64,000 bases of DNA from Strigops habroptila (lineage: Eukaryota; Chordata; Aves; Psittaciformes; Psittacidae): NCBI RefSeq assembly GCF_004027225.2, contig NC_044289.2, positions 11,417,567 to 11,481,566 of the forward strand, read 5' to 3'. Within the stretch, counting starts at the first letter, position 1. Each line of letters begins with the position of its first letter. The notes beneath the pieces are model-generated. The model was not told the DNA's origin. It was given only the letters and a program-made list of their open reading frames with translations, and did not search any database. This document shows positions 1 to 64,000 of this stretch, one piece after another. Position numbers and translations under genes: made by a program.

Positions 1-229
1 GAAGCCTGGTGACACTGGTCCTCCAGGAGTCACTTGGGGGTCAAATACTGAAAGCAACTCAGGAACCACAGACAAAGCCCCTTTGAGCTTCAGGCCACCG
101 CCAAGCCGCATCCCAGCCTCCCCCTTTGGTAAACCAAGTTACACAAACACAAGTTCCTTGTTTCTCCGGCTCCCAAAAAGCTATTTCTGATCAAAAACAG
201 TCTAAAAAGCCAGTTTTAGAAAGTAGCAG

Positions 230-235
230 TTTATT
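230..235 (-). promoter_or_regulatory. SDC4: SDC4 distal poly(A) signal
   Basis: An AATAAA hexamer on the minus strand lies about 2.4 kb after the SDC4 stop codon, which fits the long 3' UTR typical of this gene. Bases 236-2665 are read as 3' UTR, with A/T-rich tracts around 1620-2000. A second AATAAA at 1860-1865 could give a shorter transcript. Which site is used cannot be seen from sequence alone. Bases 1-229 hold no recognisable feature. Confidence 0.6.
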
Positions 236-2665
236 TGAGAAAATAAAATAAATCAGTAACAGTGGAAAAACCCCCAAGAGCAATTACACAAGAGAATCTA
301 AACACCCCGAGAAGCAGACACTGCTCCTGCCTTCGTGGTAGCACTGTCCATCGGCAGTGAAGTTCTCCCTTCTCCTTTCCAGTCTGCAGTGACCTCTGTG
401 CAGTTTTTACAGCTTTCCAGAGCCTGCAGCTTCCCTGAACATGCTTGTACTGGGACCAAGTGAGCCAGTCAAACCTTGGGAAAAGTCCTTTCACACGATG
501 TCTCAATACAGGGCTCCCCCTGCGTTCCCCATTTGGCCTGCCCAGCTCTGGGAAGCAGCTGCCACCGGCTGAAGCTGAACTTTTGTTCTATTGCCTCTGT
601 GAATTTGGCCTCAAGCCTACAACAAACCCTCAGTGAGGAGGCTTCAGGAGTCGATGAGATTGCTAAACAGCCTTCACAACCAATCTGGTTTTGTGCTGCC
701 TACTACTCAGTTTGGGGGCCCACACTCTGGTTTTCTCCTGAGCCATACCAGATTCAGATTGCTGAAGGAAGACACGACTTGCACAAAGTTCTGTAACACC
801 TTCTTGAAACAAAGGCATTGGACACACACATCACCCTTCGCTCTGGGAGTGCTGGGGGAATCGGTCTAACTCTCAGTAGAGGTAGGAGCTATGTACACGA
901 TATATTAAGACCCACCATGGGAGGTTCAGAGCTAGCCCTCTATGAAAGCTCAATGCTCCCAGCTGAGGCAGACTTCCAGCTACCAAAGCCAGCCCCCTGC
1001 AAGAGGCAGGTAGTCAGCACAGCACCTCAGGGATTCTGCAGTACAGCCAGCCCCCAAAACAGTATTTCCTCGGTACTGTGAGCTTCCAAAGAGCAACCCC
1101 AAGTGGGGATCTCTGCTCCAATGAGGATCAAACCTGGCACATTCCCAACCACCTGCTTCCAGGCACAGCCCCGGGACATGCGACAGAGCCCCAGGGCTCC
1201 GGCTGCTCCCAGCTGCATCCCAAGCACCAGACCACTCGTGCTCTAGACAAGACACTGGACAAACAGCAGCACAAACGAGACCAAGCCTCTTGCATACAGT
1301 AAGGCTGCTGAAGAACTAACTCCAGCCTTTTCACTCTTAACCGCATATTTCTCAGTAAAATATATAATATATAGCTCTATAGGACTGATTATAATATATT
1401 ACAGGCTAGAAATACTCTCTCTCGTCTTTTCCCCTACTTCAATCATATTACAAATCCAATTTTGCATACAGATTAATCCTAGAAGTTATTGCCTTGAGTT
1501 TATAATTAAAATTCACAGAATAAAGCTTAAATAGTTTTCACAGAGACTCATTATATTAGTGTTTTACATAAAAAGGATAAAAGTTACCAACCGAGAGCAG
1601 CCATTTCAGAAACTATAAATAATTCCATTAAAAAAAAAAAAAAATCAAATCCTAAAAAAAAGTTATGGGAAAGCCATAAATATCTTTACCCTCTACAGTA
1701 GCTGCTATAGAACTAGAAGAAACCTGTAACACACTGTAGCTAGCTCTGCTTCAGTTGAGAATATGAATCATATAAAACAACATCTCTAGAGAAATGCCCG
1801 GCCAAAGGAAACACAAAGGGATTGAAAAAATAAATCTGAGGAAATTAAAAAAGTAGATTTTTATTATTATTATTTCAAAACAATTTCTACAAACTTTATA
1901 TAAACATTAGGCTATTTTCTTTAAAATTTTGTTATAAAAAAAACAAAACAAAAAACAACCCTACAAGTAATCCTTACAAGAAAAAAAAAGGTAAGAGACT
2001 GAAGGCAAGGAAGGGGTGTCCCCAGAGCCAAACAAAGCTGGCTGTCCTGATTTCATGGACTAATGACCCTTGCCTGCGGCTGACAGGAAGAGACAGAAGT
2101 CTCCTAGGGAAGACATTCCCATAGGCCCTTTATGGCATTCAGGGATTAAGCCCCTATGGGCCTTTTACTCCCTGATAAGGCAACATTATCTGTAGTGTAA
2201 GAGATTCATAAATAGTTCTCCACAAAAATGCTTCACATCAACAGCCTGCTGCAAGACATCTATTAGCAAGGTTTATAAAAAAAGCCATCTTCTATGGAAG
2301 CAGCCAATCTGAGCACAGCACACTGGGTGCAAACACATGGTGTTTGCTTCCATACAGTCTGCTTTGTGTTTATATACCCTCTATAAAACCAAGCAGAAAA
2401 TTTGGCATCTTGATTCTTTTTACACTAGCTTTAGAAAAAAGAAAAAAAATACACTGAGGTTTTTTTTTTTTCAGACTCTTTGTATTTCATTGGGCCCTTG
2501 GTAGCTGAGTGGGATGGGAAGGGTCACGTAGGAAGTTTGTTTTTTCTCAAAGTCACTTTGAAATTCAATCCAAAAAAGAGCATTTGTTCAGCCCATCTCA
2601 TCTGAGGGCACAGTGTTTCCATACAGTCTGTTTGTCCCTTGATGGGCACAAGGTGCTGCTGAGCT

Positions 2666-5600
2666 TTAAGCATAGAACTCATTTGTTGGGGCTTTCTTGT
2701 AGATGGGTTTCTTCCCAAGGTCGTAACTGCCTTCATCCTTTTTCTTCATGCGATAGACTAAGACGAGGATCAGGAAGACAGCAAAAAGGAGGCCCACTGC
2801 CCCTCCTGCAATGAGAGCTGGGGAGGCAAACAGAGCATGGAATAAATCTTGGACAACTCCAAACCATCAGCTACATCTCAAAGTCTGCTTCAAGAGAACC
2901 AGCCTCCAGAACTGCCTCCAGAGCCCATGTGTCCATGTGCCTGTCACCACATGTGCTGGCATTTTCTGTGACAGGACAAGTTATTGGCAGAGGCCAGAAA
3001 TTGCTTTCAATCCAACCATAGAATAATCATGTTCCACATTAACCAGTTTGTGCTAATCTTCCAGTTCAGTGCAAGAAAGAAATTTTGACGAAAAGACGTC
3101 TCCTTGTGTGGAGGCAAAACAGAAACACCCACCACAACCCACAAACAGCCTCAGCTCCAGGAGAACGGTATAGCTCTGATTGAAATGCTTTGTTAACTAC
3201 CTGTGTCAGCACACTCTGGGGACTCTGCATTTCAATTTAACAGCACTACTCCTACCACCACCTCCCTCCAAAAAACCCACACCCACCCCAAGAGCTAGAA
3301 ACCACAAACCCTCGAAAAACCAAACAAGATCTCTCTCCTCACACGAAGGGTGGCCACAAGAATTCAGTAATGTTTATCCTTTGCTGTGGCACCTACTCAT
3401 TGCACAAATCAGCTTCGTTAGGTGGCTTTGCAATCCACTCTTCCAGGTACTCCTGACTGGGAGGATGGCTGCAGATTGGCAAGATGTGCCAAGGTTTGTA
3501 CTCGGACCATCAGGCCAAGTGCTTGATGAAGTGTGCCTTCAGACAGATCCGTCCCACATGCTGAGGGGAAGCCAGCCATTTGGTTATGCTCTAGACAGAA
3601 ATACTTAGATTTGTAACAGTTGACTAGGTGTTTAAATCCCTTAGAGAAGTTGTTTGGTTCCTGGCAATGATCAGAACAGGCAGGACTTGGGCAGAGGTTA
3701 GAAGGAAAACGCCTGCATTTGATACAAAATGATGTCATTGATTTATGGCTAGATACGCCTCTTGTTGGGACAGTACCTGGATGCAGAGCAGCTGCCACAT
3801 TCTTGTCTGGCACTGTTAACAGTCACCTGGCAGCTCAAAACCAAGCTGTTTACACCAGCAAGGCAAGCAACAGGCTTTTCTGTTCAAGGACTAACTAGAA
3901 GGCAGTAGTGACCCTGCTACACGAAGTCACAAAGTTAATGCATCTTGCTCCCCTCATCAGCAGGGAACTGCTCCCCAGGGAATTATAGAAGCCATTATGA
4001 TTTACAGTATTAACAATTTATCAGGGACAAGGCGGAGTATTACCTGTAAGGACTTCTGTTCTTTCAAAGATGCTGCTGTTGGCTGTACTTGCTGCAGAGA
4101 TCTTGTTGGGCAGGTTCTCTTCAACAGGTACAGCTTTGCCTGGAATGATTTCATTGTCCACCATTGTGTTCTTCTTCTTCCCTTCTATTTTCCCCTCAGT
4201 ATCTCCAGGGATATAGTTGTCAGCTATCTACAGAATATAGACAAACCACACCCGTCAGTAAGCAGCACCCAGCCTGCCTGCAACTCAAAGTGGAAGGGTG
4301 TGCAGGGAGAAGAAAGTTTGCTTAGTGCATTATGAGAACACTGTTCCTGCTCAAGCAGGTAGAGTCATCTTGATGCCACGTCTTGCAGGGGAAAGGGTAT
4401 TCTGAAAGCTTCATGGACAGACAAGAGTAGCTCCATGTTGCTTAAAACATGCAGAGGCAATACCTACCACAGGAGCATCCATGGTGGTCAGATAGATAGC
4501 ATCTTCAGAGTCCAAGTAATCTGCAAAGAGGAACAAAAAAAGTAAGTAAAAAGGACATGAAATTTTCCTCTCATGACATGCCATCTCTCCAGAATTCAGA
4601 CACTTCCTGCAATACCAGCAACTGTAGACAGAACTAGGACTGCAATTCCCTCCTATCTACTAGTACTTTCGCCATTTAATTGCTTTGATTGCACAAGACC
4701 ATGAGATGCAATCTTAAAACCAGGAGATGCAATCTTAAAATCAACACCTCTCACATGGGATGGGTCTTCAGCTGGACGCATTGGCCCCGCTGCAGATTAT
4801 CAGGAGCTGCCCTGCTAAGCAAGTCTGCTATAGCTTGCTAAGCTGATGCTAATGGAGGGCAATGCTCTCACCACCCACCCCTAAAGGAGAGTCTGCCAAC
4901 CCCTGAGTTACCAGATCTGCCTGAACATGTCAGGCAGTGATTTGAGCACTTGTTCTTTCCCTTTTAGAGAACAAATGTTCACATAAAGGGGACATGGAGC
5001 TACAGAAACTGGTTTGGGCAGGGAGCATTGCATGTCACAGAGAGTTCACTTGAACAACAGTTAGTCCTTCACCTTGTTTGGCCTCAGCCAGGGCACTAAC
5101 TTGAAGTCTTTTAGCACTGCCTCAACAATAGAATTTTTAAGTTTCTCAGGAGTTCTTTGGAGTATGACAGGAAAGAGATCCAGCTCATGCACTGCCTTTT
5201 CACTTGCACTAAGACAAGCTCGGCTGGACTCCATCTGTCCTCCCCGAGTGATTCAACATCATGGTACACCACTTTCACTGTTCTCATCTGTGAGTGACTA
5301 CAATTCACAGGGTGTTCTCATCCCCACCTGACACTGCCCTTCCCTCTGGAGCTTTGGCTGTGCCTTCAGCACATCACTCATGGGCTGAGGGTGGAAGAAA
5401 TGTCACAGCATCAACTGAGGGAAGATCCATTCTCCCTTCCCACTTACCTCCAGACCCAGATGTTCCATCTATATCTAACTCATCAGAAGTTAAGTGAGGC
5501 CTGAATTCACCAATGTCTTCATCATCTGGCAAGTCTCCAGAGGCAGGGTACTCAAGCCATTGGGCATCTATGGTCTCTGTTTCTCTTACCTGTAAACGGG

Positions 5601-8600
5601 GGTGGAGAAGTGTTAACTATCAGACAACTCAAAAGCATTTCACAAAAGGTCAGGAGTTCCGGAGTCTGTACTAAGCACATCACTTCCATCAGAAGAACAC
5701 TAAATGCTGAACTGCCACTCCACCAAAACCGTTATCTTCATCAGCCTGGAAATAGCTGAATTCCCCTAGAATTTCTCACAACAGAAGTGAGAGCCAGCAG
5801 GGGAGGGGAATTTCCTACAGGTTCAGGGGGTGAAAATAACACAACAGGATCTTGGTCAGGAGTTTGTTGCAAAAGCATTTGGAAAAGCAATACCTTCAGT
5901 TTGCGATAAGGGGGGATTCGGAAGGACTTGCTATTCCCAGATAAAAAGCTTGGCACCTACAGGTCAGGTTTTTGTACAGGATTGAAGCCTCACACCAAGG
6001 CAGTTTGTTGCTTCTTGTGTTGAGAACGAACCTACTTTATCACCCAAGGGTTAAAAACTGGTCTGTCAGTTCAGCTGAATTGCAGTGCAATATAGTGTGA
6101 CGGTTCAAGAGCATTTGCTATCAATAATGACTTGCCTGAAGGAAGAACTTCCTCTGCCTCACCTCTTAAAACATACGTAAACAAGTAGGTCCATAAAATG
6201 AAGTCCGTGATCCTATGGCCAGATGACTGCAGTTACAGACATGTTAGCACGAGAGCCTCCCAGAGAATCAGGTGTTTGGCCACAACAGCAATTTACACAC
6301 CAGAGCTCACCTGCACTTGGGCCTTCAAGGAGCCACAAGCCCTCACCAAGCTTGTGCTATTTCCCCAGCACTATTTCTCCTCACCCCACAGCCCTGGGGC
6401 CAGCCCGGGTGAGGGTACCACAGGTATGAATGGGATCTCAGGTTGCTCAACACCAGCCCACAGATTCCAGCAGCTCCAGATGCTTCCACAGCCATGAAGT
6501 CATCGCCATGCTGGGGGACTTGACCTCTTCCCCTAGGGCGAGAAGCACAACTGGAGGGATGGGTCCCATAGCTAGGGGCTAAACTGTCCATATTTTTTCA
6601 TGCTGTTCCCACAGAAAGGCTGGGAAGTCTTTCTGAGGGATTGTCTTCCCAGGAGAGCATTTTTAAAGCATCCCTTTACTCCACAGTCGCGCACATCCAA
6701 TGGCTCTTCTTAACGAACAGGCTTACCACAAGCCTCACAGGGGGTGAGGATCAGAGACTCATGGGGACAGGTAGAGGTGGGTGGCACCAGCCAAGCCCCA
6801 GCAAAGCAGTGGTGAGCCCGAGTGGCTGGGATCTGCCTTCCTGCCCTCCTGGCCAGGAGTGGCCCATCCTACAGCCCAGCGGTGACACCGAGTGACGAGT
6901 TACATCTGCTATTAATCTCCCAAGCCTGGGCCAACAATCAGGCACAAGCCATGTGTCAGCTTCCTCTGCCCACAGCCCCAGCCCTGACCTCCCTGTCCAG
7001 CAGCACACTGGTTTTGCCACAAAGAAGGCCTTGTGGTCAGGACAAGATGTTTCTCATTTTGCATAAAGAGCAGTGGCTACTAGATGTGCTTCTCATCAGC
7101 TTATTGAGGCATTTTTGGTTTCCCCAGCAACTCTGCTTGAGGAGAACTGAATGAACAGCCTAGAGGGCACGAAGCGCTGAGGCTACCTCTCATCCCAGAC
7201 CCCCTGCCTCTGCCATGCCTGGCACTGGATGGTAGGAAGGGGGCTGGGGAAGGAAGGCCAGCTGGGAAGAAATCCCCTCCCAGCCTGGAACCAGGCATTC
7301 CTAACGTTATGGATCACTCGCTCTAAGGCAAATTCATTTCAAGGTATGTGAAACTCAGCCAAAACCAGACCTGCAATGAAAACTGCTGCCAGCATCCAGC
7401 AGCTATTCCCAGGACAGCTTCTGGCCATTCCATCAAGGGGCAGGAAGAGCTCAATTCCTTTTTAGGGTACCAGGGCTGGGGAGCACATTTGCTGCAGACC
7501 TGAACCTGGGCAGATCTATGCTGGGAAGAGCACTGTGCTGAGCTGCACCTCTGTGCCAGCTCATGCTGTGCTTCATTATGAGTCACCAGCTAATGCCCGA
7601 GCAAGGGTGGCTCAAGAAAAGCCAGGTCTAAGCCACAGAATGGCTGGAGAACTGCTGCCTTATCAGCTCAGCCCAGCCGTGAGCAGAGGTGGCAGCCAGC
7701 CACGGGGATTAGTGTATGCTGCAGGACACACCGGGTTTGGCTATCAGAAAACCCTATTAAAATAAGGGGAGACAGTGTTTACAAGCCAGAGGACATGACA
7801 AGGAAATTACTGACTCACAAGTGTAAATAACATTATAAGGGAGCGTTCCCTGAGCTCACTCTTCATCATCCTCTTGTGCAAGGACAAGGAAGTTCCTGAA
7901 AGCCTTAAGAGCTTGTCAAACCATATGGGCAACTTTTCCTGTAGGCAGCGAGCCTCGTTTTACAGATTCATCTGCCAGGGAAGTTAGAGGGCTGCTGGGC
8001 ACCTCCAGGTTTCAAGACATACTTTCCTAGGGAGAAGGCTCCCACTGGGAGCTGGGGCATGGGGAGCCTGGGAAGAGTTAACAGTGGAGTGCTGTGCTCA
8101 CAGGGCAGGTCTGGGGCAGACACATTCCTTGCATACACACCTGCAAGAGGGCACAGAGGCACTTTCACAAGGGCTTCAGGCTTTCAAAGTGCCACATAAA
8201 GTGCTCCCCAGAGTATTGCTTTAGAAGTTCAGCCCTTTCCAAGAGGATTCAGTCCTCTCTACAGCTCTGCTAGCAGGTGAAGCAGCACCACAGAGGGTGC
8301 CCGTGTTTCCTCTGGGCTGGCAGGCTGCAGCCAAGGGGAAAAAGCCTGGAGACTGCTGCAGGATGATAGTCAACCCTTGCCAAGTCATCTCTGGCCACAC
8401 TCAGCTTAACACCTCTTGTAAGTGCCAGCTGGAGAAGGGCACCGACTGCTCCGAGTCTGCTTCCCACCTCCTGTCATCCCAGCACTGGAGCTGGGCCAGG
8501 GACTTGCTGGGAGAGCTGGACTGGGCGCTGCACAGCTCCACCTCGCTCTGGCAGCTGAAGTAGAGCCCTACGATCAATATGCTCCCGTCCAGGAGGGGTC

Positions 8601-11600
8601 TGTACAGGAACCAGCCTTCCCTGCAGGAGTTTACATCCAGGATTTTTTCCCTCATGTTAAGCAGCTTTATCCCCAGTAAGCACCAAGGGGAGATTAACCA
8701 ACATGCTGGGGAGCAGAAGCTTTTCCTGCCTGCCAGTGGCAAAATAAATATGTTTATTCCCTGCCAGACAACCAGCAGGTCAGGCACGTGAACCGTGAGT
8801 GCCATTCCTGGAAAAGCTGGGCACAAAGGTCCCACGTTTGATCCCGGACAAGGTTGCACTGCTGGATGAGGCCATACACTGTTTGCTCAGCTCAGGCACA
8901 GGAATTGCACCCCTGGCACCCCAGGCCCTGCTGTGCTCCATCCATAGCCCACCCCATTTGGTGCTCCTGGGGCCTTCACTTACAGCCCCAGCAATACCAC
9001 TGGCCTCCTATCAAAGCAAGTACGTGCTTTTACTGAGGCAGCAGAGTTTTTGTTCAATGTGTGCATTTCCCCAGCTGCTGGTTAGTTCTGGGAAATGCCA
9101 AACCTGGGCAGCTCGCCTGCCCCAGCCCACACGTCCTCACCACAGCCTTTGCAAACCCTTTCAAAACAAACCAAATGATGTTCCAGGGCAGAGACAAAGT
9201 CTTCCAGACAGGGAACTGGCTTTTACAGCTGTCCCTTGTCTCTGATCTAACACACCAGAGTTCATTAAAAGCTTCTCTGAAGGGTCACAGCCAGCACACC
9301 GCAAAGGGAGTCAGACCCACAGAAGCTTGGGCATCCAGAGGGCAGGGAGATCTTTATTAAGTTTATAACTTTGGTGTTATAAACTTCAGAGCCCCAGCAC
9401 TTGCTCTTGCATCTGTCTCCCTCCCCAGCACTGTGTACACAAGCCCTGGAGTAAACAGGAGCAAGGTGAAAGTCAATCTTTCCTAGACAAAAGCAGATGG
9501 AGCTGGGCCAGCCTGGGAGGTGGCAGGAGAGGGGGCAGAGGCACAGATCTGTTAACTCTTTGTAGCCTGCAGGAACAGGTAAATCTAGGCTGCTCCTGGG
9601 GCTTCTCTCAGGAGCTCTATAGTAGGGAACAGCGGCACAGATCACCTCAGTGAGCAGTATTACACCAAATATCGCTCCCAGACCTCTGCTGTCATGGACA
9701 GAGGTCACCTCATACCACCACAATGCACATCTACATCAGCTTAACAAGAGATGGCTCCTGTATGACAGGGGCAGCTGCCCGCATGGCCCAGCCTGGTTAT
9801 TAAGAGATCATTCTCACAGAGCCACCACCCTGGCCCTCCTGCTGCCCTGCATCATGAACCAAAGAGCACCGAACCCAGTGGGACCTTCCCAGTGCAAGGA
9901 TGTGAAGCTCTGTAAACCAAGTCCAACAGAGGGGATTTCCATATGGTTCACTTCCACCTAGCTCTTGCAGGAGCAGACAAACCAGGAAGCTGAGAGTGAG
10001 CTCACCTCCTTGAAGCACTTCCCGAAAGCAGGAAAGCAGAGTATGAACACAGTGCTGGAAACAGGCCAGCTCAGAGCAGGGCAAATCAGCCAAATAGAGC
10101 TGACCTCCAAAGGAGAGAGGTGTGCAGTGAGGTAAAGGCACACAGATCTGACCTCTCCTAGAACCATAGAATGGTTTGGACTGGAAAGACCTTAAGATTA
10201 TCTAGATCCAACCCCCTACCACGGGCAGGGATGCCTCACACCAGACCATGTTGCCCAAGGCTCTGTCCAACGTGGCCTTGAACACTGCCAGGGATGGAGC
10301 ATTTACCACTTCTTTGGGCAACCTGTGCCAGGGCCTCACCACCCTCACAGTAAAGAACTTCTTCCTTATATCTAACCTGAACTTCCCCTTTTTAAGCTTG
10401 AACCTATTGCTCCTTGTCCTATCACTACAGTCCCTGATGAAGAATCCCTCTCTGGCATCCCTGTAGGCCACCTTTGGATCTCAATAAGCATTAAAAGTTA
10501 TCAGAAGTGACATGAGCTTCCAGCAAAGGCAACTCCTGCCAGCCTAGTAATGGAAGGGTCTGTATTTTCCCCCCAAAACACCCTTTATTCCCTTCCTCTG
10601 TGCTCCAGCTCTGTGTAGGGAAATAATAATAAATTATTGCTGAAGTTACTTTTGCCTTGAGAGCAAAGCAAGTATCAGTATTTCAATCTAGCTTGCACCT
10701 AACTCCTTCAGCACAGCAACTGCAATTAAAGAATAAATAAATGAATAATTCCCCTTGTGCCAACTCCTGGTGCCCATGCTCGGAGGGTCCCATTTTTCCT
10801 CTCATTCCCGGTCAGTCTGTCCCACATAATTTGCAGCACACACAGCCCACACTGTGCCAAGGGACAGAAGTTAAACAGCTCCCATCCAGGCACATGTTTG
10901 TATTTAGTTGCATGACAGGCTCACCCCGAGGCTTCCAGACATGGTTAAATACTACTGTGCCTTTGCTTAGCACTTTTCAAGCAGTCCTACAGCAGGACCA
11001 CAGGCACAGTGGCTTTGGACAAAGCCAGCCTTGCTCATCTCCTCTCTGACAGTCACTGTACAAGTGTACTCGCATCACAGCAAGCTATGAAGGTAAATCC
11101 GTAACACCTCAGAGGACTAAGTGGGACATCAGGGACAGAAGTACAGACCAGCTTGCAAGCAGCTCATGGCTGACAGGAGGGGATAGCACTGCATCTCCAC
11201 TACCCCAAACCAGTTGCTGCATGCTATATCTTCATGCCTCTTACCGAAGAGAGGAAAAAATACATCTTCTTTTAATTGTTTTCAGTAACACAGGCAAAGA
11301 ACAGGGTCTTTCTTAATAAGATAAAGCAACGTGCAGGCTGATGAACTGTTCAGCTGGTAAAAGCGTCACTAGCTCAAGTTGACTTCAGAGCAGCATCCCC
11401 AGTCCCTGTCCAACCAGGTATCCATCTCCCTGTGGCCACATCACCATCCTGTGTGCTCCCGCTCAGCAGCCCACGTGCACAGGAACACGCACCCAGAACT
11501 AACACATTCTCAGCCTGGGTCATTCCCCCCTTGCTCCCCCTGCCCGGGTGATTCCTTAAGCCATGTCGCCACAAGCAGCTCTCCATGCGGCAGCAGAGCC

Positions 11601-14600
11601 ATAATCCCCGTGACAATCACGCCGTAATCCCAGGCTCCGGAGAGGACCTGCTGTCCCAGTGCCTCCCCTGCAGCAGGAATGGATGCTCCCGTGCTCTGCT
11701 TGCTCAAAGTAGGTCTCCCTGCACTTACAAAGTCAAACCTCAGTTGCCTTTTAACTCCCGTGCATTTGCTTACACACAAGCTGCTCTCTTCAGACCACAC
11801 CATACATGTGTGCGCCTTTCAGGCCATGCCATAGAAGCCAGCAGGAGGAGGCCAGAGAGATTACAAGGAACGAATTCTTGTTTAACTACTCTTGCCCGAT
11901 TATCAGCCGAGAGCAAAGCCATAAAGATTGAGTTCTTTGCCAGACAGGCACATGCTGGGATCTGTTTACTGCAAAGGTGGCAAAATAGCTGCTCTAAACA
12001 CTCAATGCCCAGCGCCAGAGACCTACAGAGCCAGAGACGGGGATCATGGCTTCCCCCCTCCAGCTAGAGGGGATAAAGCTCAGCAGGCAGTTGCAGATGG
12101 CTGCGTGTCAATCACGTACCCTGAAGCAAATAAAGATAAGGCTCAAAGGGAAACTGCAGGAGAGGAAAGCAGGAGCTCTCATGTGACTCGGGAGGAAAAT
12201 AACTGTGGCAGAGACATTCTGTGCCCCTGAAAGTTTCTCCTGGTCACGGGCAGTGACACACACCTACTTCACACAGAGATTATGGGTTTTTATAGTATTT
12301 ACAAACCTGATCATAGGTATTTCATATACTTCACTGCCCAGGCTCAGTTCAGAAGCTGGAGGAATTTATTCAAGGTTAAAGAACGAATTCAGTCTTTCTG
12401 GCCCACGACTCACTGAGCTGCCCTACTCTATACCAGGAACTTCCCCTGCATCCTTGTCTGTGGAAGGAAAAAAGGATATAAAGGCCCCAGCCGAGCAGCT
12501 TTTCCATAAAGGGCGGTTTCTCATGATGATACCTAAGGCTTGGGGTATTTCATATATCATATTTCCCCCTCACGCTGGGGAGAGGCTTGCCCTCGCTGCC
12601 CTTTCCTAGAATACAGCTACACCCCAATACTTCCCTGTACACGTATCCAAGCAGAATCTCCACGTGGAAAGAGGCATGTGACATGCATTTTCGGGATCCT
12701 TATGCTCCCTCATGCCAGAGTGTTAGCAAAATTCAGCCAGGCAGACACCCAACTTCAAAGGGTGCCTTTCCCAGCTGGCTCTCCATGCTGCTAATCTCAG
12801 CTTGTTTGTATAGTCAAGATTCCCAACGCTGTACCATACAAATGCTTCCCCTCCCACAATCTGTTTTAATCTAATCAGAAATAGTAGCCCAAAGATTTAA
12901 GCTCAGCCCAGGCAGTTGAGCTCTGCCAGCACAGCTACGCTATTTAGTTTTGCTCTGTTGGCAAAGCTACCAGCAAAAAGTTGTAGCAGGGGAAGTTATC
13001 AGCATGAAAGCACTTGAGACAGAGGAGCTGAACCACTCTGCTATCGGGCTATACCCGTGTGAGCATTTATTCAAACAAACATTTCAACAGCAGAGATTTT
13101 CCTAGTTAGCTGTAGCAGCAGAGCCTGGGTTCTCAGTGCATGGGTTGTGTTGTTTTATTTTGAACAGAAACATTCCCAACTTGTGCAGAAGTTGCCTTGG
13201 CTTGGGCCCAGAAAGCAGCAGACAGAGTTTGTGCTATTGGGGATAACGCAGCTGTACTTCAGGAAACCTGTCGCTCCCCAGAGCATTTTCTTCTCTGGGA
13301 TAGCTCTGGACTCCCAGCCAGGCTTCCTTCCCAATCTGAGCAGGAGGTGAGCAGCTGCCAGCAGTTTTCCAGCCCTCTGTGACCACATCTCTGCACCCAC
13401 AGTGCCACAGCCAGGAGCAGAGGGACCTAGCTATTGTTTTGGTCACTCCTTCCTTGGCTCTATGAAGCCTGCGCTGAGCTGGCCTAGCAAGTTGTTTAGT
13501 AACCAACGCGCAGGACCAGCTCCTCATACTCAGCCTCGGGAAATTTGGAATTAGCGCCAAGAACAGCCCGCACATAAACAGTCTCCTGAAAGATCCTGGC
13601 TCCAGAGCCTGCTCCCACTGCACACCGTGGATTTGCAATAAATATTTATCTCACTGGGGAACAGAGTCTTCCAAGCAACAGCTCCTGACATCAGTAAGGA
13701 CTTTATTTCCATTTGGGGCAGAGGAGCAGTTTCTCTGCTTTTAAATGGGGCCGCTAGCCCACAAAAGCAGCTTCTGCCACCCTTCCAGCACCACGCCAGC
13801 CAGGATATGTCCCTCCACCTATGGGTCTCACTCCCCTCCAGGCAGCACAGGGGCACTCCATCACACCACATACCCTCCATTCAGCCATGCTCCTCTCAGT
13901 CACCTCCTCTTACCCACAGAGATTTGCGACTACCGTGCCGTGCAGGCCGATTCCAGTGCAAGTCCATGGCACTTCCAGAGTCATTAATGCACGTTAACAT
14001 TTCTTTTTATTGCTATAGTTTGACTGTAACGGCAGCTGAAGGGCAGGAGGCAGAGTGAGCCTCACAGCAAGGTAAACGGGGCAAAACCGCACCACTTTGT
14101 ATTCAAGTTTTAGAGCAGACAGCAGCACAGGCTTAGTTGAATTGTGGTGGAGACACCTCTTCCCCTTCAGCAGCTAACGCAGAGCAAGATCAGAAGAAAA
14201 AAATCCTTCCCATGGCAGACTTTGCTTTCCCTGACAGAACACAATTTGTTTAAGCAAGAAGCAGCCTTGTTTTTGCTTGACATGACACCAGCTGCTCGGA
14301 TAACAGTGCTATGGGTCTCCCAGTCTCCTTCCTGCCCCAAGGAGTGTCTCTCTGAGATTTTAATTAACTGCTTTGATTTTCAAGTTATCCCAATAATTTG
14401 TCTAACAACAGCCCCTTGGCATTTTATAAGCACAGTCTCAGCCTCAAAGGATTTAAGGCTAAAACTGTCAAGAGTGCGTATTTCCAGCACAAATAGGACT
14501 TTTACAAGCAGTGTATTTTTGAAGTCAGCCAGCCCTCAGAAACAGAGAGGGACACAGCTACATCTTGTGTGCTTTCCCCTCCTACGCTGACATTTTCTCC

Positions 14601-17600
14601 AGATTCAGGATTAAGTATTTAACCCCCTCTCTTGAGACTTCCCATTCCTTCAGCTTGCTTTGAAGGCTTTCAGTCATTTCAGATAACACTGCTGCTTTCC
14701 CCTCTCCCCTGTGCAGCTCTCGTTTCGAACTGCCTAAAAATGCAGCAGCTACAGAGCTGCCAGAGCAAGTTGGTGGCTGCTCAAGACATGGCCATTTTCT
14801 GATCTGCCTTTGCCAACACCAACTCAGCTACTGGCAGCAGTTATATGGCAGAGCCTGATGGCTTTTTTACCCACCATAGCCACAACCCAAGGTAGATTAG
14901 AGAGGAACCAGTGAAGGCACTCGGTGCCAAGGGCAGCACAGTCTCTCTGCCATGAGAAAAGATCCACCACTGTGCTGCAGCTCCTTGGAAGCCTGAGTCA
15001 CCGCGTTGGGTAAGGGGCCAGGGCCGTTACTCAGAAGTGACAGCAGAGTCTCCGGAGCTGTGGGGCCAGGCAAGTGCCAGAAACCCTGACTCAGAGCATG
15101 ACCACTGCGAGTCAAAGCCGAGGGCGATGCAGCAGAGCTGGGCAGAGGCGGCAGCATTACTGGACAACCACACACTTAAAACCAAAGCAAAACACAAAAC
15201 TAGAAGCCTGAGCTAATCTAGAGGCGCAGCACCAACAGCTCACTAATGTATGATCTTTTATAGACCCTCCGAGCAGTAGCTTATTACAAGTTCAACTCTT
15301 CAGCTAGGCTGCCCTGTCTATTCAAGAGCCACGAAGCCCAGTCTCATCACAAGAGCCTCATTCTAGTGCAGACCATTTGAATCCTTAATCTAAAGCATTT
15401 GCATTCCACAGAGTCTCAAACAAACAGCCACACATGCTCTGCAACAGCAGCCCCGAGGTCAGGCGTGCGCGGGGTATGGGTTTGTAGTGTTTCAACTGCA
15501 TTAGCTGCTAGTTTGAGGGTGCAAAACCAGCACAACCCTGTGTTGTTACAGGGCATAAAGGAACAAGCTGTATGGAGTGGAGTGGGAGAATGCAGCTGCA
15601 AGGATCTGAGAGCAGGCTGAAGAGGATAAATGTTAACTCAAGAGCAAGGAAGCATTTTGAAGGATAGACACTGGTTTGTCTAGCCAAAGTGATAGCTGGG
15701 GGGTTCTGCAGCATCGGCTTGCCACGATAACTCAATCAAGTAATCTTGTGAGTCATTTACATTGCAGACCACGGAACCTCAGTTATCACACTTCCCTTAT
15801 GGTTAGTTACTATCTCCTAATTGGAAAAAAGATGGTTTCAAAGACAGTCCATCAATCCATCCATTTGAAGACCACCATAACACACAAAACGCAACACAAC
15901 TCAGCATTAATTTACAGTCAAGTGGATTCAAGCAGCCAGCACACTTTTAGCAGAGCATTTACCAGCACCAGGAGTCAGAGGAAAGGGAAAAGTAGCTGCA
16001 GGAGTTGTGCTGAAACCTGCATGCAGAGCAGCCAGGGTCCCTCCCCTCCATCGCTCTGAAAGCCAAGTTAGCAGCTTGTGGTGAAGTGGGGCAGGAGTGT
16101 ATCGAAAAGGCAATAAGCGGCCACAGGAAAACCACAAGGTCACATTAAACTCCACTGCAGGCATTTGGGAGCAGCAAATGGCCTCTCTACCCCAACTGTT
16201 CAGACAGCTAAAGGCAATAGTAAAGCCATTAACAGAGGCTTGGAGGGGAGGGGAGAGGGGAAGACGCACCGGAAAAAACATTTTCACTGTTGTTGGACTG
16301 GATACAGGACTCTGCAGGACCACGAAGTGCCAAGGCCTTGGGAGACAACAACAGGAGGGGCAGGAAAGGGAGCAATCTCGTTGGCTAACAGCCTGAACTT
16401 CCTAGAATGAATGAGTCTCTGCTATCCCGAGTCTGAAAAGTACCAAGTGCAGCCCCGATGTGCCTCTTGCGTAAGCTATTCCGAAAACTCTGAGCCACAA
16501 GAGGAGTGCTCTCCAGCCTGGGAGCTGGCAGGCGCTCCGGGAGGAGGAGGACTGGGCAGCAGCACAGCTTCCCTGCCTGTGCCCCGGGGGTGATGGCTCC
16601 CACCGTGTGGGTGCCTCCATGGATGAGACCACGTGCCCCCGAACTTCCGCCCCAAGAGCTGTGCACTTGTTCAATGCACCCCTGAACTTCCACCCCAGGA
16701 GGTGTACACTTGAGAGAGACTGTTTCTTTCTGCACATTAACAGGCATTTCATCCAGCCAGACAGCTCTAGGTTTGGCTACCAGAAGTCATGGGTTCCTTT
16801 CATTCAGGACTAAGGGACATCACCTTAGACACTGTAATTTTGCTGCTCTGTGTTATTTAAGGAGGCTGAACAAAGCAAGAGTTTGCTCTACATGTTCAGC
16901 TGCCTTGTGAGTTTGCCAAGTTAGAAGGTAAAATGAAGTAAAACGTGCAGATAGCAATGTCTTGATTTGATTGGGAGGGACAGATGAGAAACTGGGCAAA
17001 GAGCAGAAAGAACAGGCCTCAGGGATCAATGGCAGCAGGACAAGCCAAACCGGTTTTAACATTAATAATGCTGCACAACTTTCCAAACACAGCTATCATC
17101 AACAAGACACCAGCTTTGCCAATCAGGCGGCCTCCAAGCATGATTGCTTTAAACCAGTAAACAGAGCCCACAAACAGCACAAAGCCTCCCCCCTCTCCCT
17201 GAGGATTCCTCTGCCAGCAGCTCCTGGGTTGGAATTTCTGCTGTCTATAGGGACACGCAGACACGACGTGGTGCTGCACGGTGACTTCTCCTGCATACTT
17301 CAAGGCAGGAAAGTAGGACAGCTATGACAAGCTTCCAGCCCATGAGCACTGCACAGCTCAGGGCTCTCAGCCCTCTTGCAGCTTAGATGCAGAAGCAGCC
17401 CCAGCCCACAGCTGGCAGGCTCCTCTGTCAGGGGGGAATGCCCCTTGCTTCCCTCCTGTGCTGCTGGGGTGCTTTTAGATGCTAAAAGCACAGGGAAGCT
17501 CAACAACTCTGCCCAAGGAAGGACCTTAAGTCCTTCAGCAGCTCCACTGATCCCATGCCTTCGCTGCACTGGTGGCTTTCTCCCCAGCTCCAGCTACAAG

Positions 17601-19691
17601 CCCCCTAAAGCATCCTCTGCAGGACCCCCATACTCACACAGCACAAGCAGCTTGCCTGCACAGCACCCAACCGGAGAGGGCTGGGAACCAGCAGGAGACA
17701 TCAGACTTCAGTTCCAACCTCCCCCTGCCCCACGGGAACAAGACATGTTCTCATACAGAGCTGTTGTGACACAACCCACCCACAGCTCGAGCATCCACGT
17801 CACTTCAGTACTATCCCCCACCCTCTGCGTGAAGCAATCCTGGATGTGTAAGAGAAATCTCATGGACACGGAAAGCTGCGTGAGGGGAAAGGAGCCAAAG
17901 CATTTCTGTTTGCACAGGCTTAGGGGAATAGTGGAGCATCAAATCCCTCGCAAAAGCCAGGCTCTTGCATAAGCATGAGAAACACAATCCCGGTCTTGTT
18001 AAGGAACAGCTACCTGTGTGCACCCTGCCCCACAGAAACACCAGAGCCACATGCTGTGCAGCACTGCACGTTTTGGCAGGGCTATTAAAAAAAGAACTTA
18101 AGATGGGAGGAGCGCCAGCAGAACTCTCCCAAACAGTGTGTCATCCTCACCTCCTCCCCAGCCGCTGCAACCCAAACAATTTGTTTGGATAAGGCTTTAT
18201 AGGGAGCCAGTGTTACTTCTCAAGCACACGCTCCACCTTAGGCAGCTTAAAAGATACAAACGCTCCGTCCAAGCTCTATATAAGGATTTACAGAATACAT
18301 CTGTGCAAAATTTGTTGTCTTTGCAGAAACCCGATGCTTGCAGACCACTCGGTTCCCCAGGGAGACCAAGTTGCATTTCATACCAAACATGGTCAATGCA
18401 ACTTCCAGATGCTGTCTGCCCCAAAGGTTTGCCCTACTAGTTTGGGCCAGTTCTCAAGCGAGGGATTCATGTGCTTAAGAGCAGGGATAAAGACACCAGA
18501 TTAAAGTGGATTTGGGCTGGCTGGTCATCGCAGAGAGTAGCTGACAATTACTACAGATGGTCTCTGTGGGAGTTTACCATTCCACAACCAGCCCCCCAAC
18601 CCTCTTAGAGGGCAATAGAGCAACTGAATCTTATCTGTCCTGATCTGCCCACCCAGCATTCAGTCCAAAACAAGGCAGTGGGACTGAATGGGGATGATTA
18701 AATCTAGTTTGGAGAACTAGATTTAATCTAGTTTGGAGAACCCCTGATCTCCTCCTGCAGTTAATCTCAGCAGCTCTTTCAGACTAGCAGAAGAATCTAT
18801 CCTGACTGCACTACCAGCAAGACGGACACACACAGACCCCCAAACAAACAACAGGGAAGGCAGAATCCCAAAATCTCTGCTTCACCCAAAGATCCCCCAT
18901 ATCTGAGGCTTGAGACATCCAAACTGTTTCAGCGCATTATATATTTAAGAGACTCTTAAACCCTCCATGGTAATGCATCATTTTTCATTCCCATATGGAA
19001 GCGAGGAAGGCTTAATACACACAGAAAAACACCAGGGACTGGCACAACCAAACTCAGGTAAGGCTGGAAAGCCTGCCCAGGCACTGTAAGGCACTGCACT
19101 TATCTAACCCATCGCACATTCACAATAAAAAAGGGATTAGAGGACTTAAGTCCCTGACCAGCGGTTGGAGATCAAAGCTGTAATGGAGAGCGGTTCATTT
19201 CTACCACATACCCTTGGACCCTGTACTGTTCTGACTTGCCAGCCCTGATTGCAGAAGGGCAGGACGAGGCTCACCAGCGCATGGGGGACAGAAGAGACAG
19301 GCGAGGGAGCTAGAGACAGGGCAAGAGGTTTACCCGGGGCACGACCGGGCCGGGACACCGCTGCTTCGGCACCAAACGGAGGAAGCAGCGTGAGAGCCAG
19401 GAAGGAGGCAGGGAACCGGAGGAATGGGAACTGCCCTGCTGCCATTACCCGCTTTGCCCCCCTGCGCCGGAGAAGGGCGAACGCGTGGGGGCAGTTCCGC
19501 TCGAGCGGGACCCCCGGCCGAGCCCCCCGGCACCGGAGCACCCATCCCTGGCGGGGCACGCAGACAGGAGAGACCCGACCCTCTCCCCTTCCCGTCCCGG
19601 CGGGACTCACCGACTCGGCGGCAGCGGCGCGCAGGAGGAGGCCGAGCAGCAGGGCGGCGCGGAGCACCGGCGAGGCGCGGGGCAGCGGCAT
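2666..19691 (-). CDS. SDC4: Syndecan-4, five coding exons
   Basis: Syndecan-4 is a single-pass cell-surface heparan sulfate proteoglycan that acts as a co-receptor for growth factors and in focal adhesions. Coding exons on the minus strand are 19611-19691, 5448-5589, 4468-4520, 4044-4227 and 2666-2817, all with GT-AG junctions in frame, giving 203 residues (human SDC4 is 198). Exon 1 encodes a signal peptide ([17 protein letters not shown]...). The ectodomain has Ser-Gly glycosaminoglycan sites at about residues 44 (SGDLPDDED) and 71-75 (SGSGD). The transmembrane segment is about residues 154-175. The cytoplasmic tail has the C1 motif [10 protein letters not shown], the SDC4-specific variable motif [10 protein letters not shown] (known to bind PIP2 and PKC-alpha) and the C-terminal PDZ ligand EFYA. 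The variable motif separates SDC4 from SDC1-3. The start is the first ATG before the signal peptide, 85 bases downstream of a TATA-like box. Intron 1 is about 14.0 kb. Confidence 0.97.
10161..10478 (-). mobile_element. CR1 LINE, 3' end fragment in SDC4 intron 1
   Basis: The plus strand reads as the reverse complement of the avian CR1 3' end (…ATAGAATGGTTTGGACTGG…, then the conserved 3' UTR). The minus strand keeps an open frame at 10202-10471 with the CR1 ORF2 C-terminal pattern [15 protein letters not shown] and LPKEVV. It is 5'-truncated, as most avian CR1 copies are. Confidence 0.9.
18700..18724. repeat. Perfect 10-bp inverted repeat, 5-base loop
   Basis: AAATCTAGTT at 18700-18709 and AACTAGATTT at 18715-18724 flank TGGAG. 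The segment after it repeats TAATCTAGTTTGGAGAAC directly, so the hairpin looks like a by-product of a short tandem duplication. No function is inferred. Confidence 0.6.
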
Positions 19692-19910
19692 GGCGGGGCC
19701 GGGCGAGGCGGAGCACGAACGGAGCGCTGCGGCCACAGGCACAACGAGCTCTGACCGCCGCCCGCCGCCGCCGCGCTTATAGGGATGGTGCAGCCCCCGG
19801 TGGGCGGAGCGCCCCCCCCCGCCCCGCCGGGAATGCCCGCGGCCCCCGCCCCGCCCCGGCCCCGGCTGGGTGTGGGGGGGAAAGACGCGGCGGAAAGGAG
19901 GGAAAAGGGG
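19390..19910 (-). promoter_or_regulatory. SDC4: SDC4 CpG-rich promoter and first exon
   Basis: This stretch is strongly G+C-rich with dense CpG and surrounds SDC4 exon 1. A minus-strand TATA-like sequence, CTATAAG, lies at 19776-19782, 85 bases upstream of the ATG, so transcription probably begins near 19750. A CR1 element begins immediately beyond the island at about 19925. Confidence 0.7.
19776..19782 (-). promoter_or_regulatory. SDC4: TATA-like box of SDC4
   Basis: CTATAAG on the minus strand, embedded in G+C-rich sequence and correctly placed for a start site about 30 bases downstream and an ATG at 19691. Confidence 0.5.
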
Positions 19911-19924
19911 CGAAAGGGAAAGAG

Positions 19925-20218
19925 ACTTGTTATAAGGGCGTATAGGGACAGGACAAGGAGAATGGCGTTAACCTGCCAGAGGGGAGATTGAGATGAGCTC
20001 TTAGGCAGAAGCTCTTCCCTGTGAGGGTGCTGAGGCGCTGGCACAGGGTGCCCAGAGAAGCTGTGGCTGCCCCATCCCTGGCAGTGTTCAAGGCCAGGTT
20101 GGACACAGGGGCTTGGAGCAACCTGCTCTAGTGGAAGGTGTCCCTGCCTGTGGCAGGGGGTTGGAACTGGATGACGTTTAAGATCCCTTCCAACCGAAAC
20201 CAGTCTGGGATTCTACGA
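19925..20218 (+). mobile_element. CR1 LINE 3' end next to SDC4 promoter
   Basis: The plus strand shows the sense CR1 3' UTR: the GTGAGGGTGCTGAGGCGCTG region, then GGTGTCCCTGCCTGTGGCAG, then GTTGGAACTGGATGA and a degenerate tail. The element begins about 145 bases upstream of the SDC4 TATA-like box, so it lies inside the likely upstream promoter region and points away from SDC4. Confidence 0.9.
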
Positions 20219-20345
20219 AAGGGAAAGGGTGAAAAAGAGGGAGCACGTGGGAAGAAAGAGGGGAAGGGGGAAGGGGGAAGAAAAAAAAGGAGGGAGAGAG
20301 AGAAAGCGAGGGGGAAGTGGAAAGCAAGGGGGCAGAAAGAAAGTG
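20219..20345. repeat. Purine-rich low-complexity tract
   Basis: About 125 bases are nearly all A and G on the plus strand (runs of GGGAAG, AAAGGAGG and GAGAGAG). It directly follows the CR1 copy upstream of SDC4. Such tracts can form triplex DNA, but nothing here shows that it does. Confidence 0.75.
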
Positions 20346-22044
20346 GGTGGCTTTCACAGCGTTCCACAAGTGACAGTCTCACATTCACACCAAACCGAGA
20401 ACCACTCGGGCTCTGGTGTCACCGCTGGTTATCGGGGGTGTTACATCACTCGGGTCTTGACAGAGGTGGAAAATGAAACCACTTCATCTGTCTTCTCTGA
20501 AAGCGGCAAGTGCGAAAACCCCACAGAGATAAAGAAGGGAAAAAACCATCTCCACAGTACAACTATTTTAGTTTTCTTCTCTCATTAATGACTTTTCCTG
20601 ACCATTGGAATTTGCCTGAAACATCCACTACAGCCCCTTCACAATCTGAGGAACACCCCAACTACCACACTGGTACCCACCGTGTCAGGCCCTCGTTCAT
20701 GCTGCAGTCACATCAGTTTGCAATTTGGGCTCTTGTTCGTAGGGAGTATTTCCTTAATGGGAAAGCAATGTACAGCCTGCAAAGGAGGTGAGCCATGATC
20801 CCACCTGACAGGTAGGGATGGATGCTGGATACAAACTCTGACCCAGCACTACAAAGCTCTCCCAAAAGAACTTCCAGCCCTCCCCCTGCCTCACGTTAGC
20901 ATGCCAGCCCTCAAGCCAAAAAGATCCCTAAGGTGAAGCAGCCTTCCCAACTGCCTGTTCCTTTGGGAATGAAGAGGTACAGGGGGTGTGAGCTGCAGTC
21001 AAGAGGTCGTCTTGATGTTTGTTAGGACCATGCCTGCACATTTGAGCGCTGGCAGGAGAATCTCTGAACTGGCTGTGGAGCTGGTTGGCATAATACAAAG
21101 TGACAAGGAGAGGTGCTCAGAGCTTTAAAATAAGATCTGCAGACAGCAGGCATCCAGGTGAAGGTAGGAGCCAGCCTGGAGGAGGCTGTGGTGGAGCCTC
21201 CTCTAGCACATGACCCTCTGTGCTAAGGACAGTGATGTACCACTAACCCTCTGGTTCACCTCAGCATCCAGGGCCACCAAGGACACATGGGAGGGATCTC
21301 TGCTGTTACAACTTTCCTTATGACCCTCACTTCATCACATAGAGAAACTGATGCAAATCACTCCTGGTGCAGCCAGGGAGTCGAGCCCAGTGAGTCTCCA
21401 GCTCTAGAGACCCAGCAGAGGTGGGCAGCAGAAGATGGAGAGGAACAAGGGCACATGGGCTGCGTTGAATATGCAAAGACTGGTCCACACCATGGCAACA
21501 TCTGCCAGACAGGATACAGCAGCACAAGGTGGCCAGAATCACTCCACTCCTCCCTAACCCCCTAAATGGCACCGGTATTTGTGTGCATGTGGCCGTGACC
21601 CCTCTACACCCCCTTCCAGGTAAAGCAACCACCATAAAGATGCTTTGAAAACCATCTCTCTATTGCGGGTACGAACACTGCTAACTTGCTGCTTCACTTC
21701 CTCTCCAAACAAGCACATTATACCATGCTCCTCCTGGTTGTCTCACCGCTCAACACACACCAAAAAGTCCCCCTGCATGGCACAGGACAGCATTTTCCCC
21801 ACCTAGGGACCTTCTGCTTTAGCAGAACAGAGAGGGGCCAGTCTCCCTACCTGGCCCAGGGACATGCAGATTGTCCATCAAAGTCACACTGCACACATAG
21901 TCCTTCCAGCAAATGGAAGGAAATCTTGGGCTTCTGGAAACAAAAAGTTAAACTCAACCCTCAGGTACTTTCCAACTCTGAGAACAAATTTACGTGACTT
22001 TACCAATGACATTTTGAAAGCGCATTGAATAGATCTACCTCCCT

Positions 22045-22090
22045 CACACACACACACACACACACACATACACACACACACACACACACA
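22045..22090. repeat. (CA)n microsatellite
   Basis: About 23 CA dinucleotides, interrupted once by a TA near 22069. Confidence 0.95.
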
Positions 22091-22969
22091 GAGAGAAGCT
22101 TTCTGCCACTGTATCTTAAGAGAATTCATATGAAAGGAAATGCAGCCACAAAAGTCATAATATGGTTCTGTAAACACAAAACGTAAAATAGCCTCATTTT
22201 GCTTCATTTGCCCTTCAAATGTCCCCTCTCGAAATGCTGACATTCTCCTCTCTCTGGAATCATGCAGAAAAGTCGTGGGTGTATGACACACACCGAGAGC
22301 AACAGGACAAATAGGCCCAGAGACAAAAAGTGCACAAGTGGAATGGACTTTCCTGTAACCTCACTTTAAGCAAGAGAAGCAGAATTACAATAAAACACAT
22401 GTAAAGCCACAGATTTGTTCTAGGTGATGAATTTTCACATTCAAGGTGTGTCAGTTCCTTTCTCCATTTAAAAATACAGTTGGCAGAGATCTAACACAGC
22501 CTGGCCACCATTGTTCCCAACAGCGTTCAGCAGTTACTTAATTATTGCATTGAAAATAAAAATAAAGACCTGCCACATGACCCAAACATACTGGAAGCGG
22601 AATGGAGTCCAAATACAATGCGTTGGGAGGGTGAGGGGAATCACATTTTTACATGACACATCAAGAAATGTCTTGAGAAGGCCACATGCAGAGCTCTTCA
22701 GGCAATTCTAAATCAGAAATGCTACTGCACTAAGCCAGGAAAGAGATTCTTCAGCCAAGCTCAGCACAGATCCTACAGGCAAAAACGAGCTTAGAGCAGG
22801 ATTCTCAAGCACAAGAAACCTTAAGTAGAGTTTTAATACATCTTAACTCCACTGGGTACACTGAGCTCTTTGGGAAAACACCTGCACACTGCATGGGTGG
22901 AGGAAGAGGAGCGGCTGAAAACTCTGAGCTCATATTTTGAGCTCCTTAAGGCCAAGCTATTCTGGAAAT

Positions 22970-23030
22970 CATAGAATCATAGAATGGTTCGGGTTGGAAG
23001 GGACCTTAAGATCACCTAGCCTTACTGTCC
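22970..23030 (-). mobile_element. Short CR1 3' tail fragment
   Basis: ATCATAGAATCATAGAATGG followed by a GGTTGGAAGGGACCTTAAGA motif is the reverse complement of the CR1 3' end. Only about 60 bases are recognisable. Confidence 0.85.
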
Positions 23031-25244
23031 CTTTAGCAAAGGTTACCTTAGCACAAATCCTACCTGTCTGGCAAAAGGGAAACGAACCCCAGGAAAGGTC
23101 AGTTCAGACAGCACTGCCCTTTAGACACCAGCTGGTAAAATATGGATCACCTACATAAACAGCTTCCTGTTTTCCTCCTTCCCAAGGAGGAAAAACAATA
23201 CCATCCTCTACAGCTATTTCTTATGGAAAGAATCCCTGGCTAAATAGGGCATTATTTTTCCACACTCCTTATAAAGAAGTGACCACGGTAGTTGCGTGTG
23301 ACCTGCGTACATTCCCGGGGATCTGCTACGTCCTGGGCATATCGCCACTTCTCCTTCCACCTGCTGCTCCTCACGACACGCAGATGTCACTCACACAACA
23401 GGCTAAAAAGGGACATTCTAACCAGAAGCCAGGTCAGCAGCATGATCTCTGTGTTTCACCATCCTTTTCCCCTTCAACACGTCTTTCCTCCACAGCCATC
23501 TCCCACTTTCCTTTGAACTAAAGAGGAAGTGAAGTCAAATTGAGTTCTCCTACTTAATTCCCCAATGTTTGCTTTCCAAGTCCACTTCAAACCCTTCCCA
23601 CGGAGCAGGGCTGTGGGGCGAGGATCCCTGTCAGGAGAACACCCCCTCTTCCAGGAGAAGGACACGGTCCCCTCAGTGGGATCAGCCTGGAGGGGAGGGA
23701 CAGCCTAATCCATGCCACATGCCCTCATGAAGTCAGCCAGGAAATGAACTCAGGAACCGGGCTGCAGCTGAGTCGCAGCACAAACGTCTTGGTGCCACAG
23801 CGCTTCACCGTGTCCATCCTGGCACACTGCAGGAGGGAGCCTGGACTCAAGCAGAGCGGAGCTGCCCTCAATTGGCAGCAACCAAGCAGGGAGGAGTCTC
23901 TAATTTGGAAGGAATTTGAGTCAGTGCCTCCCGGAACACCAGCTCCTACCCTGTGACCCCAGGGACTGTTGGATAAACCAGAAATATTGTTGCTGATGTC
24001 TTTGGAAAGACACCCAGCAATTAATCAACAGTCCTACCTCACACCAGCTTGAGAGTTTTAGTATCTATGACTAAACTAGCAAAATGTTTTGCTGGCAAAG
24101 GGAAGTCAGTCCTATAAAGCTTGAAAAGGAAAGAAGAAGAGAAAAGTAGTTTCTAAGTTGTGGTTTGCACGTCTCGGAGAGCCAAGCACACCACATTTCA
24201 AGAAAAGATACCAATTTCTACCCAGAATTAACAGAGGAAGTGTTGAGGCTCACAGTTCATGCTTAGCAATGTGCTGGCAGCAGACAGCCCTCCCAGGGCT
24301 GGGATTTTCCCAATGTTCAGTTCTGTGCTGACTAAGGCCGAAAGCTTCTGCAAAGACAAATTCTCCGAAGGCCCAAGTGAGAACTCAGCAGCAGTGCCCC
24401 ACATCCATCACACGCAGCCTCCACCTTGCACAATCCTTTCTAGGAGGAGCAGGTCTGGAAACAGAGAGGAAAATGTGTCAAACCTGCCTTCGCACATGAC
24501 ATCCACAGAATAAGGAAGGAAAAACACGCAGCAGAGTGGCATAGGGAACTTCCCATATGGGAACATGGAAAAACGTCATGAATGTCAGAGATCATAATCT
24601 GAGTTCCCATAGCTAGAAGTATTCCACACCCACAAGTGATGTGAGTCTACAACCTCCCATAAAAGCTAGGTTCCCTTTTTGCCCTCCTCCTCTCTTTTCC
24701 AGGTGACCGAGCTCTGTGGCAACTCCCACAACCATCGGAGCACCTCAGGGGTGCTGCCTCTCCTTTTTCCAGCTCCCTTGTCCCATGAAGCCTTGAGGAT
24801 TTTAGCATTCAGGTAGCCACAATTCTCACATCAGAAGCCAAGTGAGCAGAACAGCTTACTTGAAGCCACTAACACAATGTCCAGCAGCCAAGAGCAGATC
24901 ACAGAGCGGCAGAGCTGAGAAGGAGGGACTCTGGCACCTGGCCATTTCATGAGGCATAAAAAGAAGAAACCACCACGTACCAGAAGAAACCTCCCAAAAG
25001 AAGCCAAGCCCTACATGTGACCAGCGGAATAACAGAAAGATGCCACCAGTGTGTACCAGAACTTGTAACAACATCTTGGTGTTCTACAGCCTAAATTAAA
25101 ACAAGTATGCCTCGGCAGCAACTACCAGCAGTCTCAGCACCTACGGGAAGTGGCCTGAAGATGAAAGCAATATATCCCAGAACAATCATTGCTCGTATGT
25201 TCAGTACCTGTGTCTTTCTAGCAAGGGCTGCTCAGACAAACTAT

Positions 25245-25865
25245 TGAATAATAGAATCATCATAGAATTGAATATCGAATAATAGAATCATAGAGTGGTT
25301 TCAGTTGGAAGGGACTTTAAAGATCATACAGGTCCAACCCCCCACCACGGGCAGGGACACCTTCCACTAGAGCAGGTTGCTCCAAGCCCCTGTGTCCAAC
25401 CTGGCCTTGAACACTGCCAGGGATGGAGCAGCCACAGCTTCTCTGGGCACCCTGTGCCAGCGCCTCAGCACCCTCACAGGGAAGAGCTTCTGCCTAAGAG
25501 CTCATCTCAATCTCCCCTCTGGCGGGTTAAAGCCATTCCCCTTGTCCTGTCCCTACAGGCCCTTGCCCAAAGCCCTCTCCAGGTTTCCTGTAGCCCCTTT
25601 AGGCACTGGAGCTGCTCTAAGGTCTCCTCTTAAGGAGCCTTCTCTTCTCCAGGCTGCCCCAGCCCAGCTCTCTCAGCCTGGCTCCAGAGCAGAGCTGCTC
25701 CAGCCCTCGCAGCAGCTCCGTGGCCTCCTCTGGCCTCGCTCCAACAGCTCCACGTCCCTCTTGTGCTGTTGCCCCGGAGCTGGATGCAGGATGCAGGGGG
25801 GGTCTCCCCAGAGCACAGCAGAGGGGCAGGATCCCCTCCCTGACCTGCTGCTCACGCTCCTATTG
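25245..25865 (-). mobile_element. CR1 LINE, about 620 bases, upstream of SYS1
   Basis: The plus strand begins with several ATAGAATCAT tail repeats, then GGTTTCAGTTGGAAGGGACT and the full reverse-complement CR1 3' UTR. It continues into ORF2 C-terminal sequence and ends about 460 bases before the SYS1 start codon. It is the longest CR1 copy here. Confidence 0.9.
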
Positions 25866-25989
25866 ACGCAGCCCGGGAGCCACTGAAACAAACCCACCTC
25901 GGCACCGTGCAGGAGATGGGCAAAGCCCAGCGCCCGCCAGCATCAGCTGCTGACAAAACCCGCTGCTGACAAACTCCTGTCTAACAAAC

Positions 25990-26560
25990 CAAAGTCGCGC
26001 CGTGTCCCCCGCCGCAGCCGCCCCCCGCTCTGCGCTCACGGGTGACACCTCAGCCGCTGCCGGTGGTCCAGGGCTCCTCCGGGCCGCGTTAACCGGCGGG
26101 CTCGGCTCCCCGGCGCTTCCCTGCCGTGCAGCGAGGGCGGGAGCAGCGGCACCCCGGCTCGGACCCCCCTTCCCCCGCCGCAGAACCGGCCCGCTGCCCG
26201 CCGGGGGTCACGGTCAGGGCCGGGGGTAGGGGGGGCAACCTCGGAAAGCCCTCCACCGCGCTAGGGGGCGCTGCCGGGCGGCGGCGGAGACCGCCACTTC
26301 CGGACGCGCCGGGGCGGGCGGGCGATGGCGGCGCAGTTCCGCAGCTACGTGTGGGACCCGGCGCTGATCGTGGCGCAGATGGTGCTGCTGCAGGCGGGGT
26401 ACTACAGCTCGCTCGGGCTCTGGCTCGCCCTCCTCGGCACCCTGGGCAGGACCGGGCCCTCCCTACACCAGGTCTTCAGCGACGAGGTGAGGGCGCGGGG
26501 AGGGGGCCTCGCTCGGGGGGGCGGGCGGTATCCCCCGGTGTTAGGGACAGCCCCCCCATA
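25990..26560 (+). promoter_or_regulatory. SYS1: SYS1 CpG-rich promoter with ETS-type site
   Basis: G+C- and CpG-rich DNA surrounds SYS1 exon 1. CCACTTCCGG at 26294-26303 is an ETS-family consensus 22 bases before the ATG, and no TATA box is seen. This is the usual arrangement of a housekeeping promoter. Confidence 0.65.
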
Positions 26561-27817
26561 TACAGACAGACCTGTAGGTGCCCCCAGGATGGAGGCAGGC
26601 CCCTGCCGTTGGATAGAGGTGCCCCCGCTATAAGGACAGCACCTCGCTGTGTAGCGGTACCCGCAGTAGACAGACACACCGGTATAAAGCCACTTCTCCC
26701 ATATAGTTATCCCAGTATGGAGACACACACCCCCCACCACCACCCTCTTGTGTAGAGGGTGCCTCTCAGTACAGAAACAGACCTGTCCCTTTTCTACAGG
26801 CGCCCCCAGACAGAGCTCTTGGAAGGACTGCTGTAACTGTTCGGGCTCCTCTCATAGATCCCAATCAGCGCAGGGCCGTGCCGGTGCGGCGGGGCCACGG
26901 GAGGAGATTACTTGCTTGGGCTGCGATTTGTGCCATGGTTTCCTACTAATAGTCCCATGTAGATTTTAGGCTTCTCAACCCCGCCGGGGAGGCTCTCCAT
27001 GATGGCTTTCGTCCTCAATGCGCTCACCTGGTAAGTCAGCAACTAGCTGGAGCTCCTGTGTTTTGTTCTTTCTTAACATTAAGAGAATTCAGCATCTCCT
27101 GAAAGCCCTGTGCCTGGCTGAGCATGTCTCTTGAGGGCAGCTGGGAGCTTCTCCCGACTCCCGGGAGCCTGGATAAGTTATTTCATTTCACTGCCTCAGC
27201 TTCCCAGCTGGCAATGAGATTTGCTTCTGTGAGAGATTTTACTGGAAGTTAGAATTAACGGATGTCAGCAAATGCTTATCTATAAGCAAGAATGTATTTT
27301 GCCCCTGCCACTGGGCAGAAATTCTGGATTTAAAAATTACTGCCTCATTCCCTACATTAAAAGCTCATTTCCCTGCCATCATATAATTAAAAAGCTGTAA
27401 GCATTTAAGTCTTGCTGCAGCAGCCAGGAGAAAGGTCAGGAGCAACCTATCCTTAAAACATTTGAGAAGTTTCAAACCAGCTAAATAACCTGCAGTGACA
27501 ACTGCTGATAGCTCTTGCTATATCCCCTTTTCCAGAGGCATGGCAGAGTTTATTAATCTCCGTGTTTATTTTGCAGTGCTCTGGGCTTGCTGTACTTCAT
27601 CCGCCGAGGAAAGCAGTGCCTGGATTTCACAGTCACAGTTCACTTCTTCCACCTTCTGGGCTGCTGGATTTATAACTCGCACTTTCCCTCCACCCTGACG
27701 TGGTGGCTGGTGCACATCGTGTGCACCGCGCTGATGGCTGCCATCGGGGAGTACCTCTGCATGAGGATAGAACTCAGAGAAATCCCCCTCAATTCTGCCC
27801 CCAAATCCAATGTATAG
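26325..27817 (+). CDS. SYS1: SYS1 Golgi trafficking protein, three coding exons
   Basis: SYS1 is a four-pass Golgi membrane protein that recruits the ARF-like GTPase ARFRP1 and so helps place GRIP-domain tethers at the trans-Golgi. Coding exons are 26325-26486, 26963-27030 and 27577-27817, joined at GT-AG sites in frame. The product is 156 residues, the same length as human SYS1. It begins MAAQFRSYVWDP, has ILGFSTPPGRLSMM at the exon 2 start and ALGLLYFIRRGKQCLDFTV in exon 3, and ends EIPLNSAPKSNV; all of these match the mammalian protein closely. Hydrophobic stretches at about residues 13-40, 66-86, 95-112 and 118-138 give four membrane segments. It is transcribed away from SDC4, as in human. 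Confidence 0.97.
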
Positions 27818-28401
27818 ACTCGCTCTGGCAACAACATGCTGCATTATGTTATTGTTTTCAGCACAAGTGCATATAATGCCCAAGAATCATCACTGAAGAA
27901 GCACAGCAGGTCTGTTTAGACTTGGGTGGGGTTTTTTTGTGGGGATCTTGGTGACTGCATGAGTGTGAGCATCTCCTCTGGCCTCAGTCGACAACAGGGG
28001 AAGAACAGATGTTTATTTTGCTAACACAAAGCATTTAATGACTGTATGGCAAGTGTGCTCTTAAACTCTTCACTCATGAGACTGTTCAAAGCCAGGTAGC
28101 AAAACTTGATGCGTGAGGAGCATCTGGAACTAAACATGGGAGTGCCCTGTATGGGTAATGCAACGGTCAGCTCTTCTTGGGGGAGCTGCACAGTGAGCAG
28201 CAAGGCTGGGAGCTGTTACTTCCAACCTTTGGTTGGGAAAAAAGTCAAAGTGAACAAATGGGGAGAAAGGAAATAGTTGTACTTACCCAAATCACCAGCT
28301 GAGACCCTAAATAACCTATAATGTTGGATGGTTGTTTGCTGTTTCCATGTTTAATACATAGATATGTCAGACAGCAGTTTGCTGAAGAAATCTTTTATAA
28401 T

Positions 28402-28407
28402 AATAAA
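28402..28407 (+). promoter_or_regulatory. SYS1: SYS1 poly(A) signal
   Basis: AATAAA about 585 bases after the SYS1 stop codon, followed by a GT-rich stretch (TGTTGCTGTGAGCGTGTTAC). This makes 27818 to about 28425 the 3' UTR. Confidence 0.75.
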
Positions 28408-28429
28408 AATATTATGTTGCTGTGAGCGT

Positions 28430-31400
28430 GTTACGGTTCTCCTGGGAAGCTGAGCTCTTCAAGGACACCATGAGTGTCTGTATCATGGCAACAGAAGGAT
28501 ACAGCCAGAGAACACGTGACTGTAAGATGCCCACTCTCTAGGACACAAAAATTCCTACAATAACTGTTTCATACCTCTGCTCCAAAATGAAGACATCAGC
28601 GAGGGCTGTGGTGGAAGTCAGCAGCATAACCCTCGCTTCAGGAGGAGTGTTGGCAGTCCAGGGTCTCCACATGTTCAGCCCGAGGCTGGAGCTGTCCTGG
28701 GGTCATGCTGCTCTCTGGCAGGCTGCAGAAGTCTAGCAACAGATCTGATCTGGCAGGGGTGATGTTTAGTTAAATGAAACACTGCTGCTTGTTTCTCAGA
28801 ATAACAGGATGTGCCTTTATTTAGAGGCACTTCAAATAAGCATAACCTGTGGGCAGGCAAGGACACCACCTTACTGCCAAGGGGCCAGAGCTGGATGGTT
28901 CCTCCAGATCCTGCAGACCTGTATCCTGCCTGGTTTCCACTGAGGGCCAGTTTGTGCAATCCCAAATGAGGGCAAACCCACTTCTGAAGACAGATTTTTC
29001 TTCTGTGCAGCATCTTGCTGCAGTAACTTTCTTTTGTATAAGTGTTAATTTGAGCGAGTTATTTGCTAATTCACCTTGTTGAAAAGTGGTGGGATGATTT
29101 GAGATGCACAAGTTGATAAGCTCTTTGAAGCTGCTCTTTTGGCTTTTGTTACTGGGGGAGCTGTATTTCAATTCCTGCTCTCCTATTCAGATCCTGTAAA
29201 TTAAGGCAGGATAACATCCTGATGTTTTAAATACTTGGCAGGTCTGCTGCAGAGGAGGACTGCCGGTTACACTTGTTTAAGATAGAACTTTTTTTACACC
29301 CTGGGATTTCGCCAGGATCTTTTCCTGACCAAAAGCCTCTTTAAGCACAGTTTGAATCTTTCAGAGGGAAGACTTGATGCAAGTTTCTTCCTGGGCAGGA
29401 GCCAGCGCTTGCTGGAGGAACACCCAGAGGTCACTTCCTAGGGCTTCCCCTGCAGTTCTGCTGCGCAGTCAGCAAGATACAGTTCATCCCTCCTCAAAAT
29501 CCGCTTGTTTCTCGTGCGTAAGGATACTTGCCTGGCTTCCAGTCACCTTCAGCCTGGATATAAACTGGACCTCCAGTAGGTGCCAGTATCTCCTTCAGAA
29601 AAGAGCAGTGAGCTGGGCGCGATTGGCATCGGGCAGAGCAAAGGGCACACTCAGCCTCGGGGCTGACAAGCACTGACTTGGCGTCAGTGGTATTTTAAGG
29701 CTCTTTCAGGGTCATTTTGTCCTCTCCTGCTTTTTGTTGCTATTCTTGAGAAATAGCCCCGCACAGGGAAAGTTTGCAGGTTTAGTTCAAGGTTCAACCC
29801 CACAGCACAGTGGAACTCCCGTCTTCTTCAACAGGGGTCTTAAGGCAAGTGCGAGCTGCAGGATTGATTACAGTGACTATGAGTGCAAGAGGGAAAGCCA
29901 CATTCATCCCATTTCTTAAAGGAGAATGGGCAGCTGATCCCAGAGCTGCTGTGACACTGTATGGAAAGGTGCTATCTTGGTTCCCCTGTAAGAACAGGCA
30001 CAAAAACTTTGGACCAAGGAACACCCCCTTACACCCTGAACACATGAGGTATGCTGTAAGTGCTTCAGCAGCCTCCATTGCAAGGCATGAAGTCTGGGTA
30101 CAGCTTTGTATCCAGAGAAACTCAGAGCCAGGCCATGAGAAGAATCCTTGACAAACGTGGATTTAACACCGAGGCTGTGGGACATCCCACAAGCTGCAGT
30201 GGCTCAGCACGAAGCATGCTGTGAGATCAGAAATGCTTTCTGAAAGTCTGCTGACTGCCTGTGAGGACTGAGTCTGTATATTACTTCTTTTTAAAGGAAA
30301 TCTACTGTAATTGTCACAGTCATAGGAGAAGTTGTGCTAAAACTAAAATACTGATCAAGGAGGGAACCTCTGAAATTCATCACTCCCATATTGAGACACC
30401 CAATTTACACTCACATGCTTTCACCTTTGGCTTAAAAAAACATAATCTGCTGCTTCAGACCAGAACGGTGGCAGATGGTCTTTGTTTCTTAATGAATCTT
30501 TGGGGTTTGTGTGCAATAGTTGAGGGATTTGCTTCCAGGGAAGATATGCCCCAACACCTGCTCTTCTTAGGGACAGCGGTAGTGTCAGCTATTTGCATCC
30601 ATGGGTCTGCAGAAAGACTTCTTGGAGATCTCTGCTGAGACTTTTATATTCCCCTTCCCCAAGGCTGTTTAGAAGTAGGAAAATTTTAACAGAGAGAAAG
30701 TTGCTAAATCCAAAGAGAAGCCAAGAGTTGTGGGATTTTGGGTGGCTGTGCTGACTTCTTTTCCTAAAGGCATTAAACACCTATTCTAAACAAGGAGCAG
30801 GTACAGCATTTGGATCCAAAAGACTCCAGCCTCGGTTATGCACAGTACCCACCTGCTTCAGCTTTCTCCATCTCACACCACAGGTAGGAGACGAGAGAAT
30901 GGGGAGTGGGGAACAGGATCAAAGAGCACACACTGCTGTTGGAATGGAATAAGAACAAAACCCAAAGTGTTTCCCTCCAGGTTTTGCAGTGCTCTGCTTT
31001 ACCCTTTCTCCACTACTTCCCGTAAGACTTTGGGCCTGAGATGCCAAGTACATCAGTAACAGCTCTGTTGTCTCTAGAGTGCTCAGATGCCTCATGTTGA
31101 AGTGCTGTTTGAACACCAACTGCTCCTCCCTGAATTGTTTCTTGGAATTTGCCTCAATTTATTCACTCCCTCCTGCTGCTGCGGGAGCAGAGTTAAATGA
31201 TAGGGAAACTAGAAGGAAGAACATGTGAATGCCAAGTGAGAGCAGCATGACCCAACACCACTATTGGCAGGAAGATCCTTTGCTGTAGAAGCTTGCCCAC
31301 ATGCCTATAACACATCCAGTGGGATCTCTGGAACTAGCAGGGCCTCAGATTGCCTGCTCACACTGTAAAGCACATTTTCTTCAGGATTTGGGACACCATT

Positions 31401-32060
31401 TCAGAATGTCCTTATTTATGGGTGGTGGCATGTACTGCTGTGCCCACTCCCATGGTGAGCAGTGCTCAAACCATCAGCACAAGGTCCTTGTTCAATGTTT
31501 CTCAGGAGCATGAGGAGCCATGAGCGTGCCCAGCTCCGCACAGGGCGGACAAAGACAAAGCAAGTGCCCTGGGAAGGGGCCAAACAATCTGTGGAAACAG
31601 CCAAAATGATGTGTGAAAGGCAGCCTGAAATACTCTGCTAGGCATAGCTCCTGTAGGCTGTGCAGCCACACAGGGCACAGAGCTTCAGCAGCATCCTCAA
31701 ATGCTGAACTGCCTCGTAGTGCCCAATAATATTGTTGTGTTTTTCTGACAACCACTTGCAAGCACCTCTCTGTTGCAAATACTTTTGTGCTTGTACTGAA
31801 GCTGCAAAACTAACAATGCCCTGAGCTGCAAAGGAGACAAGAGAAGACTGTGCTATCAAACAAGAGCCAGGACAAATAACTTCTCCCATGCTGTAGGCTC
31901 TACAACAAACTTTAATACTCTGGAATTACACACTGGCACCCACATAGCTGCTTACAGGTACCTTGGGGAAAGCTTTAAAGCAGGAGATGCTATAAGTCTG
32001 CTCTGTCCTGCTAGCTTGACATTCTGTCGCCCCCAACCACCCTCACCCCCCCCCAAATAT
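28430..32060. other. Intergenic DNA between SYS1 and the neuritin-like gene
   Basis: No exon, repeat family or RNA gene is recognisable here. SYS1 and the neuritin-like gene converge on this stretch, so it holds only their 3' flanks. If the neuritin-like transcript uses a more distal poly(A) site, part of this is its 3' UTR. Confidence 0.5.
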
Positions 32061-32068
32061 TTTTGCCC

Positions 32069-32074
32069 TTTATT
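32069..32074 (-). promoter_or_regulatory. Candidate poly(A) signal of the neuritin-like gene
   Basis: AATAAA on the minus strand about 640 bases after the neuritin-like stop codon, the first such hexamer I noticed downstream. A more distal site is possible. Confidence 0.45.
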
Positions 32075-32714
32075 TCCTTAGAAAAGGGATTTACACATAA
32101 CACAGCAGTTACTCAGGAATCCAGATGCATGCAAGAGAAGAAGTCATGCACCTGTGATTAGGTACATGGGGATGCAGGGGTTTCACCACATCCTCAAATT
32201 AAAAGGGATAATACAGGGAGGCAAGGTCTCTTTTCTGCCTGTGACAGAACACACACCATCCCCTGCCCCTCACAAGTCAGTGGTAAAAATTCCCATCTTA
32301 GTTTTAGTGCCCAAATAAAAAACCTGGAGAGCTGATCTGGTGGAAAGAGTCAGCAAAGCAAACAGGTTTCCTTCCAGGAGCCACACAAGAATGCAAAAGC
32401 ATCCAGCGTTCAGAACCAACTTACCATTTTTCCCCAAATCCTCTGCCCCGTATCTACAAGTTCCCAAATTCTGCAGTCAGCCAGATCTGTCCCTGCCTTG
32501 AGGCAGACGGGGACAGGCCTTATTCCAAATTACAGAGAAACAGCAAATCCCAGGAGATGTTGCCGAGCTCTTCCATCTCTCACAGGTGCAGGATGGAGCC
32601 AAGTGTTCGCTGAGCGCTGCACAGTGTATTCCTCAAAGGTTTGGAAAAGCGATCAGGAAGATGCCACAACACATGCTGCCACCACCTTTGTTGTGATACT
32701 CACAGAGCTGCAGT

Positions 32715-35700
32715 TTATAAGTTCATCCAAGTAACAATGAGGGGGATGCCAAGGATTGAAACATTCGGAACACGGGTCCAGGCAAAGCTCTGGGCTGTGC
32801 TGGGGCTGCAGAGGTCAAACAAGCTGCCTTGAAATTTGATTTTCCGAGACTCTCTTCTCAGCATCTCCCAGATGGCTGCTGCTTCCTTCTGGCACTCCCA
32901 GAGTGCTGTCAGGGCACACGCATGAAATTCATCCCAGTACCTGCAGCCAGGGGAGACATGACACCATCAGCCCATCTTGCACAGCAGCAAGATGCCAAGC
33001 AGGGTCCTGCTGTCACCTGTGTTTTGTGCAAGCATCCCAGACTATCCATCCTCTCCATTGTCTCCCAGAGCATCTTGGCTAAAACTCCAAACCTCAGAAC
33101 ACACAAATTATTTCATGCCTTTTTCCTCGTTCTCTGGAAGTCAATAAAATCCATTATTTTCCATCAATAAAGTTTCCCTTTGACACCAAGCACCCCAAGT
33201 ATCTAAAACAGGCTGCAAACAAAGGCACAGGGTGTTTCATTGATAGCTTTCTCCAAGCTGAGCCAAGGGTGAAATACGAGCACAAATCAAGTAGAAGGAC
33301 AACAGCTCCTGCAGACCATCACAGCTTTGTAACTAAGGTATGGGCAGGAGCAGGAGTTATTCACTGTGTTCTCATCTGACACATCTCCATTTATCTGCTG
33401 GGTGTTACCCTGCACGAGCAGAAGCCATTCAGTGGGAAAGAGGCTCTTGGAGAGCACCAGAGAAATACAAGACAGGCAAAGATAACCCATGGCCCTGTGG
33501 GAATAAACCGGGAGCTGCTCACTGTGGACCCCCTTGGCTGCATCCCCTGGGATTGAAATTTGGGTATTTTTTCAGATCCAGAGCTAGAACTAGGTAAGGA
33601 AAAGCCCTGGCAGAAATGGGGCTGAAAACCACGGCTCCCAAGATGACTGTCCCAGGAGGGGCACAGTGAACCCCACTGGTCCAGCACACTGGGGCCTGCC
33701 AAGGCTTTATCCTCTCCCCGAGCTCCTTCCTTACCTTTGGTACAGAAGCATGGTGGCACTGAAGAAGCTGGTTTTGAGCCGTTTCCATCGAGCCCATGGG
33801 TGTCAAGCTGAGCATGCAGGGGTGGACTCTGGCTGTCCAGGGACAAGGACAGCAGGTACCGGGCTGCACCATGTCCCCTCACATGGTGTGGGGAGCAGCA
33901 GAACAGGTACCCCACCTGATTAGGTTTTTTTGGGGAGGATTAGACTCCATACCAGACTCCCCAGAGGCTGCTCTGGGTGCTGTTATGTGACAGGGAGGGC
34001 AGCCACAGCCTGGCAGGTTGCTGCGTGCACACCAGTGTGTCCATAAGTCCTGACACAGCTGAATTCACAGCCAAAGTCTCTGTTTAGTAGGTACAAACCC
34101 ACAAAATAGAACAGCAGGAACCTCAAAGTTTCAGACAATGTCACAGGCCATCCTCCCCTCTGGAAGTGGTTCTCCTCCAAAACAAAGACTTCCCCAAGGG
34201 ACAGATAAGGCTCCACGCCACGCTTGCCACTAACCTTCCCCCTATGACTTCCCCCAAGAAACCTGTTTCTTTTACCTGGAAAGAGCTTTGCAAAAGCATC
34301 TTTCTATTGCAGCTTCTTTGGAGCAACACCAGGGCAAGAGGCAGGGACCAGCCATGGGCAGCACCCCTGAGTCCCAGCCAGCACCCCAGCCTCTGCCAGC
34401 CCCTGCCCTCCCTCCACCTCTGTTTTCCTGTCCCCCCCCTTTGCTGGGGCTGGGCACCACCTCTGGTCTATAATCTACCTGCAACTGGGGACTGCCTAGA
34501 GGACAGGAGCAATTGCTCTGCCACCTTCCCTGTGCCACCCCTTGGAAAGGAGATGCAGCCAAGCAGGGACCCTGCACATGGTTGAGGGCTGCTCAGTTTT
34601 GACCCAAGTGCCCTGTGCAGGACATGACAGGCAGACCCCAGCCCTCTGCTTAGTTTTCCTCCCGGGGCTTACGTCAGAACACCAGCTGTGAAGGAGTTCA
34701 TTAAACTGAGCCACTGTGGCAGAATAAATGTCCCCAGATAATGAGAAAAGCTGGTGCCAACCCAGGTAACCTCCTGCACTCGCACCCGACCTGCGGCCAT
34801 GGCAGAAGGCAGCTCTGCCAAGTGAGAGTTAAAACCTCTCGGGCAAAGGATGGCTGGGGGCTGGTGAAGGGGGATGACAGCTCCTGCATGGTTCTGCTGT
34901 CAGCCAGGATGGCAATTCCCAGCGTTTCACCCTTCACAGCCTCCATCTGCTCTGCCAGGCAGGCTGCAGGCACCCCACCCCGGCTCCCAGCTCTGCATCC
35001 ATCCCTCTCCCACACTCCCGGACAGGGGGCCATGGCAGGAAAGCAGACAGCAGGGGAGAAGGCTGAGGGTTAAAGATTAATAATTCAGAAATATTTCCTG
35101 GCAGGAAGCTGGGACATCAGCAACCTTTTCCTCCAGCCACAGCAAGCCTGGCTAGCCATGCACCAGGACCAGTGGGAGAAGCTGCCATGTCCCAGAGTGC
35201 AGTGCCCCAGCCCTGCCAGCGGGGAAGATCCCAGGACCTGTTCTGTGGTTGTTAGTGCCCCAGAGCCTGTAAAAAACTTCAACTCACACATTTCATGTGA
35301 GCTTTAGCAGAGGAATCACCCTCCAGCAGCCGGCCACAGTGCATGGTGCACTGCATGCTCAGTTGTTTCCTAATACCAGGAAGCCACATTTCCACATAAA
35401 AGTATGTATCCCAAACCAGAGCAGTTCCCATTTCAACCCTGCCTTCAGTCATGTCCCATGGAGTCTGTTCCTCCTGAGCTAGGACTGTCCCTTGGAGATG
35501 GGGGAATAGAGCAGGCCACAGCCAACCTTTCACTTGCCAGACATGTCTGCTGGCAGGGGAACGCACGAACAAAATACATTTAAAAATAACGGGGGGTAGT
35601 TAGCTTTCCATTCTCCTTGAGCAAAAGAGTTTTGTTGAAGTGTTTTTCACGCTGGGGGACCCTCCACTAGCCTCAGCAGCATCAACCCACCAGCCTCCAC

Positions 35701-37326
35701 CAACTGCCCCATCCCGGATGCCCCTGTCCTGCCGCAGCCCCATCCACACCAACCAGCTCTGCCTGCTCCAAGGAGCGCATCCAGAGCCTCCATCCCATAG
35801 CTGAGGGTGATGCCTTCCCCTGCAGACCAGGGCAGCTTAGAAAGCCTGACCCACAGGGCACTGCACCCTCTGCCTCACCCTGGCAGGATTCTACCACCCC
35901 AAGGCGTGTAGATTTTCCTTTAATTACTGTCTGCATTTCCTTAAATCTCCTTTTCACTGCTCACAACTCACTGCTGGAGACATGGAGCTGCCTCCATTTA
36001 TCTCCACAAACATTTTCTATCCACCTTTCCCTTGCCCGCACTTCCCACCCCAGCCTCGCTGCTTCTGCTTTTCAAGCAGACCTTTCCCCAGACCTGCCCC
36101 ACACCACCCCTCCTTACCCAGTTCCACTAGGATTGCTGTGCTGATTAATGTCCTCCCAACGCTCTGACCTTGGGGCACTTGCTACAAACTCACCAAAACC
36201 GGGGGAGGGGCAAATTCCAGACAGAAGGATGAGGGCTCTCAGCAGGGAGATACAGGGCTTGGTTTGGGCAGCAGGATCCAACTGGACACTGGGTGCAGGC
36301 TGCTCCCGGCTGGACCCCAGGACACCTCAGCCATGGGTGAGTTGCTGGATGAAACCAGGGTCCGAGGGAGACTTCTCAGGGGAGCAGAAAGGGTTGGATG
36401 CCACCAGTCCTGCTCCTCCTGGCTGCAGGGGTGAAGGAGGTTGCACAATGAAACCTGGGGGCTGGATCTATTGCCGGGCTGGAGCTGAGCAGCAGATGGG
36501 TGGATGGAGCCCACCAGCTCTGACTGAAACTAGAGCAAGTTGGGGAGTGCATGTGCATGAATGGCTGGGATCTGGCAGGGCAGGGGAAGACTTCAGACAG
36601 CAGCACCTGACCCAGGGGCAATGCCCAAAAGCCACACTGGCCATGTGCTGTAGATAACCCCAGAGGTGGGACATGCAGGAGGTCCCAGCATGAGGCTGTA
36701 CTCACCCACAGACTCGGTGCAACCCCTGCAGCTCGATGCCATCTGCCTCTTCATACGTAGCCATGTTTTCCCCCAGCTTGACGACGCATTCCGAGAAGCC
36801 TTGGTAAATGTTGGTGCAGGCAGTGCCTGATGCCAGCAGCACGGCAAGGTGCCCTGCAGCCACCGAGGGGTCAGTGTGAGCACCCAGACCTCTGGGGACA
36901 GAGCCCACCTCCTTCCCGCGGTGACCTGGGCAGACCTGGACCGACACAGTGCCAGTGCCACCCAGGCACGATGAACCCCCCCCCTTTCACTTGGGACACA
37001 CACGACCCATCCCTCACCCATCCCCAGCCCTGCCTGCAAGTGCAGAGAGCCTAAAAGAGCCGCTCTGTCAGGGCAGGGAGCCCACGCGGGGACAGCCCGG
37101 GTACCGAAGCACCAGCACGCCGGGCAGAGGGCAGCTCAGCACCGGCAGTCAGAACCCACCGGGGAGAGACACACGGCACCGGCCCCGAGAGGATGTAAGG
37201 AGAGAAGGAAAAGGAAGGGAACCCGCATCACACTCCGGATACTACTTGGGAAGCGGCCCCGACTCCCCCCCAGGCAGCCTTACCCATGGCGAGAAGCAGC
37301 ACTGCCGTACCCCGCCGCTGCTCCAT
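32715..37326 (-). CDS. Neuritin-family protein, three coding exons
   Basis: Neuritins are small GPI-anchored proteins of neurons and other cells that promote neurite growth. Coding exons are 37284-37326, 36706-36853 and 32715-32940. Phases 1 and 2 join cleanly at GT-AG sites to give 138 residues (NRN1 has 142). Residues 1-26 form a hydrophobic signal peptide. Six cysteines at about 27, 37, 63, 72, 80 and 108 follow the neuritin pattern, with the motifs CTNIYQGFSEC, VKLGENM, YWDEFHAC and QGSLFDLC. The last 25 residues are hydrophobic (VSILGIPLIVTW), consistent with a GPI signal, though that is weaker evidence. IYQGF-EC and EAAA-WE resemble NRN1L, while YW-(E/D)-FH and QGSLF resemble NRN1, so it may be a separate paralog; I give no symbol. 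Exon 2 also appears in decayed form in each array unit to the right. Confidence 0.9.
32941..36705 (-). other. Intron 2 of the neuritin-like gene
   Basis: A 3.8 kb intron without further exons that I can recognise. The part at about 36232-36300 (TTGGTTTGGGCAGCAGGATC and neighbours) is closely matched inside every unit of the tandem array. Confidence 0.7.
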
Positions 37327-37680
37327 CCCTCCGCGGCTCCAGCCCTGCTCCCGCCGCTGCCGGTACCCCCATAGCTGACAGCGCTGCCTGCCCGCCTACG
37401 CAGGGAGGGCGCCCGACCCAAAGCACCGATAATGAGCGGCTCAGGATAATTAATTAAGGAGGGGGCTGGGCCGCGGCTAACGAGCACCTGGGGGCAGCCC
37501 CGTACCCACACCCACACACACACACCCCCCGCCGCTCCCTGGGTCCTGCACCCTTGGATCTCGCAGCATCACTTCCCCTCGGGACTCACTGCCAGTGCCT
37601 GCAGTTCCCCATGCCCCGTACCCCACATCCAGGGCACCATGGGCCCCATAGCACCCCTTCGAACGCAGGGCAAGGATTCA
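37327..37680 (-). promoter_or_regulatory. Upstream region of the neuritin-like gene
   Basis: G+C-rich, CpG-containing DNA just 5' of the first coding exon. It includes an isolated A/T element (GATAATTAATTAAGG, near 37445-37459) that fits a homeodomain site and contrasts with its surroundings. A C/A-rich tract lies at 37506-37528. The start site is not visible. Confidence 0.4.
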
Positions 37681-38015
37681 TAGAGTCACAAAATGGTTTG
37701 GGTTGGAAGGGATCTTAAACGTCATCCAGTTCCAACCCCCTGCCACAGGCAGGGACACCTTCCACTAGAGCAGGTTGCTCCAAGCCCCTGTGTCCAACCT
37801 GGCCTTGAACACTGGCAGGGATGGGGCAGCCACAGCTTCTCTGGGCACCCTGTGCCAGCGCCTCAGCACCCTCACAGGGAAGAACTTCTTCCTTATATCT
37901 AATCTCAGTCTCCGTTGTGTCAGTTTAAAGCCATTCCCCCTTGTCCTATGCCTAGATGCCCTTGTCAAAAATCCCTCTCCAGCTTTCTTGTAGCCCCCTT
38001 TGATCTCTTTAATGG
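37678..38015 (-). mobile_element. CR1 LINE 3' end between neuritin-like gene and array
   Basis: CACAAAATGGTTTGGGTTGG, then the reverse-complement CR1 3' UTR and ORF2 end (minus-strand pattern [10 protein letters not shown]…RWHRVPREAV). It sits between the intact neuritin-like gene and the first array-like sequence. Confidence 0.9.
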
Positions 38016-38494
38016 CACAGAGCAAAGCAATGCAGGACGTGAAGAAAAGAGCTGAGCGTGCATCACTTCAAAACAATAGACACCAGCACCTACAGCAACA
38101 AAGCATTTGCCCCTGATCCAGGCACCAGCCATTCCCAAGGCTGTCATGGCCTCTAGAGCATTAGTTATTAGTTATTAAGCATTATTAGTTATGGGGCAAG
38201 ATCCCGCCTCTTGCCCCATGAGTCCCTTTTTCTCCAGCAGGAAGGTTTCATGGCTGCTTTGATGGCATCGCTGCAGGCATTGGCCATAACAGAACTCACT
38301 CATAGCTGGTGACAGCTTTGGTGTTGGGGGCACCACTCCCCACCAGCCCACAAATTCTGCTGCTTTGTGGGGTTACCACCTAGCACCCATCTCTGCACAG
38401 ACATAAGATAAACAAATATCCCAATTCTGTGTGTTAATCGGCTATGAGCACACCGGGTGATGAACCCTGATTTTGGGACAACACCTGGGACGGT
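38016..38494. other. Unassigned DNA before the array
   Basis: No gene seen. There is a short TTAGTTATTAAG-type duplication near 38160-38190. Otherwise the sequence is unlike the array that follows. Confidence 0.4.
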
Positions 38495-38720
38495 TGGTGC
38501 AAGCACCCCTCCAACCCCGGGAACCCAGAGTAAGTGGGAATAACACTGCCAAGGTAGCATGTGTTCAAAGAAAATGCAAAGAGAACGTGGGTCAGAAAAC
38601 ATAAGAAAACTATTTACGGAAAAAGAAAACGACACAATAAACAACAACTCCTCTTCAAAGCTACCTTCCCACACTGGAAAGTCCCCGTTTTGATCAGCCC
38701 TGAAAAGAAGCAAATCCCTG
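38495..38720 (-). pseudogene. Diverged relic of the array unit's 3' UTR
   Basis: The run GGGAACCCAGAGTAAGTGGG, then GCAAAGAGAACGTGGGTCAG, then a CAACAAC-rich tract, is plainly related to the 3' UTR end of the array gene (compare 39252-39400). It is much more diverged than the units are from each other. It then joins directly to the neuritin-derived segment at about 38735, skipping the gene body, so it is a deleted, old edge copy. Confidence 0.65.
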
Positions 38721-38974
38721 CACGATTGCACCAGCAGGTGACCCTGGCACCCACTGCAGCCCCCCCAAACTCTGGTATCCAAAACCAGCTACAGCCCCAG
38801 ACCCTCTTCCCACCCTGCGGGATCAGAAGCAAGGGTCTCACAGGGAGGAAGGGAGGCAGGGAGGTAAAAGGCTTGGTTTGGGAAGGAGAATAAAACAGGG
38901 TGCTTGGTGCAGGCTGCTCCCTGCAACGACCTGGCCCTGGGCACACTGTGATTCTGTTATTCCATGACTGATTC

Positions 38975-39076
38975 CTCATATGTGGCCGTGTTTTCCCCCA
39001 GCTTGAGGAGCAGGCCGAGAAGTTTTGGTCAGCTCTGGCGCAGGCGGTGCCCAATGGCAGCACCAGACCAGGAGCG
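38975..39076 (-). pseudogene. Decayed neuritin exon 2, unit 1
   Basis: Matches exon 2 of the intact neuritin-like gene (36706-36853) through GCCTGCACC, the AAG..TTCTCGG-like stretch and AAGCTGGGGGAAAA. A one-base loss after the second exon cysteine shifts the frame, and the homology ends before the original donor site, so it cannot encode neuritin. The flank at about 39085-39200 matches the gene's intron 1 (GAGAGCCTGAAAGAGCCGCT), and the flank at about 38840-38930 matches its intron 2. Confidence 0.85.
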
Positions 39077-39329
39077 CTGCATGCACTGAGGGGTCGGTGT
39101 GAGCGCCCAGATCATTGGTCCCTTGGCCGTGCCCAGCCCTGCCCGCAACTGCAGAGAGCCTGAAAGAGCCGCTCTGCCAGGGCAGGGAACCCATGAAAGG
39201 ACAGTTGGGGTGCCCCCGCACCCAGCGCCAGCACCCCTGTGCCCCTCCAGCCCTGGGAACCTAGAGGAAGTGGACAGCACTTGTCTGCCAACGCCGTGTG
39301 TGCTCACAATAAAGGCAAAGAGAGACTGA

Positions 39330-39545
39330 GTCAGAAAAACATCAAGAAATTTATTTACAAAACAACAAACAAGAGAACAACACAACAAAACAACACAACA
39401 AAACACAACAACCAACAACTCTTCTACTTAATACTAAAACCCTATTACTTAAATCTACAACTCTTCTACATAGAACAACAATCTTCTAAAAAAAACCAAT
39501 CTTCTGTGAAAACAGCAACTCTTCTCCAAAACACTCCATAACCGC
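39330..39545 (-). repeat. CAACAA-rich and TCTTCT-motif tract in the array gene 3' UTR (pattern repeats in each unit)
   Basis: On the plus strand a run of ACAACA/CAAAA words is followed by irregular repeats of CAACTCTTCTAC and CAATCTTCTAAA, about 15-25 bases apart. Read on the minus strand this is a U/G-rich 3' UTR next to the poly(A) signal. Two versions exist: one in units 1, 3 and 5-9, and a longer one with more TCTTC words in units 2, 4 and 10 (for example 41940-42160). Confidence 0.6.
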
Positions 39546-39893
39546 CAGAAAATCCCAATGTGGATCAGCCCTGGAAAGAAGCAGCACAAGGTCATTTCAG
39601 TGAGGCTACTGATGGTCATTGTGTTTGCCACACGGTGGGAAGAGCGGGACTCTGCCGCGGGGCTCATCCCTGGCTGGGACTGGGAGCCGGGTTCTACGAG
39701 ATGAGACTTGGCTCACGTGTCCCAAAGGCAGCGCAGGGCAGCGCGGTGGTGGCGCCTGTGCCACCAGGGCGAGGCCACCGAGCACCGTGTCCCTGCAGCG
39801 GGGCCATCGCACACAGCCCCAGCCCAGCGCGGCAGCAGCCGTCCCTCCCTCAGTGGCAGCAGGGGAAGGGGGCACGTGCTGCCTTACCACTCC

Positions 39894-40501
39894 TCAGTCC
39901 ACCTCCATCACCTCCTCCTCCTCCGCATCCACCTCCATCGCCTCCTCCTCCTCCACCTCCACGTCCACGTCCATCTCCTCCTCCTCTTGCAGCCCCACTT
40001 TGGTCCTGCTGGCAGCCTCATCCTCCAGCTCCAGCACGTGTTGGAACAGCCTAAGGCAGAAGGCAAACATAAGAGTGCATTGGTGCTGCCCAGACCAGCC
40101 GAGCGCAGCTGTGGGACAGGGGTGTGGGCACCCCGGTCCCCTCTCGCCGCCCGGGCAGAGCCGTGGGGCGCTGGGGCCCCGGGCACATCCCCATCAGGAG
40201 CTGTCGGGAAGCAGCACCCACCAGCTCTGACAGGCTGGCGCGTGCAGCTGGAGGATCCTGCGCCTGCTGCGCTTCAGCACCTTGCGGAGCGGTAAGGGCT
40301 TGAGGACCTGCCAGAGCAGAGAGGGCAGGGGTGAGCGGCCGTGCTCCCTGCCTGCGGGACCGGGGCACAGACCTGGTCCCGCACCTGCCTCGGCACCCAC
40401 CGGCTCCTTACTCTCCGTATGCAGCTCTTTGTGTCCTCGCTCCGGCAAGGGCTGCGCTCGGCCACCAGCAGGACGAAGGAGGTCTTCTTTTGGGGCTGCA
40501 T
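39894..40501 (-). CDS. TP53TG5: TP53TG5-like protein, array copy 1
   Basis: Coding exons 40412-40501, 40222-40307 and 39894-40050 join at GT-AG sites (GTAAGG and GTGGGT donors) in phases 0 and 2 to give 110 residues. Exon 2 encodes a basic core, VLKPLPLRKVLKRSRRRI then LQLHAPACQS. By my recall this aligns with the core of human TP53TG5 (VLK-L-L-K-LK-S--RRI--LH--A--CW), a poorly understood p53-inducible gene expressed mainly in testis. Exon 3 encodes a Glu/Asp tail with EEEE-MEVD repeats. Strand and place next to SYS1 match human TP53TG5. Exon 1 has ERSPCRSEDTKSCIRR, and the tail has EEEEVMEVD where others have A. AATAAA at 39350-39355 (minus) ends the transcript. The cores may bind nucleic acid or protein; function is unknown. 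The mammalian C-terminal half is absent. Confidence 0.62.
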
Positions 40502-41576
40502 TTGGTGGTGCCACAATAGAATTCAAGGGTCAGGGAATAAGGGAGTGGGGCAGGGACCAATCGGAAAAAGCTGGGACTAGGAAAGAAGGGCTGGGACCAG
40601 GGCAGAAGGGATTGGCATAAACAAGCGGGAGCACGGGAGAAGTGTGGGGTTCAGGGACGAAGGGCTGTGTTGTTCTCTGGGCACGGGCGGTTGCCGGTGT
40701 AACGCAGCCGCGACATCACACCGGAGTTCCGGAACTTCTGCACATCAGGGGATGGGAACGAGCCCTGAAGTGGCTGTGGGTTTATGGGGCACATTGGGCA
40801 ATCGTTACGTTACCCCCTGGGATGACGGAGACACACTTTTCTGCTTAAACAGTCAATAAAATGGGTGAAGGCTGCGCTGGCCAACTGGTTGTGGCCAAGA
40901 ACATCTCCTTTGCTCTTTCACTGTCCTGCAAGCAGTGAGTGAGCGACCTGAGCAGTGCTGATGTGCTGCAGGTGGGATGCAGCAACGGGGGTGGAATTCA
41001 GCCCTGCCCGACCTCAAGATGCCAGCGGCAGCAGGACACGGCTGCGTGGCCGCGTCCTAGAGCCGGGTCCTTCACGGGTGAGCCCGTGCGAGAACCTGCA
41101 CCCCACGCGCATCGAAGGCAGCGAGGGCAGGACAAGATGTGCTGCCAGCAGTGTGTGGCAAGGGCTGCCTGCTTCAGGAGGGCTCTGCAACAGCTCCGGA
41201 CCTTGAACTCTTATGTCCCCGTCTGCGGTAACATGCACACCTCATGCATGCAGTAACACCCCCTGCACCCCATCACCGTTCTCCTGCTGGCAGCTCCCCC
41301 TCCCTCCCTGCTTGCCAGGTCCCCACATGTCAGCACCAGCGGGTGACCCTGGCCCTGGCTGCAGCTACCAAGCTCTGGTGTTCCCAACCAGCTCTGGCCC
41401 CAGACCCTCTTCCATCCTGCGGGACCGGGACCAAGGGTCTCCCAGGGAGGAGGGGAGGGAGAGAGGTAAAAGATTTGGTTTGGGAAGCAGGATCCAACAG
41501 GATGCTGGGTGCAGGCTGCTCCCTGCAGCGACCTGGCCCTGGGCACACTGTGATTCTGTTATTCCATGACTGATTC
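40502..41576 (-). other. Spacer and upstream region of array gene copy 1 (pattern repeats in each unit)
   Basis: About 1.1 kb between the gene's start codon and the next unit's neuritin fragment. It should contain the promoter. Visible are a CCAAT box at 40557-40561 (copies 1 and 5-8 only), a 12-base perfect palindrome AGTTCCGGAACT at 40725-40736 carrying ETS-type cores on both strands, and a C/T-rich tract near 41281-41320. No convincing TATA box is seen. The equivalent spacers follow every copy. Confidence 0.5.
40725..40736. promoter_or_regulatory. Conserved palindrome upstream of each array gene
   Basis: AGTTCCGGAACT is a perfect 12-base palindrome found about 225 bases upstream of the start codon. 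It is present in the corresponding place of all the complete spacers I compared. It contains CCGGAA on both strands, the core bound by ETS factors. Binding is inferred from the motif alone. Confidence 0.35.
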
Positions 41577-41678
41577 CTCATCTGTGGCTGTGTTTTCCCC
41601 CAGCTTGAGGAGCAACCTAGGAAGCCTTGCTCAGCGCTGGTGCAGGCGGTGCCCAATGGCAGCACCAGACAAGGGGCC
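41577..41678 (-). pseudogene. Decayed neuritin exon 2, unit 2
   Basis: Same fragment as in unit 1 with the shared frameshift. This copy and those in units 4 and 10 read CAACCTAGGAAGCC on the plus strand where the others have CAGCCCGAGAAG. Confidence 0.85.
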
Positions 41679-42518
41679 CTGCATCCACCGAGGGGTCGGT
41701 ATGAGCGCCCAGGTCTCTGGTCCCTTGCCCGTGCCCAGCCGTGCCCGCAGCTGCAGAGAGCCTGCAAGAGCCGCTCTGCTGGGGCAGGGTGCCCGTGTGA
41801 GGACAGTTGGGGTGCCCCCACACCCAATGCCAGCATCCCTGTCCCCCTCCACCCCTGGGAGCCTGGAGCAAGTGGACGCCATTTGACTGCCAACCGCACG
41901 TGTGCTCACACCAAAGGCAAAGAGAGACTGAGTCAGAAAAACATTAAGAAATGTATTTACAAAACAACAAACAAAACAACAAACCAAAAAACACAACAAA
42001 CTACAACTCCTCTACTTAACACTACAACTATTCTACTTAACACTGCAACTATTCTTCGAAAAACAACAATCTTCAAAAAAACCAACAATCTTCTGCAAAA
42101 CCCAACAGTCTTCTAAGAAAAACAATCTTCTACAAAAAACAACTCTTCTCTATAAAACTCCATCCATTGCCGCCAATTCCCGATGTAGATGAGCCCTGGA
42201 AAGAAGCAGCGCAAGGTCATTTCAGTGAGGCTACTGATGGTCATTGTGTTTGCCACACGCTGGGAAGAGCGGGACTCTGCCGCAGGGCTCATCCCTGGCT
42301 GGGGCTGGGAGCCGGGTTCTACGAGATGAGACTTGGCTCACGTGTCCCAAAGGCAGCGCAGGGCAGCGCGGTGGTGGCGCTTGTGCCACCAGGGCGAGGC
42401 CACCGAGCACCGTGTCCCTGAAGCGGGGCAGCCGCACACAGCCCCAGCCCAGCACGGCAGCAGCCGTCCCTCCCTCAGTGGCAGCAGGGGAAGGGGGCAC
42501 GTGCTGCCTTACCACTCC

Positions 42519-43126
42519 TCAGTCCACCTCCATCGCCTCCTCCTCCTCCGCATCCACCTCCATCGCCTCCTCCTCCTCCACCTCCACGTCCACGTCCATC
42601 TGCTCCTCCTCTTGCAGCCCCACTTTGGTCCTGCTGGCAGCCTCATCCTCCAGCTCCAGCACATGTTGGAAAAGCCTAAGGCAAAAGGCAAGCAGAAGAG
42701 TGCATTGGTGCTGCCCAGACCAGCCAAGCACAGCTGTGAGACGGGGGTGTGGGCACCCCGGTCCCCTCTCGCTGCCCGGGCAGAGCCGTGGGGCGCTGGG
42801 GCCCCGGGCACATCCCCATCAGGAGCTGTCGGGAAGCAGCACCCACCAGCTCTGACAGGCTGGCGCGTGCAGCTGGAGGATCCTGCGCCTGCTGCGCTTC
42901 AGCACCTTGCGGAGCGGTAAGGGCTTGAGGACCTGCCAGAGCAGAGAGGGCAGGGGTGAGCGGCCGTGCTCCCTGCCTGCGGGACCCGGGCACAGACCCG
43001 GTCCCGCACCTGCCTCGGCACCCACCAGCCCCTTACTCTCTGTAGGCAGCTCTTCTTGTCCTCGCTCCGGCAAGGGCTGGGCTTGGCCACCAGCAGGACG
43101 AAGGAGGTCTTCTTGTGGGGCTGCAT
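42519..43126 (-). CDS. TP53TG5: TP53TG5-like protein, array copy 2
   Basis: Exons 43037-43126, 42847-42932 and 42519-42675; 110 residues. Exon 1 differs from copy 1 by H4, K15, P16, K24, L28 and Q29. Exon 2 is identical. The tail has EEEQMDVDVEV, where other copies have EEEEM. The 3' UTR is of the second type: the poly(A) hexamer reads AATACA (41952-41957, minus) instead of AATAAA, so 3' end formation may be weaker or moved. Confidence 0.6.
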
Positions 43127-44201
43127 TTGGAGGTACCAATCTGGGATCCAAGGGACAGGGAATAAGGGAGTGGGGCTGAGAGCAAGCGGAAAAAGCTGGG
43201 ACTAGGAATGAAGGGCTGGGACCAGGAATGTAGGGATTGGTGGACAAAAGCAGGAGCACGGGAGAAGTGTGGGGTTCAGGGACGAAGGGCTGTGTTGTTC
43301 TCTGGGCACGGGCGGTTGCCGGTGTAACGCAGCCACGACATCACACCGGAGTTCCGGAACTTCTGCGCATCAGGGGATGGGGACGAGGCCTGAAGGGGCT
43401 GTGGGTTTATGGGGCACATTGGGCAATAGTTATGTTACCCCCTGAGATGAGAGAGACACGCTTTTCTGCTTAAATAGTCAATAAAATGGGTGAAGGCTGC
43501 GCTGGCCAACTGGTCGCGGCCAAGAACATCTCCTTTGCTCTTTCACTGTCCCGCAAGCAGTGAGTGAGTGACCTGAGCAGTGCTGATGTGCTGCAGGTGG
43601 GATGCAGCCACGGGGGTGGAATTCAGCCCAGCCTGACCTCAGGATGCCAGCGGCAGCAGGACATGGCTGCGTGGCTATGTCCTAGAGCCGGCTCGCTCAT
43701 GGGTGAGCCCGTGCAAGAACCTGCGCTCCATGTGCAGCAAAGGCAGCGAGGGCAGGACAAGATGTGCTGCCAGCAGCGTGTGGCGAGGGCTGCCTGCTTC
43801 AGGAGGGCTCTGCAACAGCTCCGGGCCCTGAACTAGCATGTCCCCATGTGCATTTGCACGCACACCTCATACATGCAGCAGCTCCCTCTGCACCCCGTCA
43901 CCATTCTCCTGCTGGCAGCTCCCCCTCCCTCCCTGCTTGCCAGGTCCCCACATGCCAGCACCAGCGGGTGACGCTGGCCCTGGCTGCAGCTACCAAGCTC
44001 TGGTGTTCCCAACCAGCTCTGGCCCCAGACCCTCTTCCATCCTGCGGGACCGGGACCAAGGGTCTCCCAGGGAGGAAGGGAGGGAAGGAGGTCAAAGACT
44101 TGGTTTGGGCAGGTGAATCCAACAGGGTGCTTGGTGCAGGCTGCTCCCTGCAGCGACCGGGCCCTGGGCACACTGTGATTCTGTGATTCCATGACTGATT
44201 C

Positions 44202-44303
44202 CTCATCTGTGGCCGTGTTTTCCCCCAGCTTGAGGAGCAGCCCGAGAAGTCTTGGTCAGCGCTGGCGCAGGCGGCGCCCGATGGCAGCACCAGACAAGGG
44301 GCC
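44202..44303 (-). pseudogene. Decayed neuritin exon 2, unit 3
   Basis: Same fragment and frameshift. It shares GGCGCAGGCGGCGCCCGATG with unit 5. Confidence 0.85.
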
Positions 44304-45122
44304 CTGCATCCACCGAGGGGGCGGTGTGAGCACCCAGAACTTTGGTCCCTCGCCCATGCCCAGCCGTGCCCGCAGCTGCAGAGAGCCTGAAAGAGCCGCT
44401 CTGCCATGGCAGGGAGCCCGTGTGAGGACAGTTGGGGTGCCTCCGCACCCAGCGCCAGCATCCCTGTCCCCCTCCAGCCCTGGGAACCCAGAGCAAGTGG
44501 ACACCACTTGTCTGCCAACGCCGCGTGTGCTCACAATAAAGGCAAAGAGAGACTGAGTCAGAAAAACATCAAGAAATTTATTTACAAAACAACAAACAAG
44601 AGGACAACACAACAAAACAACACAACAAAACACAACAACCAACAACTCTTCTACTTAATACTAAAACACTATTACTTAAATCTACAACTCTTCTACATAG
44701 AACAACAATCTTCTAAAAAAAAACCCAATCTTCTGTGAAAACAACAACTCTTCTCCAAAGAACTCCATAACCGCCAGAAAATCCCAATGTAGATCAGCCC
44801 TGGAAAGAAGCAGCACAAGGTCATTTCAGTGAGGCTACTGATGGTCATTGTGTTTGCCACACGCTGGGAAGAGCGGAACTCTGCCGCGGGGCTCATCCCT
44901 GGCTGGGGCTGGGAGCCGGGTTCTACGCGATGAGACTTGGCTCACGTGTCCCAAAGGCAGCGCAGGGCAGCGCGGTGGTGGCGCCTGTGCCACCAGGGCG
45001 AGGTCACCGGGCACCGTGTCCCTGCAGCGGGGCCATCGCACACAGCCCCAGCTCAGCGCGGCAGCAGGCGTCCCTCCCTCAGTGGCAGCAGGGGAAGGGG
45101 GCACGTGCTGCCTTACCACTCC

Positions 45123-45730
45123 TCAGTCCACCTCCATCGCCTCCTCCTCCTCCGCATCCACCTCCATCGCCTCCTCCTCCTCCACCTCCACATCGACTTC
45201 CATCTCCTCCTCCTCTTGCAGCCCCACTTTGGTCCTGCTGGCAGCCTCATCCTCCAGCTCCAGCACATGTTGGAAAAGCCTAAGGCAAAAGGCAAGCAGA
45301 AGAGTGCATTGGTGCTGCCCAGACCAGCCAAGCACAGCTGTGAGACGGGGGTGTGGGCACCCCGGTCCCCTCTCGCTGCCCGGGCAGAGCCGTGGGGCGC
45401 TGGGGCCCCGGGCACATCCCCATCAGGAGCTGTCGGGAAGCAGCACCCACCAGCTCTGACAGGCTGGCGCGTGCAGCTGGAGGATCCTGCGCCTGCTGCG
45501 CTTCAGCACCTTGCGGAGCGGTAAGGGCTTGAGGACCTGCCAGAGCAGAGAGGGCAGGGGTGAGCGGCCGTGCTCCCTGCCTGCGGGACCCGGGCACAGA
45601 CCCGGTCCCGCACCTGCCTCAGCACCCACCAGCTCCTTACTCTCCGTAGGCAGCTCTTTTTGTCCTCGCTCCGACAAGGGCTGGGCTCGGCCACCAGCAG
45701 GACAAAAGTGCTCTTCTTTTGGGGCTGCAT
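45123..45730 (-). CDS. TP53TG5: TP53TG5-like protein, array copy 3
   Basis: Exons 45641-45730, 45451-45536 and 45123-45279; 110 residues. Exon 1 has the rarer KKSTFVLLVAEPSPCRSEDK form. The tail begins EEEEMEVDVEV. AATAAA lies at 44577-44582 on the minus strand. The 5' flank reads GGAGGTACCAAGATCGGATC on the plus strand, shared only with copy 9. Confidence 0.62.
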
Positions 45731-46789
45731 TTGGAGGTACCAAGATCGGATCCAAGGGGCAGGGAATAAGGGAGTAGGGCTGGGAGGAAACGGAAAAAGC
45801 TGGGAGTCAGAGAGGAGCGCTGGGAACAGGGCAGAAGGGATCGGCATACACAAATGGGAGCACGGGAGAAGTGTGGGGTTCAGGGGCGAAGGGCTGTGTT
45901 GTTCTCTGGGCACGGGCGGTTGCCGGTGTAACGCAGCCGCAACATCACACCGGAGTTCCGGAACTTCTGCGCATCAGGGGATGGGGACGAGCCCTGAAGG
46001 GGCTGCGGCTTCATGGGGGACATTCGGCAACTGTTACGTTACCCCCTGAGACGAGAGAGACACACTTTTCTGCTTAAATAGTCAATAAAATGGGTGAAGG
46101 CTGCGCTGGCCAACTGGTCGCGGCCAAGAACATCTCCTTTGCTCTTTCACTGTCCCGCAAGCAGTGAGTGAGCGACCTGAGCAGTGCTGATGTGCTGCAG
46201 GCGGGATGCAGCAACGGGGGTGGAATTCAGCCCAGCCTGACCTCAGGATGCAGGACACGGCTGCGTGGCCACGTCTTAGAGCCGGGTCCTTCACGGGTGA
46301 GCCCGTGCGAGAACCTGCGTCCCACGTGCAGCGAAGGCAGCGAGGGCAGGACAAGATGTGCTGCCAGCAGTGCGTGGCGAGGGCTGCCTGCTGGACTAGG
46401 GCTCTGCAACAGCTCCGGACCCTGAACTAGCATGTCCCAGTCTGCATTTGCACGCACACCTCATGCACAAAGTAGCACCCTCTGCACCCCGTCACCATTC
46501 TCCTGCTGGCAGCTCCCCCTCCCTCCCCGCTTGCCAGGTCCCCACGGGTCAGCACCAGCGGGTGACCCTGGCTGCAGCTACCGAGCTCTGGTGTTCCCAG
46601 CCAGCTCTAGCCCCAGACCCTCTTCCATCCTGCGGGACCAGGACCAAGGGTCTCCCAGGGAGGAGGGGAGGGAAGGGGGTCAAAGACTTGGTTTGGGCAG
46701 CAGGATCCAACAGGATGCTGGGTGCAGGCTGCTCCCTGCAGCGACCTGGCCCTGGGCACACTGTGATTCTGTGAATCCATGACTGATTC

Positions 46790-46891
46790 CTCATCTGTGG
46801 ACATGTTTTCCCCCAGCTTGAGGAGCAACCTAGGAAGCCTTGCTCAGCGCTGGTGCAGGCGGTGCCCAATGGCAGCACCAGACAAGGGGCC
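46790..46891 (-). pseudogene. Decayed neuritin exon 2, unit 4
   Basis: Same fragment and frameshift; near-identical to the unit 10 copy, including TGTGGACATG at its right end. Confidence 0.85.
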
Positions 46892-47740
46892 CTGCATCCA
46901 CCGAGGGGTCGGTATGAGCGCCCAGATCTCTGGTCCCTTGCCCGTGCCCAGCCGTGCCCGCAGCTGCAGAGAGCCTGCAAGAGCCGCTCTGCTGGGGCAG
47001 GGTGCCCGTGTGAGGACAGTTGGGGTGCCCCCACACCCAATGCCAGCATCCCTGTCCCCCTCCACCCCTGGGAGCCTGGAGCAAGTGGACGCCATTTGAC
47101 TGCCAACCGCACGTGTGCTCACACCAAAGGCAAAGAGAGACTGAGTCAGAAAAACATTAAGAAATGTATTTACAAAACAACAAACAAAACAACAAACCAA
47201 AAAACACAACAAACTACAACTCCTCTACTTAACACTACAACTATTCTACTTAACACTGCAACTATTCTTCGAAAAACAACAATCTTCAAAAAAACCAACA
47301 ATCTTCTGCAAAACCCAACAGTCTTCTAAGAAAAACAATCTTCTACAAAAAACAACTCTTCTCTATAAAACTCCATCCATTGCCGCCAATTCCCGATGTA
47401 GATGAGCCCTGGAAAAAAGCAGCACAAGGTCGTTTCAGTGAGGCTACTGATGGTCATTGTATTTGCCCCAGCCCTGGGACACGCTGGGAAGAGCGGAACT
47501 CTGCCGCAGGGCTCATCCCTGGCGGGGCTGGAGCCGGGCTCTACACGATGAGACTTGGCTCACGTGTCCCAAAGGCAGTGCAGGGCAGCGCGGTGGTGGC
47601 GCCTGTGCCACCACGATGAGGCCACCGGGCACCGTGTCCCTGAAGCGGGGCAGCCGCACACAGCCCCAGCCCAGCGCGGCAGGAGGCGTCCCTCCCTCAG
47701 TGGCAGCAGGGGATGGGGGCACGTGCTGCCTTACCACTCC

Positions 47741-48345
47741 TCAGTCCACCTCCATCGCCTCCTCCTCCTCCGCATCCACCTCCATCGCCTCCTCCTCCTC
47801 CACCTCCACATCGACTTCCATCTCCTCCTCCTGCAGCCCCACTTTGGTCCTGCTGGCAGCCTCATCCTCCAGCTCCAGCACATGTTGGAAAAGCCTAAGG
47901 CAAAAGGCAAGCAGAAGAGTGCATTGGTGCTGCCCAGACCAGCCAAGCACAGCTGTGAGACGGGGGTGTGGGCACCCCGGTCCCCTCTCGCCGCCCGGGC
48001 AGAGCCGTGGGGCGCTGGGGCCCCGGGCACATCCCCATCAGGAGCTATCGGGAAGCAGCACCCACCAGCTCTGACAGGCTGGCGCGTGCAGCTGGAGGAT
48101 CCTGCGCCTGCTGCGCTTCAGCACCTTGCGGAGCGGTAAGGGCTTGAGGACCTGCCAGAGCAGAGAGGGCAGGGGTGAGCGGCCGTGCTCCCTGCCTGCG
48201 GGACCCGGGCACAGACCCGGTCCCGCACCTGCCTCGGCACCCACCAGCCCCTTACTCTCTGTAGGCAGCTCTTTGTGTCCTCGCTCCGGCAAGGGCTGGG
48301 CTTGGCCACCAGCAGGACGAAGGAGGTCTTCTTGTGGGGCTGCAT
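47741..48345 (-). CDS. TP53TG5: TP53TG5-like protein, array copy 4
   Basis: Exons 48256-48345, 48066-48151 and 47741-47894; 109 residues because one Glu codon is missing at the start of the acidic tail (LQEEEMEVD). This is a clean three-base loss that keeps the frame. Exon 1 has H4, K15, T24 and Q29. The 3' hexamer is the variant AATACA at 47165-47170. The 3' flank also has an extra CAGCCCTGGGA insertion near 47470 not seen in most units. Confidence 0.6.
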
Positions 48346-49420
48346 TTGGAGGTACCAATCTGGGATCCAAGGGACAGGGAATAAGGGAGTAGGGCTGGGA
48401 GGAAACGGAAAAAGCTGGGACTAGGAATGAAGGGCTGGGACCAGGAATGTAGGGATTGGTGGACAAAAGGAGGAGCACGGGAGAAGTGTGGGGTTCAGGG
48501 ACGAAGGGCTGTGTTGTTCTCTGGGCACGGGCGGTTGCCGGTGTAACGCAGCCACGACATCACACCGGAGTTCCGGAACTTCTGCGCATCAGGGGATGGG
48601 GACGAGGCCTGAAGGGGCTGTGGGTTTATGGGGCACAATGGGCAATCGTTATGTTACCCCCTGAGATGAGAGAGACACGCTTTTCTGCTTAAATAGTCAA
48701 TAAAATGGGTGAAGGCTGCGCTGGCCAACTGGTTGCGGCCAAGAACATCTCCTTTGCTCTTTCACTGTCCCGCAAGCAGTGAGTGAGTGACCTGAGCAGT
48801 GCTGATGTGCTGCAGGCGGGATGCAGCCACGGGGGTGGAATTCAGCCCAGCCTGACCTCAGGATGCCAGCGGCAGCAGGACACGGCTGCGTGGCTATGTC
48901 CTAGAGCCGGCTCGCTCATGGGTGAGCCCGTGCAAGAACCTGCGCTCCATGTGCAGCAAAGGCAGCGAGGGCAGGACAAGATGTGCTGCCAGCAGCGTGT
49001 GGCGAGGGCTGCCTGCTTCAGGAGGGCTCTGCAACAGCTCCAGGCCCTGAACTAGCATGTCCCCATGTGCATTTGCACGCACACCTCATACATGCAGCAG
49101 CTCCCTCTGCACCCCGTCACCATTCTCCTGCTGGCAGCTCCCCCTCCCTCCCCGCTTGCCAGGTCCCCACATGCCAGCACCAGCGGGTGACCCTGGCCCT
49201 GGCTGCAGCTACCAAGCTCTGGTGTTCCCAGCCAGCTCTGGCCCCAGACCCTCTTCCATCCTGCGGGACCGGGACCAAGGGTCTCCCAGGGAGGAAGGGA
49301 GGGAAGGAGGTCAAAGACTTGGTTTGGGCAGGTGAATCCAACAGGGTGCTTGGTGCAGGCTGCTCCCTGCAGCGACCTGGCCCTGGGCACACTGTGATTC
49401 TGTTATTCCATGACTGATTC

Positions 49421-49522
49421 CTCATCTGTGGCCGTGTTTTCCCCCAGCTTGAGGAGCAGCCCGAGAAGTCTTGGTCAGCGCTGGCGCAGGCGGCGCCCGA
49501 TGGCAGCACCAGACAAGGGGCC
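49421..49522 (-). pseudogene. Decayed neuritin exon 2, unit 5
   Basis: Same fragment and frameshift; close to the unit 3 copy. Confidence 0.85.
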
Positions 49523-50341
49523 CTGCATCCACCGAGGGGTCGGTGTGAGCACCCAGAACTTTGGTCCCTCGCCCATGCCCAGCCGTGCCCGCAGCTGCAG
49601 AGAGCCTGAAAGAGCCGCTCTACCAGGGCAGGGAGCCCGTGTGAGGACAGTTGGGGTGCCTCCGCACCCAGCGCCAGCATCCCTGTCCCCCTCCAGCCCT
49701 GGGAACCCAGAGCAAGTGGACACCACTTGTCTGCCAACGCCGCGTGTGCTCACAATAAAGGCAAAGAGAGACTGAGTCAGAAAAACATCAAGAAATTTAT
49801 TTACAAAACAACAAACAAGAGGACAACACAACAAAACAACACAACAAAACACAACAACCAACAACTCTTCTACTTAATACTAAAACGCTATTACTTAAAT
49901 CTACAACTCTTCTACATAGAACAACAATCTTCTAAAAAAAAACCCAATCTTCTGTGAAAACAACAACTCTTCTCCAAAGAACTCCATAACCGCCAGAAAA
50001 TCCCAATGTAGATCAGCCCTGGAAAGAAGCAGCACAAGGTCATTTCAGTGAGGCTACTGATGGTCATTGTGTTTGCCACACGCTGGGAAGAGCGGGACTC
50101 TGCCGCAGGGCTCATCCCTGGCTGGGGCTGGGAGCCGGGTTCTACGAGATGAGACTTGGCTCACGTGTCCCAAAGGCAGCGCAGGGCAGCGCGGTGGTGG
50201 CGCTTGTGCCACCAGGGCGAGGCCACCGAGCACCGTGTCCCTGCAACGGGGCCATCGCACACAGCCCCAGCCCAGCGCGGCAGCAGGCGTCCCTCCCTCA
50301 GTGGCAGCAGGGGAAGGGGGCACGTGCTGCCTTACCACTCC

Positions 50342-50949
50342 TCAGTCCACCTCCATCGCCTCCTCCTCCTCCGCATCCACCTCCATCGCCTCCTCCTCCT
50401 CCACCTCCACATCGACTTCCATCTCCTCCTCCTCTTGCAGCCCCACTTTGGTCCTGCTGGCAGCCTCATCCTCCAGCTCCAGCACATGTTGGAAAAGCCT
50501 AAGGCAAAAGGCAAGCAGAAGAGTGCATTGGTGCTGCCCAGACCAGCCGAGCACAGCTGTGAGACGGGGGTGTGGGCACCCCGGTCCCCTCTCGCTGCCC
50601 GGGCAGAGCCGTGGGGCGCTGGGGCCCCGGGCACATCCCCATCAGGAGCTGTCGGGAAGCAGCACCCACCAGCTCTGACAGGCTGGCGCGTGCAGCTGGA
50701 GGATCCTGCGCCTGCTGCGCTTCAGCACCTTGCGGAGCGGTAAGGGCTTGAGGACCTGCCAGAGCAGAGAGGGCAGGGGTGAGCGGCCGTGCTCCCTGCC
50801 TGCGGGACCGGGGCACAGACCCGGTCCCGCACCTGCCTCGGCACCCACCGGCTCCTTACTCTCCGTATGCAGCTCTTTGTGTCCTCGCTCCGGCAAGGGC
50901 TGGGCTTGGCCACCAGCAGGACGAAGGAGGTCTTCTTGTGGGGCTGCAT
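50342..50949 (-). CDS. TP53TG5: TP53TG5-like protein, array copy 5
   Basis: Exons 50860-50949, 50670-50755 and 50342-50498; 110 residues. Exon 1 mixes features of other copies (H4, K15, T24, I28, R29) and the tail is EEEEMEVDVEV. This suggests exchange between units. AATAAA lies at 49796-49801. The 5' flank is of the type with a CCAAT box, as in copy 1. Confidence 0.62.
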
Positions 50950-52024
50950 TTGGTGGTGCCACGATAGAATTCAAGGGTCAGGGAATAAGGGAGTGGGGCA
51001 GGGACCAATCGGAAAAAGCTGGGACTAGGAAAGAAGGGCTGGGACCAGGGCAGAAGGGATTGGCATAAACAAGCGGGAGCACGGGAGAAGTGTGGGGTTC
51101 AGGGACGAAGGGCTGTGTTGTTCTCTGGGCACGGGCGGTTGCCGGTGTAACGCAGCCGCGACATCACACCGGAGTTCCGGAACTTCTGCACATCAGGGGA
51201 TGGGAACGAGCCCTGAAGTGGCTGTGGGTTTATGGGGCACATTGGGCAATCGTTACGTTACCCCCTGGGATGACGGAGACACACTTTTCTGCTTAAACAG
51301 TCAATAAAATGGGTGAAGGCTGCGCTGGCCAACTGGTTGTGGCCAAGAACATCTCCTTTGCTCTTTCACTGTCCCGCAAGCAGTGAGTGAGCGACCTGAG
51401 CAGTGCTGATGTGCTGCAGGTGGGATGCAGCAACGGGGGTGGAATTCAGCCCTGCCCGACCTCAAGATGCCAGCGGCAGCAGGACACGGCTGCGTGGCCG
51501 CGTCCTAGAGCCGGGTCCTTCACGGGTGAGCCCGTGCGAGAACCTGCACCCCACGCGCATCGAAGGCAGCGAGGGCAGGACAAGATGTGCTGCCAGCAGT
51601 GTGTGGCAAGGGCTGCCTGCTTCAGGAGGGCTCTGCAACAGCTCCGGACCTTGAACTCTTATGTCCCCGTCTGCGGTAACATGCACACCTCATGCATGCA
51701 GTAACACCCCCTGCACCCCATCACCGTTCTCCTGCTGGCAGCTCCCCCTCCCTCCCTGCTTGCCAGGTCCCCACATGTCAGCACCAGTGGGTGACCCTGG
51801 CCCTGGCTGCAGCTACCAAGCTCTGGTGTTCCCAACCAGCTCTGGCCCCAGACCCTCTTCCATCCTGCGGGACCGGGACCAAGTGTCTCCCAGGGATGAA
51901 GGGAGGGAGAGAGGTAAAAGATTTGGTTTGGGAAGCAGGATCCAACAGGATGCTGGGTGCAGGCTGTTCCCTGCAGCCACCTGGCCCTGGGCACACTGTG
52001 ATTCTGTTATTCCATGACTGATTC

Positions 52025-52126
52025 CTCATCTGTGGCCGTGTTTTCCCCCAGCTTGAGGAGCAGCCCGAGAAGTTTTGGTCAGCTCTGGCGCAGGCGGTGC
52101 CCGATGGCAGCACCAGTCCAGGAGCG
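52025..52126 (-). pseudogene. Decayed neuritin exon 2, unit 6
   Basis: Same fragment and frameshift. It reads CAGTCCAGGAGCGCTGCATC, shared with units 7-9 and close to unit 1. Confidence 0.85.
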
Positions 52127-52943
52127 CTGCATCCACTGAGGGGTCGGTGTGAGCGCCCAGATCACTGGTCCCTCGCCCGTGCCCAGCCCTGCCCGCAGCT
52201 GCAGAGAGCCTGAAAGAGCCGCTCTGCCAGGGCAGGGAACCCATGTAAGGACAGTTGGGGTGTCCCCGCACCCAGCGCCAGCACCCCTGTGCCCCTCCAG
52301 CCCTGGGAACCCAGAGCAAGTGGACACCACTTGTCTGCCAACACCGCGTGTGCTCACAATAAAGGCAAAGAGAGACTGAGTCAGAAAAACATCAAGAAAT
52401 TTATTTACAAAACAACAAACAAGAGAACAACACAACAAAACACCACAACAAAACACAACAACCAACAACTCTTCTACTTAATACTAAAACCCTATTACTT
52501 AAATCTACAACTCTTCTACATAGAACAACAATCTTCTAAAAAAAAACAATCTTCTGTGAAAACAGCAACTCTTCTCCAAAACACTCCATAACCGCCAGAA
52601 AATCCTGATGTAGATGAGCCCTGGAAAGAAGCAGCGCAAGGTCATTTCAGTGAGGCTACTGATGGTCATTGTGTTTGCCACACGCTGGGAAGAGCGGGAC
52701 TCTGCCGCAGGGCTCATCCCTGGCTGGGGCTGGGAGCCGGGTTCTACGAGATGAGACTTGGCTCACGTGTCCCAAAGGCAGCGCAGGGCAGCGCGGTGGT
52801 GGCGCTTGTGCCACCAGGGCGAGGCCACCGAGCACCGTGTCCCTGAAGCGGGGCAGCCGCACACAGCCCCAGCCCAGCACGGCAGCAGCCGTCCCTCCCT
52901 CAGTGGCAGCAGGGGAAGGGGGCACGTGCTGCCTTACCACTCC

Positions 52944-53551
52944 TCAGTCCACCTCCATCGCCTCCTCCTCCTCCGCATCCACCTCCATCGCCTCCTCCTC
53001 CTCCACCTCCACGTCCACGTCCATCTCCTCCTCCTCTTGCAGCCCCACTTTGGTCCTGCTGGCAGCCTCATCCTCCAGCTCCAGCACATGTTGGAAAAGC
53101 CTAAGGCAAAAGGCAAGCAGAAGAGTGCATTGGTGCTGCCCAGACCAGCCGAGCACAGCTGTGAGACGGGGGTGTGGGCACCCCGGTCCCCTCTCGCTGC
53201 CCGGGCAGAGCCGTGGGGCGCTGGGGCCCCGGGCACATCCCCATCAGGAGCTGTCGGGAAGCAGCACCCACCAGCTCTGACAGGCTGGCGCGTGCAGCTG
53301 GAGGATCCTGCGCCTGCTGCGCTTCAGCACCTTGCGGAGCGGTAAGGGCTTGAGGACCTGCCAGAGCAGAGAGGGCAGGGGTGAGCGGCCGTGCTCCCTG
53401 CCTGCGGGACCCGGGCACAGACCCGGTCCCGCACCTGCCTCGGCACCCACCGGCCCCTTACTCTCCGTAGGCAGCTCTTTGTGTCCTCGCTCCGGCAAGG
53501 GCTGGGCTTGGCCACCAGCAGGACGAAGGAGGTCTTCTTGTGGGGCTGCAT
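52944..53551 (-). CDS. TP53TG5: TP53TG5-like protein, array copy 6
   Basis: Exons 53462-53551, 53272-53357 and 52944-53100; 110 residues. Exon 1 has H4, K15, P16, T24, L28 and R29; the tail is EEEEMDVDVEV. AATAAA lies at 52400-52405. From here to copy 9 the period is exactly 2602 bases. Confidence 0.62.
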
Positions 53552-54626
53552 TTGGTGGTGCCACGATAGATTTCAAGGGTCAGGGAATAAGGGAGTGGGG
53601 CAGGGACCAATCGGAAAAAGCTGGGACTAGGAAAGAAGGGCTGGGACCAGGGCAGAAGGGATTGGCATAAACAAGCGGGAGCACGGGAGAAGTGTGGGGT
53701 TCAGGGACGAAGGGCTGTGTTGTTCTCTGGGCACGGGCGGTTGCCGGTGTAACGCAGCCGCGACATCACACCGGAGTTCCGGAACTTCTGCACATCAGGG
53801 GATGGGAACGAGCCCTGAAGTGGCTGTGGGTTTATGGGGCACATTGGGCAATCGTTACGTTACCCCCTGGGATGACGGAGACACACTTTTCTGCTTAAAC
53901 AGTCAATAAAATGGGTGAAGGCTGCGCTGGCCAACTGGTTGTGGCCAAGAACATCTCCTTTGCTCTTTCACTGTCCTGCAAGCAGTGAGTGAGCGACCTG
54001 AGCAGTGCTGATGTGCTGCAGGTGGGATGCAGCAACGGGGGTGGAATTCAGCCCTGCCCGACCTCAAGATGCCAGCGGCAGCAGGACACGGCTGCGTGGC
54101 CGCGTCCTAGAGCCGGGTCCTTCACGGGTGAGCCCGTGCGAGAACCTGCACCCCACGCGCATCGAAGGCAGCGAGGGCAGGACAAGATGTGCTGCCAGCA
54201 GTGTGTGGCAAGGGCTGCCTGCTTCAGGAGGGCTCTGCAACAGCTCCGGACCTTGAACTCTTATGTCCCCGTCTGCGGTAACATGCACACCTCATGCATG
54301 CAGTAACACCCCCTGCACCCCATCACCGTTCTCCTGCTGGCAGCTCCCCCTCCCTCCCTGCTTGCCAGGTCCCCACATGTCAGCACCAGTGGGTGACCCT
54401 GGCCCTGGCTGCAGCTACCAAGCTCTGGTGTTCCCAACCAGCTCTGGCCCCAGACCCTCTTCCATCCTGCGGGACCGGGACCAAGTGTCTCCCAGGGATG
54501 AAGGGAGGGAGAGAGGTAAAAGATTTGGTTTGGGAAGCAGGATCCAACAGGATGCTGGGTGCAGGCTGTTCCCTGCAGCCACCTGGCCCTGGGCACACTG
54601 TGATTCTGTTATTCCATGACTGATTC

Positions 54627-54728
54627 CTCATCTGTGGCCGTGTTTTCCCCCAGCTTGAGGAGCAGCCCGAGAAGTTTTGGTCAGCTCTGGCGCAGGCGGT
54701 GCCCGATGGCAGCACCAGTCCAGGAGCG
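54627..54728 (-). pseudogene. Decayed neuritin exon 2, unit 7
   Basis: No difference from the unit 6 copy seen by eye. Confidence 0.85.
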
Positions 54729-55545
54729 CTGCATCCACTGAGGGGTCGGTGTGAGCGCCCAGATCACTGGTCCCTCGCCCGTGCCCAGCCCTGCCCGCAG
54801 CTGCAGAGAGCCTGAAAGAGCCGCTCTGCCAGGGCAGGGAACCCATGTAAGGACAGTTGGGGTGTCCCCGCACCCAGCGCCAGCACCCCTGTGCCCCTCC
54901 AGCCCTGGGAACCCAGAGCAAGTGGACACCACTTGTCTGCCAACACCGCGTGTGCTCACAATAAAGGCAAAGAGAGACTGAGTCAGAAAAACATCAAGAA
55001 ATTTATTTACAAAACAACAAACAAGAGAACAACACAACAAAACAACACAACAAAACACAACAACCAACAACTCTTCTACTTAATACTAAAACCCTATTAC
55101 TTAAATCTACAACTCTTCTACATAGAACAACAATCTTCTAAAAAAAAACAATCTTCTGTGAAAACAGCAACTCTTCTCCAAAACACTCCATAACCGCCAG
55201 AAAATCCTGATGTAGATGAGCCCTGGAAAGAAGCAGCGCAAGGTCATTTCAGTGAGGCTACTGATGGTCATTGTGTTTGCCACACGCTGGGAAGAGCGGG
55301 ACTCTGCCGCAGGGCTCATCCCTGGCTGGGGCTGGGAGCCGGGTTCTACGAGATGAGACTTGGCTCACGTGTCCCAAAGGCAGCGCAGGGCAGCGCGGTG
55401 GTGGCGCTTGTGCCACCAGGGCGAGGCCACCGAGCACCGTGTCCCTGAAGCGGGGCAGCCGCACACAGCCCCAGCCCAGCACGGCAGCAGCCGTCCCTCC
55501 CTCAGTGGCAGCAGGGGAAGGGGGCACGTGCTGCCTTACCACTCC

Positions 55546-56153
55546 TCAGTCCACCTCCATCGCCTCCTCCTCCTCCGCATCCACCTCCATCGCCTCCTCC
55601 TCCTCCACCTCCACGTCCACGTCCATCTCCTCCTCCTCTTGCAGCCCCACTTTGGTCCTGCTGGCAGCCTCATCCTCCAGCTCCAGCACATGTTGGAAAA
55701 GCCTAAGGCAAAAGGCAAGCAGAAGAGTGCATTGGTGCTGCCCAGACCAGCCGAGCACAGCTGTGAGACGGGGGTGTGGGCACCCCGGTCCCCTCTCGCT
55801 GCCCGGGCAGAGCCGTGGGGCGCTGGGGCCCCGGGCACATCCCCATCAGGAGCTGTCGGGAAGCAGCACCCACCAGCTCTGACAGGCTGGCGCGTGCAGC
55901 TGGAGGATCCTGCGCCTGCTGCGCTTCAGCACCTTGCGGAGCGGTAAGGGCTTGAGGACCTGCCAGAGCAGAGAGGGCAGGGGTGAGCGGCCGTGCTCCC
56001 TGCCTGCGGGACCCGGGCACAGACCCGGTCCCGCACCTGCCTCGGCACCCACCAGCCCCTTACTCTCTGTAGGCAGCTCTTTTTGTCCTCGCTCCGGCAA
56101 GGGCTGGGCTTGGCCACCAGCAGGACGAAGGAGGTCTTCTTTTGGGGCTGCAT
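55546..56153 (-). CDS. TP53TG5: TP53TG5-like protein, array copy 7
   Basis: Exons 56064-56153, 55874-55959 and 55546-55702; 110 residues. Exon 1 has Q4, K15, K24 and Q29; the tail equals that of copy 6. AATAAA lies at 55002-55007. The predicted protein is the same as copy 8. Confidence 0.62.
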
Positions 56154-57228
56154 TTGGTGGTGCCACGATAGATTTCAAGGGTCAGGGAATAAGGGAGTGG
56201 GGCAGGGACCAATCGGAAAAAGCTGGGACTAGGAAAGAAGGGCTGGGACCAGGGCAGAAGGGATTGGCATAAACAAGCGGGAGCACGGGAGAAGTGTGGG
56301 GTTCAGGGACGAAGGGCTGTGTTGTTCTCTGGGCACGGGCGGTTGCCGGTGTAACGCAGCCGCGACATCACACCGGAGTTCCGGAACTTCTGCACATCAG
56401 GGGATGGGAACGAGCCCTGAAGTGGCTGTGGGTTTATGGGGCACATTGGGCAATCGTTACGTTACCCCCTGGGATGACGGAGACACACTTTTCTGCTTAA
56501 ACAGTCAATAAAATGGGTGAAGGCTGCGCTGGCCAACTGGTTGTGGCCAAGAACATCTCCTTTGCTCTTTCACTGTCCTGCAAGCAGTGAGTGAGCGACC
56601 TGAGCAGTGCTGATGTGCTGCAGGTGGGATGCAGCAACGGGGGTGGAATTCAGCCCTGCCCGACCTCAAGATGCCAGCGGCAGCAGGACACGGCTGCGTG
56701 GCCGCGTCCTAGAGCCGGGTCCTTCACGGGTGAGCCCGTGCGAGAACCTGCACCCCACGCGCATCGAAGGCAGCGAGGGCAGGACAAGATGTGCTGCCAG
56801 CAGTGTGTGGCAAGGGCTGCCTGCTTCAGGAGGGCTCTGCAACAGCTCCGGACCTTGAACTCTTATGTCCCCGTCTGCGGTAACATGCACACCTCATGCA
56901 TGCAGTAACACCCCCTGCACCCCATCACCGTTCTCCTGCTGGCAGCTCCCCCTCCCTCCCTGCTTGCCAGGTCCCCACATGTCAGCACCAGTGGGTGACC
57001 CTGGCCCTGGCTGCAGCTACCAAGCTCTGGTGTTCCCAACCAGCTCTGGCCCCAGACCCTCTTCCATCCTGCGGGACCGGGACCAAGTGTCTCCCAGGGA
57101 TGAAGGGAGGGAGAGAGGTAAAAGATTTGGTTTGGGAAGCAGGATCCAACAGGATGCTGGGTGCAGGCTGTTCCCTGCAGCCACCTGGCCCTGGGCACAC
57201 TGTGATTCTGTTATTCCATGACTGATTC

Positions 57229-57330
57229 CTCATCTGTGGCCGTGTTTTCCCCCAGCTTGAGGAGCAGCCCGAGAAGTTTTGGTCAGCTCTGGCGCAGGCG
57301 GTGCCCGATGGCAGCACCAGTCCAGGAGCG
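57229..57330 (-). pseudogene. Decayed neuritin exon 2, unit 8
   Basis: No difference from the unit 6 and 7 copies seen by eye. Confidence 0.85.
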
Positions 57331-58147
57331 CTGCATCCACTGAGGGGTCGGTGTGAGCGCCCAGATCACTGGTCCCTCGCCCGTGCCCAGCCCTGCCCGC
57401 AGCTGCAGAGAGCCTGAAAGAGCCGCTCTGCCAGGGCAGGGAACCCATGTAAGGACAGTTGGGGTGTCCCCGCACCCAGCGCCAGCACCCCTGTGCCCCT
57501 CCAGCCCTGGGAACCCAGAGCAAGTGGACACCACTTGTCTGCCAACACCGCGTGTGCTCACAATAAAGGCAAAGAGAGACTGAGTCAGAAAAACATCAAG
57601 AAATTTATTTACAAAACAACAAACAAGAGAACAACACAACAAAACAACACAACAAAACACAACAACCAACAACTCTTCTACTTAATACTAAAACCCTATT
57701 ACTTAAATCTACAACTCTTCTACATAGAACAACAATCTTCTAAAAAAAAACAATCTTCTGTGAAAACAGCAACTCTTCTCCAAAACACTCCATAACCGCC
57801 AGAAAATCCTGATGTAGATGAGCCCTGGAAAGAAGCAGCGCAAGGTCATTTCAGTGAGGCTACTGATGGTCATTGTGTTTGCCACACGCTGGGAAGAGCG
57901 GGACTCTGCCGCAGGGCTCATCCCTGGCTGGGGCTGGGAGCCGGGTTCTACGAGATGAGACTTGGCTCACGTGTCCCAAAGGCAGCGCAGGGCAGCGCGG
58001 TGGTGGCGCTTGTGCCACCAGGGCGAGGCCACCGAGCACCGTGTCCATGAAGCGGGGCAGCCGCACACAGCCCCAGCCCAGCACGGCAGCAGGCGTCCCT
58101 CCCTCAGTGGCAGCAGGGGAAGGGGGCACGTGCTGCCTTACCACTCC

Positions 58148-58755
58148 TCAGTCCACCTCCATCGCCTCCTCCTCCTCCGCATCCACCTCCATCGCCTCCT
58201 CCTCCTCCACCTCCACGTCCACGTCCATCTCCTCCTCCTCTTGCAGCCCCACTTTGGTCCTGCTGGCAGCCTCATCCTCCAGCTCCAGCACATGTTGGAA
58301 AAGCCTAAGGCAAAAGGCAAGCAGAAGAGTGCATTGGTGCTGCCCAGACCAGCCGAGCACAGCTGTGAGACGGGGGTGTGGGCACCCCGGTCCTCTCTCG
58401 CTGCCCGGGCAGAGCCGTGGGGCGCTGGGGCCCCGGGCACATCCCCATCAGGAGCTGTCGGGAAGCAGCACCCACCAGCTCTGACAGGCTGGCGCGTGCA
58501 GCTGGAGGATCCTGCGCCTGCTGCGCTTCAGCACCTTGCGGAGCGGTAAGGGCTTGAGGACCTGCCAGAGCAGAGAGGGCAGGGGTGAGCGGCCGTGCTC
58601 CCTGCCTGCGGGACCCGGGCACAGACCCGGTCCCGCACCTGCCTCGGCACCCACCAGCCCCTTACTCTCTGTAGGCAGCTCTTTTTGTCCTCGCTCCGGC
58701 AAGGGCTGGGCTTGGCCACCAGCAGGACGAAGGAGGTCTTCTTTTGGGGCTGCAT
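58148..58755 (-). CDS. TP53TG5: TP53TG5-like protein, array copy 8
   Basis: Exons 58666-58755, 58476-58561 and 58148-58304; 110 residues, same predicted protein as copy 7. AATAAA lies at 57604-57609. A few private substitutions lie in intron 2 and the 3' UTR (GTCCATGAAGC near 58043 and GTCCTCTCTC near 58391), so it is a real separate copy and not an assembly duplicate of copy 7. Confidence 0.62.
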
Positions 58756-59830
58756 TTGGTGGTGCCACGATAGATTTCAAGGGTCAGGGAATAAGGGAGT
58801 GGGGCAGGGACCAATCGGAAAAAGCTGGGACTAGGAAAGAAGGGCTGGGACCAGGGCAGAAGGGATTGGCATAAACAAGCGGGAGCACGGGAGAAGTGTG
58901 GGGTTCAGGGACGAAGGGCTGTGTTGTTCTCTGGGCACGGGCGGTTGCCGGTGTAACGCAGCCGCGACATCACACCGGAGTTCCGGAACTTCTGCACATC
59001 AGGGGATGGGAACGAGCCCTGAAGTGGCTGTGGGTTTATGGGGCACATTGGGCAATCGTTACGTTACCCCCTGGGATGACGGAGACACACTTTTCTGCTT
59101 AAACAGTCAATAAAATGGGTGAAGGCTGCGCTGGCCAACTGGTTGTGGCCAAGAACATCTCCTTTGCTCTTTCACTGTCCTGCAAGCAGTGAGTGAGCGA
59201 CCTGAGCAGTGCTGATGTGCTGCAGGTGGGATGCAGCAACGGGGGTGGAATTCAGCCCTGCCCGACCTCAAGATGCCAGCGGCAGCAGGACACGGCTGCG
59301 TGGCCGCGTCCTAGAGCCGGGTCCTTCACGGGTGAGCCCGTGCGAGAACCTGCACCCCACGCGCATCGAAGGCAGCGAGGGCAGGACAAGATGTGCTGCC
59401 AGCAGTGTGTGGCAAGGGCTGCCTGCTTCAGGAGGGCTCTGCAACAGCTCCGGACCTTGAACTCTTATGTCCCCGTCTGCGGTAACATGCACACCTCATG
59501 CATGCAGTAACACCCCCTGCACCCCATCACCGTTCTCCTGCTGGCAGCTCCCCCTCCCTCCCTGCTTGCCAGGTCCCCACATGTCAGCACCAGTGGGTGA
59601 CCCTGGCCCTGGCTGCAGCTACCAAGCTCTGGTGTTCCCAACCAGCTCTGGCCCCAGACCCTCTTCCATCCTGCGGGACCGGGACCAAGTGTCTCCCAGG
59701 GATGAAGGGAGGGAGAGAGGTAAAAGATTTGGTTTGGGAAGCAGGATCCAACAGGATGCTGGGTGCAGGCTGTTCCCTGCAGCCACCTGGCCCTGGGCAC
59801 ACTGTGATTCTGTTATTCCATGACTGATTC

Positions 59831-59932
59831 CTCATCTGTGGCCGTGTTTTCCCCCAGCTTGAGGAGCAGCCCGAGAAGTTTTGGTCAGCTCTGGCGCAGG
59901 CGGTGCCCGATGGCAGCACCAGTCCAGGAGCG
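59831..59932 (-). pseudogene. Decayed neuritin exon 2, unit 9
   Basis: No difference from the unit 6-8 copies seen by eye, although the gene 5' flank of this unit is of another sub-type. Confidence 0.85.
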
Positions 59933-60749
59933 CTGCATCCACTGAGGGGTCGGTGTGAGCGCCCAGATCACTGGTCCCTCGCCCGTGCCCAGCCCTGCCC
60001 GCAGCTGCAGAGAGCCTGAAAGAGCCGCTCTGCCAGGGCAGGGAACCCATGTAAGGACAGTTGGGGTGTCCCCGCACCCAGCGCCAGCACCCCTGTGCCC
60101 CTCCAGCCCTGGGAACCCAGAGCAAGTGGACACCACTTGTCTGCCAACACCGCGTGTGCTCACAATAAAGGCAAAGAGAGACTGAGTCAGAAAAACATCA
60201 AGAAATTTATTTACAAAACAACAAACAAGAGAACAACACAACAAAACAACACAACAAAACACAACAACCAACAACTCTTCTACTTAATACTAAAACCCTA
60301 TTACTTAAATCTACAACTCTTCTACATAGAACAACAATCTTCTAAAAAAAAACAATCTTCTGTGAAAACAGCAACTCTTCTCCAAAACACTCCATAACCG
60401 CCAGAAAATCCTGATGTAGATGAGCCCTGGAAAGAAGCAGCGCAAGGTCATTTCAGTGAGGCTACTGATGGTCATTGTGTTTGCCACACGCTGGGAAGAG
60501 CGGGACTCTGCCGCGGGGCTCATCCCTGGCTGGGGCTGGGAGCCGGGTTCTACGAGATGAGACTTGGCTCACGTGTCCCAAAGGCAGCGCAGGGCAGCGC
60601 GGTGGTGGCGCTTGTGCCACCAGGGCGAGGCCACCGAGCACCGTGTCCCTGAAGCGGGGCAGCCGCACACAGCCCCAGCCCAGCACGGCAGCAGGCGTCC
60701 CTCCCTCAGTGGCAGCAGGGGAAGGGGGCACGTGCTGCCTTACCACTCC

Positions 60750-61357
60750 TCAGTCCACCTCCATCGCCTCCTCCTCCTCCGCATCCACCTCCATCGCCTC
60801 CTCCTCCTCCACCTCCACGTCCACGTCCATCTCCTCCTCCTCTTGCAGCCCCACTTTGGTCCTGCTGGCAGCCTCATCCTCCAGCTCCAGCACATGTTGG
60901 AAAAGCCTAAGGCAAAAGGCAAGCAGAAGAGTGCATTGGTGCTGCCCAGACGAGCCGAGCACAGCTGTGAGACGGGGGTGTGGGTACCCCGGTCCCCTCT
61001 CGCTGCCCGGGCAGAGCCGTGGGGCGCTGGGGCCCCGGGCACATCCCCATCAGGAGCTGTCGGGAAGCAGCACCCACCAGCTCTGACAGGCTGGCGCGTG
61101 CAGCTGGAGGATCCTGCGCCTGCTGCGCTTCAGCACCTTGCGGAGCGGTAAGGGCTTGAGGACCTGCCAGAGCAGAGAGGGCAGGGGTGAGCGGCCGTGC
61201 TCCCTGCCTGCGGGACCCGGGCACAGACCCGGTCCCGCACCTGCCTCAGCACCCACCAGCTCCTTACTCTCCGTAGGCAGCTCTTTTTGTCCTCGCTCCG
61301 ACAAGGGCTGGGCTCGGCCACCAGCAGGACAAAAGTGCTCTTCTTTTGGGGCTGCAT
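60750..61357 (-). CDS. TP53TG5: TP53TG5-like protein, array copy 9
   Basis: Exons 61268-61357, 61078-61163 and 60750-60906; 110 residues. Exon 1 and the 5' flank are those of copy 3 (KKSTFVLLVAEPSPCRSEDK), while the 3' part resembles copies 6-8, so this unit is a mosaic. AATAAA lies at 60206-60211. Confidence 0.62.
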
Positions 61358-62416
61358 TTGGAGGTACCAAGATCGGATCCAAGGGGCAGGGAATAAGGGA
61401 GTAGGGCTGGGAGGAAACGGAAAAAGCTGGGAGTCAGAGAGGAGCGCTGGGAACAGGGCAGAAAGGATCGGCATACACAAATGGGAGCACGGGAGAAGTG
61501 TGGGGTTCAGGGACGAAGGGCTGTGTTGTTCTCTGGGCACGGGCGGTTGCCGGCGTAACGCAGCCGCAACATCACACCGGAGTTCCGGAACTTCTGCGCA
61601 TCAGGGGATGGGGACGAGCCCTGAAGGGGCTGCGGCTTCATGGGGGACATTCGGCAACTGTTACGTTACCCCCTGAGACGAGAGAGACACACTTTTCTGC
61701 TTAAATAGTCAATAAAATGGGTGAAGGCTGCGCTGGCCAACTGGTCGCGGCCAAGAACATCTCCTTTGCTCTTTCACTGTCCCGCAAGCAGTGAGTGAGT
61801 GACCTGAGCAGTGCTGATGTGCTGCAGGCGGGATGCAGCAACGGGGGTGGAATTCAGCCCAGCCTGACCTCAGGATGCAGGACACGGCTGCGTGGCCACG
61901 TCTTAGAGCCGGGTCCTTCAAGGGTGAGCCCGTGCGAGAACCTGCGTCCCACGTGCAGCGAAGGCAGCGAGGGCAGGACAAGATGTGCTGCCAGCAGTCC
62001 GTGGCGAGGGCTGCCTGCTTCAGGAGGGCTCTGCAACAGCTCCAGGCCCTGAACTAGCATGAACCAGTCTGCATTTGCACGCACACCTCATGCACAAAGT
62101 AGCACCCTCTGCACCCCGTCACCATTCTCCTGCTGGCAGCTCCCCCTCCCTCCCCGCTTGCCAGGTCCCCACGGGTCAGCACCAGCGGGTGACCCTGGCT
62201 GCAGCTACCGAGCTCTGGTGTTCCCAGCCAGCTCTAGCCCCAGACCCTCTTCCATCCTGCGGGACCGGGACCAAGGGTCTCCCAGGGAGGAGGGGAGGGA
62301 AGGGGGTCAAAGACTTGGTTTGGGCAGCAGGATCCAACAGGATGCTGGGTGCAGGCTGCTCCCTGCAGCGACCTGGCCCTGGGCACACTGTGATTCTGTG
62401 AATCCATGACTGATTC

Positions 62417-62518
62417 CTCATCTGTGGACATGTTTTCCCCCAGCCTAAGGAGCAACCTAGGAAGCCTTGCTCAGCGCTGGTGCAGGCGGTGCCCAATGGC
62501 AGCACCAGACAAGGGGCC
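62417..62518 (-). pseudogene. Decayed neuritin exon 2, unit 10
   Basis: Near-identical to the unit 4 copy, with an extra change (CCTAAGGAGC for CTTGAGGAGC). Confidence 0.85.
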
Positions 62519-63368
62519 CTGCATCCACCGAGGGGTCGGTATGAGCGCCCAGATCTCTGGTCCCTTGCCCGTGCCCAGCCGTGCCCGCAGCTGCAGAGAG
62601 CCTGCAAGAGCCGCTCTGCTGGGGCAGGGTGCCCGTGTGAGGACAGTTGGGGTGCCCCCACACCCAATGCCAGCATCCCTGTCCCCCTCCACCCCTGGGA
62701 GCCTGGAGCAAGTGGACGCCATTTGACTGCCAACCGCACGTGTGCTCACACCAAAGGCAAAGAGAGACTGAGTCAGAAAAAACATTAAGAAATGTATTTA
62801 CAAAACAACAAACAAAACAACAAACCAAAAAACACAACAAACTACAACTCCTCTACTTAACACTACAACTATTCTACTTAACACTGCAACTATTCTTCGA
62901 AAAACAACAATCTTCAAAAAAACCAACAATCTTCTGCAAAACCCAACAGTCTTCTAAGAAAAACAATCTTCTACAAAAAACAACTCTTCTCTATAAAACT
63001 CCATCCATTGCCGCCAATTCCCGATGTAGATGAGCCCTGGAAAAAAGCAGCACAAGGTCGTTTCAGTGAGGCTACTGATGGTCATTGTATTTGCCCCAGC
63101 CCTGGGACACGCTGGGAAGAGCGGAACTCTGCCGCAGGGCTCATCCCTGGCGGGGCTGGAGCCGGGCTCTACGCGATGAGACTTGGCTCACGTGTCCCAA
63201 AGGCAGCGCAGGGCAGCGCGGTGGTGGCGCCTGTGCCACCACGATGAGGCCACCGGGCACCGTGTCCCTGAAGCGGGGCAGCCGCACACAGCCCCAGCCC
63301 AGCGCGGCAGCAGCCGTCCCTCCCTCAGTGGCAGCAGGGGAAGGGGGCACGTGCTGCCTTACCACTCC

Positions 63369-63990
63369 TCAGTCCACCTCCATCGCCTCCTCCTCCTCCG
63401 CATCCACCTCCATCGCCTCCTCCTCCTCCACCTCCACATCGACTTCCATCTCCTCCTCCTGCAAAGCCCCACTTTGGTCCTGCCTGGCAGCTCATGCCTC
63501 CAGCTCCAGCATGTGTTGGAAAAGGCCTAACCGGCAACAAGGCAAGCAGCAAGAGTGGCATTGTGCTGCCCAGACCAGCCAAGCACAGCTGTGAGACGGG
63601 GGTGTGGGCACCCCCGGTCCCCTCTCGCCGCCCGGGCAGAGCCGTGGGGCTCTGGGGCCCCGGGCACAATCCCCACTCAGGAGCTAATCGGGAAGCAGCA
63701 CCCACCCAGCTCTGACAGGCTGGCGCGTGCAAGCTGGAGGATCCTGCGCCTGCTTGCGCTTCAGCAACCTTGCGAGCGGTAAGGCTTTGAGGACGCCTGC
63801 CAGAGCAGAGAGGGCAGGGGTGAGCGGCCGTGCTCCCTGCCTGCGGGAACCCGGGCACAGACCCGGTCCCGCACCTTCTCGGACAGCCCACCAGCCCTTA
63901 CTCTCTGTAGGCAGCTCTTTGTGTCCTCGCTCCGACAAGGGCTGGGCTTGGCCACCAGCAGGACGAAGGAGGTCTTCTTGTGGGCTGCAT
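63369..63990 (-). pseudogene. TP53TG5: TP53TG5-like copy 10, frameshifted at the window edge
   Basis: Compared with the other nine copies, the span is 622 instead of 605-608 bases. One- to three-base indels occur in all three exons: a lost base right after the start codon region near 63984, an extra C at the exon 2 donor, two extra bases at its acceptor, and several in exon 3 from 63463. Substitutions are few. The pattern suits poor consensus at a contig end better than true decay, but decay cannot be excluded. Its 3' hexamer is AATACA (62793-62798). Confidence 0.6.
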
Positions 63991-64000
63991 TTTGGAGGTA

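Follow-up and report, generated by a model that had tools for sequence, protein, structure and literature searches.

Gene content of the locus

The window, meaning the whole 64,000-nucleotide stretch analysed here, contains a tandem array of small predicted genes. The gene order is SDC4 on the minus strand, SYS1 on the plus strand, the array on the minus strand and, further along the same contig (C13), a Dysbindin-family gene on the plus strand. The features are listed below.

2669..2818, minus strand: last coding exon of SDC4, 90% identity over 50 amino acids to the human tail
26325..27814, plus strand: SYS1, coding exons about 26325-26489, 26963-27028 and 27578-27814, found with a human query; last exon matches PF09801 (E 1.2e-29)
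36259..38647, minus strand: scattered older unit fragments at 36259-36310, 36748-36895, 37010-37095 and 38506-38647
38728..64000, minus strand: tandem array of units of about 2.6 kb, left end truncated, extending past the window
39894..40501, minus strand: copy 1, exons 40501-40412, 40307-40222, 40050-39894; 110 aa
42519..43126, minus strand: copy 2, exons 43126-43037, 42932-42847, 42675-42519; 110 aa
45123..45730, minus strand: copy 3, exons 45730-45641, 45536-45451, 45279-45123; 110 aa
47741..48345, minus strand: copy 4, exons 48345-48256, 48151-48066, 47894-47741; 109 aa
50342..50949, minus strand: copy 5, exons 50949-50860, 50755-50670, 50498-50342; 110 aa
52944..53551, minus strand: copy 6, exons 53551-53462, 53357-53272, 53100-52944; 110 aa
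55546..56153, minus strand: copy 7, exons 56153-56064, 55959-55874, 55702-55546; 110 aa
58148..58755, minus strand: copy 8, exons 58755-58666, 58561-58476, 58304-58148; 110 aa
60750..61357, minus strand: copy 9, exons 61357-61268, 61163-61078, 60906-60750; 110 aa
63370 (about)..63990, minus strand: copy 10, frameshifted, adjoining a run of N
C13:11600822-11601586, plus strand: exons of the Dysbindin-family gene, beyond the array

On the whole, the first-pass annotation was right in describing a tandem multi-copy family of a small gene: starting near 38728 with the truncated unit, the array holds ten head-to-tail copies in the window, nine of them with an intact three-exon frame. The limits given there (39894..63990) also fit, being the end of the stop codon of copy 1 and the ATG of copy 10. 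Within the window the copies are spaced 2586-2631 nt from start to start, with pairwise identities between whole units of 89.5-99.9%. A 75-kb run of N starts at the base right after the window, and the array resumes beyond it. Altogether 23 exon sets are visible in the main array; should the contig ends flanking the N run overlap, the true copy number would be perhaps around 18. A DNA search of the genome with the unit gives 33 matches, so the single copy expected of TP53TG5 is not what is found.

Gene model

Each predicted gene consists of exon 1 (90 nt), intron 1 (104 nt), exon 2 (86 nt), intron 2 (171 nt) and an exon 3 of 154-157 nt to the stop. All nine copies tested (copies 1-9) have GT/AG at both introns. 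Splice sites and frame are intact in 20 of the 23 main copies, in 6 of 8 dispersed sets on the same contig and in neither of the two on contigs C4 and C7. In unit 5 the predicted donors rank 4 and 5 among 153 GT and the acceptors 11 and 9 among 203 AG, under a splice-site matrix and with the first donor counted twice through wrap-round; judged from sequence, the predicted sites are good, but not unique. Compared with its most similar unit, copy 10 has 21 of 22 indel columns within the 600 nt adjoining the window end. Since the indels cluster there and N follows directly, its frameshift is probably a sequencing error at the contig end rather than the mark of a pseudogene. The AlphaFold2 model of the protein is without a confident fold (mean pLDDT 46.6).

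Several other candidates in the unit were rejected. A putative extra exon upstream of exon 1, which bears the motif CWQHILSCPR and lies at 41201-41091 in unit 1, has no Pfam match, and its pN/pS of 0.80 is hardly under that of the five other frames (0.82-1.05). This segment matches the human protein with E from 0.003 to 0.29; it is open in the arrays at 3.21, 4.32 and 8.85 Mb (in the last bar its final residue) and is interrupted by stops in the C4 and C7 copies. No Pfam family matches either of two plus-strand frames of 196-205 aa. Four units were scanned for binding motifs: RFX-like motifs occur 2-6 times per unit against a shuffle mean of 3.5 and therefore give no support, and p53-like sites are found in units 3 and 9 only, with none in units 1 and 5. 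In addition, a PDB search by sequence yields one match (E 0.7), taken as chance, and a search of viral contigs yields no relative of the array.

Relation to TP53TG5

The array lies between SYS1 and the Dysbindin-family gene, both on the plus strand, and is itself on the opposite strand, which is the place of TP53TG5. In human, TP53TG5 lies between SYS1 and DBNDD2 on the strand opposite to both, with the same order of SDC4 and SYS1. The earlier observation that SDC4, SYS1 and the array match the human order and strand is thus borne out, and the Dysbindin-family gene, which would be DBNDD2 itself (DBNDD2-like), extends it to the far side. Between the array and that gene, a search with the human protein gives no convincing match to a second TP53TG5 (best E 0.85). 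A block of SYS1, TP53TG5 and DBNDD2 is given for mammals and chicken in a figure legend (PMC3426482).

The sequence evidence bears out the proposed relationship in part. In a profile search with the 110-residue spliced protein, Pfam TP53IP5 (PF15331) is the top-ranked match, with E 0.016 for copy 1 and 0.0081 for copy 6, and it is also first for the protein of the 8.85 Mb relative (E 0.0017); exons 1 and 2 read on into intron 2 reach E 7.6e-4. Together with the synteny on both sides, this speaks for the relationship. Against it, no protein tested reaches the curated cut-off of 27 bits (best 20.1 bits), the unrelated family TruD follows closely for copy 6 (E 0.013), and the proteins of the 3.21 and 4.32 Mb arrays have no PF15331 match. 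The match of the main-array and 8.85 Mb proteins falls in the N-terminal core (profile 9-47 of 217), only about 32-39 of the 217 positions being aligned rather than the full length, and in the spliced protein it crosses the exon 1-2 junction (residues 25-60). The core VLK-L-L-K-LK-S-RRI--LH is common to the array and the human protein, with 54.5% identity over 33 aa when reading on into intron 2. Of ten control proteins derived from the 67-aa read-on form, nine by shuffling and one by reversal, none matches PF15331; with one of the shuffles a different family scores 17.7 bits (E 0.0054). A genome-wide PF15331 search lists a single match, of 17.3 bits, on C4 and with two TGA inside, and does not list the array; its E of 2.79 scales arithmetically to about 1.6e-4 for 64 kb. 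With the cut-off never reached and a score almost as high for one chance family, the orthology rests mainly on position.

Dispersed relatives and variation among copies

Related small arrays are present at three further places on the window's contig (3.21, 4.32 and 8.85 Mb), roughly 20-24% diverged from the main unit over its length, and decayed single copies on the two larger contigs C4 and C7. The six intact sets among the eight on the window's contig retain the ATG, GT/AG of both introns and the frame. Compared with four dispersed units, all indels in the coding sequence are in frame; they weigh little, because these units were picked from intact ones and most of the indels lie within the triplet tail.

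We find no frame-specific purifying selection, with pN/pS 0.79 in the predicted frame against 0.59-1.34 in the five others, and the protein therefore stays a prediction. Pairwise dN/dS is 0.49-0.66 between main and dispersed units, 1.14 and 1.86 among dispersed units, and for exon 2 across five groups the value is 1.87. Exon 2 is identical in 22 of the 23 visible main copies, and the longest invariant run in units 1-8 (158 nt, at most 97 in 2000 permutations) lies over it. The variable codons in the exon 3 head of nine copies are three synonymous and none non-synonymous, with one non-synonymous variable codon in exon 3 of 20 copies; those of exon 1 in nine copies are eight non-synonymous and two synonymous. 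Variation in the introns inside the homogenised block (0.016, 0.010) is about as low as in exon 3 (0.012), so the low diversity may be due to gene conversion alone. Between the main array and 3.21a, exons 1 and 3 diverge faster (16/90, 12/63) than intron 1 (7/104).

Alternative explanations

A different gene model, compatible with the orthology, is that intron 2 is left unspliced and exon 2 reads on; counted from exon 2, the dispersed arrays would then encode 135-146 residues, and the main array, with a stop in this frame, a 67-aa protein. The unspliced frame is open through exon 3 in 3.21a/b, 4.32a/b and 8.85d, the last of which lacks the AG acceptor. Over the initial 90 nt of intron 2, pN/pS is 0.40 in frame 0 against 8.2 and 1.7 in the others, the 8.85b-C4 differences there being eight synonymous and two other. 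In the main array, reading on also scores better than splicing on PF15331 (20.0 vs 16.7 bits). However, this signal emerged after many segments and frames had been examined, and over the whole intron frame 0 is unremarkable (0.97 vs 1.03 and 2.28); moreover, the scores of the long read-on forms do not exceed that of the spliced form (16.1 and 18.5 vs 18.9 bits, 3.21a none), and 8.85b and C4 run out of frame before exon 3. We regard this model as rather unlikely.

Also unlikely, in our judgement, is a macrosatellite grown from TP53TG5, most or all of whose copies are now non-coding, the frames staying open only owing to the youth of the copies, their high GC content and their homogenisation through gene conversion. 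The lack of frame-specific constraint, the inclusion of introns in the homogenised block and the long frames that the GC-rich sequence bears on both strands all fit it, as do the broken copies, namely 8.85a, C4, R01, R12 and copy 10, which have frameshifts, and C7. On the other side, six of eight dispersed exon sets keep the frame and all four splice dinucleotides, all of which survive in 0.5-27% of the runs of a rough single-lineage neutral simulation, taking all settings together, and in 0.6-7% at 14.7% divergence; the six are not independent, because the tandem pairs are near-identical. That an unrelated repeat gene came to lie beside SYS1 by chance, its core resemblance being fortuitous, seems to us quite improbable. 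It would agree with the sub-threshold PF15331 match, the unmatched 3.21 and 4.32 Mb relatives, the genomic match with internal stops and the high-scoring shuffle, but the family matched is the one expected there, on the expected strand and between both expected neighbours, and 17.3 bits corresponds to the scaled E given above.

Interpretation and comparison with known systems

The reading we prefer, at a probability of roughly two in three, is that TP53TG5 has its positional counterpart, and most likely its ortholog, in the array, where small coding units have multiplied in tandem between SYS1 and the Dysbindin-family gene. Each 2.6-kb unit would be a small transcription unit, complete with an upstream block of its own and three coding exons, to which a 3' untranslated exon can probably be added. 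The predicted product of about 110 aa would retain the basic core of TP53TG5, with an acidic tail at its end. Through unequal exchange and gene conversion the copies could stay similar to one another while their number changes, and the many copies may serve as a dosage device. The genes would then be transcribed and translated, with a putative nuclear or chromatin-related role. The testis bias that the first-pass annotation ascribed to mammalian TP53TG5 is supported for human, where the gene is an elongated-spermatid marker (PMC9713473), and from human alone one may suppose, by analogy, male germ line expression of the array genes. More tentatively, and with considerable doubt, the ortholog may have grown, on a single small chromosome, into a fast-evolving family of several arrays, at least three more small ones lying on the contig. 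Its frame would have been reshaped by losing the C-terminal part of the mammalian protein, by gaining the acidic tail and by using intron 2 differently from array to array, and the number of copies would be tuned in the male germ line.

TP53TG5 is a little-studied gene named after p53; the array, if expressed, would be a natural dosage experiment, and its minimal core would point to the part of the protein that matters. Where a bird annotation shows a single TP53TG5, an array may have been collapsed into it, and RNA-seq counts would then be distorted. A bird ortholog is in itself no novelty, since chicken and duck papers already name TP53TG5 from muscle RNA-seq (PMC6221307, PMC10049352). That gene shares the name of the array's presumed gene, and the available parts of these papers do not mention a tandem array. 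Only the tandem amplification and the short acidic-tailed form look new. Multi-copy germ-line genes in tandem, such as Sdic and Y ampliconic genes, and coding macrosatellites are, like the array, head-to-tail homogenised gene units, with copy number presumably variable. Mammalian TP53TG5 (TP53IP5, PF15331) is like the array in position and core motif. It differs in having 290 aa with a long C-terminal part, whereas the array, below the Pfam cut-off, encodes proteins of about 110 aa with an acidic tail in about 18-23 tandem copies.

Gene order and the match to the TP53TG5 family

The tandem array of minus-strand units of about 2.6 kb is bordered by three recognisable genes on C13, the contig that carries the window.

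Neighbours of the array
Window 2669-2818, minus strand: last exon of SDC4, match to a human query
Window 26325-27814, plus strand: SYS1, match to a human query and also to PF09801
C13:11600822-11601586, plus strand: Dysbindin-family exons (PF04440) on the far side of the array

The last of these most likely belongs to DBNDD2. The order and strands found here equal the human ones, SDC4, SYS1, TP53TG5, DBNDD2; the agreement proposed in the first-pass annotation for SDC4 (minus), SYS1 (plus) and the array (minus) is borne out, and extends to the DBNDD2-like gene (plus) beyond the array. A block of SYS1, TP53TG5 and DBNDD2 is given for mammals and chicken in a figure legend (PMC3426482).

PF15331 (TP53IP5), the Pfam family of TP53TG5, is top-ranked for the spliced protein of the main array (E 0.016 in copy 1 and 0.0081 in copy 6). 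Two partial forms give E of 0.0039 and 0.035, and reading exons 1 and 2 unspliced into intron 2 gives 7.6e-4. It also ranks first for the proteins of related units at 8.85 Mb (E 0.0017 spliced, 7.3e-4 read on). All these matches lie near profile positions 9-47 and stay under the 27-bit cut-off. For copy 6 the unrelated TruD comes next (E 0.013), largely via the tail. Proteins of the related units at 3.21 and 4.32 Mb were without a PF15331 match (three of five proteins in one Pfam search, one of three in another), as were all ten control proteins, though for one shuffle a different family scored 17.7 bits. When the whole genome was searched in six frames with PF15331, one match was listed, on C4 (17.3 bits, two TGA inside), and the main array was not among the matches listed. 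The profile by itself would therefore miss this gene, and the case is made by position.

Structure and extent of the array

Ten head-to-tail units, all on the minus strand, fill the window from about 38728 to its end. In nine of the ten an identical three-exon structure gives a frame of 110 aa, or 109 aa in the case of copy 4, with splice sites GTAAGG/CAG for intron 1 and GTGGGT/TAG for intron 2. In the predicted protein a basic core stretch precedes a strongly acidic tail; the copy 6 protein reads MQPHKKTSFVLLVAKPSPCRSEDTKSCLRR, then VLKPLPLRKVLKRSRRRILQLHAPACQSW, then LFQHVLELEDEAASRTKVGLQ, then this tail. Three helices appear in the AlphaFold2 model, but not with confidence (mean pLDDT 46.6). 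An additional untranslated exon 3' of the stop is likely in each unit, since the top-scoring donor of unit 5 starts 6 bases past the stop and the top acceptors lie 0.3-0.4 kb further on. Furthermore, a block 123-223 nt upstream of the ATG (window 51072-51172 in unit 5) has a low diversity of 0.02, compared with 0.12 in its flank towards the exons and 0.04 in the opposite flank, and is still recognisable in the dispersed copies, making it a promoter candidate.

Within its genome of 1.149 Gb in 89 contigs, the window lies at C13:11417567-11481566, on a contig of 16.5 Mb. A run of 74,787 N follows (C13:11481567-11556353), and immediately ahead of it window 63370-64000 has dense one-base indels, which looks like an unpolished contig end rather than decay. 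Past the N run the array resumes with 13 further complete exon sets, until unit sequence stops near 11.5916 Mb. Of the 23 visible copies 20 are intact; those that are not are R12 and the two copies on either side of the N run, copy 10 and R01. The exon 2 sequence is the same in 22 of the 23. Window 52533-64000 aligns end to end with the first 11447 nt past the N run at 99.3%, the best among unit-wise shifts. If the two contig ends truly overlap, the count would include five exon sets twice and fall to about 18 copies; however, a global alignment of both pieces of about 11.4 kb put a one-unit gap on either side instead, and exon 1 differs between the copies paired across the N run. In addition, the left flank (window 38070-38728, 659 nt) reappears inside the array's right part, at C13:11575189-11575847, with 99.85% identity, whereas many units differ by several percent; either a block was duplicated recently or the duplicate arose in assembly.

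Relatives elsewhere in the genome

Among the matches listed from DNA and protein searches, with the best candidates scored, the family occurs in at least six places.

Exon sets of the family
C13, window and right of the N run, minus strand: main array, 23 visible exon sets
C13, 8.85 Mb: dispersed array, four exon sets (8.85a-d)
C13, 3.21 Mb: dispersed array, two exon sets
C13, 4.32 Mb: dispersed array, two exon sets
C4 and C7: single copies, one each, decayed

C1, C2, C9 and C78 carry short matching fragments as well, and weak protein matches are present on C5, C8 and C12. In their longer pieces the dispersed C13 units share about 76-81% identity across most of the 2.6 kb; since the introns match along with the rest, these units are judged to be DNA duplications, not retrocopies. 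The start, the GT/AG of both introns and the frame are kept in six of the eight dispersed C13 exon sets; 8.85a, counted as broken, lacks intron 2 and a net four exon bases, and 8.85d has lost the acceptor AG. An open segment with the motif CWQHILSCPR, at about 1903-2073 of the unit (window 41201-41091, minus strand, is one example), is also kept in the dispersed C13 arrays, with a weak likeness to a human TP53TG5 query; the codon test gave no support for its coding.

Is the array coding?

The preservation of open frames and splice sites at more than one locus argues for coding; in a rough one-lineage neutral simulation, frame and splice sites survive in 0.5-27% of runs, depending on assumptions. 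Of the variable codons at the head of exon 3, 3 are synonymous and 0 non-synonymous when nine copies are compared, and 3 and 1 when twenty are. Compared with four dispersed units, the CDS has indels of 12+30, 6, 24 and 6 nt, while non-coding indels divisible by three number 3/12, 1/10, 2/11 and 2/11; these in-frame indels are given little weight, because all four units compared were intact and the triplet tail holds most of the CDS indels. On the other side, exon 1 of nine copies has 8 non-synonymous versus 2 synonymous variable codons, pN/pS of the spliced core in four groups is 0.79 in frame against 0.59-1.34 across the five other frames, pairwise dN/dS spans 0.49 to 1.86, and between the main array and 3.21a divergence is faster in exons 1 and 3 than in intron 1. 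Exon 2 is invariant in units 1-8, the adjoining introns likewise varying little, and the invariant run of 158 nt, a length reached in 0 of 2000 permutations, is best explained by gene conversion, perhaps plus selection. On balance, the predicted three-exon protein is rated likely.

The older gene may have had a longer exon 2, with its frame running into intron 2. The units at 3.21 and 4.32 Mb and 8.85d keep an unbroken frame from exon 2 through intron 2 to exon 3. Among dispersed copies, a synonymous excess in the exon-2 frame is seen over the initial 90 nt of intron 2, with 8 synonymous to 2 other differences between 8.85b and C4. However, the excess is gone over the whole of intron 2, exon 2 itself has none in frame 0 (pN/pS 1.87) and some in another frame (0.48), and the signal turned up after many segments had been looked at. 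In the main array 19 nt are missing in the intron 2 region and the read-on frame hits a stop.

Possible function and comparison with known TP53TG5

Since human TP53TG5 is a listed marker of elongated spermatids (PMC9713473), our working guess is that the many copies would supply the male germ line with a high dose of a small protein associated with chromatin or RNA. A tandem TP53TG5 array was not found described in the openly accessible titles, opening lines of abstracts and passages covered. The novelty once supposed for a bird ortholog as such does not hold: chicken and duck papers (PMC6221307, PMC10049352) already name TP53TG5, and their data are from muscle, which argues against a gene expressed strictly in the testis of birds.
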